Assembly (NCBI RefSeq): GCF_018883605.1
Contig: NZ_JAHLEM010000010.1
Location: 1-64,000, forward strand
Length of the DNA stretch: 64,000 nt
Origin: Streptomyces niphimycinicus
GTDB lineage: Bacteria; Actinomycetota; Actinomycetes; Streptomycetales; Streptomycetaceae
Reading direction: 5' to 3'
Below, in pieces: positions 1 through 64,000 of the stretch. The position numbers and the translations under genes were made by a program. The notes beneath the pieces were generated by a model. The model had not been told where the DNA came from. It worked only from the letters and a program-made list of their open reading frames with translations, and searched no databases. The stretch's first letter is position 1, and every line of letters begins with the position of its first letter.

Positions 1-3000
1 GCGGGTACCGACATCCCGCTGGGCAGCCCGATCGCGGGCCGCACCGACGAGGCGCTGGACGACCTCGTGGGCTTCTTCGTCAACACCCTGGTGCTGCGCA
101 CGGACACCTCGGGCAACCCGACCTTCCGGGAGCTGCTGGCCCGCGTCCGGGACACCGATCTGGCCGCCTACGCCCACCAGGACATGCCGTTCGAACGGCT
201 GGTGGAGGTCCTCAACCCGCCCCGCTCGCTCTCCCGCCACCCGCTCTTCCAGATCGCCCTGGCCTTCCAGAACCCCACCGTGGTCGGCCAGGAGGTCACC
301 GGCCTCACCGTGGCCGCGGAACCGCTCGGCAACGCGGGAGCCAAGTTCGACCTGTCGATCAGCCTCGGCGACCGGCGTGACGAGGACGGTGGCCACCAGG
401 GCATCGAGGGCCATGTCGTCTACAGCGCCGACCTGTTCGACGCGGACACCGTCACCACCCTCGTCGCCCGGCTGATCCGGCTGCTGGAGGCGGCCGTCGC
501 CGACCCGGACCAGCCGATCGGCCGGATCGGGCTGCTCGACCCCGCCGAGCGGACCCGCATGGTGGTCACCTGGAACGACACCGCCACCGATGTCCCCGAG
601 GTGACCCAGCCCGAGCTGTTCCAGGCCCAGGTGGCCCGCACCCCCGACGCGCCCGCGCTGGTCTTCGGCGCCGAGGAGCTGTCGTACGCCGAGCTCAACG
701 CCCGCGCCAACCGGCTGGCCCGCCTGCTCATCGACCGCGGTGTGAGCCCGGAGCGGTTCGTCGCCGTCGCCCTGCCCCGATCGGCACACCTGGTGGTGGC
801 CCTGCTCGCGGTGCTCAAGGCCGGCGGCGCCTATGTGCCGGTGGACCCGGCCTACCCGGCCGAGCGGATCGGGTTCATGCTCTCCGACACCGGCCCGGCG
901 CTGCTGCTCACCGACGCCGACACCGCCGCCACGCTGCCGCAGGACACCGAGGACATCCCGCACCTCCTGCTGGACGACCCCGCCACCGGCGCGCACCTCG
1001 CCCGCTTCGACGCCACCGACCCCGACGACGGCGACCGGCTCGCACCGCTGCGCCTGGCCAACCCCGCCTATGTCATCTACACCTCGGGCTCGACCGGACG
1101 GCCCAAGGGCGTCGTCATCCAGCACACCTCGCTCACCGACTACCTGGTCTTCGCCGGGGGCGACTACGACGGGGTGCGCGGCACCGCGCTGCTGCACTCC
1201 TCGATCTCCTTCGACCTGTCGGTGACCGCCACCCATGTGCCGCTCACCGTGGGCGGCACCGTCCAGGTCGTCAGCGACCTCCAGGACCCGGACCCGGGGA
1301 CCGCCGAGGCGCTGCGCACCCGCCCGTGCACCTTCCTCAAGGCCACGCCCAGCCATCTACCGGTCCTCACCACGCTGCCCGAGCAGTTCGCGCCCACCGC
1401 CGAACTGCTCCTCGGCGGTGAGCTGCTGCTGGGCGAGCGGGTCGACGCCTGGCGCGCCGACCACCCCGGCACCACCGTCCTCAACATGTACGGGCCCACC
1501 GAGACCACGGTCAATTGCAGCCAGTACCGCATCGCACCGGACACCCCGATTCCGCCGGGACCGCTGCCCATCGGCGGCCCGATGCCCAACACCCGGTTCC
1601 ATGTGCTCGACGACCGCCTGGAGCTGGTGCCGCCGGGCGCGGCCGGAGAGCTGTACGTGGCGGGCGACTGCCTGGCCCGCGGCTATCTGGGCCGCCCCGA
1701 TATGACGGCCGCCCGGTTCGTCCCCGATCCGTTCGGCGCCCCCGGCTCCCGGATGTACCGCACGGGAGATGTGGTGCGCTGGAACCCGGACGGCACGCTG
1801 TCCTTCCTGCGCCGGGTGGACGACCAGGTCAAGCTGCGCGGCTTCCGGATCGAGCTGGGCGAGGTCGAGGCCGTGGTCGACCGCCACCCCGCCGTCGCCG
1901 GATCCGCGGTGATCGTGCGCGAGGACCGCCCCGGCGACCAGCGCCTGGTCGCCTATGTGGTGCCCGCGCCCGGCGCCGGGCTCCCGGTCCCCGCCGAGCT
2001 GCGCCGCCACGCCGCCGCCGACCTCCCCGAGTACATGGTCCCGAACGCCTTCGTCCCGCTGGACGTACTGCCGCTGACCCCCAACCGCAAACTGGACCGC
2101 AGGGCCCTGCCCGCTCCCGAGTCCTCCGCGGTCTCCGGCGGCCGGGCGCCCCGCACCCGCCAGGAGCGGCTGCTGTGCGAGCTGTTCGCCGAGGTCCTCG
2201 GGATGGACCGGGTCTCCGTCGACGACGGCTTCTTCGACCTCGGCGGCCACTCCCTGCTGGCCACCCGGCTCATCGGCCGGGTGCGCGCCACCTTCGGGGT
2301 GGACATCGCCATCCGCACCCTCTTCGAGGCACCCACGGTGGCGGAGCTGACCGAGCGGCTCGGCACCGGGGAGGACGACGGCCAGGGCGCCTACGGAGCG
2401 TTTGATGGCCTGCTGCCGCTGCGCCGCAAGGGCGGCCGTCCGCCGCTGTTCTGCGTCCACCCGGCCAGTGGCTTCAGTTGGTCCTACGCCGGGCTGATGC
2501 GCCACCTCGGCCCCGACTACCCGATCTACGGCCTCCAGTCGCGTGGCATCGCCGAACCCGGTGAACTGCCCACCGGCATCCAGGAGATCGCCGCCGACTA
2601 CCTGAAGCAGGTGCGCACCGTCCAGCCCACCGGCCCCTACCTGCTGCTCGGCTGGTCCTTCGGCGGACTGGTGGCGCACGCGATGGCCGAACAGCTCCAG
2701 CGGGCCGGTGAGCGGGTCGCCCTGCTGGCCATGCTCGACTCCTTCCCCCGGCTCCCCGCGAGCCACGGCGGCACCGTGCGGGCCGGGGAGGAGGACGCCG
2801 TCCTGTCCCAGCGGGAGTTCCTCGGCGGAATGCTCGACCTGGCCGGCTACGAGCGGGCCCAGTGGGACGGGGAGCCGCTGGAGTACGGCCGGGTGGCGGA
2901 GATCCTCCGCGGCCAGGGCGGCATCCTCGGCAGCCTGGAGGAGCGGCACGTGGCGGCCCTGTACGAGGTGTTCGAGAACAATTCACGGCTCGCACGGGGT

Positions 3001-3213
3001 CATGTACCCGGAACCTACGTGGGAGACCTGATCTTCTTCGAGGCGACGCTCGGCAAGCCGGGGGACGCCCCCGGGCCCGAGGTGTGGGCGCCCTTCCTGG
3101 AGGGCTCCATCGAACGCCACCCCGTCGAGTCCACCCACGACGACATGACCCAGCCGGAGCCGCTGGCCGGGATCGGCCGGATCCTCGCCGCCCGGCTCCG
3201 CGACTTCACCTGA
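1..3213 (+). CDS. NRPS terminal module, partial: (C)-A-PCP-TE
   Basis: The reading frame is open from base 1, so the gene begins upstream and only its C-terminal 1070 residues are present. Residues 1-150 are the C-terminal part of a condensation domain ([10 protein letters not shown], then [15 protein letters not shown]). The adenylation domain covers about 185-705, with [10 protein letters not shown] near 362, NMYGPTETT near 495 and [10 protein letters not shown] near 695. A carrier domain follows (LGGHSLL, phosphopantetheine Ser about 751). The thioesterase runs from about 805 to the end, with nucleophile motif GWSFGG (Ser about 886). The TE shows that this is the last module, which releases or cyclises the peptide. 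Binding-pocket residues read by eye are D-L-T-K-L-G-M-V-N plus the invariant Lys, close to published Asp/Asn codes, so Asp, Asn or 3-methyl-Asp is a reasonable guess. A MbtH gene follows 67 bases later. Confidence 0.95.
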
Positions 3214-3260
3214 GACCCCTCCACAGACCCTCCACGGACCCCTCCACGGACCTGTCCACG
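3214..3260. repeat. Four imperfect 11-12 bp tandem repeats
   Basis: The spacer between the NRPS stop and the MbtH gene consists of four head-to-tail copies of a gaccc(c)tccacg-like unit (3214-3225, 3226-3236, 3237-3248, 3249-3260). The MbtH ribosome binding purines (ggaagagag) begin directly after the last copy. It is probably a slippage product; no function is evident. Confidence 0.7.
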
Positions 3261-3280
3261 GAAGAGAGACGAGACGCGAG

Positions 3281-3499
3281 ATGAGCAACCCCTTCGACGA
3301 CGCGGACGCCATGTATCTGGTGCTGGTCAACGACGAGGGCCAGTACTCCCTGTGGCCGGTCTTCGCCGAGGTCCCGGCGGGCTGGACCGGCGTCCACGGC
3401 CCCGACGGGCGCCAGGCATGCCTGGATCACATCAACGAGAACTGGACCGACATGCGCCCCAAGAGCCTTGTCGAGGCCATGGACGCGGCCGCCTCCTGA
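3281..3499 (+). CDS. MbtH-family NRPS accessory protein
   Basis: This 72-residue protein has the full MbtH signature: [12 protein letters not shown] near residue 17, P-A-G-W near 32, and N-W-T-D-M-R-P near 55. Family members bind adenylation domains and are often needed for their folding or activity. Its position just downstream of the NRPS gene, on the same strand, fits a role as cofactor for this assembly line. A purine-rich ribosome site precedes the ATG, and no alternative start is credible given the length usual for the family (about 70). Confidence 0.95.
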
Positions 3500-3585
3500 C
3501 GGCACGGCCCACGAACCACCCCCCTCGCACCACAAGAACACCCACCCGAGAAACACACCGAGAAACACACCCGAAGGAGCACACC

Positions 3586-3843
3586 ATGTCCGAAGCGCGT
3601 GAGCAGCACCTGGACGAGCTGCGCGAGATCGTCGCCGAGGTGCTCGAGGTCGAGCCGGAGGAGATCACCGAGACCGGTTCTTTCGTGGAGGAGCACGAGG
3701 CGGACTCGCTGCGGGCGATCGAGATCCTCGCCCGGATCGAGAAGAAGTACAAGATCGACATCCCGCAGTCCGAGCTGCCGCAGATGGAGAACCTCAAGGC
3801 GGTCTACGACGTCGTGGCCAACCAGGCCGGCTGGCAGGACTGA
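3586..3843 (+). CDS. Discrete acyl carrier protein, copy 1
   Basis: An 85-residue stand-alone carrier protein. The E-A-D-S-L-R motif (Ser about 41) is the phosphopantetheine site, and the flanking helices (LDELREIVAEVLEVEPEEI; IPQSELPQMENL) follow the ACP fold. It should carry the growing chain for the KS/CLF, KR and DH enzymes encoded downstream. It differs from the second ACP at 8374-8631 by only five bases in 258 and by two residues (Gln7/Lys and Asn79/His). The leader carries gaaggag 8 bases before the ATG. It sits far from the KS genes, beside the NRPS/MbtH genes, so it could be a loading copy that hands the chain to the NRPS, or a plain duplicate. Confidence 0.95.
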   Translation: MSEAREQHLDELREIVAEVLEVEPEEITETGSFVEEHEADSLRAIEILARIEKKYKIDIPQSELPQMENLKAVYDVVANQAGWQD

Positions 3844-3900
3844 CCCCTTCGCACACCACGGCGACGACGACGTCACGAGGGAAGAAAGCGGATCACCGAC

Positions 3901-4428
3901 ATGAATGCTCCAGCTTCCCGGGACACCGGGGGACGGCAGATGGCCTGGGCCGGATACACGGCCGCGGTACTGGCCATCGTCTTCGGCCTGTTCAGCTTCT
4001 ACTGGGCCGCCGGGGGCACCTTCGGCATCGACACCCTGGGCGGCGCGATCCAGCGGATGGCGGAGCGCCGGGACTCCGGCTTCCTCGCGGTCGTCTGGAT
4101 CACCGGCGCGCTCAAGGTCTTGGGCGGTCTGTTCTCGTTGTCGCTCGTGCGGCCGTGGGGCCGCGTCGTCCCCCGCCCGCTGATGCTTCTCGCGGGCTGG
4201 GGCGGCGCGGTGCTGCTGACCGTCTACGGCGCCTTGCAGGTCGGCAGCCTGCTGCTGGTGGCGTTCGGCGTGCTCACCCCGTCCGACCCCGTCGAGTGGA
4301 AGCCGCTGCTGTGGCGCCTGTTCGTCTGGGACATGTCGTTCCTGGTGTGGGGAATCCTGCTCTTCCTCGCCACCCGGACCTATGTCATGAACCATCCGCG
4401 GCGCCCGGAAAGGCGCGGAGGAAATTGA
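3901..4428 (+). CDS. DUF3995-like four-helix membrane protein
   Basis: A 175-residue protein with four hydrophobic segments (about residues 16-38, 60-82, 92-122 and 138-160) separated by short charged loops, and a conserved-looking F-Y-W-A-A-G-G-T-F-G after the first helix, the style of DUF3995 proteins. No catalytic motif is visible. Its stop overlaps the ATG of the SbnA-like gene (ATGA), so the two are probably co-translated. This ties an otherwise anonymous membrane protein to the Dap or peptide pathway. Export, self-protection or anchoring are all possible and none is shown by the sequence. Confidence 0.75.
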   Translation: MNAPASRDTGGRQMAWAGYTAAVLAIVFGLFSFYWAAGGTFGIDTLGGAIQRMAERRDSGFLAVVWITGALKVLGGLFSLSLVRPWGRVVPRPLMLLAGWGGAVLLTVYGALQVGSLLLVAFGVLTPSDPVEWKPLLWRLFVWDMSFLVWGILLFLATRTYVMNHPRRPERRGGN

Positions 4429-5432
4429 TGTACGACAGCGCGCAGGACCTGGTCTTCGACCATGTCTTCCTGCGGATCGATGGACTCGTCCCCGATATCC
4501 GGCTCCTGCTCAAGATCGAGGGTTTCAATCCGGCCGGTTCGATCAAACTGAAGACCGCCATCGGACTCGTCGAGGACGCCGAGCGGTGGAATCTGCTCAG
4601 ACCCGGCGGCCACATCATCGAATCGTCCTCGGGCAACCTGGGAGTGGCGCTCGCCTCCGTGTGCGCCGCCAGGGGATACCGCTTCACCTGCGTCACCGAC
4701 CCGAACACCTCACCCCAGAACGCGGCCCTGATCCGGGCCTTCGGGGCGACGCTGGTGGTCGTCGACAAGAAGGACGCCAACGGCGGCTATCTACAGTCGA
4801 GGATCGACCACATCCACGACCGGCTGCGGGAGGACCCCTCCCTGTTCTGGCCGAACCAGTACGCGAACGAGGCCAACCCCCGGATCCACCGGGAGCGCAC
4901 CGCCGCCGCCATCCTCGAGGAGGTCCCCGAGGTCGACCACCTGTTCATCGGCGCCGGCACCACCGGCACCCTGATGGGCTGCGCGGCCTACTTCCGCGAA
5001 CGCTCCCCGCACACCCGGATCGTCGCGGTGGACACCGCGGGATCCGTCACCTTCGGCTTCCCGCCCGGCAAGCGGCATCTGCCCGGGCTGGGCACCAGCC
5101 GCAAGCCCGAACTGTGCGACCCGCGGCTCGTCGACGACATCGTCATCGTCCCCGAGGCCGAGGCGATCCGCATGTGCCGCACCATCGCCAGAAGCCGGGG
5201 CATCGCCACCGGCGGCTCCACCGGCTCGGTCCTGGCGGCCGTGGCGCGCAGGGGCCCGTCGCTGCCGCCCGGATCCACCGTCGTGGCCATCGCCCCCGAC
5301 ACCGGGGACCGCTATCTCAACACCATCTACAACGACGCCTGGGTCGAGGAACGCTTCGGACACCAGGTCCTGGCCCCGGCGGGCGCGGACGACCATCCGG
5401 ACGCCGACGGCTCACTGCTCCTGAAAGGCTGA
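4428..5432 (+). CDS. SbnA-like 2,3-diaminopropionate pathway synthase (PLP)
   Basis: A 334-residue PLP enzyme of the cysteine synthase fold. N-P-A-G-S-I-K near residue 26 gives the Schiff-base lysine, S-S-S-G-N-L-G near 65 is the substrate loop, and G-A-G-T-T-G-T near 170 is the phosphate-binding loop. SbnA condenses O-phospho-L-serine with L-glutamate to N-(1-amino-1-carboxy-2-ethyl)-glutamate, the first step to L-2,3-diaminopropionate. The next gene, one base away, is the SbnB partner, and the pair is the accepted marker of Dap supply for NRPS products. The start at 4428 follows ggaggaaattg and overlaps the previous stop; in-frame codons further upstream lie inside the preceding gene and are rejected. 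Confidence 0.9.
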   Translation: MYDSAQDLVFDHVFLRIDGLVPDIRLLLKIEGFNPAGSIKLKTAIGLVEDAERWNLLRPGGHIIESSSGNLGVALASVCAARGYRFTCVTDPNTSPQNAALIRAFGATLVVVDKKDANGGYLQSRIDHIHDRLREDPSLFWPNQYANEANPRIHRERTAAAILEEVPEVDHLFIGAGTTGTLMGCAAYFRERSPHTRIVAVDTAGSVTFGFPPGKRHLPGLGTSRKPELCDPRLVDDIVIVPEAEAIRMCRTIARSRGIATGGSTGSVLAAVARRGPSLPPGSTVVAIAPDTGDRYLNTIYNDAWVEERFGHQVLAPAGADDHPDADGSLLLKG

Positions 5433-5433
5433 C

Positions 5434-6441
5434 ATGTTCGACTTCCATGTCGTCAGCGGCAAAACCGCCCGCCGGGTGATCGGCCGCTCCCGGTCGAAGA
5501 TCGTTGACCAGGTACGGGACACCTACCTCACCCATGACCTGGGTGACTCGGTCAATCCCAACAGCTACTTCCTGCGCTTCCCCGACAAGCCCGACAGCCG
5601 CATCATCGCCCTGCCCGCCTATCTGGGCGGTGAGCACTCGGTCGCCGGCATCAAGTGGATCGCCAGCTTCCCCGCCAATATCGAGCGCTCGGTGCCGCGC
5701 GCCTCGGCGGTCCTGCTGCTCAACGACTACGAGACCGGCTATCCGTTCGCCTGCCTCGAAGCCGCCCAGATCAGCGCCGCCCGCACCGCGGCCTCCGCCG
5801 TGCTCGCCGCCGAGACGCTGCACGGCTCCCGGACCGCCCGGCGGCTCCTGGTGATCGGCGCGGGCATCATCGCCCGCAACATCCTGGAGTTCTTCACCGA
5901 CCGCGACTGGCAGTTCGACGAGGTGCTGGTGCACGACCGGGACCCGCGCTACGCCGAATCGCTCACCGAGCATGTGTCCGGCGTCCTCGGCCACCGCGCG
6001 AGCGTCGCCCCCGACCGGGACAAGGCCATCGCGGAGGCCGATCTGGTGGTGCTCGCCACCACGGCAGGAGAGCCCTACATCACCCGGCCGGGCACCTTCG
6101 CCCCCGGTCAGATCGTCCTCAACATCTCCCTGCGGGACATCGACCCGGAGATCATCGTGGGCGCCTGCAACATCCTGGACGACATCGACCACTGCCTCAC
6201 GGCCAACACCTCGCCGCATCTGGCCGAGCAGAAGTTCGGCCACCGGGAGTTCATCAACGGCACCCTCGCGGATGTGCTCCGCGGCCGCCGGAAGGTGGCC
6301 ACCGACCGGCCCGTGATCTTCTCGCCCTTCGGCCTCGGCGTGCTGGACCTCGCCGTGGGCGCGTTCGTGCACCGGGCCGCCCTCGAGGCGAACGAGGCCA
6401 CCGCCATCGAAGGATTCTTCGGCGAGACCACCCGCTGGTGA
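5434..6441 (+). CDS. SbnB-like Dap-forming dehydrogenase (ornithine cyclodeaminase family)
   Basis: A 335-residue NAD-dependent enzyme of the ornithine cyclodeaminase/mu-crystallin family. A central dinucleotide fold begins with V-I-G-A-G-I-I-A near residue 143, and the substrate-side region near 70 reads G-I-K-W-I-A-S-F-P. SbnB oxidatively cleaves the SbnA product to L-2,3-diaminopropionate and 2-oxoglutarate. It starts one base after the SbnA stop, which implies translational coupling and equal supply. The TGA stop at 6439-6441 is also the first three bases of the 17-bp repeat array that follows. Confidence 0.9.
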   Translation: MFDFHVVSGKTARRVIGRSRSKIVDQVRDTYLTHDLGDSVNPNSYFLRFPDKPDSRIIALPAYLGGEHSVAGIKWIASFPANIERSVPRASAVLLLNDYETGYPFACLEAAQISAARTAASAVLAAETLHGSRTARRLLVIGAGIIARNILEFFTDRDWQFDEVLVHDRDPRYAESLTEHVSGVLGHRASVAPDRDKAIAEADLVVLATTAGEPYITRPGTFAPGQIVLNISLRDIDPEIIVGACNILDDIDHCLTANTSPHLAEQKFGHREFINGTLADVLRGRRKVATDRPVIFSPFGLGVLDLAVGAFVHRAALEANEATAIEGFFGETTRW

Positions 6442-6591
6442 CCGCCACCTGTTGGTGACCGCCACCTGTTGGTGACCGCCACCTGTTGGTGACCGCCACC
6501 TGTTGGTGACCGCCACCTGTTGGTGACCGCCACCTGTTGGTGACCGCCACCTGTTGGTGACCGCCACCTGTTGGTGAGTGCCACCGGCTTG
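6439..6591. repeat. 17-bp tandem repeat array: 8 perfect copies plus 1 degenerate
   Basis: The unit tgaccgccacctgttgg repeats without change eight times (6439-6574), and a ninth diverged copy occupies 6575-6591. The first unit begins with the stop codon of the SbnB-like gene. Each unit holds CACC-tgtt-GGTG, a 4-bp stem, and each junction holds GGTG-accgc-CACC, so a transcript could form runs of mutually exclusive small hairpins. There are no unique spacers, so it is not CRISPR. It fills most of the gap to the ketoreductase gene. Possible roles are attenuation or a roadblock between the Dap and PKS genes, a protein-binding array, or a neutral minisatellite. Confidence 0.95.
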
Positions 6592-6654
6592 TGACCCGCC
6601 CTCCTCCCACCACCCACCGGCCCATATCCGGCCCCGAAGCATGAGGTAATTCCC

Positions 6655-7395
6655 ATGTCCACACAACGCCGTGCCCTTGTCACCGGGGGATCGCGCGGTA
6701 TCGGCGCGAGTGTCGCCCTCCGCCTCGCCCAGGACGGAATGGACGTCGCGTTCTGTTACCGCAGTGAGAAGGAGCGCGCCGAGGAGACCGCCGAGCGGAT
6801 CCGCGAGCTGGGGGTGCGCTGCTTCCACGCGCCCTGTGACGTCGCGGACTTCGAGGCCGTGCAGTCCTTCATCAAGGAGGCCGAGGCCGACCTCGGCCCC
6901 ATCGACACCCTCGTCAACTCGGCCGGCATCGTCCGCGACAACCCCCTCGTGCTGATGCCGGTGGAGGACTGGGACGCGGTCATCGACGCCAGCCTGACCG
7001 GTGTCTTCAACTTCTGCCGGTCGATGGCGTTCGGCTTCATGAAGCGCAAGCAGGGCGTCATCGTCAATGTCTCCTCGGTGGCCGGCGTCTACGGCAACAA
7101 GGCGCAGACGAACTACTCCGCCGCCAAGGCCGGTATCAACGGCATGAGCAAGGCGCTGGCCAAGGAGCTCGCCCCCTACGGCCTGCGGGTCAACGTCGTC
7201 GCCCCCGGGTTCATCGAGACCGACATGACCGCGGGCCTCACCGACAAGGTGCGCGCCCAGGCGATGGAGCTGGTCCCCATGCGCCGCTTCGGCACCCCCG
7301 AGGACGTGGCCGAACTGGTGTCGTTCCTGGTGTCCGACCGGGCCGGCTACATCACCGGGCAGATCCTCCAGGTCGACGGGGGCATCGTCCTGTGA
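6655..7395 (+). CDS. FabG-type 3-ketoacyl-ACP reductase (SDR)
   Basis: A 246-residue classical short-chain dehydrogenase. G-G-S-R-G-I-G near residue 10 binds NADP, and the N-S-Y-K tetrad is complete (N-S-A-G near 87, V-S-S near 139, Y-S-A-A-K near 152). The C-terminal Y-I-T-G-Q-I-L-Q-V-D-G-G is typical of FabG. In this neighbourhood it should reduce the 3-ketoacyl-ACP after each elongation by the discrete KS/CLF. Its stop overlaps the GTG start of the first dehydratase (GTGA), so KR and DH are coupled. The ribosome site is gaggta, 7 bases upstream of the ATG, just after the repeat array. Confidence 0.93.
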   Translation: MSTQRRALVTGGSRGIGASVALRLAQDGMDVAFCYRSEKERAEETAERIRELGVRCFHAPCDVADFEAVQSFIKEAEADLGPIDTLVNSAGIVRDNPLVLMPVEDWDAVIDASLTGVFNFCRSMAFGFMKRKQGVIVNVSSVAGVYGNKAQTNYSAAKAGINGMSKALAKELAPYGLRVNVVAPGFIETDMTAGLTDKVRAQAMELVPMRRFGTPEDVAELVSFLVSDRAGYITGQILQVDGGIVL

Positions 7396-7826
7396 GCCGC
7401 CGGTTCGCCGCCCCGCTCACCGCGGTCGACACGGTGGACATCGCGGACGCCCCGGACGGCGCACGGGTGGAGGCGGTCAAGCGGATCGCCGGCGAGGATC
7501 CGTATCTCGTCGGCCACTACCCGGACTTCACCATCTACCCGGGTGTGTTCACCCTCGAATCCGTCCACCAGGCCATCCGCCACTGGGCCACCGAACGGCA
7601 CGGCCCGGGTGCGGTCGCCGAACTGGCCGCCATCACCTCGATCAGCTTCGCGGCCCCGCTCCTGCCCGGGGACACCCTGCGCATCGGCTGCGATCTGACG
7701 ACACGCGACGACACCCCCGCGACGGTGCGGGCCAAGGTCCGCTGCCACCGCGGCGACGGCGCCCTGTCCGCCCGGATGACCCTCGAACTGCGCATCGACC
7801 GGAGGGACGGCGATGATCACGCTTGA
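7392..7826 (+). CDS. Hotdog dehydratase, FabZ/FabA-like, with catalytic His
   Basis: A 144-residue single-hotdog protein. Y-L-V-G-H-Y-P-D-F-T-I-Y-P-G-V-F near residue 38 matches the FabZ active-site strand (G-H-F-P-x-x-P-x-x-P-G), giving the catalytic His. L-E-S-V-H-Q at the head of the central helix supplies the acidic partner. It would dehydrate 3-hydroxyacyl-ACP to the enoyl form. With no enoyl reductase gene in the window, repeated KR/DH action predicts a conjugated polyene. The GTG start at 7392 overlaps the KR stop. The gene overlaps the second hotdog gene by 14 bases, suggesting that the two are made together, perhaps as a heteromer. Confidence 0.88.
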   Translation: MSRRFAAPLTAVDTVDIADAPDGARVEAVKRIAGEDPYLVGHYPDFTIYPGVFTLESVHQAIRHWATERHGPGAVAELAAITSISFAAPLLPGDTLRIGCDLTTRDDTPATVRAKVRCHRGDGALSARMTLELRIDRRDGDDHA

Positions 7827-8295
7827 ACACGCCGACATCCGGCGCATCCTCCCGCACCGCCATCCCGTCCTGCTCGTGGACCGTGTCCTGGAGCTCGAAC
7901 CGGGGTCGCGCATCGTCGCCACCAAGACCGTGACCGGCAGCGAACCCTGCTACGCCGGGCTGGAGGAGGACCTTCCCGCGTCCGCCTACGCCTATCCGGC
8001 CTCCCTGCTCGTCGAGTCGTTCGGCCAGACCGGCGCCGTGCTGTGGCTGTACTCCGCCGCCATGGCCGGGGAGCGGAGCGAGGGCACCCTCATCTTCGGC
8101 TCCGCCCGCGAGGTGACGATCACCGGCCGCGCCTACCCCGGCGATGTGCTGCGCCACACCGTCGAGATCGACCAGCTCATCGGCGACAACGCGTTCATGC
8201 GCGGTGAGACCTGGGTGGGCGACCGCCGCATCGCCACCCTCGGCTCGGTTCTCGCCGTCGTACGCGAGGGGCTCGCCGTCGGCACCGGCTCATGA
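7813..8295 (+). CDS. Second FabZ-like hotdog protein lacking the catalytic His
   Basis: This 160-residue protein is FabZ-like at its N-terminus (I-L-P-H-R-H-P-V-L-L-V-D-R-V near residue 12) and in the central helix (L-L-V-E-S-F-G-Q-T-G-A-V-L near 63). Where FabZ has G-H-F-P, this protein reads A-Y-A-Y-P-A, so the active-site His is not there, while the acidic residue (Glu in L-V-E-S) is kept. It is probably the partner of the preceding His-bearing dehydratase, forming one functional DH between them or setting chain length or geometry. It overlaps the upstream gene by 14 bases. It could instead be a hotdog protein with a different acid-base residue. Confidence 0.85.
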   Translation: MITLEHADIRRILPHRHPVLLVDRVLELEPGSRIVATKTVTGSEPCYAGLEEDLPASAYAYPASLLVESFGQTGAVLWLYSAAMAGERSEGTLIFGSAREVTITGRAYPGDVLRHTVEIDQLIGDNAFMRGETWVGDRRIATLGSVLAVVREGLAVGTGS

Positions 8296-8373
8296 CCCTC
8301 CGCACACCGCCCCACCCCACCCCAGGCTGTTGCCAGCCGCCCCCGTCCCCCTGCCGAATTCAGGAGAATTCCC

Positions 8374-8631
8374 ATGTCCGAAGCGCGTGAGAAGCATCTG
8401 GACGAGCTGCGCGAGATTGTCGCCGAGGTGCTCGAGGTCGAGCCGGAGGAGATCACCGAGACCGGTTCTTTCGTGGAGGAGCACGAGGCGGACTCGCTGC
8501 GGGCGATCGAGATCCTCGCCCGGATCGAGAAGAAGTACAAGATCGACATCCCGCAGTCCGAGCTGCCGCAGATGGAGAACCTCAAGGCCGTCTACGACGT
8601 CGTGGCCCACCAGGCCGGCTGGCAGGACTGA
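8374..8631 (+). CDS. Discrete acyl carrier protein, copy 2
   Basis: An 85-residue ACP with the same E-A-D-S-L-R phosphopantetheine motif as copy 1 at 3586-3843. At DNA level only five substitutions separate the two (three near the 5' end, two near the 3' end), while flanking sequence is unrelated; the homology begins at the ATG and ends at the stop. The gene lies directly before the KS gene (6-base gap), the usual place for the ACP of a type II system. An aggagaat ribosome site precedes the ATG. It is likely the main extender ACP. Confidence 0.95.
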   Translation: MSEAREKHLDELREIVAEVLEVEPEEITETGSFVEEHEADSLRAIEILARIEKKYKIDIPQSELPQMENLKAVYDVVAHQAGWQD

Positions 8632-8637
8632 TCAGCC

Positions 8638-9846
8638 ATGAACCGACGAGTCGTCATCACCGGGCTCGGCCCGGTCTCCAGCATCGGCACCGGTGTCACG
8701 GCGTTCGGCCAGGCCCTGCGCGCCGGCACCAGCGGCATCTCCGCCATCTCCAGCTTCGACTCCTCCGGCTTCCCGCACTACATGGCCGGTGAGGTCCTCG
8801 ACTTCGACCCCAAGGCGCTGCTGCGCACCCTCGCCACGTCCGAGTGGGGCCGCACCAGCCTGTTCGCGGCCGCGGCCGCGCGGCTGGCCGTCGAGGACGC
8901 CGGAATCGACGAGAAGGTGCTCGCGGGCGCCGCCGCCGGTTCCAGCATCGGCACCACCAGCGGAGAGTCCCAGGTCATCGAGGCGCTCACCGCCGAGTGG
9001 GTGCACAGCGGGCTGGACCAGATCACCCCGGCGTACGCGGCCCAGGTCCCGGCCTCCCGGCTGGCCGCCGCCGTCAACCAGGAACTCGGTCTCACCGGCG
9101 AGGCGGTGACCCTGTCCACCGCCTGCTCGGCCAGCAACTACGCACTTGGCTACGCGTATGACCAGATCGTCACCGGCGACGCCGACTACATGATCGCCGG
9201 TGGCGCGGATTCGGTGTGCCGCTGGGCGCACGCCGGTTTCTACCGGCTGGGCGCGCTCACCGAGAAGGTCTGCTCACCGTTCGACAAGGACCGCTCCGGC
9301 ATCCTCACCGGCGAGGGCGGGGCCGCCCTCTTCCTGGAGTCCCTGGAGTCCGCCACCGAACGCGGCGCCCACATCTACGCCGAGGTGCTCGGCTACGGCC
9401 TCAACTGCGACGCCAACCACATGGTCGCCCCCGACCCGGTCAGCATCGCCGAGTGCATGCGCCGGGCCCACCACAACGCCGGTATCGCCCCCGCCGACGT
9501 CGACTACATCTGCGCCCACGGCACCGGCACCCCGGCCAACGACGCGATGGAGGCCCAGGCCGTGGTCGAGGTCTTCGGCACCCGGCCCCCGCCGATCAGC
9601 TCCATCAAGTCCATGCTCGGCCACACCATGGGCGCGGCCAGCGGATTCGGCGCCATCGCCTCCGCACTCGCCATCGACGAGGGCTTCCTGCCCCCGACCA
9701 CCAACTACCGCACCCCCGACCCCGAACTGCCCGCCATCGACCCCGTGCCGAACGAAAGCCGCCCGGCACAGCCCAAGGTCGTGCAGAACAACGGCTTCGC
9801 CTTCGGCGGCAACAACGCCATCACCATCCTCGGACGGGTCGCATGA
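8638..9846 (+). CDS. Ketosynthase alpha (KS), type II PKS
   Basis: A 402-residue KAS II-type condensing enzyme with a complete catalytic set: T-A-C-S-A-S near residue 160 (nucleophile Cys), A-H-G-T-G-T near 296, and S-M-L-G-H-T-M-G near 324. The C-terminal N-N-G-F-A-F-G-G-N-N loop is canonical. It should catalyse decarboxylative elongation on the ACP together with the next gene's protein. The ATG at 8638 follows the ACP stop closely, and its own stop overlaps the CLF start (ATGA). This is the classic KS-CLF-ACP arrangement; the adjacent KR and DH genes place it in the highly reducing type II class rather than the aromatic class. Confidence 0.93.
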   Translation: MNRRVVITGLGPVSSIGTGVTAFGQALRAGTSGISAISSFDSSGFPHYMAGEVLDFDPKALLRTLATSEWGRTSLFAAAAARLAVEDAGIDEKVLAGAAAGSSIGTTSGESQVIEALTAEWVHSGLDQITPAYAAQVPASRLAAAVNQELGLTGEAVTLSTACSASNYALGYAYDQIVTGDADYMIAGGADSVCRWAHAGFYRLGALTEKVCSPFDKDRSGILTGEGGAALFLESLESATERGAHIYAEVLGYGLNCDANHMVAPDPVSIAECMRRAHHNAGIAPADVDYICAHGTGTPANDAMEAQAVVEVFGTRPPPISSIKSMLGHTMGAASGFGAIASALAIDEGFLPPTTNYRTPDPELPAIDPVPNESRPAQPKVVQNNGFAFGGNNAITILGRVA

Positions 9847-11021
9847 ACGCCACCGCCATCACCCCGGACACCCCCGGCCACCAGGACGTCCGCGAGAACA
9901 CCCTGGCCATCACCGGCTGGGGCGTCGTCACCTCCCTGGCCATCGGCGCGGATGAGTTCACCACCGCCATCGGCGAAGGCCGCAGCGGGCTGCGCGAGGT
10001 CACCGGCATGTTCGACGAAGAGCTGCCCGAGCACGAGGCGTTCGCCATGCCCGACTTCAAGGTGCGCGACCACCTCGGCCGCAAGGGCACCAGCTTCTTC
10101 GACCGCAGCACCTCCCTCGGTCTGCTGGGCTGCACTCTCGCCCTCGACGACACCGACCTGACCGTCACCGACGACAACCGCGACCGGTTCGGCATCGTCC
10201 TCGGCACCACCGCCGGCAGCATCAAGGCCACCAGCGACTACAGCCGCGAAACCCTGGAGGGCGACAAGCCGTTCCGGGTCAATCCGGTGCTGTTCCCCAA
10301 CACCGTGATGAACTGCGCCGCCGGCCAGTCCGCCATCTGGCTGGGGCTCAAGGGCGTCAACGCCACCGTCGCCGGCGGCCGGCTCGCCGGGCTGAGCGCC
10401 CTGCGCTACGCCCGCAACCAGATCCGGCGCGGCTACGCGGACGCCCTGCTCGTGGGTTCCGCCGAGGAGTTCAGCCCGCACACCGCCTGGTTCAGCCACC
10501 GCCAGCACTCCGCCGAGGAGGGCCGGGTCAAGGTCGGCGAAGGCTCCGCCGTCTTCGTCGTGGAGAACGCCGAGGCGGTGCGCGCGCAGGGGCGCACCCC
10601 CGACGCCGAGGTCCTGGCCGTCGAGGTCGGCAGCTACGGGGCGCCGGGCCGGGAGCCCGACGCCGGAGCCGGGCTCGCCGACCGCATCGGCCGCGCCCTG
10701 CGCCGCGCCGCGGTGGAACCGTCCCAGGTGCGGGCGGTCGCCACCGGCGAGAGTGGAATCGCCCGCCTGGACGACATCGAGCGCCGTGGCGTCGACAGCG
10801 CGCTCGGCGGCGAGGTGTGGCGGGTGCGGGCCAGTGAGTGGGTCGGCGAGTGCCAGAGCGCCTCCGGCTCGCTCCAGCTCGCCGCCCTGCTGGCCGGCCA
10901 CCGCGGCCACCCGGAGCTGGACGGCGCGGTGTCCGTGGTCACCTCGGTCTCGCCCGACGGCGGTGTCGGCGTGGCCGTCGTGAGGGGGTGGCACCGTGCA
11001 CGTGGCGATCACCGGGGCTGA
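9843..11021 (+). CDS. Chain length factor (KS beta) partner
   Basis: A 392-residue ketosynthase-fold protein without the catalytic residues. The position equivalent to the active Cys lies in V-A-G-G-R-L-A-G and reads Arg by eye, the His of HGTGT is replaced (V-A-T-G-E-S-G-I), and the GHT motif is lost. This is what defines a chain length factor, which pairs with KS and sets chain length. The ATG at 9843 overlaps the KS stop by four bases; the longer in-frame extension upstream lies wholly inside KS and is rejected. It overlaps the next KS gene by 26 bases. Confidence 0.9.
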   Translation: MNATAITPDTPGHQDVRENTLAITGWGVVTSLAIGADEFTTAIGEGRSGLREVTGMFDEELPEHEAFAMPDFKVRDHLGRKGTSFFDRSTSLGLLGCTLALDDTDLTVTDDNRDRFGIVLGTTAGSIKATSDYSRETLEGDKPFRVNPVLFPNTVMNCAAGQSAIWLGLKGVNATVAGGRLAGLSALRYARNQIRRGYADALLVGSAEEFSPHTAWFSHRQHSAEEGRVKVGEGSAVFVVENAEAVRAQGRTPDAEVLAVEVGSYGAPGREPDAGAGLADRIGRALRRAAVEPSQVRAVATGESGIARLDDIERRGVDSALGGEVWRVRASEWVGECQSASGSLQLAALLAGHRGHPELDGAVSVVTSVSPDGGVGVAVVRGWHRARGDHRG

Positions 11022-12132
11022 GCTGCTCACCTGCCACGGCGGCACCGACACCACCTTCGCCGCCCTGGCCAAGGGCGTCGACGGCAGCCAGGGCCTGCGG
11101 TTCTACGACACCGACCGCATCAACGTCACCCGCGGCTACCACGTCGACGATTCCGACGACCCCGAGCCGGAACTGCCGCTGCGGGCCGGGCGCTGGCTCG
11201 CCCGCTGTGTCCTCGGCGCGGTCCGCCAGGCCGGGGTGGACCCGGCCGTCGAGCGGGTGTCCGTCATCGTCGGCACCGGACTGCGCGAACTGCGGGCCAT
11301 GGAGCGCTGGGCCGTGGACGGCGTCCCGGTGCGCCGCCGGGATCTGCACTTCACCACCGCGGTCCGGGAGGTGCTGCCCGAGGTCACCGAGGTGATCACG
11401 GTGTCCAACGCCTGCTCCGCGTCCGGCCACGCCCTCGCGCTCGCCCAGGACCTGCTCGCCGCGGGCGAGGCCGACGCGGTCGTCGCCGCGGGCTGCGACG
11501 CGATGAGCGAGTCCATGCTCACCATGATCGGCCGGGTGGCCGACGCCCCCACGCCCGCACTCAGGCCCTTCCAGGAGGGCCGCGCAGGTGTCCTGCTGGG
11601 CGAGGGCGCGGTGGCGGTCGTGCTGCGCCGGGCCGCCGACGCCGGGCCCGGCGCGCTCGCCACCGTCCTGGCCACCGGGCTTTCCTGCGACGCCCACCAT
11701 GAGACCGCCCCGGACGTGGGCGGCATCGTGGCGGCCATGCGGGACGCCCACCGCCGCGCCGGGGTCTCCCCGCACGACATCGGCCTGGTCCTCGCCCATG
11801 GCACCGGCACCGCGCTCAACGACCCGACCGAGGCCGCCGCCCTGGACACGGTCTTCGCCGGTGTTGCCCCGGGCCCGCTGGTGACCGGCATCAAGGGCGC
11901 CATCGGGCACACCTCCGGCAGCGCGGCGCTGATGAGCCTGCTCGTCGCCGCCGAGGCGATGCGCTCCGGTTCGGTGCCCGCGACCGTGGGGCTGGCCGAG
12001 CCGATCGAGGCGGCCGCCGGACTGCGGCTGGTCGTCGGCGAACCCGCGCCCTGCGACGCCCGGCTGGCCCAGGTCAATGCCTTCGGATTCGGCGGAGTCA
12101 ACGCCGTCAGCGTGATCGGGGTGGACCGATGA
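10996..12132 (+). CDS. Second ketosynthase, catalytic residues intact
   Basis: A 378-residue condensing enzyme, shorter and more diverged than the first KS. It keeps N-A-C-S-A-S near residue 137, A-H-G-T-G-T near 266, and G-A-I-G-H-T-S-G near 295, so it should be active. The GTG start at 10996 lies inside the CLF gene, and the stop overlaps the following truncated KS-like gene (ATGA). Other highly reducing type II clusters carry extra KS genes whose exact roles vary, such as starter formation or an alternative elongation range; which applies here cannot be read from the sequence. Confidence 0.88.
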   Translation: MHVAITGAELLTCHGGTDTTFAALAKGVDGSQGLRFYDTDRINVTRGYHVDDSDDPEPELPLRAGRWLARCVLGAVRQAGVDPAVERVSVIVGTGLRELRAMERWAVDGVPVRRRDLHFTTAVREVLPEVTEVITVSNACSASGHALALAQDLLAAGEADAVVAAGCDAMSESMLTMIGRVADAPTPALRPFQEGRAGVLLGEGAVAVVLRRAADAGPGALATVLATGLSCDAHHETAPDVGGIVAAMRDAHRRAGVSPHDIGLVLAHGTGTALNDPTEAAALDTVFAGVAPGPLVTGIKGAIGHTSGSAALMSLLVAAEAMRSGSVPATVGLAEPIEAAAGLRLVVGEPAPCDARLAQVNAFGFGGVNAVSVIGVDR

Positions 12133-13103
12133 CCATGAACCCCGACCGGGTGACCGTCACCGCACACGCCCTCCATGTGCCCGATCCGATCGGCGGCTTC
12201 GCGGCGACCGCGGCGGGGGACCTCTTCTCCTCCGTGGCCCCGGAACCGGCCTGCGGCCCGGACCAGGCGCACACCGTACTGGGCCGCAAGGGGCTGCTGT
12301 TCAAGGAGGACGCGACCCGGCTGGCGCTGTGCGCCGTCCACCGTGCCTTCGCACTGCCCCCGGGCAAGCTCACCGAACCGCTCCCCGGAGCGGAACACAC
12401 CGCCGTCGTCGTCAGCTCCAACGTCGGCAACGCCCGCACCGTCCGCGACATCGTGGCCGAGATGCGGGCCGGCTCCGCCCACGACGTCAGCCCGCTGAAC
12501 GGTCCCAGCGCCTCCAGCAATGTGATCGCCAGCACCCTCGCCATCCGCTACGGCTTCACCGGGCCCAATCTGATGGTGTGCTCCGGCGCCACCTCCGGTC
12601 TGGACGCCGTCCGGCTGGGCGCCCTGCTGCTGCGCGGCGAACGCGCCCGCCGGGTCGTGGTGGTCGGGGTCGAACCCGACGACGAGGTGGCCCGCGGGCT
12701 GGCCGCCCTACGCCCCGCCGCACCCGGCACCACGCTGCCGGTCCCGCTCCGGGCGGCCGCCGCCTGCGTCGTACTGGAGCTGGGCGGGAGCGGACCGCTC
12801 CTGGGCGATGTGCGCCGGCACACCCGTCCGGACGACATCGCCGAGGCCCTCGAGCCGCCCGCGCTGCGGCTCACCGCTCCCGGGGCCCCGGGAGCCGGTG
12901 GCGGCATCGACCTCACCGCGCATCTGGGCGAGGTCTACGGTGCCCTCGGCGTGGTCCAACTGGCCGTGGCCGCCGCCTGGCTGGGCTCCGGGCAGCCGTC
13001 CGGACCGGGCGGGGCGCTGATCACCTGCGGTGACGGCGAGGACGGCTACGCCTCGGTGCGGCTCGACCCGGCGGTCGTCCCCGCCCTCGCGGGAGGCGGG
13101 TGA
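12129..13103 (+). CDS. Short ketosynthase-like protein without active Cys (second CLF-like)
   Basis: Only 324 residues long. The thiolase-fold core is recognisable (G-P-S-A-S-S-N-V-I-A-S near residue 122; L-M-V-C-S-G-A-T-S-G-L-D-A near 145), but the aligned nucleophile position is Ala and the HGTGT and GHT motifs are missing. It directly follows the second KS with an ATGA overlap, so the two probably form a second KS/CLF-type heterodimer. It is about 70 residues shorter than the first CLF, mostly in the second half. It could alternatively be a structural or gatekeeping protein. Confidence 0.75.
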   Translation: MTMNPDRVTVTAHALHVPDPIGGFAATAAGDLFSSVAPEPACGPDQAHTVLGRKGLLFKEDATRLALCAVHRAFALPPGKLTEPLPGAEHTAVVVSSNVGNARTVRDIVAEMRAGSAHDVSPLNGPSASSNVIASTLAIRYGFTGPNLMVCSGATSGLDAVRLGALLLRGERARRVVVVGVEPDDEVARGLAALRPAAPGTTLPVPLRAAAACVVLELGGSGPLLGDVRRHTRPDDIAEALEPPALRLTAPGAPGAGGGIDLTAHLGEVYGALGVVQLAVAAAWLGSGQPSGPGGALITCGDGEDGYASVRLDPAVVPALAGGG

Positions 13104-13104
13104 C

Positions 13105-14976
13105 ATGACCGAGCCGAACGGGGCGCGCCCGGGACCCCCGCCCGTCTGGTGGACACCGGTGGCCGAGGCCGAGGCCGAGGTCCGCGGGGCGCGGGAGCGG
13201 CTGGCCGTGCTGGGGACGCCGTCCCCGGCACCGCACCCCGGCCCGCCCGTGGTGGCCCTGGTACATGGTCTCGAAGGCGGGTGGGCCGGATGGCAGCCGC
13301 TGGCCGGAGAGCTGGCGGGCCGCTGCCGGACCTACGCGCTCGACCTGCCGTGGCGCGCGGGCAACCGCTACCGCTGGCGGCACCACGGCACCCCCGCGCA
13401 CTGGTTGCGCGAGGCGCTGGCCCTGGTCCCCGAGCCCGTGGACATCCTGATCGGCCACTCCTTCGGCGCCAACGCCGTCCTGGAGCACCTGGCCGACCGG
13501 GACGGCGCGCCCCAGCCGCGCGCCGCGGTGCTCCTCGCCCCGTTCTTCCGCCCCGAATCCCTCCGGGTGGACTGGCCCCTGCACGACGCGGCGCTGGCGG
13601 GCTTCCGGCAGATCATCGCCGACGGCGTACGCGTCGGACTGGGGAGGCGGGCCCAGGAGCTCGACCCCGAGGTGCTCGCCGCCATGGCAGACACCACCGT
13701 GGAGCGGATCGGCCCGGTCGGATTCCTCACCCTGTTCCTCCAGTTCACCGGCACCACCGAACTGGACCTGGGCGCCGTCACCGTGCCCACCCTCGTCCTG
13801 GCCGGACACGGTGACCCCTCGCTGTCCGATGCCCGCGCGGCGGCCCTGGCCGCCGCGATGCCCGCGGCGACGGTCCGCAGACGCCCCGGCTACACCCACT
13901 TCTGCCATGCGGAGCAGCCCGGGGACGTCGGCGCGGACATCACCGGCTTCCTGGACTTTCCTCACCGCCCTCCCGGCGGCCACCTCCCTCGCCACCACCC
14001 TTCTCACCACAAAGGAATGACCATGACGGAGCTGCTGGACGGCACCCTCACCACCCCCGTGGGCAGGCCCCGCTACGAGGGCGCCAACATCCGCACCTGG
14101 ATCGGCTTCAAGCACTTCATGTATCTGACGGAGGAGGCGGTCCTCCAGTACTTCCGCGAGCGCGGGGCGGGCGCGGAGACGCTGTACCACACCTACGGCC
14201 TCGGCCTGGAGATCGTCGACCACTCGGTCAGCCTGCCCGCCACGCTCGGCATCGACGACGAGGTCACCGCCATCGTGGAGCCGGGCAAGCCCAAGCCCGG
14301 CCACGGCGCCCCGTTCAAGCTCCGGCTGACCGTCGAGCGGGACGGCGAGACCGTCACCGTCCTCACCGGCAAGGTCCGGGTCGCCCTGGTCGTCCTGAAG
14401 GACGCCCCGGCCGACATCCAGCCCGTCCCCGCGCATCTGGAGCCCTACACCGTTCCCGAGGTGGCCGCCCTCGCCGACGCCGCGGACCAGGAGCCGCGGA
14501 CCGTCTCCGACAGCGAGCTGTCCGCCGTTCTCACCCCGGCCGGCTCAGGCGCCTTCCTGTGGTCCTGGCGGATCCCGTACTTCTACTGCCACTTCTCCGA
14601 CCGGCTCCAGCACTCCGGCTACGTCCGGGCCTTGGAGGAGGTCGTGGACCGCTTCCTGGAGGAGCGCGGCATCTCCATCCGCACCATGCTGGTCGAGCGC
14701 GGCTGGATCCCCGTGGTGTCCCGCGCCCGGGTGCACATGCTCGCCGACGCCCTCATGGAAGAGACCCTGCACACCGTGTTCACCGTCCAGGAGATTCTCA
14801 AGGACGTGATGTACACCGCCACCTTCGACACCTATGTCCACCGCGACGGACGGCTGGTGCACACCGCCACCGGGAGCATCATGCACGGCTACGCCGTCAG
14901 CCGCGGCGAACTGGCGGGCAGCCTCGCCGAGTTCGACGACACCACCCGCGCCGCGCTGCTGGGGGACGCCCGATGA
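13105..14976 (+). CDS. Type II thioesterase read in frame into a tandem-hotdog thioesterase
   Basis: One uninterrupted 623-residue frame joins two proteins. Residues 1-285 are an alpha/beta hydrolase: V-H-G-L-E-G-G oxyanion loop, G-H-S-F-G-A nucleophile near 117, Asp in G-H-G-D-P, and His in Y-T-H-F. Residues 305-623 hold two hotdog repeats like acyl-CoA/4HBT thioesterases (W-I-G-F-K-H-F near 330; H-F-S-D-R-L-Q-H-S-G-Y-V near 497). The linker (about 285-304) is Pro/His-rich with no conserved look and resembles a translated spacer, and an AAAGGA ribosome site followed by ATG (14017) and ATG (14023) lies exactly at the hotdog boundary. So either a true fusion is made or the hotdog protein is also started internally. 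The hydrolase would clear or release ACP chains. Confidence 0.8.
   Translation: MTEPNGARPGPPPVWWTPVAEAEAEVRGARERLAVLGTPSPAPHPGPPVVALVHGLEGGWAGWQPLAGELAGRCRTYALDLPWRAGNRYRWRHHGTPAHWLREALALVPEPVDILIGHSFGANAVLEHLADRDGAPQPRAAVLLAPFFRPESLRVDWPLHDAALAGFRQIIADGVRVGLGRRAQELDPEVLAAMADTTVERIGPVGFLTLFLQFTGTTELDLGAVTVPTLVLAGHGDPSLSDARAAALAAAMPAATVRRRPGYTHFCHAEQPGDVGADITGFLDFPHRPPGGHLPRHHPSHHKGMTMTELLDGTLTTPVGRPRYEGANIRTWIGFKHFMYLTEEAVLQYFRERGAGAETLYHTYGLGLEIVDHSVSLPATLGIDDEVTAIVEPGKPKPGHGAPFKLRLTVERDGETVTVLTGKVRVALVVLKDAPADIQPVPAHLEPYTVPEVAALADAADQEPRTVSDSELSAVLTPAGSGAFLWSWRIPYFYCHFSDRLQHSGYVRALEEVVDRFLEERGISIRTMLVERGWIPVVSRARVHMLADALMEETLHTVFTVQEILKDVMYTATFDTYVHRDGRLVHTATGSIMHGYAVSRGELAGSLAEFDDTTRAALLGDAR
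14011..14016 (+). promoter_or_regulatory. Internal ribosome binding site for the hotdog thioesterase
   Basis: The sequence aaagga lies at the boundary between the hydrolase and hotdog halves of the long frame. In-frame ATG codons follow at 14017 (immediately after the purines) and at 14023, the latter at good spacing. It suggests that the second half can be translated alone as a protein of about 318 residues. Confidence 0.55.
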
Positions 14977-15704
14977 AGCGACGGCCCCGCCTCTACTTCA
15001 ACCTGCGTTCCCCGTTCAGTTGGATGGGGCTCAAGCGGCTGGAGGAGCGCTTCCCGCAGGCCCCCGAGGTCATCGAGTACTACCCGTACTGGGACCCGGA
15101 CGAGAAGACCCGGGCCGCGCTGGAGGAGCGTGACTCCGGCTTCCACTACACCCAGATGAGCAAGGCCAAGCACCTGTACATCCTCCAGGACACCAAGCGG
15201 CTCTCCACCCGCTACGGATACACCATGTCCTGGCCGGTGGACGTCGACCCGTGGTGGGAGCTGCCGCATCTGGCCTGGCTCAAGGCGCGCCACCTCGGCC
15301 GTGAGCGTGACTTCTACGCGGCGGTGTCCGCGGCCCGCTGGGAGCGCGGCGAGAACATCTGCGACACCGAGGTGCTGCACCGGGTGGCCGAGGCGGCCGG
15401 GTTCGACGGCGACGAGATGGTGGCCGCCGCCCACGACCCCGCACTGCGTGCCGAAGGCGTGGACGCCCTCGCCGCCGCCTACGACGACGATGTGTTCGGC
15501 ATCCCGTACTTCAAGGTCGGACGCCACCGCTTCTGGGGCCTGGACCGGGTCGACGGCTTTCTCGACGAGCTGATCCCGGCGCTGCGGAAGGCCGGTGTGG
15601 ACGTGGCCGAGCCGGTGCCCGAAGCCATCGACGACCCGCTGCCGGCCGCACTGCTGGAGCGGGTCGGCGCCTACGACTCCGACTCGGCCGGCGGCTGCGG
15701 CTGA
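14973..15704 (+). CDS. 2-hydroxychromene-2-carboxylate isomerase-like (DsbA/GST kappa fold)
   Basis: A 243-residue thioredoxin-fold protein. The N-terminus L-Y-F-N-L-R-S-P-F-S-W-M-G replaces a CxxC motif, with Ser at the glutathione-contacting position, and the C-terminal V-F-G-I-P-Y-F-K-V-G-R-H-R-F-W-G-L-D-R matches the HCCA isomerase family (cis-Pro, then F-W-G-x-D-R). Family members catalyse cis/trans isomerisation with a thiol cofactor. In a polyene cluster an E/Z isomerase acting on the ACP-bound polyene would allow 6-pi electrocyclisation to a benzene ring, as proposed for cinnamoyl lipids; that role is inference. The ATG overlaps the previous stop (ATGA). Streptomycetes use mycothiol rather than glutathione, so the cofactor is open. 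Confidence 0.8.
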   Translation: MKRRPRLYFNLRSPFSWMGLKRLEERFPQAPEVIEYYPYWDPDEKTRAALEERDSGFHYTQMSKAKHLYILQDTKRLSTRYGYTMSWPVDVDPWWELPHLAWLKARHLGRERDFYAAVSAARWERGENICDTEVLHRVAEAAGFDGDEMVAAAHDPALRAEGVDALAAAYDDDVFGIPYFKVGRHRFWGLDRVDGFLDELIPALRKAGVDVAEPVPEAIDDPLPAALLERVGAYDSDSAGGCG

Positions 15705-15720
15705 GGCCAGGAGAGATCCC

Positions 15721-16197
15721 ATGCTCATGAACCCCCTCAACGCGGCCGTCGCCCCGCGCGGCCGCACCGTACTGCTCAGCAGCGTGTCCTCGGATTCCCA
15801 CACCTGGAACCTCGTCTTCCTCCAGTTGCTGCTGGAGGAGATGGGCCACCGCGTCATCAACCTCGGTGCGTGTGTGCCGGACGAACTGCTGGTGCGGGAA
15901 TGCTCCGCGATCCGTCCCGACCTGGTGGTGATCAGCACGGTCAACGGTCATGGGCAGGTGGACGGCGCGCGGCTGATCGGCAAGCTCCGATCCGAGCCGC
16001 GGACCCGGGACACCCCGGTGGTGATCGGCGGAAAGCTGGGCATCACCGGGGGCGCCGAGGCGGACGGCATGGCGCGGCGGCTCGTCTCGGCGGGCTTCAG
16101 CGCCGTGTTCCAGGACGACGCGGAACCGGCCGAGATCGGCCGGTTCCTGGCCTCCCTGGACCACCCCGCACCCCGCCATCCCGTCGCCGCCTCATGA
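15721..16197 (+). CDS. Glutamate mutase small (B12-binding) subunit
   Basis: A 158-residue cobalamin-binding domain. S-D-S-H-T-W-N near residue 25 is the D-x-H-x-x-G type motif that supplies the lower axial His, V-I-S-T-V-N-G near 69 and V-I-G-G-K-L-G near 97 line the nucleotide tail. It pairs with the catalytic subunit encoded next to convert L-glutamate to (2S,3S)-3-methylaspartate with adenosylcobalamin. The start at 15721 follows aggagag; a second ATG two codons later is equally possible. The stop overlaps the large-subunit ATG, so subunits are coupled. Confidence 0.92.
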   Translation: MLMNPLNAAVAPRGRTVLLSSVSSDSHTWNLVFLQLLLEEMGHRVINLGACVPDELLVRECSAIRPDLVVISTVNGHGQVDGARLIGKLRSEPRTRDTPVVIGGKLGITGGAEADGMARRLVSAGFSAVFQDDAEPAEIGRFLASLDHPAPRHPVAAS

Positions 16198-17525
16198 GCA
16201 CATCCGGCTCCTTCGCCGGGCTGGCCGCCCGCCGGCGCGCCGCCGGGCTGCTGGTCCAGCCGCGAATGGGCTTCAGCGACCCACGATGGATGCGCGCGGG
16301 GCTGGCGGCCGTCCGGCGGGCGCGGGCGGCCACCGTCGGCACCCTCACCCTGGACAGCTATACGCGGGTCAAGGACTACGACACGGCCGAGCGCGCCCTG
16401 GCCGATGGCTATCCGCTCAACGGCTATCCGCTGGTCACCCACGGCCCGGACACCACCCGTGCCGTCCTCGACGGCATCCAGGGCCCCGGCTTCCCGGTCC
16501 AGGTCAGACATGGGTCGCCGCTGCCGGACGACATCATCGCCGCGCTCGTCACGGCCGGGCTGGACGCCACCGAGGGCGGGCCCGTCTCGTACTGCCTGCC
16601 CTACAGCCGGGTCCCGCTGCGGGAGGCCACCGCGAGCTGGGCACGCTCCTGCGAGCGGTTCGCGGAGCTGCGGGACCGGGGCGTCGAGCCCCACCTGGAG
16701 AGCTTCGGCGGGTGCATGATGGGCCAGATGTGCCCGCCCGGACTGCTCATCGCCATCACCGTGCTCGAAGGGCTCTTCTTCCACCGGCACGGGCTGCGCA
16801 GCATCTCGCTCAGCTACGCCCAGCAGACCGACGCCCGGCAGGACGAGGAGGCGGTGGCCGCGCTGCGGTCGCTGGCCACCGCGTTCCTGCCGGACGACAC
16901 CGACTGGCACATCGTGGTGTACACCTACATGGGCAAGTACCCGCGTACCCACGGCGGTGCCCTCCTCGTGCTGCGCGCGGCCGCCGAACTCGCCGTGCGC
17001 ACGGGTGCCACCCGGCTCATCGTCAAGACACCGGCCGAGTCGTACCGCATCCCCACCATCGAGGAGAACGTCGAGGCGCTGGAGTTCGCGGGCGCCGCCG
17101 CGGCGGCCGAAGCCACCAGGACACCCCCGGACCCCGCCCGGGTCCCGGACACCGGTATCGCCGCCGAGGCCAGGCAGCTCATCGAGGCCGTGCTCGACCT
17201 CCACCCGGACGTCGGACAGGCCCTGGTGCGCGCCTTCGCCAAGGGCTATCTCGATGTGCCGTACTGTCTGCACTCCGACAACCACGGACGTGCCCGCGGC
17301 TACATCGACGAGGCGGGGCGGCTGCGCTGGGCATCCGTCGGCTCGATGCCCATCCGGGGCATCACCGGCGGAACACGCGAACACACCGTCGGCAGCTCGG
17401 AGTTGCTGTCGGCGCTGTCATACGTCGAACGCACACACGATCTGCTGGCCCTGCGGAGCCAGGACACGAGGACAAGCGATGCACTGGACGCTGGAACGAC
17501 TGCTGCCGACCTTCGACAAGCGTGA
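16194..17525 (+). CDS. Glutamate mutase large (catalytic) subunit
   Basis: A 443-residue TIM-barrel subunit of methylaspartate mutase. Recognisable segments are V-Q-P-R-M-G-F near residue 20, T-L-D-S-Y-T-R near 55, the conserved glycine-rich substrate loop E-S-F-G-G-C-M-M-G-Q-M-C-P-P near 169, and K-T-P-A-E-S-Y-R-I-P near 278. With the small subunit it rearranges L-Glu to 3-methyl-Asp, known as an NRPS monomer and as a macrolactam starter precursor. A dedicated mutase next to an NRPS whose last A domain reads Asp-like argues for 3-methyl-Asp incorporation. The ATG at 16194 overlaps the previous stop; the longer upstream frame lies in the small subunit and is rejected. Confidence 0.92.
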   Translation: MSTSGSFAGLAARRRAAGLLVQPRMGFSDPRWMRAGLAAVRRARAATVGTLTLDSYTRVKDYDTAERALADGYPLNGYPLVTHGPDTTRAVLDGIQGPGFPVQVRHGSPLPDDIIAALVTAGLDATEGGPVSYCLPYSRVPLREATASWARSCERFAELRDRGVEPHLESFGGCMMGQMCPPGLLIAITVLEGLFFHRHGLRSISLSYAQQTDARQDEEAVAALRSLATAFLPDDTDWHIVVYTYMGKYPRTHGGALLVLRAAAELAVRTGATRLIVKTPAESYRIPTIEENVEALEFAGAAAAAEATRTPPDPARVPDTGIAAEARQLIEAVLDLHPDVGQALVRAFAKGYLDVPYCLHSDNHGRARGYIDEAGRLRWASVGSMPIRGITGGTREHTVGSSELLSALSYVERTHDLLALRSQDTRTSDALDAGTTAADLRQA

Positions 17526-18051
17526 ACACCACAGCCGCCGGATCGACGCCCCGCCGGAGCGGGTCTGGCGGGAACTCATGGACCTGCGGGTCGGCGAACT
17601 CGCCATCACCCTCGGCCTGATGCGGGTGCGTGGCGGCCCCAAGACCTGGGTGAACGGTGTCGACACCGGCGCCCACGAAGGCATGGACCTGCGGGTCCTG
17701 GACTCGATGGCACCCCGGGAGATGGCCGCCGACCCGCCCCATGAGGTGGTGCTCGGCGACATCGCCCGCTACACCGCGCTGCGCCCCGCCCGCCCGGACG
17801 TCGAACGCGGCGATCCGGAGGCGTTCGCACACTTCGACGAGGCGGGCTGGTCCAAGGTGGTGATGAATTTCCGCCTCATCCCCGAGGGCGACGGCACGTG
17901 GCTGTCCACCGAGACCCGGGTCCTGAACACCGACCCCGCCACCCGCCGCGCCTTCACCCTGTACTGGGGCTTCATGCGGGCGGGCAGCGGCATGATCCGC
18001 CATGACCTGCTGCGGGCCATCGCGAAGAAGGTGGCCACCACCACGGGCTAG
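17479..18051 (+). CDS. SRPBCC (START-like) fold protein, role unknown
   Basis: A 190-residue protein with the layout of the SRPBCC/polyketide-cyclase superfamily: N-terminal H-S-R-R-I-D-A-P-P-E-R-V-W-R-E-L strand-helix, a V-V-M-N-F-R-L-I-P-E-G-D-G-T-W-L-S-T-E-T-R-V sheet region near 125, and a long C-terminal helix. Such folds bind hydrophobic ligands. It overlaps the glutamate mutase gene by 47 bases and ends the + strand cluster, its stop interlocking with the stop of the convergent GH67 gene. A polyene cyclase, lipid chaperone or resistance role are all guesses; only the fold is supported. Confidence 0.65.
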   Translation: MHWTLERLLPTFDKREHHSRRIDAPPERVWRELMDLRVGELAITLGLMRVRGGPKTWVNGVDTGAHEGMDLRVLDSMAPREMAADPPHEVVLGDIARYTALRPARPDVERGDPEAFAHFDEAGWSKVVMNFRLIPEGDGTWLSTETRVLNTDPATRRAFTLYWGFMRAGSGMIRHDLLRAIAKKVATTTG

Positions 18052-20969
18052 GAAGGCCCGTCCGCCACGACCACGCAGGCGCTGAGATGCCAGGTCTCGT
18101 CCTCCTTCGCGGACAGCTCCAGATCCACCTCGCGTCCGGAGGATCCGCCGTCCAGCGGGATCCGGAGCCAGGTGAACTCCCGGCCGTCGAGCTGCTCGCT
18201 GCGGGCCCTCTCGATCCCGTCCACCCGGACGATCAGCGACCTGTTGAAGGTGTTGGGGTCGCCGGTGAGCAGATGCGCGGTGCAGCGTCCGGCGGGCAGC
18301 TTCAGCCGCAGCACGGCCGGAGCGCTGTCGCGCACGTAATCCCGGCGGACGACATCGAAGAGTCCGGTGTCCGTGGCGCCGGGCGTGTTGCCGACCCAGC
18401 CGAAGCCGGCGCCCTCGTGCCAGCCGCTCGACGGTGAGAGCCGGGTGTAGTCCTTCAGCAGCGGCGCCGAGCCGGGCCCGGCGTCCAGCGCGTGTACGCA
18501 GCGCGCGGCGGGTGGCACGACGACGGCCTTGGCCAGGCTGCGCAGCGAGGAGTCGAGCACCGGCACCGCGCCCGACCTCGGGCGCGCGTGCAGGGTGGCG
18601 AGCGCGGGCGCCGGCGGCGGCAGGACGGGCATCCTCACCGTCTCGCCCTCCCGCGAGGCCACGTAGGCGGCCACCTCCTCCGACCGCCAGCCCTCGGGCA
18701 CATCCAGTGTGGTCACCGTGCGCAGCCCGGAGCCCGTCGCGTTGAGGACCTGCACCGGAAGCTCGTTGCGCTCCCCGCCGAGGAGCACGGTGTCGGCCGG
18801 GGCGACGATCGCCTGGAGCCAGGCGCGACGCTCGTCGCGGATCCGGCTCAGATCGAACCAGTAGGCCACCAGGGTGTCCCGCCACTTGGCGGCCTCGGCG
18901 ACCTGCTCCCCGAACCGGCGGTGCACCTCGGCGAACCGGCGGCGGTCGACCCGGCGGCGCAGCCCCTCCCAGCCGGTGCGCATGTCCGCCACCCGCGCCG
19001 CGCCGGAGAAGTGCGTGTCGTAGATGTGCTGGATCACGGTCGTGCCGCTGTCCAGTCGGTGGGTGTACGGGACATGGTGGAGGAAGAGGAGCAGTTCCTC
19101 GGGGCAGCGCTCCAGCGACTCGTAGGTGTCCCGTGTCGCCGCCGCGTACAGCTCGGTGAAGCCGTCGCCGGTGGCGGCGGTGCGGTCGTAGCCGATGCCC
19201 GCGCGGTCCGACTTGTGGAACTGGGTGGTCGTCGTCGGGCTGGGGTCGAAGTGCCCGGTCACCGAGCCGTCCGGCGGATGGGTGAGATATCCCGTGCCCA
19301 GCGGCGAGGTGTAGTCCTCATAGGTGTGCCAGGAGTCCAGGAGCAGGGCGGAGACCGTCTCGATGACATGCGGGTCGTTGCCGAAGGTCATCCGGGTCCA
19401 CTCGGCGGCCAGGTCCTGCGCGGACAGGTCCGGGTTCCAGGCCAGCCGCCCGTAGCCATGGGTGTTGGCGGCGGCCAGATGTGAGCCGGTCCAGTTCCTG
19501 GCATCGCCGAAGTTCATCACCCCGGCGAATCCGAAGTGGGTGGAGGAGTGCACCCGGCCGGTCACGACACGGGCCACGGTGCTGCCCTCGCCGGCCTTGA
19601 GCGTGTCGAAGTCCAGGACCTCCTTCCACTGCGGGACCAGATAGCACAGATGGGTGGCGTGGCCCGTGTACTCCTGTGTCACCTGGAGTTCGATCATCGA
19701 GTTGGTACGCGGCAGCGAACCGAAGAGCGGGTGGGCGGGCTCGCGGACCTGGAAGTCGATGGGCCCGTTCTTGATCTGCACCACGGTGTTGTCCGCGAAC
19801 TTCCCGTCCAGCGGCGTGAAGTCGAGATAAGCCTGCCGGTCCCACTTCTCGTCGGTGTCGTGCACGAACGCCCGCCACATCACGATCCCGCCGTACGGTC
19901 TCAGCGCGCCCGCCAGCAGATTGGCCCCGTCGGCGTGGGTGCGTCCGTAGTCCAGCGGCCCGGGGCGGCCCTCGGAGTTGGCCTTCACCAGGAAGCCGCC
20001 GAAGTCCTCGATCTTGCCGTAGATCTCCTCGGCCTTCTTCGTCCACCAGTCGCGCACCCCGGGGTCGAAGGGGTCGGCGGTGTTCAGCCCGCCCAGGTCG
20101 ATGGGGGCGGCGAAGTTCGCCGTGACGTACAGCGCCACGCCGTAGCGGCGCAGTACCCCGGCGAGCGCGGCCAGTTTGGTCAGGAAGGGCTCGGCGAGGT
20201 AGTCCGCCGGGGTGTTGACGTTGTTGATCACGGCGCCGTTGATGCCGAGCGAGGCCAGGACCCGTGCGTAGTCCGTGTACCGGGCGTCGAGTCGCGGCAG
20301 CTTCTCCCAGTCGAAGAAGGACCGGCCCGCATAGCCGCGTTCGATCGAACCGTCGTCGTTGTCCCAGTGGTCGGCCATGCGCAGCGGGGCTGCCGGGCGC
20401 TCGGTGAGGTCGACGTGCTCCAGCGGCCGTCGGGTCTGCACGAGCCGCAGCAGGTGGAACGCGCCGTAGAGCACACCGCGGTCGGCGTGGGCCGCCACCA
20501 CGGTGAAGTCCCCGCCGCGCCGGGTGACCCGGCGGACGACATAGCCCTCGTCTCCGAGCTCGGCCAGGTCGGCCGCGGGGACGAGCTCCCGGATCAGGGC
20601 GGAACTCCCCGGGGTGCCCACCACCAGTGCCGCGTGCGAGGGAGAGCTGGTGCGTGGCGCCACGCGGGTGCCGAGCAGCCCGGTGAGCCCGCGGACCAAC
20701 TCCTCCACCGCCGACTGCTGGAGCGGGCCGCCGCCCTGCCATACCAGGGTGCCCAACGCGGCCCGGTAGCCCGCCAGTTGACCGGGATCCGCCACCCGTC
20801 CGTAGCGCAGCCACAGGTCGTATCCGTCCTCGGCGGGTAACGTGGCCGCGGGCGGTTCGGCGGCGTGGAGCGGCTGTGCCGACGCCGGGACGGAGAGACC
20901 GAGCGCACCGGCTGTGCTTCCCAGAGCGGCCGCGGACAGAAGGCTGCGGCGCCGTATTCCTGAGCTCAT
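18048..20969 (-). CDS. Secreted GH67 alpha-glucuronidase with C-terminal accessory domain
   Basis: A 973-residue protein with a twin-arginine signal peptide (R-R-R-S-L-L near residue 6, hydrophobic stretch, A-S-A-Q cleavage area). The GH67 N-terminal domain and (beta/alpha)8 barrel follow: V-K-A-N-S-E-G-R-P-G-P carries the likely catalytic acid, and D-G-K-F-A-D-N and V-R-E-P hold the conserved acidic pair. GH67 removes 4-O-methyl-glucuronate from xylo-oligosaccharides. The last 150 residues form a separate beta-rich domain (L-D-A-G-P-G-S, G-F-G-W-V-G, L-P-A-G-R-C, T-W-L-R-I-P-L-D-G-G) that also occurs twice in the decayed GH67 at 46383-49881. The ATG at 20969 has ggaag upstream. Upstream, a TTGACA lies on the - strand at 21052-21057. 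The gene converges on the biosynthetic cluster and marks its edge. Confidence 0.88.
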   Translation of the reverse strand: MSSGIRRRSLLSAAALGSTAGALGLSVPASAQPLHAAEPPAATLPAEDGYDLWLRYGRVADPGQLAGYRAALGTLVWQGGGPLQQSAVEELVRGLTGLLGTRVAPRTSSPSHAALVVGTPGSSALIRELVPAADLAELGDEGYVVRRVTRRGGDFTVVAAHADRGVLYGAFHLLRLVQTRRPLEHVDLTERPAAPLRMADHWDNDDGSIERGYAGRSFFDWEKLPRLDARYTDYARVLASLGINGAVINNVNTPADYLAEPFLTKLAALAGVLRRYGVALYVTANFAAPIDLGGLNTADPFDPGVRDWWTKKAEEIYGKIEDFGGFLVKANSEGRPGPLDYGRTHADGANLLAGALRPYGGIVMWRAFVHDTDEKWDRQAYLDFTPLDGKFADNTVVQIKNGPIDFQVREPAHPLFGSLPRTNSMIELQVTQEYTGHATHLCYLVPQWKEVLDFDTLKAGEGSTVARVVTGRVHSSTHFGFAGVMNFGDARNWTGSHLAAANTHGYGRLAWNPDLSAQDLAAEWTRMTFGNDPHVIETVSALLLDSWHTYEDYTSPLGTGYLTHPPDGSVTGHFDPSPTTTTQFHKSDRAGIGYDRTAATGDGFTELYAAATRDTYESLERCPEELLLFLHHVPYTHRLDSGTTVIQHIYDTHFSGAARVADMRTGWEGLRRRVDRRRFAEVHRRFGEQVAEAAKWRDTLVAYWFDLSRIRDERRAWLQAIVAPADTVLLGGERNELPVQVLNATGSGLRTVTTLDVPEGWRSEEVAAYVASREGETVRMPVLPPPAPALATLHARPRSGAVPVLDSSLRSLAKAVVVPPAARCVHALDAGPGSAPLLKDYTRLSPSSGWHEGAGFGWVGNTPGATDTGLFDVVRRDYVRDSAPAVLRLKLPAGRCTAHLLTGDPNTFNRSLIVRVDGIERARSEQLDGREFTWLRIPLDGGSSGREVDLELSAKEDETWHLSACVVVADGPS

Positions 20970-21124
20970 GCGTCTCACTTCCGTTGAAGAACGAACAGTG
21001 CACATCCAGACCAGGACCGAGCTCCGCAACCGTCACACTCATCACGACATGTGTCAACACAACGAACCACAAGGGAACATGACGCCCTTGTCACCCATCA
21101 AAATCCAACAAACCTGAGCCTGGG

Positions 21125-22264
21125 TCAGAGCGCGTCCGCCGCGCCGGCGAGCGCCGCCGCATGGTGGTGGAAGGCGCGGCGGACCGCCGGGAAGCGGCGG
21201 GGCTCGCGGCTGAGGTGGACGCGGTTGGTGAGCAGGACGTAGTAGCGGCCTTCCGCGCCGTCCGCCCCCGGCTCCACCCACAGGCTCGTCCCCGTGAAGC
21301 CCGTGTGGCCGTACGAGGACGGGCCCATCGCCGTACCGACCGGCGAGCCCACCGCGTCCCGCCCCTGCCAGCCGAGGCAGCGGCGCAGCGGGAGGCCCTC
21401 CGTGTGGCAGGCGGTCATCCGGGCGAAACCGGGCGCGCTCAGCAGACCGTCGCCGCCCGCCGCGAGCGCCCGGCCCAGCCGGTCCACATCGGACAGCGAC
21501 GCGAACAGTCCGGCGTGGCCGCAGACTCCGCCGAGCACCACCGCGTTCTCGTCATGCACCTGGCCGGTCACCAGACGGCCGCGCCAGGTGCACAGCTCCG
21601 TGGAGACCGCGCGCTCGCGGGCCGCGGGTCCCGGCGCGAACACCGTCTCGCGCATCCCGAGCGGCTCGCACACCTGCTGTGCCACCAGCTCGTCCAGGCC
21701 GGTGGCGGTGGCCCGTTCGAGGATCAGGCCGAGCAGGATGAAGCCCGCGGAGGAGTACTCCACCACCGTGCCCGGCGCCCCGCGCAGCGGCAGCTCGCGG
21801 AGGGCGGCCAGCAGCCCGTCCCGGTCGGAGTGCGCACGCCACAGTGGGGTGCCACCGGGCAGTCCGGAGGTGTGGGCGAGCAACTGGGCGAGGGTGATGT
21901 CGGCCTTGCCTGGCACGTGGCGGTACTCCGGCAGATACGCGCCGACCGCCTCGTCGAGGCGCAGCGCTCCCGCCTCCGCCAGCCGCAGGGCGGCCAGGCC
22001 CACGATCGGCTTCGTCACCGAGGCCAGGTCCCACAGCTCGGTGCCGTTCAGCTCCGCACCGCCCCAACTGCGGGTGCCCAGATGCCCATGGACCGTCCGC
22101 CCGGCCGCGGTGCCGACCGACCAGGCGGCCGCGGAGTAGATCCCGGTCCGGCGGCCGGCTGCCAGGAGCCCTTTCAGCGGCGCCGGTTCGTCCGCCGGGC
22201 GCGGTCCGGCCCTTCCCGTCCGCTCCGCCCCCGGGGTGGCCCGACCGTCCGCGGCCCCGCTCAC
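21125..22264 (-). CDS. Beta-lactamase-fold serine hydrolase
   Basis: A 379-residue class C-type penicilloyl serine hydrolase. L-A-S-V-T-K-P near residue 68 is the SxxK nucleophile, E-Y-S-S-A-G-F supplies the Tyr motif, and G-H-T-G-F-T-G-T-S near the C-terminus replaces KTG. There is no obvious signal peptide, so it probably acts in the cytoplasm as an esterase, amidase or D-peptidase rather than as a drug-resistance lactamase. The GTG start at 22264 overlaps the IclR stop (GTGA); longer upstream frames run antisense-like through IclR with poor composition and are rejected. Co-transcribed with the regulator, it belongs to the same catabolic unit. Confidence 0.8.
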   Translation of the reverse strand: MSGAADGRATPGAERTGRAGPRPADEPAPLKGLLAAGRRTGIYSAAAWSVGTAAGRTVHGHLGTRSWGGAELNGTELWDLASVTKPIVGLAALRLAEAGALRLDEAVGAYLPEYRHVPGKADITLAQLLAHTSGLPGGTPLWRAHSDRDGLLAALRELPLRGAPGTVVEYSSAGFILLGLILERATATGLDELVAQQVCEPLGMRETVFAPGPAARERAVSTELCTWRGRLVTGQVHDENAVVLGGVCGHAGLFASLSDVDRLGRALAAGGDGLLSAPGFARMTACHTEGLPLRRCLGWQGRDAVGSPVGTAMGPSSYGHTGFTGTSLWVEPGADGAEGRYYVLLTNRVHLSREPRRFPAVRRAFHHHAAALAGAADAL

Positions 22265-23094
22265 TCCCGCCCCCGTACGATCCCCAGCGTCCCCGCGCCG
22301 CCGCGCAGCGCCGCCGACACCGCCCCGGCGGCGGCGCGCACCATCGGCCCCAGCATCGCCACGCTGCCCTCGTCCAGCGTGAACGTCAGCCCGACGATGC
22401 CGACCGCGCCGGCGACCTGGCCGCCGGGCCCCAGCACCGGGGCCGCGATGGCGCGGACGTCCTGCTCCGCGTATTCGTCGTCGACCGCGTAGCCCTGTTC
22501 GCGCACGGCGGGCAGCGCCGCGAGCACGGCCGCCGGGTCGGTCGCCGTCCGTGGCGTGCGGGCCGGGAGGGGCGCGCTGCCCAGAAGCTCCGCCGCCGTC
22601 GGCGACGGAAGGGCCGACAGCATCGCCCATCCCACCGCCGAGCAGTACAGCGGGACTTCGCCGCCCGCGGCCGGCGCCATGTGGTACGTGGACGACGGCT
22701 CCGAGTGCGTCACATGCACCGCCATGGCCCCGTCCCGTACCGAGAAGTGGGCCAGATGGCCGGTGCGCCGCCGCAGGTCGTCCAGGACCGGGCGGGCCAG
22801 CCGCAGCTCGCGGCTGGAGGCCAGCGTCGTGGCGGCGAGCCCGAGCAGACGCGGTCCGGCCTGGTAGTTGCCGCCGGGGCCCGGGACCGCGTACCCGGCG
22901 TCGGCGAAGGTCTGGAGCAGACGGTGGACGGTCGGCTTCGGCAGCCCCGTGCGGGCGGCGAGGTCGGCCAGGCGGTGCGGGGCATCGGGCTGGACCAGCG
23001 CGTCCAGCACCTCGAGTGCCTTGTCCACGGGGCCCTTTGCGGTGGTACGCGGATCCTCGCGGTGGCTCGTGGGGGTATTGACCGGCTTCGGCAT
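22261..23094 (-). CDS. IclR-family transcriptional regulator
   Basis: A 277-residue IclR protein. The winged helix occupies residues 18-80 (A-L-E-V-L-D-A-L-V, L-A-A-R-T-G-L-P-K-P-T-V-H-R-L-L), and the effector domain reads Y-C-S-A-V-G-W-A-M-L-S near 155 and V-A-G-A-V-G-I-V-G near 240. It likely controls the neighbouring enolase/creatininase/importer genes in response to a small catabolite. A longer version starting at the GTG at 23124 is possible, but that codon lies inside the candidate operator 23116-23136, so ATG 23094 is preferred. The serine hydrolase gene is translationally coupled behind it. Confidence 0.87.
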   Translation of the reverse strand: MPKPVNTPTSHREDPRTTAKGPVDKALEVLDALVQPDAPHRLADLAARTGLPKPTVHRLLQTFADAGYAVPGPGGNYQAGPRLLGLAATTLASSRELRLARPVLDDLRRRTGHLAHFSVRDGAMAVHVTHSEPSSTYHMAPAAGGEVPLYCSAVGWAMLSALPSPTAAELLGSAPLPARTPRTATDPAAVLAALPAVREQGYAVDDEYAEQDVRAIAAPVLGPGGQVAGAVGIVGLTFTLDEGSVAMLGPMVRAAAGAVSAALRGGAGTLGIVRGRE

Positions 23095-23115
23095 GTCACT
23101 CAGCTTAACCCATCG

Positions 23116-23136
23116 TCGTTCCACTATCCGGAACGA
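23116..23136. promoter_or_regulatory. Candidate IclR operator, 7-bp arms
   Basis: The inverted repeat tcgttcc-N7-ggaacga has perfect 7-bp arms and lies 22 bases upstream of the IclR ATG. A related site (cgttcc-N7-ggaatg) lies before the importer operon at 31365-31383. Sharing of the same arm and spacer between the regulator and the transport genes supports it as the IclR-protein site with autoregulation. Confidence 0.6.
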
Positions 23137-23210
23137 ATGGACGATTCAACGGAACGTCTCCTGCCGGTGCGGGCGAGCCCCCGCGCCACTACGGGCGAGC
23201 CCCCACTCGC

Positions 23211-24338
23211 TCATCCCGTCAGGTCCCCGTCCCGCTCGTTGGCCGCGGCGTAGTACCGGAGCTTCTCCTCGTCCACGCTCACGCCCAGCCCCGGTCCCGT
23301 GGGCACCCTCAGCCGGCCGTTCTCCAGGTGCAGCGGCTCGATGATGTCGTCGGCGTGCAGGTAGTACATGCTGTCGATGGCGCGCGAGAGCACGGGCGTA
23401 CTGGAGACGACGGCCAGATGCGCCGCCGTGGCGATGCCGAGTTCGCCTCCGCTGTGCAGGTTCATGCCCAGGCCGAAGGTCTCGCAGTGCGCGGCCAGCG
23501 CCTTGGTCGCCGCGATACCGCCCCACTTGTAGACGTCACCGTGGATGACATCGACGGCGTTCAGCCGCATCGCGGGGGCGAACTCCTCGAAGCGGACGAC
23601 ACACATATTGGTGCACAGCGGGATGCGCACCTTCGACTTCACCTGGCTCATGCCCTCGATGCCGACGCACGGGTCCTCCAGATACTCCAGATCGAGCTCC
23701 TCCAGGGCTATCCCGGCGCGTATCGAGTCGGGGACCGGCCAGGCCGCGTTCGGGTCGACGCGCAGATTCACTTCGGGCAGCGCCTCGCGCACCGCGCGCA
23801 GGATGGCGACATCACCCGCGCAGTCCTTCGTGCCCTTGAGCTTGACGGCCTCGAAGCCGCCCTCCGCCACGACCCGCACCGCGTGCTCCGCCATCGCCCT
23901 GGGCATGCCCGCGCCGTCCGCGCCCGGCGCGTCGGCGCGGGTGATGAGCGCGGTGATCGGGACCTCGTCGCGGACGGCACCGCCCAGCAGCTCGGTGACG
24001 GACTGATCGGTGGCCTTGCCCATCGCGTCCCAGCAGGCGACATCGAGCGCGGCGATCGCCGCGTAGCCGAGATAGCCGTAGAAGAACGGCACCATGTGCT
24101 GCTTACGGTGAAAGCTCTCCAGCGCGAACGGGCTGGTCCCGATCAGATCCGGGGCCATCGACCGGACGATCGCGGCGACCGGCGCGCCCCACATCGTCTC
24201 GCCCCAGCCCTCGACACCCTCATCGGTGCGAATGCGTACCACGGTGCGCGTCTCGCCCGTCTTGGTCTCGAACGAGCTGGTGAAGGGGTTGACGAGGGGG
24301 AGGTTGACCACCCATACGTCGACGTCAGTGATCTTCAT
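23211..24338 (-). CDS. Enolase-superfamily dehydratase/racemase (mandelate racemase subgroup)
   Basis: A 375-residue enzyme with the MR/MLE layout: an N-terminal capping domain, then a barrel with V-K-L-K-G near residue 160 (KxK base), V-D-P-N near 190 (metal Asp), Y-L-E-D-P near 217 (metal Glu), H-G-D-V-Y-K-W-G-G near 264, and L-H-S-G-G-E-L near 297 (general acid-base His). KxK plus His points to the mandelate racemase/acid-sugar dehydratase subgroup, not to dipeptide epimerases. The substrate may be an aldonate, an aldarate or another alpha-hydroxy or amino acid. The ATG is preceded by gaggag. It is downstream of the creatininase-family gene in the same - strand unit. Confidence 0.85.
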   Translation of the reverse strand: MKITDVDVWVVNLPLVNPFTSSFETKTGETRTVVRIRTDEGVEGWGETMWGAPVAAIVRSMAPDLIGTSPFALESFHRKQHMVPFFYGYLGYAAIAALDVACWDAMGKATDQSVTELLGGAVRDEVPITALITRADAPGADGAGMPRAMAEHAVRVVAEGGFEAVKLKGTKDCAGDVAILRAVREALPEVNLRVDPNAAWPVPDSIRAGIALEELDLEYLEDPCVGIEGMSQVKSKVRIPLCTNMCVVRFEEFAPAMRLNAVDVIHGDVYKWGGIAATKALAAHCETFGLGMNLHSGGELGIATAAHLAVVSSTPVLSRAIDSMYYLHADDIIEPLHLENGRLRVPTGPGLGVSVDEEKLRYYAAANERDGDLTG

Positions 24339-24352
24339 TGCTGCTCCTCGCA

Positions 24353-25123
24353 TCATCGGGGTGACCGGCTCGCCGCGTCGAAGGCATGGACGGCCCGGGC
24401 CAGTCCGCGCGCCCGGTCCTCCAGCAGCCGGTCGCCCCGGGCGGCGTCGGCGTCGCAGGCGTCGTCCGTGGAGCCGCCGACCCGCTCCCATTCCCCATGG
24501 CGCTCCACCATCAGGCCCGGGTAGGGCGGGGTGTCGAACAGGGGCGGCGGTTCGATCGGCGCGCGGGCGGGCACGGGGGTGCGCACCAGGTCCGGGCGGG
24601 CAGCCAGCATGAGTGACGTCTCGAACCATCCGGCATGCCCCGGGGTGACATCCGGCCGCCCCGCCCCGTCCTCACCCGCGGTGAGCGTCCAGTACGAGCA
24701 GGCGGCGACCGTCACCGGGGAACGCAGCGCGAACCGCTTCACCGCCAGCCGCATGATCTCGTCGTTGCCGCCATGGCCGTTCACGACCATGATGCGGCGG
24801 TATCCGCTGGTCACGAGCGAGTCGAGGATGTCATCCAGGACCGCGCCCAAGGTCGCCGCGGAGAGCGAGACGGCCGCCGCGAACAAGTGGTGCGGACTGT
24901 GCCCGAACGGCAGCGCCGGCAGCCGCACCACGCCGGGCCCGTCCTCCCGGGCGAGCATGTCCAGCGCGCGGTCCACCACCTCCTCGACCAGGAGGGTGTC
25001 GGTGCCCATCGGAAGGTGCGAGGCGTGCTGCTCCTGCGAACCGATGGGCAGCAGAGCGATGCCCTCCTCGCCGGCCCGGCGCACCTCGCGCCAGGTGAGT
25101 TCGGTCAGTCTCGATTGGCTCAC
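24353..25123 (-). CDS. Creatininase-family amidohydrolase
   Basis: A 256-residue protein with the creatininase metal-binding pattern: G-S-Q-E-Q-H-A-S-H-L-P-M-G-T-D near residue 30 gives Glu, His and Asp ligands, and V-N-G-H-G-G-N near 115 is the family hallmark. Members open cyclic amides (creatinine) or cleave formamides and other lactams. The exact substrate is not set by the sequence; the neighbouring oligopeptide-type importer and acid-dehydratase-like enzyme suggest a nitrogenous or lactam-like nutrient. The GTG start at 25123 is chosen for the gagaggtag ribosome site 5-13 bases before it; an in-frame start at 25150 lacks one. Confidence 0.83.
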   Translation of the reverse strand: MSQSRLTELTWREVRRAGEEGIALLPIGSQEQHASHLPMGTDTLLVEEVVDRALDMLAREDGPGVVRLPALPFGHSPHHLFAAAVSLSAATLGAVLDDILDSLVTSGYRRIMVVNGHGGNDEIMRLAVKRFALRSPVTVAACSYWTLTAGEDGAGRPDVTPGHAGWFETSLMLAARPDLVRTPVPARAPIEPPPLFDTPPYPGLMVERHGEWERVGGSTDDACDADAARGDRLLEDRARGLARAVHAFDAASRSPR

Positions 25124-25164
25124 GGTGCTACCTCTCCGAAACGGGGCCATGGCAGAGTCGGCGC

Positions 25165-26124
25165 ATGGCCCACAAACGTTCTCCGTTGCGACTGGTCCCC
25201 GAGGCCGCGCCGCAACCGGCCGCTCCCCAGGCGCCGCGGCGGCTTGGGGCCGTCGAGCTGGTCCCCGGTCGGGTCAGGGCGGCCGTACTGTCCACGGCGG
25301 GCCGGATACTGGACCGCACCGAATCGTCGTACGACGCGGCCACCGCCACCCCCGAGGACATTGACACGGCGCTGGCCGGGGCCGCCGGGGTCTTCCACGG
25401 CCATGAACTCCAGGGGATCGGGGTGGCCGCCGCCGGGCTCGTCGACCCCGTCACGGGCCTGATCATGGAGGTGAACGACGCCCCCGGACTGCACGGCTAC
25501 CCCGTCACCGAGCGGCTCGGCGCGCTCACCGGGGCGAGCGTGCGGGTGGAGCATCGGGCGCGACTTCAGGTGCTCGGCGACCGCTGGTTCGGCGCCGGCC
25601 GTGGACGGCGCACCTTCGCCTCGGTCTCCACGGGCGAGGTACTCGGCGTGGGCATCCTCTACGACGGCGAGGTGATGGCCCCGCCCGGCGGGCGCAGCGG
25701 CGCCCATATGACCGTGTCGGCCAGCGGCGAGCGGTGCACCTGCGGCAACCGCGGCTGCTGGAAGACCGTGGCCACCACCGGCTGGCTCCGGGCCCGGGCC
25801 CGCGCCATGGGGCTCGGCGGCGAGACGTCCCTGGAGGCACTGGTGCACCGCGGGGACGCGCTCGCCGGGCAGGTGGTGGAGGAGTACGCGCGAAACCTCG
25901 CGCTGGGGCTGGTGAACGTGCAGCAGCTCTTCGCACCCGGCCTCTTCATCCTGCACGGCGAGGCGCGCGAGGGCGGAGAGCGGTTTCGCACCGTGGTGGA
26001 GGAGCGGCTGCGGGACGCCGTCGCCTTCTCGGGCGCCGAGCAGCCGCGGGTGCTCGTCGGCACGGCCGCCGTCGACGACGTGGCGCTGCTCGGCGGCGCC
26101 GGTCTCGTCGTCTCGCACCTGTAG
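25165..26124 (+). CDS. ROK-like protein lacking kinase catalytic Asp
   Basis: A 319-residue protein of the ROK fold without an N-terminal helix-turn-helix. The zinc motif C-T-C-G-N-R-G-C-W is present near residue 192. The N-terminal phosphate loop (G-A-V-E-L-V-P-G-R) is degenerate, and the N-D-A motif that carries the catalytic Asp of ROK sugar kinases reads E-H-R-A, so sugar phosphorylation is unlikely. It may be a sugar sensor or regulator partner. It is the only + strand gene between the two blocks of the catabolic region and is divergent from the creatininase gene, with a 41-base gap. Confidence 0.75.
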   Translation: MAHKRSPLRLVPEAAPQPAAPQAPRRLGAVELVPGRVRAAVLSTAGRILDRTESSYDAATATPEDIDTALAGAAGVFHGHELQGIGVAAAGLVDPVTGLIMEVNDAPGLHGYPVTERLGALTGASVRVEHRARLQVLGDRWFGAGRGRRTFASVSTGEVLGVGILYDGEVMAPPGGRSGAHMTVSASGERCTCGNRGCWKTVATTGWLRARARAMGLGGETSLEALVHRGDALAGQVVEEYARNLALGLVNVQQLFAPGLFILHGEAREGGERFRTVVEERLRDAVAFSGAEQPRVLVGTAAVDDVALLGGAGLVVSHL

Positions 26125-26135
26125 CGCGCGGGCGG

Positions 26136-27035
26136 TCATCGGCTCTCGTCGCCCGTCAGGGACCCGCGGTCCGCGGCGCTCGTCCAGGACCCGCGCTCCG
26201 CGGCACGGCGGCCCCTGCGCGGGTCCAGGACCGGCACCGCGTCGAGCAGTTGCCGCGTATAGGGGTGCCGGGGGGTGCGCAGCACCGCGGCCGTCGCGCC
26301 CACCTCGACCAGCCGCCCCCGGCGCATCACCGCGACCCGGTCGGCCACCTGCCGTACGACGGCGAGGTTGTGCGAGACGAACACATAGGTGAGGCCCAGC
26401 CGCCCCTGGAGATCCGCCAGCAGGTCGAGGACGGTGGCCTGCACGGAGACATCCAGTGCGCTGGTGGGCTCGTCGAGCACCAGCAGACGGGGCCGGAGCG
26501 CCAGGGCCCGTGCGATCGAGACGCGCTGGCGCTGGCCGCCGGAGAACTCGTGCGGATAGCGGTCCTGGATACCCGCGTCCAGGCCCACGGCCTCCAGGAG
26601 TTCCCCGACCCGTTCCCTGGTGCGGGCCCGGGCACGCCGCCCGCGGGCCTGCGGATCGTGGGTGACCAGCGGTTCGGCGACGATGTCGGTGATGCGCATG
26701 CGCGGGTTCATGCTGGCGTACGGGTCCTGGAGGACGACCTGCATCTGGCGGCGGACGGCACGCAGCCCGGCGGGGGAGAGGGCGGTGAGGTCCTGTCCGT
26801 CGAAGCGCACGCTTCCGGCGGTGGGTTCGACGAGCCTCAGCAGCAGCCGGGTGAGGGTGGTCTTGCCGCAGCCGGACTCGCCGACCAGGGCCAGGGTCTC
26901 CCCTTCGTGGACCTCGAGCGAGACGTCGTCGACAGCCACGTTCACCGTCCTGGTGCCGAACTCCTTGCGCAGCCCGACGAGTTCCAGGAGCACCTTTCCG
27001 GCCGGGGGCGCGGGCGCAGCGGCTTCGGTGGTCAT
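26136..27035 (-). CDS. Opp/Dpp-type ABC importer ATPase (F type)
   Basis: A 299-residue ABC ATPase with all motifs: Walker A G-E-S-G-C-G-K-T-T near residue 53, Q-loop V-V-L-Q-D-P, signature F-S-G-G-Q-R-Q-R near 165, Walker B L-L-V-L-D-E-P-T near 185, and the switch His in V-S-H-N-L. The C-terminal H-P-Y-T-R-Q-L-L-D-A is the oligopeptide-family extension. It is the last gene of the five-gene importer operon, with an ATGA overlap with the D-type ATPase. Confidence 0.92.
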   Translation of the reverse strand: MTTEAAAPAPPAGKVLLELVGLRKEFGTRTVNVAVDDVSLEVHEGETLALVGESGCGKTTLTRLLLRLVEPTAGSVRFDGQDLTALSPAGLRAVRRQMQVVLQDPYASMNPRMRITDIVAEPLVTHDPQARGRRARARTRERVGELLEAVGLDAGIQDRYPHEFSGGQRQRVSIARALALRPRLLVLDEPTSALDVSVQATVLDLLADLQGRLGLTYVFVSHNLAVVRQVADRVAVMRRGRLVEVGATAAVLRTPRHPYTRQLLDAVPVLDPRRGRRAAERGSWTSAADRGSLTGDESR

Positions 27036-27877
27036 ACCGCCTCCAATCGCGGGGTGGCGGCGAGCAGTTTGCGGGTGTAGTCGTCGGCCGGACGGTCGAA
27101 GACATCGAGGACGTCGCCGGTCTCGACGACCTTGCCCTGGTTCATGACCGCGACGCGGTCGGCGGTCTCCGCCACGACCGCGAGGTCATGGGTGATCAGC
27201 ACGACCGCCATGCCGTGCTTGTCCTGGAGGGTGACGAGCAGGTCGAGGATCTGGCTCTGCACGGTGACGTCCAGGGCGGTGGTCGGCTCGTCGGCGATGA
27301 GCAGGCGGGGCCGTCCCACCAGCGCCGTCGCGATCATCACGCGCTGCCGCAGCCCCCCGGAGAGTTCATGCGGATACTGCCGGTAGCGCAGGGCCGGGTC
27401 GGGTATGCCGACCTCGTCCAGCGCGTCCAGCGCGGCGTCCCTGGCCTCGGCGCGGGACATCCCGGTGTGGTGCCTGAGCACCTCGGCCACCTGCGCGCCG
27501 ACGCGCTGGAGCGGATCGAGGCAGGTCATCGGGTCCTGGAAGACCATGGCGATGTCGCGGCCCCGGATCCGGCCGAGTTCCCTCTCGGAGAGCGCCAGCA
27601 GATCACGTCCGTCGAAGAGGATCTCGCCGCTCGCGTAGACACACGGAGGGCTCGGGTTCAGCCGCGGGACGGACAGCGCGGTGGCGGTCTTCCCGCTGCC
27701 CGACTCGCCCACGACGGCGAGCGTCTCACCGGCCCGGACGTGGAGGGAGACGTCCCGGACGGCGTGCACGACGGAGGTCTCGAGCCTGAAGTCGACGCTG
27801 AGGCCGTTGATTTCCAGCAGCGGCCGCTCGTGCGCCGGCCGCTGGGACGGATCGGTTGTCGGTCGGTCGATGCTCAT
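27032..27877 (-). CDS. Opp/Dpp-type ABC importer ATPase (D type)
   Basis: A 281-residue ATPase with Walker A G-E-S-G-S-G-K-T near residue 53, signature L-S-G-G-L-R-Q-R near 165, Walker B L-L-I-A-D-E-P-T-T near 185, and I-T-H-D-L switch. The C-terminal D-D-Y-T-R-K-L-L-A-A is typical of peptide/nickel importers. The ATG at 27877 overlaps the stop of the permease gene; longer frames extend into the permease and are rejected. It would heterodimerise with the F-type ATPase to drive import. Confidence 0.92.
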   Translation of the reverse strand: MSIDRPTTDPSQRPAHERPLLEINGLSVDFRLETSVVHAVRDVSLHVRAGETLAVVGESGSGKTATALSVPRLNPSPPCVYASGEILFDGRDLLALSERELGRIRGRDIAMVFQDPMTCLDPLQRVGAQVAEVLRHHTGMSRAEARDAALDALDEVGIPDPALRYRQYPHELSGGLRQRVMIATALVGRPRLLIADEPTTALDVTVQSQILDLLVTLQDKHGMAVVLITHDLAVVAETADRVAVMNQGKVVETGDVLDVFDRPADDYTRKLLAATPRLEAV

Positions 27878-28788
27878 CGGCGGTAAGCCTTCGGGTCCGC
27901 GACGTCCCGCAGGGCGTCGCCGGTGATGTTGATGGCCACAGAGGTCAGCATCAGCGCGATGCCGGGGAATACGGCGACCCACCAGGAGGTGCCCAGATAG
28001 AGCTGGCCGTCGGAGAGCATGGCACCCCAGGTGACCGTCTCCTTGGGCACTCCCAGGCCCAGATAGCTCAGGGAAGCCTCGGCCACGATCGCGGCGGCGA
28101 CGTGCAGCGTTCCGATGGTGGCCAGCGGCGCCATCACATTGGGCAGCAGATGACGGCGCATGATGGTGATGTCGGTGACGCCGATCGCCCGGGCCTCGGT
28201 GATGAAGTCGCGGGTGCGCAGCGACATCACCTCGGACCGCACGACGCGGGCGTAGGACACCCAGCCGGTGAAGCCGAGGACCAGGATCACGTACCACAGA
28301 CCCGAGCCGAGGAAACCGACGATGGCCAGGGCCAGGAGCAGTGCGGGGAAGGCGAGCTGGACGTCGGCGAGCCGCATGAGCACCCGGTCCGCCCAGCCGC
28401 CGAAGTAGCCGGAGGCCAGCCCCACGACGGTGCCGATGACACCGGCGAGCAGGGCGGCCCCCGCGCCGACGAGCAGCGAGACCCGGGCGCCGTAGATGAC
28501 GCGCGAGAGCATGTCGCGGCCCAGTTGGTCGGTGCCGAGGAGATGGGCGCCGCTGCCGCCGTCCTGCCAGGCGGGCGGCCGCAGCCGCAGGAGGAGGTTC
28601 TGCGCGTTGGGGTCGTAGGGGGCGACGAGCGGGGCGAACAGGGCGGCGACCAGCAGCACGGCGAGTACGGCGAGCGCCAGGACGGCCAGCTTGTTGCGCA
28701 GCAGCGTGCGCAGGACGACGGACCGGGAACCGCCGGCCGGTGCCGCCGCCGGGGAATGGCCGGTCGCGGCAGGTGAAATGAGGGTCAT
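27874..28788 (-). CDS. Opp/Dpp-type ABC permease (C type)
   Basis: A 304-residue inner-membrane permease with an N-terminal cytoplasmic tail, about six membrane helices, and the coupling-loop motif E-A-R-A-I-G-V-T-D-I-T-I-M-R-R-H-L-L-P-N near residue 205. The periplasmic-side signature L-G-T-D-Q-L-G-R-D near 85 is characteristic of DppC/OppC. The start at 28788 overlaps the DppB-type stop. It forms the channel with the gene just upstream. Confidence 0.92.
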   Translation of the reverse strand: MTLISPAATGHSPAAAPAGGSRSVVLRTLLRNKLAVLALAVLAVLLVAALFAPLVAPYDPNAQNLLLRLRPPAWQDGGSGAHLLGTDQLGRDMLSRVIYGARVSLLVGAGAALLAGVIGTVVGLASGYFGGWADRVLMRLADVQLAFPALLLALAIVGFLGSGLWYVILVLGFTGWVSYARVVRSEVMSLRTRDFITEARAIGVTDITIMRRHLLPNVMAPLATIGTLHVAAAIVAEASLSYLGLGVPKETVTWGAMLSDGQLYLGTSWWVAVFPGIALMLTSVAINITGDALRDVADPKAYRR

Positions 28789-29777
28789 CGTGACGTCCTC
28801 ACCCTCGGGTCGAGGAAGCTGTAGGAGAGGTCGACGAGCAGGTTCACCACGACGAAGGTGGCGGCGAAGAACAGGACCGTGGCCTGGACGAGCGGGAAGT
28901 CGCGGTTGGAGATCGCCTCGACGGTGAGCTGTCCGACTCCGGGCCAGGAGAAGACCCGTTCGGTGAGGATCGCCCCGCCGAGCAGGTTGCCCACTTCGAG
29001 ACCGATGACGGTCACCACCGGCAGTGAGGCGTTGCGCAGCCCGTGCCGGAGCACCACCTTCAGCGGCCCGAAGCCCTTGGCGCGGGAACTGCGGATGTGG
29101 TCGGAGGACAGGACGTCGATCAGCGAGGAGCGCAGCAGCCGCGCGACGACGGCCACCGAGTAGACGGCGAGGGTGACGGCCGGCAGGACCAGGTTGGCGA
29201 AGGTGCCGTATCCGGAGGCGGGCAGGACGCGCAGCCAGACGGCGAAGACCAGGATGAGGAGGATGCCGACCCAGAACGGCGGGGTGGACTGGCCGAGCAG
29301 GACACCGGTCATCACGGTGTGGTCGGAGCGGCGGCCGCGGCGCATCGCGGCGAAGATGCCCGCCGGGATGGCGATGACGAGGGTCACCGCCAGGGCGGCG
29401 GCGGCCAGTTCGATCGTGGCGGGCAGCCGGTCGGCGAGGATCTCGCTGACGGGCCGGCCGTAGACCAGGGAGTCGCCGAGGTCGAGGCGGGGCAGTCCCC
29501 AGAGGTAGTCGAGGTACTGCGTGAACAGTGGCCGGTCCAGTCCGAGGGACGCGCGGAGCACGCTCTCCTGGTGGGCCGTGGCGTCGGGCGGCAGCAGGAT
29601 CTTCACGGGGTCGCCGGAGAGCCGTACCAGGAAGAACGAGACGGTCGCCGTGCACAGCAGGACGAACAGCGCGGTGCCCATACGCCTGATGACGGTGCGC
29701 AGCAGCCGTCCCGTGTCCCGGTGGCGCGACGGAGTGTCCGCCGGGGTGGGTGGCTTGTCGAGGGTGAGGGCGCTCAT
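28785..29777 (-). CDS. Opp/Dpp-type ABC permease (B type)
   Basis: A 330-residue permease with first helix near residues 33-53, the V-R-L-S-G-D-P motif after it, the conserved L-G-L-D-R-P-L-F-T-Q-Y loop near 78, and coupling segment R-A-K-G-F-G-P-L-K-V-V-L-R-H near 230. It pairs with the C-type permease. Its ATG overlaps the binding-protein stop by one base (TGATG), so the operon reads binding protein, B, C, D, F without gaps. Confidence 0.92.
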   Translation of the reverse strand: MSALTLDKPPTPADTPSRHRDTGRLLRTVIRRMGTALFVLLCTATVSFFLVRLSGDPVKILLPPDATAHQESVLRASLGLDRPLFTQYLDYLWGLPRLDLGDSLVYGRPVSEILADRLPATIELAAAALAVTLVIAIPAGIFAAMRRGRRSDHTVMTGVLLGQSTPPFWVGILLILVFAVWLRVLPASGYGTFANLVLPAVTLAVYSVAVVARLLRSSLIDVLSSDHIRSSRAKGFGPLKVVLRHGLRNASLPVVTVIGLEVGNLLGGAILTERVFSWPGVGQLTVEAISNRDFPLVQATVLFFAATFVVVNLLVDLSYSFLDPRVRTSR

Positions 29778-31351
29778 CAGGAGACCTCCGCGCTCTCCAT
29801 GGCGAGGACACCTGCGGAACCCGGCGTCCAGTGGGGGCGGTCGTTGCGAGCGAAGATGTTGTCGAGCTGGTAGAGGAAGACGAAGGGTGCTTCCCGGCGC
29901 ATCAGCCGCTGAAGGTCGGAGAATGCCCGCTTGCGTTTCTCGGGGCTTTCGGAAAGCTCCTCGATGTCGATGAGGCGGTCGGCCTCCTTGGAGTGCCAGC
30001 GGCTCTGGCGCCGGTCGCTGCGTACGTTGGACTGGACGATGCTCTGGCCGTCCATCGTCCAGACGGTGCTGGCCGCCAGGTAGATCGGGCCGAGCGCGCC
30101 CCGGTTGTCAGAGGTGAGCCGGGCGGCGTAGGTGCCGGGGTCGAGCAGGTTGACCCGGGCCCGCACCCCTGCCCTGGCCAGCAGTCCCGACAGGGCCTCG
30201 GCGACGTTGGAGTCGACGTTGGACGCGGTGAGGGTCGTGGCGAAGCCATGCGGGTGGCCGGCCTCGGCGAGGAGGGTGCGCGCGGTCTCCAGGGAGCGGG
30301 TGAAGGGCTTGACCGTGGGATCGAAGCCGAAGGCGCCGCGCGGCACGAGGGCGGGTGTCTCGGTGGCCTTGCCGCCGAGCACGGCCTTGATCAGCAGGGG
30401 GACATCGATCGCGTGGTTGAGCGCCTGGCGCACGCGGCGGTCCTGGAGCGGGCCCCGTTCCAGGGTGTTCAGGGACAGATAGGACGTGCGGATCCCCGTG
30501 TAGCCGTCCAGCGTGACACCGGAGTAGCCGTCGAGCTGCTGAGCGGCGTCCGGGGTGAGTCCGGCGACGAGGTCCACCCCTCCGCTCTGGAGGGCGGCGA
30601 GGGAGGACGAGGCGTTGGGCGCGGGGCTGAAGACCAGGCCGTCGACGCTCGGCCGTCCGTTCCAGTGGCCGGCGTAGGCGCGCATGCGCAGCTCGTGGTC
30701 GCGCCGCCAGTTGACGAAGGTGAACGGGCCGGTGCCGACGGGGTGTTCGGCGAACGCGGCGTCGCCCGCCTGCGCGAGGTGGCGGGGCGGCAGGACCACT
30801 CCGCCGAACAGGGAGAGCTTGGCGGGCAGGATCGGGTCGTGCACGGTGGTGTGCACATCCACGGTGAGCCGGTCGACCACGGTGACGCCCTTGACGTAAC
30901 GCAGTTCGACGATCGGTGACTTGGTGGCGGGGTCGAGCAGCCGCTCGATGCTGAACGCGACGGCCCGCGCGTCGCACGCCTCACCGTTGTGGAAGGTCAC
31001 CCCCGGGCGGAGCGCGAAACGCCAGGTGCGCGCGCCGGTGGCCGTCCAGGAGACGGCGAGCCTGGGGTGCAACTGATTGTCGCGGCCCCGGGTGGTGAGC
31101 GTGTCGAACATGTTGATCAGCACGTTCATGGACACCATGTCGCCCTGCTTCTGCGGGTCCAGCGTCTTGGGGTCCCCGGGCTGGGAAACCCGCAGGACGT
31201 TGCCGGCCCCGTCCGCGGCGGCGTTCGTGCCGCACGCGCTCAGGAGCGCCGGAGCGCCGAGGGCCCCGAGCAGCAGACCACCGGTCCGCAGGACGCCGCG
31301 TCGGCTGGGACGGCCGTGGCCCGCCATGCGCCCCTGGTGACTTCGTTCCAT
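29777..31351 (-). CDS. ABC importer solute-binding lipoprotein, family 5
   Basis: A 524-residue extracytoplasmic binding protein. S-R-R-G-V-L near residue 16 is Tat-like, and L-L-S-A-C-G near 39 is a lipobox, so the mature protein is anchored by Cys. The family 5 signature (L-R-V-S-Q-P-G-D-P-K-T-L-D-P near 53; R-P-G-V-T-F-H-N-G near 112) is clear. It delivers peptides or another organic ligand to the B/C permeases. The start is supported by ggaggtg at 7 bases. A candidate IclR-type operator lies just upstream at 31365-31383, so expression is probably linked to the IclR gene at 22261. Confidence 0.92.
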   Translation of the reverse strand: MERSHQGRMAGHGRPSRRGVLRTGGLLLGALGAPALLSACGTNAAADGAGNVLRVSQPGDPKTLDPQKQGDMVSMNVLINMFDTLTTRGRDNQLHPRLAVSWTATGARTWRFALRPGVTFHNGEACDARAVAFSIERLLDPATKSPIVELRYVKGVTVVDRLTVDVHTTVHDPILPAKLSLFGGVVLPPRHLAQAGDAAFAEHPVGTGPFTFVNWRRDHELRMRAYAGHWNGRPSVDGLVFSPAPNASSSLAALQSGGVDLVAGLTPDAAQQLDGYSGVTLDGYTGIRTSYLSLNTLERGPLQDRRVRQALNHAIDVPLLIKAVLGGKATETPALVPRGAFGFDPTVKPFTRSLETARTLLAEAGHPHGFATTLTASNVDSNVAEALSGLLARAGVRARVNLLDPGTYAARLTSDNRGALGPIYLAASTVWTMDGQSIVQSNVRSDRRQSRWHSKEADRLIDIEELSESPEKRKRAFSDLQRLMRREAPFVFLYQLDNIFARNDRPHWTPGSAGVLAMESAEVS

Positions 31352-31364
31352 TGAACAACACCTC

Positions 31365-31383
31365 CGTTCCGTCAGATGGAATG
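31365..31383. promoter_or_regulatory. Candidate IclR operator before the importer operon
   Basis: cgttcc-N7-ggaatg has the same arms and spacer as the site in front of the IclR gene, with one mismatch in the right arm. It lies 14 bases upstream of the binding-protein start, overlapping its ribosome-site region, where a bound regulator would block transcription or elongation. Confidence 0.5.
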
Positions 31384-31405
31384 CGGTGGGGTTAAGTTAA
31401 GCGAC

Positions 31406-31444
31406 GTGGCGAAGGCGGTCAACACCCGATCGGTGGGCCGGGAA
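31406..31444 (+). pseudogene. Remnant of a second IclR-family gene start
   Basis: Thirteen codons from the GTG read V-A-K-A-V-N-T-R-S-V-G-R-E, aligning with M-P-K-P-V-N-T-P-T-S-H-R-E at the start of the IclR protein 8 kb away. The upstream DNA is also alike: operator, then gggttaag, then the start codon at the same spacing. After residue 13 the similarity stops and the PadR gene begins. It looks like the head of a lost regulator gene that once stood divergent to the importer operon. Confidence 0.5.
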
Positions 31445-31461
31445 CGCTCGGCTCTTGGCGA

Positions 31462-32010
31462 ATGTCGCAGGACGTGGTGCTGGCGCTGCTGGTCAAGGAA
31501 CCTTCGCACGGGTACGACTTGCGCAGGCGGTTGGCGGCGGCGCTCGGACCGCTGGGTGAGACGCTGAACGCGGGTCGGATCTACGTCACGCTCACCCGGC
31601 TGGAGAAGGCCGGGCTGGTCGTCCGGGAGGGCGATGAGGTACCGCTGCGCGGCCCGCGGCGCAAGGTGTACGCGCTGACCGCGGCCGGGCAGGAGCGGGT
31701 GGCCGCGTGGCTGGCCGAGGAGGCCGGGCCCAGAGCGGATGCGGCGGAGTTCCACCTGAAGTTGGTGGCCGCCGCCGAGTCGGGTCTGGCCGATCCGCTC
31801 GCGCTCGTGGACGGACGGCGGCGGGAGCTGATGCGCAGTCTCGCCGAGGTCCAGCGTGCCGCTCTCGCTCATGACACGGATTCGGAGGCCGGGTTGCTCC
31901 TGGAGGGCGTCGGCCTCCGGTTGCAGGCCGATGTGCGCTGGCTTGCGGCGTGTGAGCGGACCTGGTCCGTGCGCGCCTCGCGTGGGGAGAAGGGCGGAAG
32001 GACCGAATGA
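31462..32010 (+). CDS. PadR-family transcriptional regulator
   Basis: A 182-residue PadR protein. The winged helix is at residues 5-80 (L-A-L-L-V-K-E-P-S-H-G-Y-D-L, then Y-V-T-L-T-R-L-E-K-A-G-L-V and K-V-Y-A-L-T-A-A-G), followed by a C-terminal dimerisation coil rich in Leu, Arg and Glu. PadR genes often control the ABC exporter encoded next to them, and here the stop overlaps the start of an ABC ATPase, now broken. No clear ribosome site precedes the ATG; the region just upstream holds the IclR-gene remnant, so the original leader may have been replaced by a rearrangement. Confidence 0.85.
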   Translation: MSQDVVLALLVKEPSHGYDLRRRLAAALGPLGETLNAGRIYVTLTRLEKAGLVVREGDEVPLRGPRRKVYALTAAGQERVAAWLAEEAGPRADAAEFHLKLVAAAESGLADPLALVDGRRRELMRSLAEVQRAALAHDTDSEAGLLLEGVGLRLQADVRWLAACERTWSVRASRGEKGGRTE

Positions 32011-32663
32011 CGAGGAATGGGCTGCGGGTCAGGGGCCGGTCGCGGCGGAGGGGCGCGGACGGCAGTCCGGGCGCGGCGCCGGTCGGCCGCCAATCCGGTG
32101 CCGCGACCGCGCCGGTGCTGCGGACGGTCGGCCTGTCACGGGTGTACGGGGAGGACGAGAGCGTGGTGTGGGCCGTCGACGGGGTCGGCGAGCGGGCGCT
32201 GGCCCGGCTGCGGCGGCGCGCCGTCGGGTTCGTCTTCCAGTCCTACCACCTGATGGACGAGCTGACCGCGGCGGAGAACGTCGAACTGCCCGCACTGCTC
32301 GCCGGCGCCTCCCCACGCACCGCCCGCCGCCGTGCCACCGAACTCCTCGGCCAGGCCGGACTCGCCGGGCGGGCCCGGCATCTGCCCTCGGAGCTGTCCG
32401 GCGGGCAGCGGCAGCGGGTCGCCATCGCCCGTGCTCTGGTCAACAAGCCGCTGGTCGTCCTCGCCGTACCCGGATTGGCGGTGGGTGTCCCGACCGGGCT
32501 CGGCCTGTACTGGCTGTTCGGCAACACGGTCATGCCACCGGCGTCGTGGCTGCTCACCGCCGCACTCGTCATCCTGACGGCAGTCGGAGCACTGACCGCC
32601 CTGCCCGTGTGGATCCACACCCGCCGCCCCGCCGGGCACGCCCTCGACGCCGCACCCGTCTGA
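32007..32663 (+). pseudogene. MacB/LolD-type ABC ATPase fused to FtsX permease tail by deletions
   Basis: The frame is open for 218 codons but is a chimera. It begins as a MacB-type ATPase (L-S-R-V-Y-G-E-D-E-S-V-V-W-A-V-D-G-V), then skips the whole Walker A region and resumes at R-R-A-V-G-F-V-F-Q-S-Y-H-L-M (Q-loop). The signature L-S-G-G-Q-R-Q-R-V-A-I-A-R-A-L-V-N-K-P is intact, but the frame then jumps, where L-L-L-A-D-E-P-T should follow, into the last transmembrane part of an FtsX-like permease. Without Walker A and B it cannot hydrolyse ATP. At least two in-frame deletions removed several kilobases of an exporter operon. The start overlaps the PadR stop (ATGA). Confidence 0.85.
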
Positions 32664-32692
32664 CGGACCGTTCGCTCTGACGGACCGTTCGC
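32659..32692. repeat. 17-bp direct tandem duplication
   Basis: tctgacggaccgttcgc occurs twice head to tail (32659-32675 and 32676-32692). The first copy contains the stop codon of the ABC pseudogene. The rest of the gap to the LysR stop at 32864 shows no gene or convincing hairpin. Confidence 0.8.
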
Positions 32693-32863
32693 CAAAGCCG
32701 CGAGGACCTCCCCCGGCATCGACACCATCGTCCCGGGCCCGACCCAGCCGCACCTGTACGTGACTCCCGTCGAGCAGCCCGATCAAGACAGCCGGAGGGA
32801 ACGAAGAAGCGCGCGGTTTCATGGTCCTTCGGGTTGGGCCGTGGGCAGACCCACGCGTCGGGG

Positions 32864-33847
32864 TCAGACGTCGTGCCGTCGCGCGATGTCCCGGGCCGTG
32901 CGGGCGCCCTTCTCCGCCGTGTCGGTGAGGGCTCCGGCGGCGTCGATGGCCGCGGCGCGGAGGGCCGCTCCCACGCGGGCGACCGGCTCGGTCGGCGGAT
33001 GGGGGAGACGGGCCAGGAGCAGGCGCCGCTGTTCCTGGGGTCCGCCGCGGACAGGGAGGACGCGGACACCCGGTGGCGCGGCGGAAGCGAGGGCGGCCGG
33101 CACGGTGGTCAGCCCGCAGCCGGCGGCGACGAGGTGGAGCTTGGCGAGCCAGTCGCGGGCGGTGTGGGCGATCTCGGGCCGCTCGTCCAGCCCCGGCCAC
33201 ACGCCCATGATCCGGTCGTCGCCCGAGGAGGAGCCGGCGATCCAGCGCTGCCCGCGCAGGTCGGCCACGTCGACGAAGTCGCCGTGGGCAAGCGGGTGGG
33301 TGGCGGGCACCGCCAGACACAGCGCGCGTTCGGTGAGTGTCTGAAGCGCGAGCGGAGGCGACTCGGCGTCGGGCGGCCGGAACGGCGGCGCCGACGCGAG
33401 CAGGGCCAGATCGAGACTGCCGGCCCGCAGGGCGCGCACCAGCGCCGGGGTGCCGCCCTCCCGGCCGACGATGCGCAGGCCGGGGTCGGTGCCGCGCAGC
33501 GCGGCCAGGGCTCGGGGCACCAGGACGGCTCCGGCACTGGGGAACCAGCCCAGCCGGACCGTCCCGGACTGTCCGGGCAGGCCGGACAGTTCCCGGGCGG
33601 TCGCGTCGATCTCGTCGAGCACGGTCGTCGCGCGGCGCATGACGATACGGCCGGCGGCGGTGAGCCGTACCCCCTCGCGCCGCCGTTCCAGCAGCTCCGC
33701 GCCGGCGGCCCGTTCGATGGCGGCGATCTGGCGGGACACCGCCGACTGGGTATAGCCCAGCGACGCGGCGGCCGCGGTGAAGGTTCCCTGTTCTGCCACG
33801 GCGCGGAAGACCCGCAGCGCGGTCAGCGACACATCCGTGAAGTCCAT
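32864..33847 (-). CDS. LysR-family transcriptional regulator
   Basis: A 327-residue LysR protein. The helix-turn-helix reads F-T-A-A-A-A-S-L-G-Y-T-Q-S-A-V-S-R-Q-I near residues 23-41, and the effector domain starts at G-T-V-R-L-G-W-F-P near 94. It is divergent from an SDR pair at 33919-35777, the standard LysR arrangement, so those genes are the likely targets. ATG 33847 (M-D-F-T-D-V-S-L-T-A-L) is preferred to the upstream alternative at 33874, which adds residues not usual for the family. Confidence 0.88.
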   Translation of the reverse strand: MDFTDVSLTALRVFRAVAEQGTFTAAAASLGYTQSAVSRQIAAIERAAGAELLERRREGVRLTAAGRIVMRRATTVLDEIDATARELSGLPGQSGTVRLGWFPSAGAVLVPRALAALRGTDPGLRIVGREGGTPALVRALRAGSLDLALLASAPPFRPPDAESPPLALQTLTERALCLAVPATHPLAHGDFVDVADLRGQRWIAGSSSGDDRIMGVWPGLDERPEIAHTARDWLAKLHLVAAGCGLTTVPAALASAAPPGVRVLPVRGGPQEQRRLLLARLPHPPTEPVARVGAALRAAAIDAAGALTDTAEKGARTARDIARRHDV

Positions 33848-33881
33848 GACATTCACGCATACTAGCCGTGCCAAAGTTTCG

Positions 33882-33911
33882 TTGGACTCATGGCCGCGGC
33901 GTTTTTAGCGT
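33882..33911 (+). promoter_or_regulatory. Candidate promoter giving a leaderless SDR transcript
   Basis: TTGGAC (33882-33887) and TAGCGT (33906-33911) are 18 bases apart, a reasonable housekeeping-type promoter. Transcription would start about 7 bases later, essentially at the GTG codon at 33919, and there is no ribosome site before that codon. The divergent LysR gene starts 35 bases upstream of the -35 box. Confidence 0.45.
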
Positions 33912-33918
33912 GGCATGC

Positions 33919-34806
33919 GTGAACGCTTCCCGCATCGCCCTCGTCACGGGCGCCAATCAAGGACTCGGCCGCGCCCTCGCCGAAGGACTGGCGGCCCGCA
34001 TGACCCCGGACGACCTCGTCCTGCTCACCGGACGCGGCCACCGCCGTGTGACGGACGCCGCCCGCGAGGTCACCAGGCTGCCCGGCACCCGCGCCCGCGT
34101 CGAGGGCCGGGTTCTGGACGTCACGGACACCGACGCCATCGCTCGCCTCGCCGAGGACCTCCGGGCACGGTACGGCGGTGTCGACGTCGTCGTCTCCAAC
34201 GCGGTCGCCCGGCTGCTGCCCGGGGAGTCACAGGCCGAGCGGGCCGACGAGTTCATCGACGTCGCCAACACCGCCACCCACGCGATCCTGCGGTCCTTCG
34301 CCCCCGTGCTGCGCCCGGGCGGCCGCCTGCTCGTGGTGGCCAGCAGCCTCGGCACCCTGGGCCACCTCGATCCACGGCTGCACCACCTGTTCGACGGCGC
34401 GAGCCTCGAACAGGTGGAGTACGCCGTCGAGTCCTGGCGCAGCGCCATCCACACCAGGACCGCCGCTCAGGCGGGCTGGCCCACCTGGCTCAACGTGCCC
34501 TCGAAGGTCGCCCAGGTCGCCGCCGTCCGCGCGGTCGCCACCGAACGCCGCGAGCACGACCTCGCCACCGGCACCCTGATCGCCTCCGTATGCCCCGGCA
34601 TGGTCGACACCGCCACCTCGCGCCCCTGGTTCAGCGACTACCGCCAGGCTCAGTCGCCGGCCCAGGCTGCCGGAGCCGTGCTCGACCTGATCTTCGCCGA
34701 GCATGTCCATCCGGCCCTGTACGGCGAGTTGGTCCGTTTCGGCAAGGTCCTGCCCTGGCACGACGGCACACCCCCGGTGGAACAGGACCGGATGCTCACA
34801 CCCTGA
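33919..34806 (+). CDS. SDR-fold protein with altered active site
   Basis: A 295-residue Rossmann protein resembling carbonyl-reductase-type SDRs: V-T-G-A-N-Q-G-L-G near residue 9 binds NADP, D-V-T-D near 60, and V-V-A-S-S-L-G-T near 143 carries the Ser. At the usual Y-x-x-x-K site the sequence reads N-V-P-S-K, so the catalytic Tyr appears replaced by Asn; the enzyme may be inactive or use another residue. GTG 33919 is chosen because it falls at the predicted transcription start; further in-frame GTG codons upstream cannot be excluded. A second SDR follows in the same direction. Confidence 0.75.
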   Translation: MNASRIALVTGANQGLGRALAEGLAARMTPDDLVLLTGRGHRRVTDAAREVTRLPGTRARVEGRVLDVTDTDAIARLAEDLRARYGGVDVVVSNAVARLLPGESQAERADEFIDVANTATHAILRSFAPVLRPGGRLLVVASSLGTLGHLDPRLHHLFDGASLEQVEYAVESWRSAIHTRTAAQAGWPTWLNVPSKVAQVAAVRAVATERREHDLATGTLIASVCPGMVDTATSRPWFSDYRQAQSPAQAAGAVLDLIFAEHVHPALYGELVRFGKVLPWHDGTPPVEQDRMLTP

Positions 34807-34847
34807 ACGCCGTCGTCCACGCTTCAGCCACAGCAAGGAGTTCACTC

Positions 34848-35777
34848 ATGAGTGCCATCACCACCCCGTTCGGTTTCTCCAGCACGGCTGCCGAGGTCAC
34901 GGAAGGGATCGACCTCACCGGCCGCCACGCGATCGTCACCGGGGCCTCCTCCGGCCTCGGGGCCGAGACGGCCCGCGCCCTGGCGATCACGGGTGCGGCG
35001 GTCACGCTCGCCGTCCGGGACGTGGCGGCGGGCGAACGCGTCGCCAAGGACATCACCGCCTCGACCGGCAACCAGGAGGTGCGTGTCGCACACCTCGACC
35101 TGGCCGACCCCGCGTCGGTCCGCGCTTTCACCGCCGGCTGGCGAGGCCCGCTGCACGTGCTCGTGAACAACGCGGGTGTCATGGCCTGCCCCGAGCAGTA
35201 CACCGAACAGGGCTTGGAGTGGCAACTCGCCACCAACCACCTGGGCCACTTCGCCCTCGCCACCGGTCTGCACCACGCGCTGGCCGCCGATGGCAACGCC
35301 CGTGTCGTCGTGGTGAGTTCCACCGGCCACCAGCAGTCACCCGTCGTGTGGGACGACGTCAACTTCGCCTTCCGCCCCTACGACCCGTGGCTGGCCTACG
35401 GTCAGTCCAAGACGGCCAATGTCCTCTTCGCCGTGGAGGCCACCCGGCGCTGGGCCGACGACAACATCACGGCCAACGCCCTGATGCCGGGGGCCATTTA
35501 CACCAGCCTTCAGCGCCACACCGGCGGCCGGGGCAGCGGCCGGGTCCCCGCCCACCTGATCAAGACCGTCGAGCAGGGCGCCGCGACCTCCGTGCTCCTC
35601 GCCACCTCGCCCCTCCTCGACGGCGTCGGCGGCCGCTACTTCGTCGACTGCAATGAGACCGAGGTCGTCGACCGCCGCTCCGGCACGCTGCACGGCGTCG
35701 CCCGGTACGCCATCGACCCGGACAACGCGCGACGCCTGTGGACACTGTCGCAGGACCTGCTCACACCCACCGGCTGA
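34848..35777 (+). CDS. SDR-family oxidoreductase (retinol-dehydrogenase-like)
   Basis: A 309-residue classical SDR. V-T-G-A-S-S-G-L-G near residue 29 binds the nucleotide, V-N-N-A-G-V near 106, V-V-S-S-T-G-H near 153, and Y-G-Q-S-K near 184 complete the catalytic set. The longer C-terminal part and N-H-L-G-H-F motif resemble the RDH/WW-oxidoreductase-like branch. It has a caaggag ribosome site and lies 41 bases after the first SDR, so both are probably under the LysR gene. The substrate is unknown. Confidence 0.87.
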   Translation: MSAITTPFGFSSTAAEVTEGIDLTGRHAIVTGASSGLGAETARALAITGAAVTLAVRDVAAGERVAKDITASTGNQEVRVAHLDLADPASVRAFTAGWRGPLHVLVNNAGVMACPEQYTEQGLEWQLATNHLGHFALATGLHHALAADGNARVVVVSSTGHQQSPVVWDDVNFAFRPYDPWLAYGQSKTANVLFAVEATRRWADDNITANALMPGAIYTSLQRHTGGRGSGRVPAHLIKTVEQGAATSVLLATSPLLDGVGGRYFVDCNETEVVDRRSGTLHGVARYAIDPDNARRLWTLSQDLLTPTG

Positions 35778-35806
35778 CCGCGCGGATCAGCCTTCCCCGT
35801 GCGCGG
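35778..35806. terminator. Possible weak bidirectional terminator
   Basis: CCGCGC and GCGCGG face each other across a 17-base loop between convergent genes. There is no U-tract and only six base pairs, so this is a weak candidate. Confidence 0.3.
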
Positions 35807-35835
35807 CAACGTCTTCGTCGCTCATGGCGGGCACC

Positions 35836-36270
35836 TCATGCCTGGAGTTCTTCGCCCAGTGTGGCCAGCCAGTCGCTGGTGCCCTGCTCCCGCCAGCTCG
35901 GTTCCTCCCTGCCGTCGAGGAAGGTTGCCTGCTCGGTCAGGGTGAGCCGGGTGCCCTCGCCCTCGGCGGTGAGCTCGACCGTGGTCGTCGACACCGTGGC
36001 AAGGGCGTCGTCGGCAGTCAGTGTCGAGGAGTAGACGATCCGCTGATCGGGGACGATGTCGTGGTACACCGAGGCGAACGCCAGATCCTTGCCGTCCGGC
36101 GTCCGGCCACGGGTCAATTCCCGCCCGCCGGCACGGAAGTCGAGTTCATGAGTGCCCCCGGACCCGAACCAGCGGGCCTTCGCGGCCGGGTCGGCCCAGG
36201 CGGCGAACACGCGCGCCGGTTCCGCGGGGTAGACGCGTTCCAGGTCGAACGTGGTGTGCGTGACGGTCAT
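35836..36270 (-). CDS. AHSA1/SRPBCC-family protein
   Basis: A 144-residue protein of the activator-of-Hsp90-ATPase-like SRPBCC group: F-D-L-E-R-V-Y-P-A-E-P-A-R-V-F-A-A-W near residue 8, W-F-G near 34, L-D-F-R-A-G-G near 44, and T-L-T-E-Q-A-T near 109. These proteins very often follow an ArsR gene, as here, with an ATGA overlap, and the ligand is generally unknown. It is the second gene of a two-gene unit. Confidence 0.87.
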   Translation of the reverse strand: MTVTHTTFDLERVYPAEPARVFAAWADPAAKARWFGSGGTHELDFRAGGRELTRGRTPDGKDLAFASVYHDIVPDQRIVYSSTLTADDALATVSTTTVELTAEGEGTRLTLTEQATFLDGREEPSWREQGTSDWLATLGEELQA

Positions 36271-36614
36271 GATGTGGTCCCTTCTGATGGGCCGGGCTCG
36301 GCGAGAAAGTCGCCGAGGTCGTCGAGCCTGGTCTCCCAGGTGGTGCGCTGTCGCCCGAGCCAGCTTTCGCCGGCCCGCAGGGCCTCCGGTTCGATCCGGC
36401 AGGTGCGGACCCGGCCGACCTTTTCCGACCGGACGATCCCGGCGGTCTCCAGCACCTGAAGGTGCTGGACGACCGCGGCGAGCGACATGGTCAGCGGCGC
36501 GGCGAGCTCGCTCACCGAGGCGGGTCCGCGAATCAGCCGCTCGACCAGCGCACGTCGAGTTGGATCACCCAGAGCCCGGAAGACCAGGTCCAGTCGCTCT
36601 TCATGGTTAAGCAC
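36267..36614 (-). CDS. ArsR-family transcriptional regulator
   Basis: A 115-residue winged-helix protein: F-R-A-L-G-D-P-T-R-R-A-L-V-E-R-L near residue 11, V-S-E-L-A-A-P-L-T-M-S-L-A-A-V-V-Q-H-L near 33, and the wing region V-R-T-C-R-I-E-P near 68. It has no metal-binding Cys cluster typical of ArsR/CadC, which fits the subgroup paired with AHSA1 proteins. The GTG at 36614 is chosen because it gives the family's usual length; it lies within the palindrome 36607-36622, so the message may be leaderless and self-repressed. Confidence 0.82.
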   Translation of the reverse strand: MLNHEERLDLVFRALGDPTRRALVERLIRGPASVSELAAPLTMSLAAVVQHLQVLETAGIVRSEKVGRVRTCRIEPEALRAGESWLGRQRTTWETRLDDLGDFLAEPGPSEGTTS

Positions 36615-36622
36615 ATTCTTAA
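36607..36622. promoter_or_regulatory. Candidate ArsR operator over its own start codon
   Basis: ttaag-cacatt-cttaa is a perfect inverted repeat with 5-bp arms whose 6-bp spacer holds the GTG start on the - strand. A TTGACT that could serve as -35 box lies upstream on the - strand near 36647, and another cttaa half site lies near 36658. Confidence 0.5.
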
Positions 36623-36762
36623 GTGAAGACTCGGCGGGGCGCAAAGTCAAGCAGTCGCTTAAGTAATCTCTGGTTCGCCGGGGTCGGCCTGCGCGGATCC
36701 TTTCCTGGCTTGGTTCTCCGATCGATGCCCGTTCTCTGTTCGCCCCTGAGCAGGCCGCGCTG

Positions 36763-37527
36763 ATGGCCACGCTGCGCGGCCTGGCGTCCGCCGACTGGGG
36801 CAAGGAGGCGGTGTCGGGGTGGACCGTCCGCGATCTCGCCGCACACATCCTGGGCGACTTCTGCGGACGCCTCGCCCGGGACCGGGACGGTCACCAGGAC
36901 GGCCCCGGTTTCGCGCTGGGTGAGACGCCGGAGGCGTTCATCCACCGCATCAATCATGAGTGGGTCGATGCCCACCGCCGGGTGAGCCCGGCCGCGCTCA
37001 CCGACACCCTGGACCTGGTGGGCGGGAAGGTCTCCCGGTTCTTCGAGACCGCCGACCTCGAAGAACCGTCGCTGGGAGTGTCCTGGGCCGGCGTCGACCC
37101 GGCGCCAATGTGGTGGGACAGCGCGCGCGACTTCACGGAGTTCTGGACTCATCGCCAACAGATCCGCCACGCCATCGGCCAGGAGACCGACGCCGATCCG
37201 CGGTTCCTGTCCGTGGTCCTGGACGCGTTCATGCGGGCCCTGCCCCACACTCTGCGCGAGGTCACCGCGCCGGTCGGCAGGCGGGCCCAGGTGTTGATCG
37301 GCGGCCCGGCCGGGGACGCCTGGACGGCGACGGCCACCGGGTTCGGCTGGTCGCTCGCCGAGCCGGATGGCGAACGTCCCGCCGCAATCGTGCGCTTGGA
37401 TGCCGAGACCGCCTGGCGCCTGTGCACTCGCGGCATCCAGCCGGACACCGCCCTGGCCCGCGTCCGCATCGACGGCGACCGTCAACTGGCCGAAGCCGTC
37501 TGCCAGATCGTGTCGATCGTTTACTGA
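36763..37527 (+). CDS. Maleylpyruvate isomerase/DinB-fold family protein, start uncertain
   Basis: A 254-residue protein of the mycothiol-dependent maleylpyruvate isomerase family. W-T-V-R-D-L-A-A-H-I-L-G-D near residue 20 has the metal His, H-E-W near 65, and F-W-T-H-R-Q-Q-I near 126 gives further His. The family N-terminus seems to begin earlier: the codons before the ATG read A-R-S-L-F-A-P-E-Q-A-A-L, matching usual family sequence, but no ATG or GTG lies in that frame nearby, while a neighbouring frame has an ATG ending in tgatg. A small indel near 36735 is possible. Function is probably thiol-linked detoxification. Confidence 0.7.
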   Translation: MATLRGLASADWGKEAVSGWTVRDLAAHILGDFCGRLARDRDGHQDGPGFALGETPEAFIHRINHEWVDAHRRVSPAALTDTLDLVGGKVSRFFETADLEEPSLGVSWAGVDPAPMWWDSARDFTEFWTHRQQIRHAIGQETDADPRFLSVVLDAFMRALPHTLREVTAPVGRRAQVLIGGPAGDAWTATATGFGWSLAEPDGERPAAIVRLDAETAWRLCTRGIQPDTALARVRIDGDRQLAEAVCQIVSIVY

Positions 37528-37613
37528 CCATGCCATTCGCGGTGGCCGTAGGGCAGGGCGGTCAGCTCGCCCCTTGGGTACCGACTCGATGTGCACACTG
37601 CTCACATCGCGGG

Positions 37614-37630
37614 TTACGATGGCAATGTAA
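37614..37630. promoter_or_regulatory. Possible TetR operator
   Basis: ttac-N9-gtaa lies 26 bases before the TetR start. The arms are short (4 bp), but the position between the promoter region and the regulator gene fits autoregulation. Confidence 0.35.
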
Positions 37631-37655
37631 GCAGCGCAAACTTGACAGGAGTGCC

Positions 37656-38273
37656 ATGGCCAAGGCGAGCGGCTCCTACCACCACGGTGATCTGCGGGCG
37701 GCCTGTCTGCGTGCGGCGCGTGAGCTGCTGGAGGAGGACGGCGGCGGGCTTTCGCTGCGCGCGGTGGCCCGGCGGGCCGGTGTGTCGGCCACCGCTCCTT
37801 ATCGGCATTTCCCCGACCGGGAGGCGTTGGTCTCCGCGGTCGCCGCGCAGGGGTATCGCGAGCTCGCGGAGCGTCTCGCCACGGCGCATCCCGCGCCCGC
37901 GACGCCGGAAGATCTCGCGGACGTCGCCGTGGCCTATGTGCAGTTCGCCCTCGCGCACCCGGCCCTGTTCCGGGCCATGTTCTCCGAGCCCTGCGATCCG
38001 GGTGACGCCGAACGAGCCGCCGCGACCGCCGCCATCTCCGCATACGTCGACGGCCTCGTCCGGCGAGCCTTCCCGGAGCACGGCATCGAAGCGGGCCCGG
38101 GTGCCGACGTGGAGGCTCTGTCCACCGCCGTCTGGGCCCTGGTGCACGGCCTTGCGTTCCTGCACCTCGACGGCAAGCTCGACGCCTCCGCACCGGAAGT
38201 CGTCGCTGACCGGGTCCGTGCCGCCGTCCACGCGAATCTCGGCGTGGCGGCCCAGAGGGCTCGGACGGAATAA
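37656..38273 (+). CDS. TetR-family transcriptional regulator
   Basis: A 205-residue TetR protein with H-H-G-D-L-R-A-A-C-L-R-A-A-R-E-L-L near residues 8-24, helix-turn-helix S-L-R-A-V-A-R-R-A-G-V-S-A-T-A-P-Y-R-H-F near 34-53, and a helical ligand domain (TetR_C_33/WHG-like: F-A-L-A-H-P-A-L-F-R-A-M-F). It lies 23 bases before an MDR oxidoreductase on the same strand, so it most likely represses its own operon and responds to a reactive quinone or electrophile. A caggag ribosome site precedes ATG 37656. Confidence 0.88.
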   Translation: MAKASGSYHHGDLRAACLRAARELLEEDGGGLSLRAVARRAGVSATAPYRHFPDREALVSAVAAQGYRELAERLATAHPAPATPEDLADVAVAYVQFALAHPALFRAMFSEPCDPGDAERAAATAAISAYVDGLVRRAFPEHGIEAGPGADVEALSTAVWALVHGLAFLHLDGKLDASAPEVVADRVRAAVHANLGVAAQRARTE

Positions 38274-38296
38274 AGCACTGAAGGCAGGTACATCCG

Positions 38297-39298
38297 ATGC
38301 AGGCATACGTCATGACCCGATATGGGGATGCGGGCGCGATGGAACTGCGCGACGTCCCCGAGCCCACGCCGGGCAGCGGCGAGGTGCTCATCCGTGTGCG
38401 CGCGGCAGGTCTCAACCCTGTCGACTTCAAGATCCGCGAAGGCAAGCTGCGGTTGCTGAAACGCCTCGACCTGCCCATGGTGGCGGGCAGCGAACTGTCC
38501 GGTGTCGTCGAGGCGGTCGGCGACGGCGTCAGGCGTTTCACGGTCGGCGACCCGGTGTTCGCCAGGGTGGACAAGGGTAAGCTGGGCGCCTACGCCCCGT
38601 ATGCCGTCGTCGACGAGACGTTGGTGGCGCAGATGCCGAAGTCGCTGCACTTCACCGATGCCGCCGGGCTCCCTCTCGCCGGGCTGACCGCTCTTCAGGC
38701 GCTGCGCGACGAACTGGCCGTCAAGGAAGGCGAGAGGGTGTTCATCTCCGGCGGAGCCGGAGGTGTTGGCACCCTCGCCATCCAACTCGCCGTCTGGCTG
38801 GGGGCGAAGGTGGCCACCACCGCATCACCCCGTGGCGAGGAACTGGTGCGCTCCCTCGGGGCCGAAACGGTCATCGACTACCGGACGCAGAATTTCAAGG
38901 ACCGCCTCAGCGACTACGACGGCGCATTCGACCTGACCGGCGGCCAGGACCTTATCGACAGCTTCGCCATCCTCAAGCGCGGCGCCAAGACCGTCTCCGT
39001 CGCGGGCATCCCCGACGCGACCACGGCCCGTGTGGATCTGGACGCCGGCCCGCTGGTGACCGCCGCACTGACGGTGGCCAGCGCCAAGATCCGCCGCGCG
39101 GCCCGACGCAAGGGCGTCGGCTACCGGTACCTGTTCATGCACCCCAGCGGAGCGGACCTCGAGGTGCTGGCCGAACTGGTCGACAAGGGCAGGCTCGAGA
39201 CGGTGACCGATCGGGTCTTCCCCTTCGAGCAGATCACCGAAGCCTTCGCCTACCTGGAACAGGGCCACGCCAAGGGCAAGGTCGTCGTCCAGATGTGA
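38297..39298 (+). CDS. NADP-dependent quinone-oxidoreductase-like MDR enzyme
   Basis: A 333-residue zinc-independent medium-chain reductase. V-R-A-A-G-L-N-P-V-D-F-K near residue 34 and V-A-G-S-E-L-S-G-V-V-E-A-V-G-D-G near 62 form the catalytic half; A-G-G-V-G-T-L-A-I-Q-L-A near 155 is the nucleotide motif. No zinc-binding Cys is present. It probably reduces quinones or enones. It is co-transcribed with the TetR gene. Confidence 0.88.
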   Translation: MQAYVMTRYGDAGAMELRDVPEPTPGSGEVLIRVRAAGLNPVDFKIREGKLRLLKRLDLPMVAGSELSGVVEAVGDGVRRFTVGDPVFARVDKGKLGAYAPYAVVDETLVAQMPKSLHFTDAAGLPLAGLTALQALRDELAVKEGERVFISGGAGGVGTLAIQLAVWLGAKVATTASPRGEELVRSLGAETVIDYRTQNFKDRLSDYDGAFDLTGGQDLIDSFAILKRGAKTVSVAGIPDATTARVDLDAGPLVTAALTVASAKIRRAARRKGVGYRYLFMHPSGADLEVLAELVDKGRLETVTDRVFPFEQITEAFAYLEQGHAKGKVVVQM

Positions 39299-39303
39299 GC
39301 CCT

Positions 39304-39429
39304 GTGCTCCTGAACAAGGTGGACGAGGTCACCGACGAACAGTGGGAGACGCCGGACCACTCCGACGCGATCGTCTTCGGTTCGCCCACCTACATGGACA
39401 CGCAGGTGCCCTGGTCCCGGACGGCATGA
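39304..39429 (+). pseudogene. Flavodoxin/WrbA-like fragment
   Basis: A 41-codon frame reads ...W-E-T-P-D-H-S-D-A-I-V-F-G-S-P-T-Y-M-D-T-Q-V-P-W..., matching the A-D-A-I-I-F-G-T-P-T-Y segment around the FMN-binding loop of WrbA-type NAD(P)H:quinone oxidoreductases. Both the N-terminal phosphate loop and everything after the loop are missing. It follows an MDR quinone-reductase-like gene and is a relic. Confidence 0.6.
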
Positions 39430-39449
39430 CCCCGCGCATGTACCCGAGG

Positions 39450-40349
39450 CTATGCGCCCTGCGCTGACTGCCGAATGATCAGGTCGGTCAGCAGGGCCAG
39501 CGGAGGCCAGTTGTCGCGACCCCGACGGGCGACGGCGAAGGCGCGCAGGACAACGTCCGGCGCGGTGAGCGGCACCAGATGGACACCGGGCCGCGTGGAG
39601 GTGCCCATCGGGAGCAGCCCCACGCCCATTCCCGCCGCGATCATGCCCTGTACGAGGTCGAGGTTGTCCGCCCGGTGGGTGAGGTGGGGGGTGAAGCCGG
39701 CCATGGAGGCGAGTGTCCGGATGACGGTCTCGTCACCGGTGTTGCGCGAGTTGCCGATCCAGTCCGCCGTGCGGAACCAGCGGAAGACCTCCGGAGCGCC
39801 CGGTGCCGAGGGACGGGCGACGTTGTCAGGAATGCCCAGACCCCAGGGAGCGGTCCACAACGGGGTGATCGCGACCGCGGGGTCCGGCTCGGCCGGTGCC
39901 AGGTTGTAGTCGTAGGTGAGCGCGAGGTCGGCCTCGTCGTTGGCCAGCAGATTGAGGGCTTCGGCGGGTTCGTGCTCACGGACCAGGATGCTGAGCCGAG
40001 GATGGCTGGTGGACAAACCGCTGATGATGGGCAGCAGTTGGGCTCGGATGGCGGTGGCGAAGCCTGCCACGCGCACCGTACCGGTCGGCGGCGCGTCGGG
40101 GCTCAGGTCCCGCTGTGCGGCCTCGACCGCCGCGAGGATCGTCACGGCGTGTTCCGCCAGACGGCGGCCCGCCGGCGTGAGCCTGACCCTGCGCCCATGC
40201 GGCTCGATCAGTGCCGTGCCCATGTCCTGGGCCAAGGCGGCGACCTGCTGGGAAACCGTCGAGGTGGTAGTGCCGGTGGCCTCGGCCACGGCGCGCATCG
40301 AGCCTCGCCGGGCCAGCTCGGCCAGCATGTGCAGACGGCGCGTTTCCAT
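39450..40349 (-). CDS. LysR-family transcriptional regulator
   Basis: A 299-residue LysR protein. M-E-T-R-R-L-H-M-L-A-E-L-A-R-R-G-S begins the DNA-binding domain, with A-V-A-E-A-T-G-T-T-T-S-T-V-S-Q-Q-V near 22-38; the effector domain begins at G-T-V-R-V-A-G-F-A near 92. It is divergent from the EamA exporter at 40433 and probably controls it. Alternative starts at 40364 and 40382 exist; 40349 gives the usual family N-terminus, though its purine run sits too close for a good ribosome site. Confidence 0.85.
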   Translation of the reverse strand: METRRLHMLAELARRGSMRAVAEATGTTTSTVSQQVAALAQDMGTALIEPHGRRVRLTPAGRRLAEHAVTILAAVEAAQRDLSPDAPPTGTVRVAGFATAIRAQLLPIISGLSTSHPRLSILVREHEPAEALNLLANDEADLALTYDYNLAPAEPDPAVAITPLWTAPWGLGIPDNVARPSAPGAPEVFRWFRTADWIGNSRNTGDETVIRTLASMAGFTPHLTHRADNLDLVQGMIAAGMGVGLLPMGTSTRPGVHLVPLTAPDVVLRAFAVARRGRDNWPPLALLTDLIIRQSAQGA

Positions 40350-40363
40350 CCCTCCATTGTCCA

Positions 40364-40385
40364 TGAATGTCGAACGAATCATTCA
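40364..40385. promoter_or_regulatory. Candidate LysR operator
   Basis: tgaatg-N10-cattca is an inverted repeat with perfect 6-bp arms between the divergent LysR and EamA genes, the standard place for an LTTR recognition site. It overlaps the alternative LysR starts at 40364 and 40382, a further reason to prefer 40349. Confidence 0.5.
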
Positions 40386-40432
40386 GGATCGGCACGTGGA
40401 CGTGAACGGTGTCGAGGATCTGTACTGGGCCC

Positions 40433-41356
40433 ATGAACGCTCCCGAACCGCCTGAGGCTCTTCCTTCCCCTCGCTCGCGCCATACCGGCGCCGCCTCCGG
40501 TTTGCTCATGGCTGCCACCTCGATGTGCACCGTGCAGCTCGGATCGGCTCTGACGGTTCCGCTGTTCGGACAGCTCGGCGCGCTGGGAACCGCGGGGCTG
40601 CGTCTGGGCTGGGCGGGGCTGATTCTGCTGGTCGCCGTCCGCCCACGGCCCCGTGACTTCAGCCCCCGGGATCTTCCTGCCTGCATGGTGCTCGGTCTGG
40701 TGACCGCCGGAATGATGGTCTTCTTCATGCAGGCCATCGCCCGTCTCCCGCTGGGGACCGCGAGCGCACTGGATTTCCTGGGACCGCTCACCGTCTCCCT
40801 CTTCGGCCCGAGGAAGGGACGCCTCGTCTGGGCGGCCGCGGCGGCGACGGGCGTCGTGCTGCTGACCGAACCCTGGCATGGCGGCGCCGACCTTGTGGGG
40901 GTGGGGAGCGCGCTGCTCGCCGCGGGGTGCTGGGCCGTGTACATACTGCTGACCCAACGGGTCGGTGATCGCGTCACCGGGCTGAAGGGGCTGGCTGTCT
41001 CCATGCCGGTGGCAGCGGTGCTGGGGCTGGCGCTCGCCGCCCCGGACCTCGCTGGACGCCTCACGGGGTCAGCGCTGTGGACCATGCTGGTTCTGGCGGT
41101 GCTGAGCCCCGTCATCCCCTTCGCTCTCGAGTTTCTCGCCCTGCGTCGTCTGACCGCGTCCGCGTTCGGCACTCTGATGAGCCTTGAGCCCGCCATCGCC
41201 CTCCTGGTCGGTCTGCTCGTTCTCGGCCAGCGGCCCGGGACGGCTGCGACACTTGGCCTGGTTCTCGTGGTCGTGGCCAGTGTCGGTGCCACCCGCGCCG
41301 GTGCCCGTCCCATGGCATCCGCCAAAGAGGCACTGGCTTCCTCGGCCTGCGTCTGA
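40433..41356 (+). CDS. EamA/RhtA-type exporter (drug/metabolite transporter)
   Basis: A 307-residue membrane protein with ten hydrophobic segments arranged as two EamA halves. The first half holds L-R-L-G-W-A-G-L-I-L-L near residue 58, and the second ends with S-L-E-P-A-I-A-L-L-V-G-L-L-V-L-G-Q near 250, the hallmark of RhtA-like threonine/homoserine exporters. It likely exports an amino acid or related metabolite. It is controlled by the divergent LysR. ATG 40433 is chosen over an in-frame start at 40409 that would add eight polar residues. Confidence 0.87.
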   Translation: MNAPEPPEALPSPRSRHTGAASGLLMAATSMCTVQLGSALTVPLFGQLGALGTAGLRLGWAGLILLVAVRPRPRDFSPRDLPACMVLGLVTAGMMVFFMQAIARLPLGTASALDFLGPLTVSLFGPRKGRLVWAAAAATGVVLLTEPWHGGADLVGVGSALLAAGCWAVYILLTQRVGDRVTGLKGLAVSMPVAAVLGLALAAPDLAGRLTGSALWTMLVLAVLSPVIPFALEFLALRRLTASAFGTLMSLEPAIALLVGLLVLGQRPGTAATLGLVLVVVASVGATRAGARPMASAKEALASSACV

Positions 41357-41398
41357 TCACCCGGCCGGGAACATGCTTTTGCCCCTTCAGAGAAAAAC

Positions 41399-42172
41399 TC
41401 AGAGGAAAACGCGAGCGATATCAAGCCATTTCTGCGCATCCTGGCCGACCGCCGTGAGGTCGGTCTCGGCTCGGGACCTGCGCTGGGTCACTCGAAGGCA
41501 GAAGTCGAGGGCACTGCCCTGAATCCGCTGCATGGCATCTTCCGGACCCCATGCCCAGGGCCGGCCGTCGGGACCGGTCAGCTCGACACGGAACGGCTCT
41601 TCCGGAACAGGCAACTGGGCAGCATAGAAGGACAGCGCTCGCCCCATCACTCCCAACGAGGCCACATGGTGAAGCCGGCCCGTGGGACGGCGTGAGACAC
41701 CCAGCGCATCGAAGATATCCTGCCCATGAGCCCACGTTTCCATCAGCCGAAGCGGCACCATGAGCGCCGCGGTGAGCTGTGAGCCGTACCATGGAAACCC
41801 GTGGTCCAGTGGAATGTCGCGCAGCGCCGCCGCCACCTCGGTTCGGCCGGTGCGCCATTGTTCCAGCAGTGCTGATCGCGGTGTGGCCGCTCCCGCGGCA
41901 GCATCGAGATCGGCGTATTGGCTGCCCGCGGCCGCTGCCTGCTTCAGCACGGCGTCGAACGCATCCGGGGTGCGTATGGCGATGAGAACGTTCGCATCCG
42001 CGGAAGCGAGATGAGCGATCTGGTGGGCGATCGTCCACCCCGCTGCCGGGGTGGGCTCGGTCCAGTCGGTCTGCGCCGATACCAGGGCGTCGAGTTCATC
42101 TCCTTCGGCCACCAAGTCGGGCAGAGCAAGGTCGTGCTCTACGCTGGACATGTCAAGGCCGTAGTCCAACAT
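41399..42172 (-). CDS. TIGR03084-like DinB/maleylpyruvate isomerase-fold protein
   Basis: A 257-residue protein: L-V-A-E-G-D-E-L-D-A-L-V near residue 21, A-G-W-T-I-A-H-Q-I-A-H-L near 44 (metal His), E-T-W-A-H-G-Q-D-I near 148 (second His motif), and a C-terminal E-P-F-R-V-E-L-T-G-P-D-G domain near 195. This layout matches the TIGR03084 group of actinobacterial metal-binding proteins, whose reaction is not established. ATG 42172 is preferred because gaaggtga lies 5 bases upstream; the shorter start at 42151 has none. Confidence 0.8.
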   Translation of the reverse strand: MLDYGLDMSSVEHDLALPDLVAEGDELDALVSAQTDWTEPTPAAGWTIAHQIAHLASADANVLIAIRTPDAFDAVLKQAAAAGSQYADLDAAAGAATPRSALLEQWRTGRTEVAAALRDIPLDHGFPWYGSQLTAALMVPLRLMETWAHGQDIFDALGVSRRPTGRLHHVASLGVMGRALSFYAAQLPVPEEPFRVELTGPDGRPWAWGPEDAMQRIQGSALDFCLRVTQRRSRAETDLTAVGQDAQKWLDIARVFL

Positions 42173-42309
42173 CACTGTCACCTTCACACATTGACGGCAA
42201 CGGGTCCGTCCCGTTGGGAGGGGCGAAGTTGATCTCGTGTGATCAGGCTACCTGAGGTTGATTCCTGTCAACTTCTGTCCGCCATCCGCTGTTTCGCTTG
42301 GAGGGGACC

Positions 42310-42783
42310 ATGTCCACATCCATCGGCATGCCCGCCGATCCGACGTTGAGCTACCGGGCTATCGAGAACTTGATCGCACGTTACGCCGAGCTCGTGGACG
42401 ACGGTGATTTCGCGGGACTCGGAATGCTTCTCGCCCAAGCCACCTTCACGGGCACGGGCGAGCCGGTGAGCGGGCGCGACGCGATCGAGAAGATGTTCCA
42501 GGACACTCTGATCGTCTACGCCGACGGCACGCCGCGAACCCAGCATGTCACCACCAACGTTGCCATCGAGGTCGACGAACAGGCGGGCACGGCGGTCTCG
42601 CGTTCGTATGTCACCGTGTTCCAGACGCTGCCCGATCTGCCGCTGCAACCCATCGCCGCCGGTCGGTACCGTGACCGCTTCGAGCGCCATGAGGGGCAGT
42701 GGCGCTTCGCGGAGCGACGGGTCCGCATCAACCTGATCGGCGATGTGAGCCGCCATGCGCACCAGGCTGCCGCACGGCGGTAG
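42310..42783 (+). CDS. SnoaL/NTF2-like domain protein
   Basis: A 157-residue alpha+beta-barrel protein: Y-R-A-I-E-N-L-I-A-R-Y-A-E-L-V-D-D-G-D-F near residue 15 starts the SnoaL_4 type fold, G-R-D-A-I-E-K-M-F near 57, H-V-T-T-N-V-A-I-E near 79, and G-R-Y-R-D-R-F-E-R near 118. Such proteins may be isomerases, dehydratases or hydroxylase accessories; no specific role is visible. A ttggagggg ribosome site precedes the ATG. The gene ends at a strong terminator shared with the convergent VWA gene. Confidence 0.83.
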   Translation: MSTSIGMPADPTLSYRAIENLIARYAELVDDGDFAGLGMLLAQATFTGTGEPVSGRDAIEKMFQDTLIVYADGTPRTQHVTTNVAIEVDEQAGTAVSRSYVTVFQTLPDLPLQPIAAGRYRDRFERHEGQWRFAERRVRINLIGDVSRHAHQAAARR

Positions 42784-42792
42784 CCGCTTGAA

Positions 42793-42827
42793 GGGGCCGC
42801 GCCCCCGGACAACGGGGTCGCGGCCCC
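42793..42827. terminator. Strong bidirectional hairpin terminator
   Basis: GGGGCCGCG pairs with CGCGGCCCC (9 bp, all but one pair G-C type), and the inner CCCC/GGGG can extend the stem around a small loop. It lies between the convergent SnoaL-like and VWA genes and needs no U-tract by streptomycete standards. Confidence 0.75.
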
Positions 42828-42862
42828 CGCTCACCTCGATGGGCCGCCCAGCTCGCGTCGCC

Positions 42863-43903
42863 TCAGATCATGAGCAGCAGCCGCGTGTGCGGTACCAGCT
42901 TCCGGTTCACGCTGGTGCTCTGCACGAATATCGTGAAGTCGTTGTTGTGGTCCGGCTTCACGCGAACTTCCGTGTCCGGCAGACCCAGCAGGGATCGGGC
43001 CTCCGGCCCCGTGTACACCCGGTCCGTCTTCTTCTCCAGCACCGCGATCTGCTTCCGCGCCTGGATCTTCTCCGATTTACTCAGTTGATAGAACGCGCCA
43101 CCGGTGCGGTAGGTGTGCCCGCATTCGATGACCCATTCCCGGATCGCCGCTTCGCGAGCCACCGGAATGAGCTGATACTCCGACGGATTCACCGGGGTGA
43201 GACCGGCTGCTTTGATGGTCTCCTTGTTGACCGCCTCCGCACCAGTGGAGAATACCGCGCGCGATCCCCGGATGCCCTGGGCCCGGCCCATCATAAAGTT
43301 CTCGGTGGCCTGCTGGATAACCTGCCCTGCCTCTTCCAGGCCCTGTGTGCTCGTGGCGTCCCAGATGGCGATATTGTCCTTCGGGAAGCCGCACTGCATG
43401 GCCTCGCGCTTGCCCATCTGGTCCGGCACAAGGACGGCCAGTGTCCAGTTGTCCTCCTGCGTCTGCATCAGGCTGGCCACGGCCTGGATGAGTTCGCGTG
43501 GGTTTTTGGTAGGGGCGTCCGGGCAGCGATGGCTTGCGTTCTCCTGGCCGTCCGTCAATACGAACGTCAGGAAGCTGTGGTCGCCGTACAGTTGGGCGGT
43601 CTGCGCAAGCTCCCGCTGCGACTTGAGCGTGGCCGCCAGCAGCGCCGTCATTCCACCGACCCGGTAAAGCTGCTTCAGGGACGGCATACGCAGCACGTCC
43701 TTGTCGTAGATGACGCACTCCACCTTGTCCGCGAAGACGTAGACCGTGACGCGGGTTTCCTGGTCCAGTTCCTTCGATCGTCGGGCCAGATACGCAATCT
43801 GCTGGTCGGCGACTTCAACGACCTTGCCGCTCAAATGTGACATGGACGAACTCGCATCCAGCACAAGAGCAACGTGATTGATGTAGTTCTGGTTTCCGGA
43901 CAT
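42863..43903 (-). CDS. VWA-domain protein
   Basis: A 346-residue cytoplasmic-looking protein with an N-terminal von Willebrand A domain: V-L-D-A-S-S-S-M near residue 13 is the MIDAS motif, G-G-M-T-A-L-L near 83 holds the Thr, and V-L-T-D-G-Q-E-N near 113 the Asp. The C-terminal third (Y-R-T-G-G-A-F-Y-Q-L-S-K-S-E-K-I) is not recognised. Its codon use is less G/C-biased than the surroundings, suggesting acquisition, perhaps from phage or a plasmid. It stands alone between terminators or gaps. Comparable VWA proteins act in stress, chaperone or phage-related assemblies, but nothing here picks one. Confidence 0.8.
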   Translation of the reverse strand: MSGNQNYINHVALVLDASSSMSHLSGKVVEVADQQIAYLARRSKELDQETRVTVYVFADKVECVIYDKDVLRMPSLKQLYRVGGMTALLAATLKSQRELAQTAQLYGDHSFLTFVLTDGQENASHRCPDAPTKNPRELIQAVASLMQTQEDNWTLAVLVPDQMGKREAMQCGFPKDNIAIWDATSTQGLEEAGQVIQQATENFMMGRAQGIRGSRAVFSTGAEAVNKETIKAAGLTPVNPSEYQLIPVAREAAIREWVIECGHTYRTGGAFYQLSKSEKIQARKQIAVLEKKTDRVYTGPEARSLLGLPDTEVRVKPDHNNDFTIFVQSTSVNRKLVPHTRLLLMI

Positions 43904-43999
43904 GGACGCTCCCCTTTTTCCTTCTCGATGCTTCTACCTTCTCACCCACCACTGACAATCGATGTGGAGCACAGGCCCGTGCGGGCGGGTGGAGCGGTG

Positions 44000-46276
44000 T
44001 CAGGAGGAGAAGCGCACGTAGTCGAAGCGTGCGGTCACTCCCGCACCGGCCAGGGAGACGAGGCCGATGCGCGGTTCGGAGCCGGCGGGCAGATGCCAGA
44101 CCCCACCCCAGATGTAGTGCTTCCCGTCCCGGCTCGTGGCCGGCTGGAACCTGTGCTCGCCGGTCGTCGGATCGACGGTATGGCGCAGCCGCAGCCACAT
44201 GGTGTCGGCCGACGGGCCCAACTGCATCTCCGGCCAGCTATCGCGGTCCCGGCCGATCCACAGGAAAGCCTGCCGCGATGGGCCGGTCCGGGTCGGAGCC
44301 AGATGGATCGAGTCCTCGGGGCTCTGGAAGGCGATCAGCCCAGCCTGGCTGCGCCCGTCGGGGGCGTCGGTGATCGGGAAGTGCAGCTTGGTCTCGACCG
44401 TGTAGGTGCCGGTCGGAGCGTCACGAAGCAGCGCCGATGCCATGGTCCCCTTGCCGGAGAAGTCGGCATCCTGTGTCGGCCACACATACTGGCCGTCGGT
44501 GACCTTTCCGTCGGCGGGGCCGAACCACGTCCACCCGTCCAACTGGTTGTCGTCGAAGTCCTCGTCGTACTCCGGCAGTCGGGCTCCGATCCGGGGGTCC
44601 GGCTGTTTGACGGTCACCGGCGTGTAGAGCCGGGTCACCCCGACGTTGTCGGCCTCGCCCGCACCGCGCGTCGAGGCGACACCGCCACGGCGCCAGTTCT
44701 TGGGTACGTCCACTGTCAGTTCGGCCAGCGGCATGTCGAGCATGGCCGAGCCGGCTTGTACCTGCGCCGCCCCGTCGCGGATCTCGGCCGTGAGCGAGTG
44801 CCAGGTCCGCGGGTCGGCGTTCGCGGGCAGCCGAGCGGTGCGCTTGCGCACCACCTTCCCGTCCCGGGTGACCTCGACGGACAGTGTGCCGGTGGAGTCC
44901 AGCCAGGCCACGACGTGGTTGAACCGGCCCGCGGATGCCAGGACAAGGCCGACCCGGCCCTTGTCGTCGCGCGGCCGGACGTCGGCCTCGATCCTCACAT
45001 CGCCGTCCGGGGCTTGTCGCGGCAGCAGCAGTTGCGGGACCGCGGCCCGGGACCGGCCACGGGCGTACCGCCCCGAGTCCTGATCCGAACCCGTGGTCCA
45101 GGACCCGTACCCGGCGGTGTCGAAGCCGCCGAGCCCGTCGTCGAAGGTGCTGCCCGCGCCCCATCTGCTCGTCGGTGCGGTCTGCCGGTCCTCGCTGGTC
45201 CAGGCGCCCGCGCGCACCGTCGGCCAGCCGTCGATCCAGTCGAGCCGGTCCATCATGGTCGGCCGTCCACCCCAGTTGGGGTCGCTCTCGTGGCGGTCGA
45301 AACCGTTGGTGAGGATCCAGTCCTGGCCGGACTTGTCCACGACGTTCGCCGAGTGGCCGGTCGCGACCCACTTGTTGCCGTTCGGCGCGTTGACGATCGT
45401 GCCGCCGACGTGCAGGTCGGCCAGGCCGACGCCGTCGGCGTCCTTGAACGGGCCCATCGGGTCCTTGGCCCGCCCGACGAACACCGGATAGGCGCCCTTG
45501 TCCCGGGCGCAGCAGCCCAGGCCGGAGTAGAAGAGGTAGTACCAGCCATCGCGCTTGACCACGTACGCGGCTTCGCCGCGCCGGGCGCCGACCACCTGCA
45601 CCGGATCGCCGACCGGCGCGGTGCCCTCCTCGTTCAGGCGCACCGCCTGGATTCCGCCGTCGCGGAACGAGCCGTAGTAGAGGTACTTCCGGCCGTCGGA
45701 GTCGACGAACACCGCGGGATCGATCTGATTGACCGCCGTCCCGTACGGCAGCACGGGATGGCCGATGTCCTTCCACGGACCTGCCGGATGGTCCGACGTG
45801 GCCAGCGCGATGGTGTTCTTGTCGCCGCCGGCGACCGAGTAGTAGAGGTAGTACTTCCCGTTGAGGTAGCGGATGTCGGGTGCCCAGTAGTAAGTGGTCG
45901 CGAAGTCGCGCCACTGCGGGTGGTTGTCGGGCCCGAAGACATCACCGACGTAGGTCCAGTTGACGAGGTCGGCCGAGCGCGTGATCGGCATGAAGTGCTG
46001 GGACTCCCAAGGACCTCCCTGGTTGTCCCGGCGCATGCTGGTCTGGGTCGCGTACGCGTACCAGTAGCCGTCCTTGCCCCGGATGATCGACGGGTCGGAG
46101 AAGGCGTCCGCGACGTTGTCCATCACGGGGTTCTGGTACGTGCCGGGCGGATCGGCGGGATCGGCCGCGGCCGGTCCGGGATGCGCACTGCCCAGGCCGA
46201 GGACCATGAGCAGGGCGAGAAGGACGGTGCCGGGTCTGCCCCGGACCGCGCGGAATCGTGCTGACGTCGAAGCCAT
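44000..46276 (-). CDS. Secreted GH43-family glycosidase with C-terminal beta-sandwich domains
   Basis: A 758-residue exported enzyme: signal peptide R-G-R-P-G-T-V-L-L-A-L-L-M-V-L with A-A-A-D cleavage. The five-bladed GH43 catalytic domain spans residues 45-350: Y-Q-N-P-V-M-D...S-D-P-S-I-I (base Asp), Y-W-A-P-D-I (pKa Asp) near 128, and R-R-G-E-A-A-Y-V (acid Glu) near 232. Two further regions (about 385-545 and 575-758) look like concanavalin-type beta-sandwiches. GH43 enzymes are xylosidases or arabinofuranosidases. It is the last gene of the long - strand sugar operon. ggagagctc precedes the ATG. Confidence 0.87.
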   Translation of the reverse strand: MASTSARFRAVRGRPGTVLLALLMVLGLGSAHPGPAAADPADPPGTYQNPVMDNVADAFSDPSIIRGKDGYWYAYATQTSMRRDNQGGPWESQHFMPITRSADLVNWTYVGDVFGPDNHPQWRDFATTYYWAPDIRYLNGKYYLYYSVAGGDKNTIALATSDHPAGPWKDIGHPVLPYGTAVNQIDPAVFVDSDGRKYLYYGSFRDGGIQAVRLNEEGTAPVGDPVQVVGARRGEAAYVVKRDGWYYLFYSGLGCCARDKGAYPVFVGRAKDPMGPFKDADGVGLADLHVGGTIVNAPNGNKWVATGHSANVVDKSGQDWILTNGFDRHESDPNWGGRPTMMDRLDWIDGWPTVRAGAWTSEDRQTAPTSRWGAGSTFDDGLGGFDTAGYGSWTTGSDQDSGRYARGRSRAAVPQLLLPRQAPDGDVRIEADVRPRDDKGRVGLVLASAGRFNHVVAWLDSTGTLSVEVTRDGKVVRKRTARLPANADPRTWHSLTAEIRDGAAQVQAGSAMLDMPLAELTVDVPKNWRRGGVASTRGAGEADNVGVTRLYTPVTVKQPDPRIGARLPEYDEDFDDNQLDGWTWFGPADGKVTDGQYVWPTQDADFSGKGTMASALLRDAPTGTYTVETKLHFPITDAPDGRSQAGLIAFQSPEDSIHLAPTRTGPSRQAFLWIGRDRDSWPEMQLGPSADTMWLRLRHTVDPTTGEHRFQPATSRDGKHYIWGGVWHLPAGSEPRIGLVSLAGAGVTARFDYVRFSS

Positions 46277-46382
46277 GTCGGGAGCTCTCCTTTGTGGATG
46301 CCGGATATGGCGGAGATATCGCGGAGGCCGGGTCGCGGGCCGCGCCCGGAAGAACGGATGGCTGTACGGCGCGGGGGTGGTC

Positions 46383-49300
46383 TCAGACGATGACCAGGGC
46401 CGCGATGCGCCAGAGGCCGTTCAGCTTCGAACCGGTGATCTCCAGGTCGGCGGTGCGCCCGTCCGCTCCACCGTCGAGTCCGAAGGAGAACCAGACGAAG
46501 GCACGGCCCGGCAGGCTGTCGTCGCCGGAGCGTCCGAGGACCGTGCCGTCCTCGGAGATGGTGGTGACACCCGAATCGGTGAGGGAGTCGCCGGTCAGCA
46601 CTCATACCGTGTGCTTGCCGGCCGGCACCGGGACGCGCAGGACGGTGGGCTCGCCCCTCTGCATGACGATGTCGCGGCGCAGGTCGTCGGCGTTGCCCCG
46701 GTCACGGGTGTTCGGCCGGTCGCCGATCCAGCCGAAGCCGCGGTCGCCGGTGTAGTCGTCCTCGGGCGAGAGCCTGGTGTACCCGGTCAGCAGCGGGCTG
46801 GACGGCGGGCCCGCGTCGAATGCCATGGCCGCGTCTTCGGGGTGTGGCGTGGTGACCACGGACACCGACCGGCCGCGCTCGATCTCCTCATCACCACTGG
46901 TGAGCCGGATCTCGACGGTGGCGAATCCCGGAGTGGACACCGGGGTTCCGGTGACGGTCAGCTCCCGCTCGGCTCCGGCGGCGACCGACAGGGTCCGCTC
47001 GGTACCGGACCAGCCGTCGGGGGTGACGAGGCGGGCGGTGACATCGCGGTCCTTTGTGCCGGTGTTGCGCACCAGCACCGTGACCGGGTTGGCCCGGCCC
47101 GCCCACCACACCGGATCCGCCGCCGCCCGCATGACGACGAGGGACGGCACCGGGGCGCCGGGGTCCGTGACGGCGAACGCGGACAGCCGCCAGGGGCCGC
47201 CCACCCCCGTGAACGTGATGTCCGTGGCGCGGCCGGTGGCACCTCCGTCGAGGGGGAGCTCCAGCCAGGTGAAGGTTCCGCCGGGCTGCTTCGGACTGGT
47301 GGCGACGGTGGCGCCGTCCACCGCGACCCGGGTCGGCGAGGCCGTGGCACCGGTGTCACCGACCAGCAGGTACCCGGTGTGCCTGCCCGCCGGTAGGGCG
47401 ACGCGCAGCACCCGGGACGAGTTGTGCCACAGGTGGTCGCGCAACAGGGGCTCGCCACCGCGGTCCCTGGCCGAGGGGGCGGCGCCGACCCAGCCGTGGC
47501 CGGCCGACGCGGACCAGGCCGACTCGGGGGTCAGCGCGTCGTAGCCGGGCGTCGAAGTCCCGTTCCGCGGACCGGCGTTGAGCGCGACGAGGCAGCGGCT
47601 GCCCTCGGGGGCGACGATCAGGGAGGGCGGCCGGCCGTCGAGCCGGGTGAGCTTCGGCGCCACGTCCAGGTTCAGGGCGGTGACGGTGCCCGACAACGGG
47701 GGTGTGACCGGCAGTTCGAGGTGCGCGGTCGCGGCGCCGGCGGCGGTCCGTTCGGCGGGCTCGGTGCGCCAGTTGGCCGACGGTGGCCGCAGTGCGACCG
47801 TGAGGTCGCGGTCCCGCGCGGAGGCGTTGGTGACGGCGATCGGCAGCAGGTTCGGCCGACCGCCGAGCAGCACCCGCGGCCCGTTCAGCGCCGCTTGCAG
47901 CCATTCCCGCCGCGCGTCGACGATGCGGCTCTTGTCGAAGAAGAATCCGACCAGTGTCGCGCCAGAACCTCGCATGCTCCCGCTGGGCCTCGAAGCCCGC
48001 CTTGACGGCGGCGTGGCGCTGCCGGTCGATCTTCCCGGACAGTTCGCCCCACCCGGCGAGGAACCCCTCGATGCGGTCGACCCCGGTGAAATGCGTATCG
48101 TAGATGTGCTGGATGACCGTCTTGCCCGAGCGCAGCCGATGGTCGTACGGCACCCAGTGCATGAACAGCAGCAGCTCGTCGGGGCAGGTCGCCACGGACT
48201 CGTAGTGCTTGTGCCACGGCCGCGGATAGAGCCCGGTGAAGCCGCTGCCGGTCGCCTCGGTGCGGTCGAAGCCGGTGCCCTCGGCCGTGGAGTGGTGTGA
48301 CTGGAAGAGGGTGCCCAGCGGGCTCGGGTCCAGATGGTCGCCCCCGGGGTCGGTGAGATAGCCCATCCCCAGCGGTGAGGTGTAGTCCTCGTACATCCGG
48401 CGCGAGTGCGTCAGGATGTCGGCCACGACCTCGGTGACCGCGTCGTCGTGGCCGAAGGCCAGCCCGGCCCACTCCGCGGCCAGGTCCCGGGGATCGGCGT
48501 CCGGGTTCCAGCACATCCTGCCGAAGGCGTAGGTGTTCGCCGCTCCCAGCAGATGTCCGGTCCAGTCGCGGGCGTTGCCGAAGTTGCTGACCCCGGCGAT
48601 GCCCGCCCGCGGCATACGGTCCTTGCCGTCCGCGAGGATGTCGGCGACGGTCGGACCGGCGCCGGGCCCCCGCGTCGGAAAGGTCAGCACCTCCCGCCAC
48701 AGCGGAGCCAGATAGGTGGTGTGGATCTGGTGGCCCGTGTACTCCTGGGTGAGCTGGAGCTCCAGCATCTGGTTCGTCCGGCGCATCGCGCCGAACAGGG
48801 GGTGTACGGGCTCGCGGATCTGGAAGTCGATCGGTCCGTACTTGGTCTGGAGGATGACGTTGTCGTCGAACGCGCCGTCCAGCGGGGCGAACACCCGGTA
48901 CTGGTACTCCGCCCAGTCGCTGAAATCCTCGTGGACGAAGCTGCGCCAGATGATCTGCCCGTCATGCGGTGCGACCGTGCGGGCCAGCATGTTCGCGCCC
49001 TCGGCATGGGTGCGTCCGTAGTCGAGTGGGCCGGGCTGCCCCTCCGAGTTCGCCTTCACCAGGAACCCGCCGAATCCGGGCAGGCTCTTGAAGATTTCGG
49101 CGCTCTTGTCGCGCCACCACTGCTGGACCCGCCGATCGGCGGGATCGGCCGTCGTGATCGGATCGGCGTCGTCGGCGATGGATGCCATGGACCGCGCATA
49201 GTCGACCACCCGGCCGGAGATGTCCGGCAGCTTGTCCCACTCGAAGAGCGAAGTACCCGCGTAGCCACGCTCGATCGACCCGTCGAAGTTGTCCCAGTGA

Positions 49301-49881
49301 TTCATCATGCGCAGCGCGGTACCCGGCTTCTCCACGACGGACAGCTTGTGCAGCGGCTGCTCGAGCTGGAGCAGACGGATGAGATGGAAGACCCCGGCCA
49401 GCACCCCCCGATCACTGCGGGCCCCGATGACCAGCCGCCGCCTGCCCGGCGGGCCGGTCATCTCGATCACGAACCCCTGCCGGCCGATCCGGGCCGGCCG
49501 GTCGGGGCTCATCCGGGATCGCACGATCGGTGACTCGTCCACCGTGCCGATGACGACCGAGGCTCGATCGGCGGGAACCCGGACCGGTGCGCTGCCGGTG
49601 AGGCCCTGGGCGGCCCGCCGCAGTTCCCGCTCGGCGTTGGCCATGACCGGGCCCTCGCCCTGACGGGCCAGGCCGGTCAGGGCCTTGCGATACTCGGCGA
49701 GCCGCCGGGGATCGATGGTGGGGCGGTAGCGCAGCCAGAGATCGTAGCCGTCCTCGTCGGGGATGCCCGCCGGTGCGGCGAAGCCGGCCACCGTGCCCCA
49801 CGGGCTCAGCACGGTGGCGAAGGCGAGAGCGGATGCCTGGAGCACTCGGCGACGGCCGTACTCGTACTCGGATCGGGCCAT
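46383..49881 (-). pseudogene. Decayed GH67 alpha-glucuronidase (deletion, frameshift, nonsense)
   Basis: Reading from 49881 the product is a GH67 like the intact one at 18048-20969: G-R-R-R-V-L-Q-A-S Tat motif, V-K-A-N-S-E-G-Q-P-G-P, and I-R-E-P all present. Three lesions break it. Near 49160-49180 about 57 residues of the barrel (the G-I-N-G-x-V-I-N-N-V-N to L-G-G-L segment) are missing. Near 47953-47957 a one-base loss shifts the frame between F-W-R-D and T-L-V-G-F-F-F-D. At 46602-46604 a TGA stops the last domain, which resumes in frame as V-L-T-G-D. Beyond the barrel it has an Ig-like segment and two copies of the accessory domain also found once in the intact gene. Confidence 0.85.
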
Positions 49882-49943
49882 TGCGGTTTCTCCTCTGCGC
49901 GAGAACGAAGGGAATTGCGCCGAGCCCTCAGGTGGTGGCCAGA

Positions 49944-51740
49944 CTATGCACGGGGCCGGGTGAGAATCGCGCGCAGTTCGGCCACGGGGATCTTCGGTTG
50001 GCGGTCCGGTGTGAGCAGGCCGTTGGTCTCCTGTTCGGTGTCGGTGAACTGGGTGTAGCAGAAGCCCGCGAGCCCGGAGTCCACCGCGGCGGCCACCAGG
50101 TCGGCGAGGCGTTCGGCGAAGTCCTCCTTCGTGGCCACGGTGTCGTAGCCGAACCACTCGGCGCCCTCGGCCGGTTCGAAGGTCGCGCCGCCGAACTCGC
50201 TGAGGACGACGGGCTGCCCCTGATGGCGGACGCCGTCCAGGGTCAGCCGTTTGGCGCCGGGCCACTGCTCGGCGAGCTCGCCCTGCCGCAGCGAGGCGTG
50301 GCCGTAGCGCTTGCGCAGCACGTCCCCGTGCTGGGTGTAGTCGTGGACGCCCCAGATGTCGGCGGCGGAGATCTCCCAGCCGTCGTTGGAGACGGCGGGG
50401 CGGGACGGGTCCAGGGCCTTGGTCAGGTGGTAGAGGGCGTCCATGAAGTGGCGCTGCGCGGGGACGAGCGCCGGGTTCGGCACGGACCAGGACTCGTTGA
50501 CCGGGACCCAGGCGACGATCGAGGGGTGGCCGAGGTCGCGGGAGACGGCTTCGGTCCACTCGGCGACCACGCGCTCGAGGGTCTGCGCGCCGAAGGTGTA
50601 CGCCGAGGGCATCTCCTCCCAGAGCAGCAGCCCGAGCCGGTCGGCCCAGTACAGGAAGCGCGGGTCCTCGATCTTCTGGTGGACACGCAGCCCGTTGAGG
50701 CCGATCTCCTTCGCCCGTTCGACATCGCGGCGCAATTCATCGGCCGAGGCCGACAGATGCGATGCGGGCCAGTAGCCCTGCTGGAGCGCGAACCGGAGGA
50801 AGTACGGCTTGTGGTTGAGCAGGAAGACTCCGTCGTCCCAGCCGATGTCGCGCAGGCCCAGGTAGGACGCCACACGGTCGACCGGAGTGTCCTCGGCCGC
50901 ATCGCGCAACTCCACTACCGCGTCGATGAGTTGCGGCCGTTCCGGGTTCCACAGCAGATCGTCGAGGTCCTGCCCGTGGCGCAGGGCGGGCACCGCGATA
51001 TCGAACTCCGCCTCCTGGCCCTCGAGCAGCGTCCGCTGCTCGGCGAGCACCCGCTCGCCCCGGGTGAGGCGCACCGTCACGGTGAGCGGGCGCCGCGGCC
51101 AGTGGCCGAGACGCAGCCGGCAGCGGACGCGGGCGTGGGCGACCTCGGGGGTCCAGTGCAGAAGCGTGATGTGCTCGGCCGGGACCTCCTCCAGCCACAC
51201 CGGCTGCCAGATCCCGGAGGTGCGGTGGTACCAGATGACATGTGGATCCCGGCGCCAGTCCTGCTTGCCGCGGGGCTGCGCTACGTCGAGCGGCTGGTCC
51301 TCGGCGCGGACGACGACGGTCTGCTCGCCGTCCCGGTCGATGGCGTCGGTCAGATCGCAGGTGAAGCCGGTGTGCCCGCCCTCGTGCTGTCCCACCGGGC
51401 GGCCGTTCAGCCAGACCTCGGCCCGGTGGTCGACCGCGCCGAAGTGCAGCAGGAGCCGCCGCCCGGCGGCAGGCCGGGCCATGTCGATCGTGCGCCGGTA
51501 CCAGAGCACGGGGTGGAACGCGGTGTCGGCCACGCCCGAGGCCGCGGACTCGGGCGGATAGGGCACGGTGACGGTGCCGGTGAACGGTGCGGAGGTCGCC
51601 GGGTCCATCCAGCGGCCGGCGCGGCCGCGGTCCTCGTCGTCGTGGGCGAACTCCCAGGGACCGCCGAGGTCGTGCCAGTCGGGATCGCGGATGAGCTGCG
51701 GCCTCGGATGGCCTGCGGCGTCCAGGTGCGGGTGGGGCAT
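49944..51740 (-). CDS. GH2-family glycosidase (beta-galactosidase/glucuronidase-like)
   Basis: A 598-residue enzyme without signal peptide, hence cytoplasmic. A jelly-roll sugar-binding domain (W-Y-R-R-T near residue 81, G-A-V-D-H-R-A-E-V-W-L-N-G near 101), an Ig-like domain and the TIM barrel follow. The acid-base Glu is in W-V-P-V-N-E-S-W near 418, and the nucleophile Glu in V-L-S-E-F-G-G near 516. This compact GH2 form acts on oligosaccharides after import. It precedes the decayed GH67 in the same operon. Confidence 0.87.
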   Translation of the reverse strand: MPHPHLDAAGHPRPQLIRDPDWHDLGGPWEFAHDDEDRGRAGRWMDPATSAPFTGTVTVPYPPESAASGVADTAFHPVLWYRRTIDMARPAAGRRLLLHFGAVDHRAEVWLNGRPVGQHEGGHTGFTCDLTDAIDRDGEQTVVVRAEDQPLDVAQPRGKQDWRRDPHVIWYHRTSGIWQPVWLEEVPAEHITLLHWTPEVAHARVRCRLRLGHWPRRPLTVTVRLTRGERVLAEQRTLLEGQEAEFDIAVPALRHGQDLDDLLWNPERPQLIDAVVELRDAAEDTPVDRVASYLGLRDIGWDDGVFLLNHKPYFLRFALQQGYWPASHLSASADELRRDVERAKEIGLNGLRVHQKIEDPRFLYWADRLGLLLWEEMPSAYTFGAQTLERVVAEWTEAVSRDLGHPSIVAWVPVNESWSVPNPALVPAQRHFMDALYHLTKALDPSRPAVSNDGWEISAADIWGVHDYTQHGDVLRKRYGHASLRQGELAEQWPGAKRLTLDGVRHQGQPVVLSEFGGATFEPAEGAEWFGYDTVATKEDFAERLADLVAAAVDSGLAGFCYTQFTDTEQETNGLLTPDRQPKIPVAELRAILTRPRA

Positions 51741-51797
51741 GCGTGAACTCCGATGGTGTGGTGCGTGCGTGGGGGATGGGAGGTGGCGCGCCGCGAT

Positions 51798-52412
51798 TCA
51801 GTTCTCCTGGGCGTCCGCGGGGGAGCGGAGGTCCACGACCGTGGCGGCGAACGCCAGCGGACCCGGCAGGAGCGGCACCAGCAGCGGAATCGACCAGGCC
51901 AGGAGCCCGCTGAGGATCGCGGCACCGGCCAGCAGGAGACTGCCGCGCGGGTCCGCGGCCGAGCGGACCAGCGCCTCGCGTGCGGACAGCACATGCGGTG
52001 TCTCCAGCGCGGTCGCCCGCAGCGCCACGACCGTGGCGCCCAGGACGAGCAGCGCGAGGGCGGGCGCCAGGACGGCCGCTCCGGGCAGCGCGGCCCGCAT
52101 CAGCGCGGCATCGACCAGGACGACCACCGCGAGCAGCGGCGGCACCAGACCGAGGGCCGCCGACCGCGCGGAGAGATGGGCACGCAGATGAGCGCCGTAC
52201 GTACCGGCCCTTACCTGGACGCCGCTGCCCGCGGCCTGTCGCAGTGTCGCGGACGCGGCGGCGAACGCGGCCGGGGCCGTGACGACCGGCAGACAGGCGA
52301 GGCTGGTGAGCAGGCCGATGAGCAGCATGTCGGCGAAGAGGGTGAAGCCGGAGCCGAAGACCTCGCCGGGTTCCCGGCGCTCGCGCGGGGGTGCGATCGG
52401 TGCGTGGGCCAT
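51798..52412 (-). CDS. DUF624 (YesL-like) membrane protein
   Basis: A 204-residue protein with four to five hydrophobic segments; G-F-T-L-F-A-D-M-L-L-I-G-L-L-T-S-L-A-C-L-P near residue 22 is the DUF624 pattern. YesL-like proteins sit in sugar importer operons across Firmicutes and actinomycetes, with an unproven accessory role. ATG 52412 lies 8 bases after the permease stop; longer frames run into the permease gene and are rejected. Confidence 0.82.
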   Translation of the reverse strand: MAHAPIAPPRERREPGEVFGSGFTLFADMLLIGLLTSLACLPVVTAPAAFAAASATLRQAAGSGVQVRAGTYGAHLRAHLSARSAALGLVPPLLAVVVLVDAALMRAALPGAAVLAPALALLVLGATVVALRATALETPHVLSAREALVRSAADPRGSLLLAGAAILSGLLAWSIPLLVPLLPGPLAFAATVVDLRSPADAQEN

Positions 52413-52420
52413 GGTGTGCC

Positions 52421-53257
52421 TCACCCCTTCAGTCCGGACGTGGCCATGCCCTGCACCAGGTAGCGCTGGAAGACGAAGAAGAACAGCACGATCGGCAGTA
52501 CCGAGATCACCGACATGGCGAACATGGGCCCGTATGCGGAGGTGCTGGACTGGTCGACGAAGCTGCTCAGGGCGAGTGTGATGGTGTACTTCTCCGGCGC
52601 GAAAAGATAGATCATCTGGGTGAAGAAGTCGTTCCACGTCCAGATGAAGGTGAAGATGGCCGTGGTGATCAGCGCGGGCCGGGCCAGCGGCAGCGTGATC
52701 GACCAGTACGTACGGAAGGGACCGCAGCCGTCGATCCGCGCGGACTCCTCCAGCTCGCGCGGCAGGCCCCGCATGAACTGGACGATGAGGAAGACGAAGA
52801 ACGCCTCGGTGGCCAGGAACTTCGGCAGGATCAGCGGCCAGAAACTGTCCACCAGACCAAGCCGGTTGAAGATGATGTACTGCGGGATCAGTACGACATG
52901 GTGCGGCAGCATCAGCGTCGCCACCATGAAGGCGAACATCACCTTGCTCATCCGGAAGCGCAGCCGGGCGAAGGCGTAGGCGGCCAGCGAGCAGGACAGC
53001 ACGTTGCCGAGGACGGCGCCCCCCGCGATCAGCAGCGTGTTGCCGAGCAGATGGGTGACGGTGACACCCGAGACCCCGTCCAGGGCGGTCGTGTAGTTCG
53101 ACCACTCCAGATGGCTGGGCCACAGATCGAGGCTCGTCATCACCTCGTCGGCCGGCTTCAGCGAGGTGGCGAGCAGCCAGGCCAGCGGATACAGCAGGAC
53201 GAGCAGCGCGGCGGCCGAGACCGTGTGCGGCAGCCACCGCTTCGTGGCGATGTTCAT
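52421..53257 (-). CDS. Carbohydrate ABC importer permease (MalG type)
   Basis: A 278-residue six-helix permease. L-A-T-S-L-K-P near residue 29 follows the first helix, and the EAA coupling loop reads E-L-E-E-S-A-R-I-D-G-C-G-P-F near 167. The short C-terminal tail ending Q-G-M-A-T-S-G-L-K-G is diagnostic for MalG-type subunits. It overlaps its MalF-type partner by ATGA. No ATPase is encoded nearby, as is common in streptomycetes, where a shared MsiK serves many sugar importers. Confidence 0.92.
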   Translation of the reverse strand: MNIATKRWLPHTVSAAALLVLLYPLAWLLATSLKPADEVMTSLDLWPSHLEWSNYTTALDGVSGVTVTHLLGNTLLIAGGAVLGNVLSCSLAAYAFARLRFRMSKVMFAFMVATLMLPHHVVLIPQYIIFNRLGLVDSFWPLILPKFLATEAFFVFLIVQFMRGLPRELEESARIDGCGPFRTYWSITLPLARPALITTAIFTFIWTWNDFFTQMIYLFAPEKYTITLALSSFVDQSSTSAYGPMFAMSVISVLPIVLFFFVFQRYLVQGMATSGLKG

Positions 53258-54225
53258 CGGCCCTCCTCATCCGCGTAGAACACCCAGGACCGGGAGGTCC
53301 GGAACAGGATCAGGGTGATCGCGCCGACGGCGATCAGCAGCAGCCAGGCCATCGCCGCCGCGTATCCCATATGCGAGGCCGTGAAGCCGCGCTCGTACAG
53401 GTACAGCGTGTAGAACATCGTGGAGTCGGCGGGTCCGCCGTCGCCGCCGCTGATGGCGAAGGCCGGGGTGAAGACCTGGAAGGAGTTGATGACCTCCAGG
53501 ACCAGGTTGAAGAAGACGACCGGGGACAGCATCGGCACGGTGATGGACATGAACTGCCGCCGGCGGCCCGCGCCGTCGAGTGCCGCTGCCTCGTAGAGGT
53601 CGGGCGAGATCTGCTGGAGGCCCGCCAGGAAGATCACCATGGGCGCGCCGAACTGCCACACCGTCAGCAGGACGACCCCGTACACCGCGAGATGCGGGTT
53701 GCCGACCCAGCCGCCGGTGTGGATACCGACCGCGTCCAGGACGCCTGCGACGGTGCCGCCGTCGTTGAACAGCGCCTTCCACACCAGGGCGATGGACATG
53801 CTCGCGCCGAGCAGCGACGGCGCGTAGAACGCGGAGCGGTAGAAGCCCCGGCCCCGGCTGAGGCTCTTCAGCAGCATCGCCACGCCGAGGGCGAGGCCCA
53901 GCTTCAGCGGGACGGCCACGACGACGTACAGCATCGTGGTGCCGACCGACCGCCAGTAGCGGGGGTCCTCGGTCAGCATCTCCCGGTAGTTGCGCAGGCC
54001 CACCCAGTGCGGCGGGTCGAACAGGTTGTAGTCCGTGAACGACAGGTACAGGGACACGGCCATCGGCACGAGGGTCAGCACGACCGCGCCGATCATCCAC
54101 GGGGAGAGAAACACATAGGCGGGCCACTGCCGTTCCCGCACCGGGCGCCGCTTGCTCCTGCGCGGGCGCGGATCCGTTGTGCGGACGGTGCGCGCGGGCG
54201 CCCTCGTGGTCGAGACCGTGCTCAT
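53254..54225 (-). CDS. Carbohydrate ABC importer permease (MalF type)
   Basis: A 323-residue permease with a basic N-terminal tail, about six helices, F-T-D-Y-N-L-F near residue 68, and the EAA loop L-Y-E-A-A-A-L-D-G-A-G near 211. It pairs with the MalG-type subunit. Start and stop both overlap neighbours (ATGA), so binding protein and permeases are strictly co-translated. Confidence 0.92.
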   Translation of the reverse strand: MSTVSTTRAPARTVRTTDPRPRRSKRRPVRERQWPAYVFLSPWMIGAVVLTLVPMAVSLYLSFTDYNLFDPPHWVGLRNYREMLTEDPRYWRSVGTTMLYVVVAVPLKLGLALGVAMLLKSLSRGRGFYRSAFYAPSLLGASMSIALVWKALFNDGGTVAGVLDAVGIHTGGWVGNPHLAVYGVVLLTVWQFGAPMVIFLAGLQQISPDLYEAAALDGAGRRRQFMSITVPMLSPVVFFNLVLEVINSFQVFTPAFAISGGDGGPADSTMFYTLYLYERGFTASHMGYAAAMAWLLLIAVGAITLILFRTSRSWVFYADEEGR

Positions 54226-55592
54226 GACCTCAGCTCCCGGTTCGCCTCGTCGATGAATTCACGGGCGGCCTCGCGCGGGGTGGCCATCCCGTAGATCATG
54301 CGCTGGTGGATGCGCTTGAACGCCGTCTGGATCGCGAGATCGCCGGGCGGCGGTGCGGTCGGCGGGATGTCCAGGCCGTACTTCTCCATCGTCTGCGCGT
54401 AGTCGTAGATCTCCCGCTCCGCTCCCTCGAGCGTCTTGGCGACCCGGGCGGCGATCTTGCGGTTGGGCGGGGTGGACCGGGAGAAGCCGAGGATGTCGCC
54501 CGCCCGTGGGTCGTTCAGGAGGAAGTCGATCAACTGGGCCGCCTCCTTGGGGTGCTTGCTCCGCGAGCCGATGCCGAGGAGCATGCTCGGCTTGAAGTAC
54601 GTGCCCTGGTGGCCGCCGGTCGTGGGCACGGGCGCGAAGTGGATGTTCTCGCCGAGCAGGGCCGTGTACCCGGGGAACGGCGCGTCCCAGGTGAAGTCGG
54701 CGGCCCCGAGGCGGCGGCCGATGGGGCTGGTCTCGGTGCTCTTGGCCTGCACGGTGTCCCGGGCCTGGGCGATGGCGCCTTCTTCGCGGAGTGTGTTGAG
54801 GAACGACCAGAAGGCGGTTAGGTCGTCCTCGGTGAAGCCGAGTTTCGTCTGGTCCGCGTAGAGGTTCTTGCCGCGGCCGCGCAGCCAGGTCTCGAAGACG
54901 TCCTCGTTGCCACCGCCGTCGTTGGCGCCGGTGAAGTGGCGTCCGTCGGGCGACTTCATGCCCAGGGCGGCGATCTTCTTGTTGGCCTTCGCCCAGTCCT
55001 GCCAGGTCCAACTCGGCTGGGGCGTCGGGATACCGGCCTGTCTGTAGACGGCGGAGTCGTAGGCGTATCCGGTGATGCCACGCCCCATGGGCAGGGCGAA
55101 CTGCCGGCCCTGGTAGGTGCCGGTGCGCAGGAAGTCCTTGTCCATATCGGACGTGCGGATCGTGCGGTCCTCGATGACACCGTCCAGCGGCATGATCGCC
55201 TTGCCGCCCGCGTACTGGGAAATCTGCCGGTAGTCGAGCTGGACCACATCGGGCACACCGCCACCGGCGGCCTGCGTTGCCAGCTTCTGGAGATACGAGG
55301 TGAAGTCGCCGTTCGATGTGCGCACGGTGACACCGGGGTGTTCCTTCTCGAAGAGGCGGATCGCCTTCTCGGTGCGCGCGGCACGGTCGTCGTTGCCCCA
55401 CCAGGAGAATCGGAGGGTGATGCCGGAGGTGTCGCCGCTCGCGGCGGAGCACGCGGAGAGCGTGCCGGTCAGGGCGGTGCTGAGGCCGACGGCGGCGACC
55501 GCCAGGACGGCCCGGCGGCTCGGGCGCGGGGGTCGGCCGCCCTTGTCGCGCGGCCGGGACACGCCGACCGCCGCATGCGTCGTGCTCACCAT
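54222..55592 (-). CDS. Sugar ABC importer solute-binding lipoprotein, family 1
   Basis: A 456-residue binding protein. S-R-R-A-V-L near residue 25 is Tat-like, and L-S-A-C-S near 45 is the lipobox. I-T-L-R-F-S-W-W-G-N-D near 57 and F-E-K-E-H-P-G-V-T-V near 79 are typical of family 1 sugar binders. With the other genes it likely binds a xylan- or pectin-derived oligosaccharide. Its start overlaps the end of the DUF6807 gene by seven bases. Confidence 0.9.
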   Translation of the reverse strand: MVSTTHAAVGVSRPRDKGGRPPRPSRRAVLAVAAVGLSTALTGTLSACSAASGDTSGITLRFSWWGNDDRAARTEKAIRLFEKEHPGVTVRTSNGDFTSYLQKLATQAAGGGVPDVVQLDYRQISQYAGGKAIMPLDGVIEDRTIRTSDMDKDFLRTGTYQGRQFALPMGRGITGYAYDSAVYRQAGIPTPQPSWTWQDWAKANKKIAALGMKSPDGRHFTGANDGGGNEDVFETWLRGRGKNLYADQTKLGFTEDDLTAFWSFLNTLREEGAIAQARDTVQAKSTETSPIGRRLGAADFTWDAPFPGYTALLGENIHFAPVPTTGGHQGTYFKPSMLLGIGSRSKHPKEAAQLIDFLLNDPRAGDILGFSRSTPPNRKIAARVAKTLEGAEREIYDYAQTMEKYGLDIPPTAPPPGDLAIQTAFKRIHQRMIYGMATPREAAREFIDEANRELRS

Positions 55593-56509
55593 GTCTGCCT
55601 GCCCAGGTGGGCGGTGACCTGCTCGCGGTCCCAGGCGCCGTCGGCGACGGTGACCCGGTAGCCGCGGGAGAGGGTGTCGCCGGGGGCGAGGACGAGCTCC
55701 TCATGGAACGCCCAGGACGGGGCGACCGCGGCGAACGGGTCGCTGCGCACGAACCAGTGCGCCGGGTGCGTCCCCTTCTCACCCGCGTGATCGTTGGCCG
55801 GGGCGTGCTCGAAGACGACCGTGGCGTGGCCGTCGCGCCCGTCGTGCTCACCGACGTACGCCAGCCAGGGCGCCTGGCTGCCCATGAGGTCGCCGCCGTC
55901 CGCCTCGGCGGTGAAGACATGACCGTCGCGGAAGGCGCGCGGGCCCCGCCAGAACAGGCCGGTGTATCCGGCGGCCGGGCGGCCGTGGGTGGTGGGGCTG
56001 CCGAAACGCAGCGGTTCCCCCCGGCGGTTGGTGATCGCCGAAGTCCAGGTCAACGACCAGCTTCCGGCCCGCGGATCGACCTCGCCCACCTCGATGCGGC
56101 GCTCCTCCTCGGCCCACAGTTCACCGTCGTACGGATGCCAGGTCAGGCGCTCGGCGATCACGGCCCGGTCGTCCACGGCGGAGACCTCCTCGAACGCGAC
56201 ATGCGCCATCGAGCCGATCCGCTCGGGCAGCGCGACATACCCCTCGCCGTGGACATAGGTGTTCCCGCCCCACAGGTTCTGCCCCGACAGATGGGAGGCC
56301 GTGAGCTGGAGCCCCTTGTGCCAGCGGTGGTCGTTGGGGCGGTAATCGGTGACCAGCCCGCCGGAGAGGGTCCGGACCGGGTGCAGATACGGCTTGGGGG
56401 CCTCCCACGGGGCTTCGGGGCGGTACACATAGGCGAACAATTCGGTGCCGGTCGCCTCGTGGGCCACGGTGATGCGGTCACCGTGGGCGTGGGTCAGTGC
56501 GAGCGTCAT
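55586..56509 (-). CDS. DUF6807 (PmoA-like) family protein
   Basis: A 307-residue beta-rich protein: F-A-Y-V-Y-R-P near residue 25, P-Y-L-H-P-V-R-T-L-S-G near 40, and D-H-R-W-H-K-G-L near 59 mark the family once called methane oxygenase PmoA-like. Such genes are found beside Gfo/Idh oxidoreductases in sugar operons and have no established enzymatic role. The ATG at 56509 overlaps the Gfo/Idh stop; the much longer frame upstream is an out-of-frame reading of that gene. Confidence 0.82.
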   Translation of the reverse strand: MTLALTHAHGDRITVAHEATGTELFAYVYRPEAPWEAPKPYLHPVRTLSGGLVTDYRPNDHRWHKGLQLTASHLSGQNLWGGNTYVHGEGYVALPERIGSMAHVAFEEVSAVDDRAVIAERLTWHPYDGELWAEEERRIEVGEVDPRAGSWSLTWTSAITNRRGEPLRFGSPTTHGRPAAGYTGLFWRGPRAFRDGHVFTAEADGGDLMGSQAPWLAYVGEHDGRDGHATVVFEHAPANDHAGEKGTHPAHWFVRSDPFAAVAPSWAFHEELVLAPGDTLSRGYRVTVADGAWDREQVTAHLGRQTW

Positions 56510-57654
56510 GCGGGGGCCTCTTCCTTGCCGGTGGTGTCCGGCGCCCAGCCCTGGGCGCCGCCGTGCAGCTCGGTGTAGTAGGGGTCGCCGGGTCCGATCT
56601 CCCCCGCGCGGACCGGGGTGTCGGTGAACGCGGACTTGTACAGGGCGGTGATGAACTCGAGCGTCTGCCGGCCGCCCGCGCCGCTGGTCGCGTGGCGCCG
56701 TCCCGCCCTGATGTCGGCCACCAGGGCACGGAGCTGCGCCAGGTGCGAGCTGGGCTCGTCCGTACCGAAGTCGCGCCAGGCGGCCACGGTCTCCTCGGGG
56801 ACACCGGGGGCCGGGGTGATGCGCCAGTCCGCGTTGCGGTAGCCGTACAGGTTGGTCAGTTCGATCGTGGCGAGCTCGCAGTCGATGCGGATGCGGCTCA
56901 CCTCGTCGGGGCTCAGCACGCTGTTGACCACGGTGGCCACGGCGCCGCTCGCGAACCTCACCTGCGCCGTGGACACGTCCTCGGTCTCGACGCCGTGCAC
57001 GAGCCGCGCCGCCATCCCCCGCACCTCGCTCCAGGGACCCATCAGGTCCAGCAGCAGATCCGTCTGGTGGATGCCGTGCCCCATGGCGGGCCCGCCGCCC
57101 TCGGTCGCCCACCGCCCGCGCCATGGAACGGAGTAGTAGGCGGCGTCCCGGTACCAGGTGGTCTGGCAGTGGGCGACGAGCGGGCGGCCGAACGCCCCCT
57201 CCCGCAGCAGTCGCCGCACATGGCGCGCGCCGGAGCCGAACCGGTGCTGGAAGACGATGGAGGCGTACGGTCCCGCGTCCCCGGGCGTCTCGGCCGCCTC
57301 GATGGCATCGAAGTCGGCGAGGGACGGGCACGGCGGCTTCTCGCACCACACCCAGGCGCCGGCCTTCAGCGCGGTCACCGCCTGGTCGCGGTGGACGGCG
57401 GGCGGCGTGCACAACACCACCAGATCGGGGCGCAGTTCGGCCAGGGTGGCGTCGAGGTCCGTCGAGGCGTACGGAATCCCGGCGCCGGCCGCGAACGCGC
57501 GCACCGCGTCCATGTCGACGTCGACGGCGGCGACGATCTCCACCTCGCCCGCGTCGGCCAGCGTGCGCAGCGCGGGCAGATGGCTGGAGCGCGCGATGCC
57601 CCCGGTGCCGACCACGGCGGTGCGCAGTGGGGTGGTGGAGCGGTGCGAAGACAT
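56506..57654 (-). CDS. Gfo/Idh/MocA-family sugar oxidoreductase
   Basis: A 382-residue NAD(P)-dependent oxidoreductase. V-V-G-T-G-G-I-A near residue 14 is the nucleotide motif, C-E-K-P-P near 104 holds the catalytic Lys, and G-H-G-I-H-Q-T-D-L-L near 192 carries the conserved Asp/His. It heads the long operon 44000-57654 and probably oxidises the imported sugar or an epimerisation intermediate. ATG 57654 has gagaggg upstream; an in-frame start at 57699 is less likely. Two LacI-type operators lie upstream. Confidence 0.88.
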   Translation of the reverse strand: MSSHRSTTPLRTAVVGTGGIARSSHLPALRTLADAGEVEIVAAVDVDMDAVRAFAAGAGIPYASTDLDATLAELRPDLVVLCTPPAVHRDQAVTALKAGAWVWCEKPPCPSLADFDAIEAAETPGDAGPYASIVFQHRFGSGARHVRRLLREGAFGRPLVAHCQTTWYRDAAYYSVPWRGRWATEGGGPAMGHGIHQTDLLLDLMGPWSEVRGMAARLVHGVETEDVSTAQVRFASGAVATVVNSVLSPDEVSRIRIDCELATIELTNLYGYRNADWRITPAPGVPEETVAAWRDFGTDEPSSHLAQLRALVADIRAGRRHATSGAGGRQTLEFITALYKSAFTDTPVRAGEIGPGDPYYTELHGGAQGWAPDTTGKEEAPA

Positions 57655-57758
57655 GCGGACCCTCTCAGAGATGTGCGGTGAGCGCGGCGCCGTGGGCATG
57701 GGCCGGCAGCCCGGACCGTCCGACGGACAGCCGTCGGCCGCCCTCGTGACGCCCCCGG

Positions 57759-57774
57759 TAGCAACCGCTTGCTA
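57759..57774. promoter_or_regulatory. LacI-type operator 1
   Basis: tagcaaccgcttgcta fits the GCAA-n-CG-n-TTGC operator style of LacI/GalR proteins, with 6-bp outer arms and one mismatched pair inside. It is 105 bases upstream of the Gfo/Idh operon start and 141 bases from the divergent lacI-type gene. Confidence 0.65.
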
Positions 57775-57780
57775 TCGATT

Positions 57781-57798
57781 GGTTCCAACGTTGTAACC
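57781..57798. promoter_or_regulatory. LacI-type operator 2
   Basis: ggttccaacgttgtaacc is an 18-bp palindrome, broken only at one symmetric pair of positions. It begins 22 bases (two turns) after the start of operator 1, so two LacI dimers could bind on the same face. Confidence 0.65.
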
Positions 57799-57915
57799 GC
57801 GAAATCTCGCCACGGTCAACCCCTTGTCAGGAACGGGATTCCGAGCGGCCCCGGCGCTGACAGCCCGCCGAGATCCCTGCATAATGCGGAGAAACACAGG
57901 TGAGGAGGTCGGTCA

Positions 57916-58959
57916 GTGGCCGCGGTGACACTCAAGGACGTGGCGGAGCGGGCAGGAGTCTCGATCAAGACCGTGTCCAACGTTGTACGCGATGCTCCCC
58001 GCGTATCCGAGGCCACGCGGAAGCGCGTACTGAAGGCGGTGCACGAGCTGGGCTACCGGCCGAACCCGTCGGCCCGCCGCCTGCGCACCGGGCACAGCGG
58101 CCTGATCGGCCTCGCCGTCCCGGATCTGGCGAAGCCGTACTTCGCCGAACTCGCCCAGCACGTTCGGGCCGAGGCCGCGCCGCTGGGCCTGACCGTCCTG
58201 ATCGAGGAGACGCTGGGCGATGCCACGGAGGAACTGCGCCTGGCCACCGGCGTCGGCGCGTCACTGCTGGACGGTGTGATCCTGTCGCCCCTGCGTGTCT
58301 CGCCCGACGAACTCGCAGCCGTGGCCAACGAGTTCCCGCTGGTTCTGCTCGGCGAGCGCAGCTACGAGCGCGACCAGGTGGGGGCCGACCACGTCCTGAT
58401 CGACAACGTGGCGGCGGCGCGCGACGCCACCGCCCACCTGGCCGGGCTCGGCCGTACGCGGATCGCCGCCATCGGTGTGGACCAGCAGGCGTCGGCGACC
58501 AGCCGGCAGCGCCTGGAGGGCTTCCAGCTCGCCCTGCACGAGGCCGGGGTGACCTACGACCCCCGGCTGGCGCCCGCCATCAAGGAGTTCGACCGGCGCA
58601 ACGGCCTGCTGGCGATGCGCGCCCTGGCCGCCCTGCCGGCCGGTGTACGCCCCGACGCGGTCTTCTGCTTCAGCGACCTGCTGGCCGTCGGCGCCCAACG
58701 CGCCCTGTTCGAGGCGGGGTTGAACATCCCGGACGACGTCGCCGTGGCCAGCATCGACGGCTCCGACGAGGCGCTCTACAGCACGCCGTCCCTCACCTCC
58801 GTGGTCCCCGACAAGACCGCCATCGCCTCACTGGCCGTGAAGTGCCTGGCGGCCCGCATCCGCTCGGACGTGCCCCTGCCGTTCGAGGTGCATACGGCTC
58901 CGCACTGGCTGCACGCCCGGGAATCCACGAACGGCGGGCGCCAGCAGCTTTTTCCCTGA
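57916..58959 (+). CDS. LacI-family transcriptional regulator
   Basis: A 347-residue LacI protein: V-T-L-K-D-V-A-E-R-A-G-V-S-I-K-T-V-S-N-V-V near residues 4-24 is the helix-turn-helix, P-N-P-S-A-R-R-L near 50 the hinge, and the effector domain has G-L-A-V-P-D-L near 65, F-C-F-S-D-L-L near 252 and V-A-S-I-D-G-S near 276. It is divergent from the operon 44000-57654, with two LacI-type operators between, so it almost surely represses that operon until the sugar is bound. The GTG start at 57916 follows tgaggaggtcg. Confidence 0.92.
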   Translation: MAAVTLKDVAERAGVSIKTVSNVVRDAPRVSEATRKRVLKAVHELGYRPNPSARRLRTGHSGLIGLAVPDLAKPYFAELAQHVRAEAAPLGLTVLIEETLGDATEELRLATGVGASLLDGVILSPLRVSPDELAAVANEFPLVLLGERSYERDQVGADHVLIDNVAAARDATAHLAGLGRTRIAAIGVDQQASATSRQRLEGFQLALHEAGVTYDPRLAPAIKEFDRRNGLLAMRALAALPAGVRPDAVFCFSDLLAVGAQRALFEAGLNIPDDVAVASIDGSDEALYSTPSLTSVVPDKTAIASLAVKCLAARIRSDVPLPFEVHTAPHWLHARESTNGGRQQLFP

Positions 58960-58960
58960 C

Positions 58961-59021
58961 CGCTTTTCCCTGATCCGGACCGACTTTTCGCTGACCCGGA
59001 CCGACTCTTCGCTGATCCGGG
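58961..59021. repeat. Three imperfect 20-21 bp tandem repeats
   Basis: Starting directly after the LacI stop, cgcttttccctgatccggac, a cgacttttcgctgacccgga-type unit, and cgactcttcgctgatccggg follow one another. The first unit also resembles the last coding bases of the LacI gene. The region to 59063 holds nothing else. It is probably a slippage product. Confidence 0.75.
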
Positions 59022-59063
59022 CCGGGGGCCGCCAGTCGAAGGACGGCCCCTCGGCGACGGCGC

Positions 59064-59357
59064 TCAGCCGCTCCTGGTGACGGTCAGACGCCGCCAGCTC
59101 GCGGTCCCGGCCTGGTCACGTACCCCGATCGCACCCCGGGTGAAGGAACAGCCCGGATCCTGGTAGGCGAAACCGACCGGCTTGGCGGGGGAGCCCGCGG
59201 GCCTGCCGGTCACCGTGAGGGTGCAGCCCACGGCCTTCACCGTCAGGTGGTACCAGGCCCCGGTGGGCAGGCCGCCGGGGACGGCTGTCTGCGCCAGCTC
59301 CTTCCAGGCACCGTGCTGCTTGCCGAGGACGATTCGCCGCGACGACACACCGACGTA
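59064..59357 (-). pseudogene. 3' remnant of an interrupted secreted-glycosidase-like gene
   Basis: The 98 codons behind the IS end read L-P-T-G-A-W-Y-H-L-T-V-K-A-V-G-C-T-L-T-V, then G-A-I-G-V-R-D-Q-A-G-T-A-S-W-R-R-L-T-V: the end of a LamG/DUF1080-like beta-sandwich domain, as found in sugar-acting secreted proteins. The 5' part of that gene is not on the other side of the element, so insertion was accompanied by deletion. Confidence 0.6.
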
Positions 59358-60488
59358 TTGACTTCCGCTCCCCGGCCTAAAGGCTGTGGATTCCCACCAC
59401 GGTCGGCTGACCGCCGCGTTGATGTCCCGGTCGAGGACGGCTCCGCAGGCTCCGCATTCCCACACTCGGATGTGCAGGGGCTTGGGGCCGTCCTTGACGC
59501 CGCACTGCGAGCAGACCTGGGAGGTCGGTTCGAACCGTCCGATGCGGTGGAAGCCGCGGCCGAACTTCGCGGCCTTGTACTCCAGCATCGTCACGAATGC
59601 GGACCATCCAGCGTCGTGCACGGACTTGGCCAGGCGTGTACGGGCGAGTCCCTTCACCGCCAGGTCTTCCACTGCGACCGCTTGGTTATCGCGGATCAGC
59701 CGGGTGGAGAGCTGGTGGTGGAACTCGCGCCGCGCGTCGGTGACCTGCGCGTGAGCGCGGGCGACCTTGATCCTGGCCTTGTTCCGGTTGTTCGAGCCCT
59801 TCCCCTTGCGGCTGAGGGCCTGCTGTGCGCGCTTGAGCTTCTTCTCGGCCCGGCGCAGGAAGCGAGGAGCGTCGATCTTCGTGCCGTCGGACAAGACGGC
59901 GAAATGCCCCAGCCCCAGGTCGATGCCGACGGTCTGATCGCTCTCCGCTGAGGTGACGGGCTCGGTGGCCACAACGAAGCTTGCGAAGTACCTTCCGGCC
60001 GCGTCCTTGATCACGGTCACCGTGGAGGGGGCCGAGGGAAGGCTGCGGGGCCACTTCACCCGCACGTCCCCGATCTTCGGCAAGGACAGGTCGCCGCCGG
60101 TGGTGATCTTCCAACGGGCGTTCGCGGTGAAACGTACTGCCTGCCGGTTGTCCTTGCGGGACTTGAGCCGGGGCGCACCCATGCGCGGGCGCTTGCCCTT
60201 CAGCCCGTCGAAGAAGTTCCGGTACGCGGCGTCCAGGTCCCGCAGGGACTGCTGGAGCACGACAGCGGACACCTTGCCGAGCCACGCGCGCTCTTCGGTG
60301 AGCTTGGCCTGGGTGATCAGCAGCTTGGACAGGTCCCCCGTCTTCGGGAACGCCTCGCCTGTGGCGCGGGCGATCTCACGGGCGCGAAGCGCGTCGTTGT
60401 AGACCACCCGTGCACACCCGAACGCCCTGGCCAGCGCTGAGCGCTGAGGACCGTTCTGGTACAGACGGAAGCTGTACCTCAACTGCAT
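59064..60488 (-). CDS. tnpB: IS605-family TnpB nuclease with read-through C-terminal extension
   Basis: Residues 1-377 are a complete TnpB: the N-terminal M-Q-L-R-Y-S-F-R-L-Y...A-F-G-C-A-R-V-V-Y-N region, RuvC Asp in G-I-D-L-G-L-G near 190, Glu in V-A-V-E-D-L-A near 275, zinc ribbon C-S-Q-C...C-G-A-C near 332-353, and last Asp in L-D-R-D-I-N-A-A near 358. TnpB is an RNA-guided DNA nuclease. The frame does not stop at the element end (about 59358) but runs on for 98 codons through what was a host gene, giving an unusual 474-residue product. ATG 60488 is chosen (weak agggtga site); GTG 60497 is an alternative. The gene is divergent from the tnpA remnant. Confidence 0.88.
   Translation of the reverse strand: MQLRYSFRLYQNGPQRSALARAFGCARVVYNDALRAREIARATGEAFPKTGDLSKLLITQAKLTEERAWLGKVSAVVLQQSLRDLDAAYRNFFDGLKGKRPRMGAPRLKSRKDNRQAVRFTANARWKITTGGDLSLPKIGDVRVKWPRSLPSAPSTVTVIKDAAGRYFASFVVATEPVTSAESDQTVGIDLGLGHFAVLSDGTKIDAPRFLRRAEKKLKRAQQALSRKGKGSNNRNKARIKVARAHAQVTDARREFHHQLSTRLIRDNQAVAVEDLAVKGLARTRLAKSVHDAGWSAFVTMLEYKAAKFGRGFHRIGRFEPTSQVCSQCGVKDGPKPLHIRVWECGACGAVLDRDINAAVSRPWWESTAFRPGSGSQYVGVSSRRIVLGKQHGAWKELAQTAVPGGLPTGAWYHLTVKAVGCTLTVTGRPAGSPAKPVGFAYQDPGCSFTRGAIGVRDQAGTASWRRLTVTRSG
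59338..59480 (-). ncRNA. Probable TnpB omega-RNA end and guide
   Basis: On the - strand the 3' part of tnpB ends in a hairpin (agcct-tta-aggcc type, 59371-59388), then ggagcgg and aagtcaa at the element boundary, the arrangement in which IS605-family omega-RNA passes from scaffold to guide. The adjoining host sequence from 59357 downward would be the guide. The 5' limit is not defined by the sequence. Confidence 0.45.
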
Positions 60489-60721
60489 GTCGATCACCCT
60501 AAGACAGTTGGGCCATGGCTGAGAATCAGAACATCTGTACTGGTCGGCACTGCACTTTCGCCCTCCACGCGCAGTTGGTTTTTGTGACGAAGTACCGGCA
60601 CAAGGTCTTCAAGGACACTCACCTGACGCGCATGGAGGAGATCATGCGGGCCGTCTGCGCCGACTTCGTGTGCGAGCTGATCGAGTTCGACGGCGAGAAC
60701 AACCACGTCCACCTGCTCGTT
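59358..60721. mobile_element. IS200/IS605-family insertion, truncated at the tnpA side
   Basis: Divergent tnpA and tnpB, as in IS605. The tnpB-side end is placed at ttgac (59358-59362), next to its subterminal hairpin. The other end is lost: tnpA stops matching its family at about 60721 and the sulfatase gene ends 35 bases later. The element cannot move itself but keeps a full-looking tnpB. Confidence 0.75.
60515..60721 (+). pseudogene. Truncated TnpA (Y1 HUH transposase)
   Basis: The first 69 codons match IS200/IS605 TnpA (C-T-F-A-L-H-A-Q-L-V-F-V-T-K-Y-R near residue 13, then F-D-G-E-N-N-H-V-H-L-L-V with the HUH histidines). The half with the catalytic Tyr is gone; the frame continues to 60823 in unrelated sequence that is antisense to the sulfatase. 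It is inactive. Confidence 0.85.
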
Positions 60722-60755
60722 CCGGTTCTCCCAGCACGCGGGTGCCGTCGCTGTC

Positions 60756-62288
60756 TCATGAGGATTGTCCCTTTCCTTCGGAATGCCGGTAGGGAGCCAG
60801 GTGGTTGCGGGGGTCCCGTTTGAGCCGGTAGCCGCCGGGGACCGTCGGCAGCGGGTCCTCGGCCCGCATCTGCCACACGGCCAGCAGGGACAGCAGCCTG
60901 ACCCGCTCGTCGGCGGCCGCCGGGTCCGACCAGCGGTCCACCAGTTCCAGCGGGTCCTCGCGCAGGTTGTACAGGCGGAAGTCCCCGACGATGTCCGCGT
61001 ACAGGGTCCAGTCCCCGCTGCGGACCTTGCGGCGGCGCCCGCTCTGCGTGGCCGCGTTGAGCTCATCCCAGCGGGGCTCGCCGCCCGGGCCGTCGAAGAT
61101 GAGCCCGGGCATCCGGTCGGCCACGTCCTCGGGCCCGTAGGGGAGTCCTCCCATGCCCTGCTCCACATAGACGCTGCCGAACTCCTCCGCCGGACAGGGC
61201 CGTCCGGTCAGCAACGGCCACAGGCTGCGCCCCTGCACACCGTCGGGCAGCTCGCGCCCCATCGCCTCGCAGAGCGTGGGCATGAGGTCCGCGAGCGAGA
61301 CGTGCTCCGGACGCGGCGCGCCGGAGGGCCGCACCGCGTCCCCGTTGACCACCAGGGGGACTCTGGCCAGGATGTCCGGGATCTCCGCGCCCTTGCGCAC
61401 CAGTCCGTACTCGCCGACGAAGTCGCCATGGTCCGCGGTGGCGACGACGACGCGTTCGCGTACCCGGTGCCGGGTCTCCAACCCCGCGAGCAGACGCCGC
61501 AGTTCGTCGTCGATGAGCCGCAGCATGCCGAAGTAGTTGGAACGCGACGGGGCGATGGCTCCCTCGTAGTCGGCCACCGCGTGCTCGCCCAGGCTGCGCA
61601 GATACTGCCAGGGGAAGGTTTTCCCCTCCAGCGCGTCGGCCCCGGTGCGGGGCGGCGGCAGCGACTCCTTCGGGAACAGCGAGAAGTAGGGCTCGGGCAC
61701 CTGATACGGATTGTGCGGCTCGGGGATGGACACCGTCAGCAGGAACGGCCGGTCGTCGGGGACGGTGGCGGCCCAGGCGAGCGCTTCGTCGACGATGCGG
61801 TGCGGATTCTGCGCCTCGACCGGGAACGGTGTGGGCTCCTCGTGGGTGCGGTGCCGCAGCGCCGCCAGCCATGCGTCGAACTCCTTGTGCAACGCCTTTG
61901 AGGGGGCGGCCACTTGGCCGTCATGCATGAACTCGACCCAGTGGTCCACGGACGAGGCGTCGAGATAGGTGTGGTTCTTGCCGATCATCGCCGTGGCGTA
62001 TCCGGCCGCGCGGGCCTCACCGAAGAGATCGGCGTCGCGGACCGCGAGCGGATTCGCCGGGTTCTGGGTGACGCGGTGCGCGCTGGGGAACCGCCCGGTC
62101 ATCAGACTGGTGCGGGCGGGGCAGCACAGCGGTGACGTCGTGTAGGCGCGGTCGAACCAGGCCCCGGAGCGTCCCAGCTCGTCGAGGAACGGCGTGGTGT
62201 CCAGCGGGAATCCCTCACGGGCGCTGACGTCGGCACGGTGCTGGTCGGTCAGGACGAGAACGATGTCGGGCCGGCGGGGCGTGGTCAC
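60756..62288 (-). CDS. Type I sulfatase
   Basis: A 510-residue alkaline-phosphatase-fold sulfatase. D-I-V-L-V-L-T-D-Q-H near residue 8 gives metal ligands, and P-L-C-C-P-A-R-T-S-L near 49 is the C-x-P-x-R signature whose first Cys becomes formylglycine. Further metal-site residues are in G-K-N-H-T near 87 and T-A-D-H-G-D near 283. There is no signal peptide, so it acts on an imported sulfate ester, consistent with the MFS transporter gene that overlaps its start (GTGA). The GTG start at 62288 is preferred; the long upstream frame lies inside the transporter gene. Confidence 0.88.
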   Translation of the reverse strand: MTTPRRPDIVLVLTDQHRADVSAREGFPLDTTPFLDELGRSGAWFDRAYTTSPLCCPARTSLMTGRFPSAHRVTQNPANPLAVRDADLFGEARAAGYATAMIGKNHTYLDASSVDHWVEFMHDGQVAAPSKALHKEFDAWLAALRHRTHEEPTPFPVEAQNPHRIVDEALAWAATVPDDRPFLLTVSIPEPHNPYQVPEPYFSLFPKESLPPPRTGADALEGKTFPWQYLRSLGEHAVADYEGAIAPSRSNYFGMLRLIDDELRRLLAGLETRHRVRERVVVATADHGDFVGEYGLVRKGAEIPDILARVPLVVNGDAVRPSGAPRPEHVSLADLMPTLCEAMGRELPDGVQGRSLWPLLTGRPCPAEEFGSVYVEQGMGGLPYGPEDVADRMPGLIFDGPGGEPRWDELNAATQSGRRRKVRSGDWTLYADIVGDFRLYNLREDPLELVDRWSDPAAADERVRLLSLLAVWQMRAEDPLPTVPGGYRLKRDPRNHLAPYRHSEGKGQSS

Positions 62289-63637
62289 GCTCGGGTGGTC
62301 CTTTCGGCGAGGGTGGCGCCGTCGGTCGACGGGCCGTCGGTGGTACGGCGGTCGGCGCGGGAGATCCGCAGGCCGATGAGGGCCGCGCAGGCCGCGCTGA
62401 ACAGGACCGAGACGACCACGGCGAGGGCCAGCCACCACGGCGAGCCGTCGGACGCCACCAGCATGGCGTACGCGACCGGCGGGGTGAGGCCGCCGAGGAT
62501 CGAGCCGACCTGGTAGACGAACGACACCGCCGTGTAGCGGACCTCGGTGGGGAACAGCTCGGCCAAGAACGTGCTCTGGACGGCGAATTGGGCCGAGTTG
62601 CACAGCCGGAAGAGCGTGATCCCGAGCACCATCCAGAAGAGCGTCCCGGTCTGGAGCAGGGCGAACAGGGGGAAGGTGGTCACGGCCATCGACAGCACAC
62701 TCCACACGAACGTGCGGCGCACCCCGAACCGGTCACCGATCCTGCCGAGGTAGAGCATCAGCGGCAGGCAGATGATGCTCGGGATCAGCGTTCCCACGAT
62801 CCCGATGCTGTCGCTCCGGTGCAGGTAGGTGACGATGTACGCCGTCACCACGGGCCCGACGACATTGCCGGTGATGGCATCGGCGGAGCGCGCGCCCAGC
62901 GCGAGGAGCAGCGGCGCCCAGTGGCGGCGCAGGAGCGTGATCAGCGGCGCCTTCGCCACCCCGCGCTTTTCCTGAAGGCGCGTGAAGTCCCCGCTCTCGG
63001 CGAGGCGCGTGCGCACCACGAGGGCGTAGACGAGCAGGATCCCGCTGAGCAGGAACGGGACCCGCCACACCCAGTCCTCGTACTGCGTGTCCGAGGAGAG
63101 CCAGGTGCACAGCAGCACGAGCCCGCTGCTGAAGATGCCGCCCACGGGATTGCCGAGCTGCGGGATGGAACCGAAGAAGCCGCGCCGCTCCTTCGGCACC
63201 GACTCGATCGTGGCGAGCGCGGCACCGGCGTACTCGCCGCCGAGGCCGATGCCCTGAAGCACCCGCAGGAACAGCAGGATGACCGGGGCGGCCGCGCCGA
63301 TCGCGGCGTAGCCGGGCAGCAGGCCGATCACGAACGTCGGGATGCCCATGAGCAGCATCGTGAGAATCAGGAGCTTCTTGCGGCCGACCCGGTCGCCGAA
63401 GTGCCCGAAGACCAGGCCGCCGATGGGCCGGGCGAAGAACCCGACGGCGGTCGTCGTGAGGGCCAGCAGGGAGCCGATCGCGCTGCTCTGCGCCGGGAAG
63501 AAGACATGGCCGAAGACGAGTGCCGCGGTGGTTCCGTAGAGCCCGAAGTCGAACCACTCGAAGGTCGAGCCGAGGAAGCCGGCGAGCACGGTACGACGTG
63601 TGGCGGGGGCGATCCGAGGCGGGTCTGGCCTTGGCAT
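62285..63637 (-). CDS. MFS transporter, MHS (metabolite:H+ symporter) family
   Basis: A 450-residue protein with twelve hydrophobic segments. G-S-T-F-E-W-F-D-F-G-L-Y-G near residue 23 and G-H-F-G-D-R-V-G-R-K-K near 79 are the MHS signatures (shikimate, proline/betaine, alpha-ketoglutarate type). Q-G-I-G-L-G-G-E-Y-A-G-A near 128 supports this. It probably imports an anionic compound such as a sulfated or carboxylated substrate used by the coupled sulfatase. A 21-bp palindrome lies 22 bases upstream. Confidence 0.9.
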   Translation of the reverse strand: MPRPDPPRIAPATRRTVLAGFLGSTFEWFDFGLYGTTAALVFGHVFFPAQSSAIGSLLALTTTAVGFFARPIGGLVFGHFGDRVGRKKLLILTMLLMGIPTFVIGLLPGYAAIGAAAPVILLFLRVLQGIGLGGEYAGAALATIESVPKERRGFFGSIPQLGNPVGGIFSSGLVLLCTWLSSDTQYEDWVWRVPFLLSGILLVYALVVRTRLAESGDFTRLQEKRGVAKAPLITLLRRHWAPLLLALGARSADAITGNVVGPVVTAYIVTYLHRSDSIGIVGTLIPSIICLPLMLYLGRIGDRFGVRRTFVWSVLSMAVTTFPLFALLQTGTLFWMVLGITLFRLCNSAQFAVQSTFLAELFPTEVRYTAVSFVYQVGSILGGLTPPVAYAMLVASDGSPWWLALAVVVSVLFSAACAALIGLRISRADRRTTDGPSTDGATLAERTTRA

Positions 63638-63659
63638 ACGGCGGCTCCACTGAGCATCC

Positions 63660-63680
63660 CAACGGTTACGGTAACCGTTG
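63660..63680. promoter_or_regulatory. LacI-type operator before the transporter/sulfatase operon
   Basis: A 21-bp palindrome with perfect 10-bp arms (caacggttac and gtaaccgttg) around one central base. It lies between the MFS gene and the 3' end of the LacI-family gene on the same strand, so that regulator is the likely binder. Confidence 0.75.
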
Positions 63681-63724
63681 CATTGCGTGGGACGTTAGGA
63701 CCGCGCGATGTTCGCCGTCAATGA

Positions 63725-64000
63725 CTAGGCGTAGGAAAATGTTGACTCGCGTTCGATTATGGTGAGCGGTACCTCGACATGGCTCCGCGGGCGTGTGCCC
63801 TCCCGCACCCGCGCCGTGAGCAGGTCGAGAGCCCGCCGGGCCATCGTGCGGACATCCGCCTGAACGGTCGTCAGCCCGGGCCAGGAGTACTCCGCGTCCT
63901 CGTCGTTGCCGAACGCGACGACCTGGACCTGCCCCGGAACGTCCCGGCCCGCCCTGCGCAGCGCGTGCAACGCCCCGTGCGCGAGCGGCTCCTCGAGCGC
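63725..64000 (-). CDS. LacI-family regulator, C-terminal part (5' end beyond window)
   Basis: The last 91 residues of a LacI/GalR effector domain: V-Q-V-V-A-F-G-N-D-E-D near the middle matches the V-x-V-x-G-F-D-D segment, then L-T-T-V-Q-A-D-V-R-T-M-A-R-R-A-L-D-L-L, and the C-terminal V-E-V-P-L-T-I-I-E-R-E-S-T. The frame is open to the window edge. It is the likely regulator of the MFS/sulfatase operon, whose operator at 63660-63680 follows directly. Confidence 0.85.
   Translation of the reverse strand, partial: ALEEPLAHGALHALRRAGRDVPGQVQVVAFGNDEDAEYSWPGLTTVQADVRTMARRALDLLTARVREGTRPRSHVEVPLTIIERESTFSYA

Follow-up and report, generated by a model that had tools for sequence, protein, structure and literature searches.

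Coprisamides A and B come from Streptomyces sp. SNU533, and coprisamides C and D from Micromonospora sp. UTJ3 (BGC0002378). In review notation, coprisamide C is written as cyc(D-Ser, D-Leu, Val, Dap, beta-Me-Asp) plus Val, and an older review calls the coprisamides cyclic heptapeptides. Their cinnamoyl cap comes from a type II PKS with an isomerase, as at the locus described here, with which they also share the order Ser, X, Val, Dap (2,3-diaminopropionate), beta-methyl-Asp, with D residues where the epimerisation-type motifs of the locus sit. The skyllamycin cluster, as far as the accessible part of its source goes, also joins beta-methyl-Asp to a cinnamoyl cap made by a type II PKS with an isomerase; its peptide differs, however, in carrying beta-hydroxylated residues and alpha-hydroxyglycine, and Dap is not named there. 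Moreover, the kitacinnamycin, WS9326A and epoxinnamide clusters likewise hold KS/CLF, KR, DH, ACP and isomerase genes beside an NRPS, and the accessible passages on them name neither Dap nor methyl-Asp genes. The youssoufene and globisporamic acid clusters, according to the accessible portion of PMC9381841, also combine multiple KS/CLF pairs with a cis-trans isomerase, and the gla cluster lacks an enoyl reductase (ER), as here; in contrast, their products are free lipids and they have three KS/CLF pairs instead of the two found here.

Gene content and conservation of the locus

The window, a stretch of 64,000 nt from Streptomyces niphimycinicus (contig NZ_JAHLEM010000010.1), starts at a contig edge, where an NRPS gene is cut. 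Its positions 1-18051 are very probably the right-hand part of a cluster for a coprisamide-type cyclic peptide with an alkenyl-cinnamoyl cap. All the elements that a preliminary description had named from the letters alone were found at their places in this part (Table 1), along with a second KS/CLF pair, a second ACP, an alpha/beta hydrolase, a double-hotdog thioesterase-like gene and a small last gene.

Table 1. Features found at positions 1-18051 of the window.
Feature	Position	Strand	Evidence
NRPS2 3' end	1..3213	+	partial C of module 6, A6, T, thioesterase; PF00668, PF00501, PF00550, PF00975
MbtH-like protein	3281..3499	+	PF03621 2e-29
Acyl carrier protein a	3586..3843	+	PF00550
DUF3995 membrane protein	3901..4428	+	PF13160
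SbnA, PLP enzyme of 2,3-diaminopropionate synthesis	4428..5432	+	TIGR03945; GFNPAGSIKLK motif
SbnB, dehydrogenase of 2,3-diaminopropionate synthesis	5434..6441	+	TIGR03944
Ketoreductase, FabG-like	6655..7395	+	TIGR01830 above cut-off
Dehydratase 1, FabA/FabZ-like	7392..7826	+	PF07977
Dehydratase 2, FabA/FabZ-like	7813..8295	+	PF07977
Acyl carrier protein b	8374..8631	+	PF00550
Ketosynthase KS1	8638..9846	+	active-site Cys retained (LSTACSAS); top PDB hit 6kxd (titled Ketosynthase)
Chain length factor CLF1	9843..11021	+	active site without Cys (NATVAGGR)
Ketosynthase KS2	10996..12132	+	Cys kept (VSNACS)
Chain length factor CLF2	12129..13103	+	active site without Cys
Alpha/beta hydrolase	13105..14022	+	PF12697; boundary with next gene set by homology
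Double-hotdog protein, acyl-ACP thioesterase fold	14023..14976	+	PF13279
HCCA-type (DsbA-like) isomerase, putative cis double bond maker	14973..15704	+	PF01323
Glutamate mutase small subunit GlmS/MutS	15721..16197	+	B12-binding family; SSDSHTWNL stretch
Glutamate mutase large subunit GlmE/MutE	16194..17525	+	PF06368 8e-89
Last gene, overlaps glmE	17479..18051	+	no Pfam match; model SRPBCC/START (helix-grip)-like

Among the 80 loci found with SbnA, five also had KS1, CLF1 and the thioesterase-like gene, with the order kept apart from some faults, so the set is no chance neighbourhood. The same block recurred in all five named Streptomyces (5/5), which makes available a full set of genes, conserved among Streptomyces, for a peptide of the coprisamide type. 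The likeness to the coprisamide C/D cluster (BGC0002378) is drawn indirectly, through S. rugosispiralis, one cluster of which is in print as coprisamide C/D at 95% (PMC10525797).

NRPS modules and predicted residues

The rest of the NRPS and a pair of ABC transporter genes were retrieved from five other contigs of the same genome (C825, C936, C1047, C1158 and C1269), with the remainder of NRPS2 on C1269, C1158 and C1047. Together with the window, these contigs tiled NRPS1 1-3068 and NRPS2 1-5005, being 91-94% identical to S. rugosispiralis; no stop appeared in the five contig stretches checked. The module order was A1-E, Ser-E, A3-E, Val, Dab/Dap-type, Asp/Asn-type and TE, where the residue names are our assumption except where coprisamide C agrees with them. 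The A codes of modules 1 to 6 were DVFSVAIVYK, DVWHLSLVDK, DALLVGAVAK, DAYWWGGTFK, DIWEMTADDK and DLTKLGMVNK, the fourth being read by hand, as the code script missed A4 in all genomes and misread A3 of SCUT-3. Epimerisation-type motifs were present in modules 1 to 3 and in no other module.

Thus, the order Ser-X3-Val-Dap-methylAsp-TE was found, Ser and X3 being predicted as D residues, and modules 2 to 6 and their E domains match the published notation of coprisamide C one by one from Ser to methyl-Asp, which supports the coprisamide-like product proposed in the preliminary description; the Dab/Dap-type and Asp/Asn-type A domains, adjacent before the TE, are those sought when it called for the upstream NRPS. 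Some points count against this reading: the exocyclic Val of coprisamide C is upper-case (L) in the review, which is at odds with the epimerisation-type motif of module 1; the heptapeptides of the older review would have one residue more than the six modules here; and the block holds no ring-oxidising enzyme. Overall, the product is very probably a coprisamide-like cyclic peptide, a kind of natural product already known.

Nested in the coprisamide reading, and not exclusive of it, is the possibility of a new congener with another residue 1 or acyl chain, to which we give slightly less than an even chance. The other product proposed in the preliminary description, a new acyl cyclic peptide, likewise keeps some probability, as module 1 and the side chain are predictions. 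We could assign no residue to the A1 code, and acyl chains vary among the coprisamides (heptatrienyl in A, 6-methyl-heptenyl in C). On the other hand, the A1 code residues agreed between this genome, S. rugosispiralis, S. endocoffeicus, NWU339, SCUT-3 and Micromonospora sp. MP36, which argues for one residue throughout the family; one A1 position mis-anchored by the code script in S. rugosispiralis and S. endocoffeicus lay in a stretch (SLISAVPSAF) identical to that of this genome. Also in favour of a new congener, Micromonospora sp. MP36 has a FabH gene, while the FabH query gave no match in the window's block, the NRPS contigs of this genome or the blocks of five relatives. A testable rule from gene to chain would be that FabH goes with a branched chain end and its absence with a straight one.

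Comparison with the Micromonospora counterpart

Micromonospora sp. MP36 (not UTJ3) carries the same gene set, and its six codes differed from those of S. niphimycinicus at three conservative positions, which favours the coprisamide reading, as coprisamides C and D come from this genus; however, its SbnAB genes lie elsewhere and SbnA identity was only 40%. The Dap cassette sits between ACP and KR in Streptomyces, whereas it adjoins the ABC transporter in Micromonospora. In quick trees, SbnA, SbnB and KS1 of the Micromonospora counterpart were not sisters of the Streptomyces genes, and a joint Streptomyces and Micromonospora clade gave P-values of 0.05 for SbnA, 0.01 for SbnB and 0.035 for the KS1 control, the clade group having been named after the identities were seen and the Micromonospora SbnA branch being very long. 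The tree sample was drawn from the scan with Streptomyces SbnA; matches shorter than 240 residues were left out, and 13 of the 82 rows for SbnA and 14 of the 70 for SbnB were dropped beforehand (13 from Pandoraea in each case and one, L079, for being too short). Replacement of the Dap cassette alone in Micromonospora was discarded, as the KS1 control also disfavours the joint clade and shows no contrast with the PKS. With the cassette in different places, SbnA identity at 40% and the A-domain codes nearly constant, both genera might make the same Dap/methyl-Asp peptide from a shared, conserved six-module NRPS to which each added its Dap genes, and perhaps its PKS, independently, a history that we put forward tentatively and consider rather unlikely.

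Proposed pathway

From the gene content, gene order, conservation, module order and codes observed, we infer the following substrates and steps. With its two KS/CLF pairs, KR, two DHs and ACPs, and no ER, the highly reducing type II PKS would deliver a conjugated polyenoyl-ACP, in which the isomerase may set one Z double bond, making a 6-pi electrocyclisation possible; loss of two hydrogens from the closed chain would then give a 2-alkenyl-cinnamoyl cap. SbnA and SbnB are predicted to supply L-2,3-diaminopropionate, and GlmS and GlmE to convert L-glutamate into 3-methyl-aspartate. The six-module NRPS would acylate residue 1 and add (D)-X1, D-Ser, (D)-X3, Val, Dap and 3-methyl-Asp, after which ring closure by the thioesterase would follow, probably at the hydroxyl group of serine. 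The ABC transporter at the far end may export the product.

Polyketide chain and ring oxidation

The PKS genes showed the features of a cinnamoyl-type highly reducing type II PKS, namely KS with and CLF without the Cys, KR, DH, ACP and isomerase, and no ER was found among the genes of the window's block, in line with the set described earlier. Its matches to solved HCCA isomerases of the PDB, in the case of the isomerase, were weak (E 1e-4 and 0.009). The aromatising dehydrogenase that the preliminary description proposed to look for upstream did not appear: the block held no such enzyme and no P450, and apart from SbnB and KR no gene in it has a dehydrogenase family. This absence would suit a chain that stays an open polyene with no benzene ring, as in ishigamide-like compounds, but such an outcome is improbable, given the benzene ring of the coprisamides. 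Furthermore, in the accessible parts of the sources, the isomerase is reported for cinnamoyl clusters and not for type II PKSs of other kinds (PMC6510318), cinnamoyl clusters usually have two or three KS/CLF pairs (PMC9381841), and the epoxinnamide ring exists though its cluster is without the ring-forming enzymes Kcn17-19 and YssX named for kitacinnamycin and youssoufene (PMC9321520).

For the alkenyl-cinnamoyl cap, the search for the ring-oxidising step is narrowed to the hydrolase, the double-hotdog protein, the SRPBCC-like protein or an enzyme outside the block. In S. rugosispiralis and S. endocoffeicus, the genes called between the ABC ATPase and the last gene, both included, are those of window positions 1-18051 plus two NRPS and two ABC genes. 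To the left of the transporter, S. niphimycinicus carries a 4-HFC-P synthase and an aldehyde dehydrogenase, from which the genes at this side in those two species differ; a GH67 glucuronidase, a beta-lactamase-like gene and an IclR regulator lie to the right of the block. A strict scan for the P450 haem motif over five regions and window positions 1-18051 gave a single match, about 16 kb left of the S. rugosispiralis block. By eye, some P450-like genes were seen left of the NWU339 block, beside terpene-type genes.

The model of the last gene product (pLDDT 85.6) gave weak Foldseek matches, such as CalU16, with TM values of 0.29-0.44 by query length. The searched parts of the Micromonospora contigs (L125-L127) yielded no relative at E 1e-6. 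In G062 and G378, neither of which has a close KS1, the gene occurred with no GlmE less than 1.5 kb away. A role as ring cyclase was considered for this SRPBCC-like protein and is not claimed, the support being thin.

Dap and 3-methyl-Asp genes

SbnA and SbnB scored above the curated cut-offs of their NCBIfam equivalogs (TIGR03945, 400 bits vs. 350, and TIGR03944, 419 bits vs. 327), confirming the pair named earlier, and the two-subunit glutamate mutase also stood by family, with both GlmE and GlmS under the NCBIfam equivalog cut-offs. A separate adjoining cluster of Dap and mutase genes, beside a PKS/NRPS for a plain cinnamoyl peptide, was rejected as hardly credible: three of the 80 loci (L016, L028 and L057) had SbnA and GlmE and, over the flanks fetched, lacked this PKS, but the NRPS carries matching A5 and A6 codes and all five named Streptomyces keep SbnAB between ACP and KR and GlmSE after the isomerase, at SbnA identities down to 72%, so these genes belong to the cluster, as first proposed.

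ACP copies and thioesterase-like genes

The two ACP copies were 98% identical in DNA. In NWU339 the copies were clearly homogenised (99.6% within, at most 94.6% outside), but those of S. rugosispiralis were not, each being closer to its S. endocoffeicus counterpart; one out-of-register SCUT-3 row and the S. scopuliridis row (copy a broken) were left out of this comparison. By eye, the SCUT-3 ACP proteins also look homogenised. The alpha/beta hydrolase has no stop of its own and forms a single open frame with the double-hotdog gene, the two being separate genes in S. rugosispiralis. The model of the double-hotdog protein (pLDDT 89.8) had a putative oleoyl thioesterase as its top Foldseek match (E 2.6e-13), and the hydrolase adjoined the thioesterase-like gene in 29 of 30 loci.

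Gene content of the block and reconstruction of the NRPS

The block held twenty genes (nineteen when hydrolase and TE-like double-hotdog protein are counted as a single fusion) in a draft genome of 10.9 Mb and 1378 contigs. When families were assigned with Pfam and NCBIfam, every item of the preliminary description was found, namely the SbnA/SbnB pair, the two-subunit glutamate mutase (GlmS/GlmE), the KS/CLF/ACP/KR/DH set, the isomerase-like gene and the NRPS end. That description omitted that two KS/CLF pairs are present, in both of which the KS carries the catalytic Cys and the CLF lacks a Cys at that site, and it under-described the duplication of the ACP gene, whose copies share 98% DNA identity. 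The hydrolase and the TE-like protein lie in a single open frame with no stop between them, possibly a fusion judging from the sequence, and are two genes in S. rugosispiralis. The right border of the cluster is marked by a GH67 glucuronidase-like gene, a beta-lactamase-like gene and an IclR regulator. Elsewhere in the genome, two further KS1-like genes were observed, which probably belong to other polyene-type PKS clusters.

The NRPS genes of S. rugosispiralis served as DNA queries against the genome, and the matching contigs were fetched. Six contigs (C825, C936, C1047, C1158, C1269 and C2, the last carrying the window as its bases 1-64000) followed one another along NRPS1 (residues 1-3068) and NRPS2 (residues 1-5005), with 91-94% identity to S. 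rugosispiralis and 11 to 91 query residues shared by neighbouring contigs. No stops appeared in the five stretches checked (C936, two parts of C1047, C1158 and C1269), and the ABC transporter pair was also located on C825. The ten-residue codes of the six adenylation (A) domains were read by motif anchors. We take the A2 code to be that of serine, A4 that of valine, A5 that of diaminobutyrate or diaminopropionate (Dap) and A6 to be aspartate/asparagine-like. The codes of the relatives deviated slightly (A2 DVWHISLVDK in SCUT-3; A3 DALLIGAIAK in NWU339 and DALLIGAVAK in S. scopuliridis), and A2 was absent from the NRPS of NWU339 when its A codes were read. Moreover, the motif HHLVVDGVSWR, typical of epimerisation (E) domains, was found in modules 1, 2 and 3 only, between the T and the following C domain, both in S. 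rugosispiralis and in the contigs of the own genome.

Location of the features and codes of the adenylation domains
Feature	Genome	Location	Code or remark
Block	own	window 1-18051	+ strand
ACP gene	own	window 3586-3843	
ACP gene	own	window 8374-8631	
Hydrolase and TE-like frame	own	window 13105-14976	
Right-flanking genes	own	window 18048-23124	- strand
KS1-like gene	own	C1119:1927-3120	57% identity
KS1-like gene	own	C1161:5438-6643	56% identity
NRPS1	NWU339	L113:12694-17361	one module
ACP breaks	S. scopuliridis	L116:17426, L117:2804	
FabH	MP36	L125:7776-8720	
A1	own		DVFSVAIVYK, motif-anchored
A2	own		DVWHLSLVDK, motif-anchored
A3	own		DALLVGAVAK, motif-anchored
A4	own		DAYWWGGTFK, read by hand
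A5	own		DIWEMTADDK, motif-anchored
A6	own		DLTKLGMVNK, motif-anchored

Match to the coprisamides

In a review, coprisamide C is written as a ring of D-Ser, D-Leu, L-Val, Dap and beta-Me-Asp plus an outer Val in upper case, lower case there having its usual sense of a D residue, as supported by the review's list of l/d pairs. These ring residues correspond in order to modules 2 to 6 of the own NRPS, with E motifs at both D residues. Two misfits were found: module 1 has an E-type motif, whereas the outer Val of coprisamide C is in upper case, and the coprisamides, of which coprisamide A bears a 2-heptatrienyl cinnamoyl chain, are called cyclic heptapeptides (2016 review, PMC4778507), one residue more than the six modules. 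Furthermore, a published report lists cluster 1 of S. rugosispiralis RCU-064 as 'aryl polyene, ladderane, NRPS, aminocoumarin' with 95% to coprisamide C/D (PMC10525797); from its gene content, this would be the S. rugosispiralis locus examined here. The earlier observation is sound, and its proposal of a coprisamide-like product or new acyl cyclic peptide was well supported as to the former, modules 2 to 6 and the E motifs fitting coprisamide C; the cluster is very probably a further member of an already known type, of little surprise to a specialist.

Related clusters in Streptomyces

Among the best 80 of 129 relatives retained from an SbnA-based contig scan, five loci had KS1, CLF1 and the TE-like gene alongside SbnA: S. 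endocoffeicus, S. rugosispiralis, S. sp. NWU339, S. scopuliridis and S. sp. SCUT-3 (SbnA identity from 95 to 72%), in all five of which GlmE was found just past the stretch initially fetched. The gene order, complete in S. endocoffeicus and S. rugosispiralis, was ABC ATPase, ABC permease, NRPS1 (3068 aa), NRPS2 (5005 aa), MbtH, ACP, DUF3995, SbnA, SbnB, KR, DH, DH, ACP, KS1, CLF1, KS2, CLF2, hydrolase, TE-like, isomerase, GlmS, GlmE and last gene. The other three clusters showed faults that are either assembly errors or mutations. In NWU339, NRPS1 had one module, not two, the serine module 2 missing through either true loss or a collapsed assembly repeat, and the hydrolase and TE-like genes were merged in the gene call. 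In SCUT-3 (locus L106), NRPS2 was broken across several frames, by frameshifts or sequencing errors, and DH1, missed by the gene call, was recovered by tblastn. In S. scopuliridis, whose contig begins inside NRPS1, both ACP genes were interrupted at almost identical codon positions, a pattern that an assembler would produce by mixing up two near-identical copies. The ACP copies of NWU339, 99.6% identical to each other and at most 94.6% to those of other species, look as if homogenised within the genome; no such pattern was found for the S. rugosispiralis pair when copies were compared between species. Three loci, from Solihabitans, S. atratus and Actinomadura (L016, L028 and L057), had SbnA with GlmS/GlmE and no such PKS in the fetched flanks; they appear to be other Dap plus methyl-Asp clusters.

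Micromonospora counterpart and proposed formation of the chain

The same kind of gene set was found in Micromonospora sp. MP36. It is spread over contigs C319 and C326, which both break off within an NRPS gene and would be parts of one cluster. They comprised six A domains, whose codes, read by hand, showed three changes relative to the own NRPS (Leu to Ile in A2; Ile to Val and Met to Leu in A5), three E-type motifs, GlmSE, KR, DHs, ACP, two KS/CLF pairs, two isomerases and SbnAB, both above the cut-off and adjoining genes resembling an ABC transporter. Identities to the window were lowest for DUF3995 (39%) and SbnA (40%) and highest for KR and ACP (73%). The MP36 cluster also had a FabH (beta-ketoacyl-ACP synthase III), separated from SbnA by genes that look mobile-element-like by eye, which as a query found no match in the Streptomyces blocks at an E-value of 1e-3. 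This FabH would bring in a branched starter unit, in agreement with coprisamide C, whose chain end is branched, and the chain of the window cluster would start from acetate. Arithmetically, C4-C9 closure of a C16 heptaenoyl chain would yield a cinnamic acid bearing a heptatrienyl side chain.

To form the ring, the chain needs a Z bond, has to close and must lose two hydrogens. The isomerase, proposed to set the Z bond, is present in the block, where Pfam/NCBIfam families and a P450 motif scan revealed no dehydrogenase except SbnB and KR, and no P450. According to PMC9321520, Kcn17-18-19 (kitacinnamycin) and YssX (youssoufene) close the ring, with no homologue in the epoxinnamide cluster. The predicted model of the TE-like protein matched acyl-ACP thioesterases in a fold search, and that of the last gene gave weak helix-grip matches.

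Distribution and history

A total of 392 genomes of the genus were surveyed, the own genome included. KS1 relatives with E-values of 1e-120 or better appeared in 106 of them but KS1 of at least 90% identity in only four (own, G171, G390 and G149, the last identical in KS1 to NWU339); the PKS class is therefore widespread, this cluster rare. The same four had a full-length TE-like gene at 90% or more, with a broken copy in G103. More widely, TE-like matches occurred in 64 genomes, and hydrolase, CLF2 and isomerase relatives lay within 1.5 kb in 29, 28 and 11 of 30 fetched loci, respectively; the hydrolase and TE-like genes are often paired in this PKS class.

Placing Micromonospora and Streptomyces in one clade was disfavoured for SbnA (p 0.05), SbnB (p 0.01) and KS1 (p 0.035), so simple vertical descent probably does not link the two clusters as far as these genes are concerned. 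A swap of the Dap cassette alone is not claimed, because the control gene KS1 gave the same pattern as SbnA and SbnB.

The last gene was found at 85% or more in six genomes (the same four, G062 and G378). At two loci (L130, 94%; L132, 89%), it occurred with no GlmE within 1.5 kb in genomes without a close KS1, where it may be the remnant of a cluster since lost or a gene in its own right.
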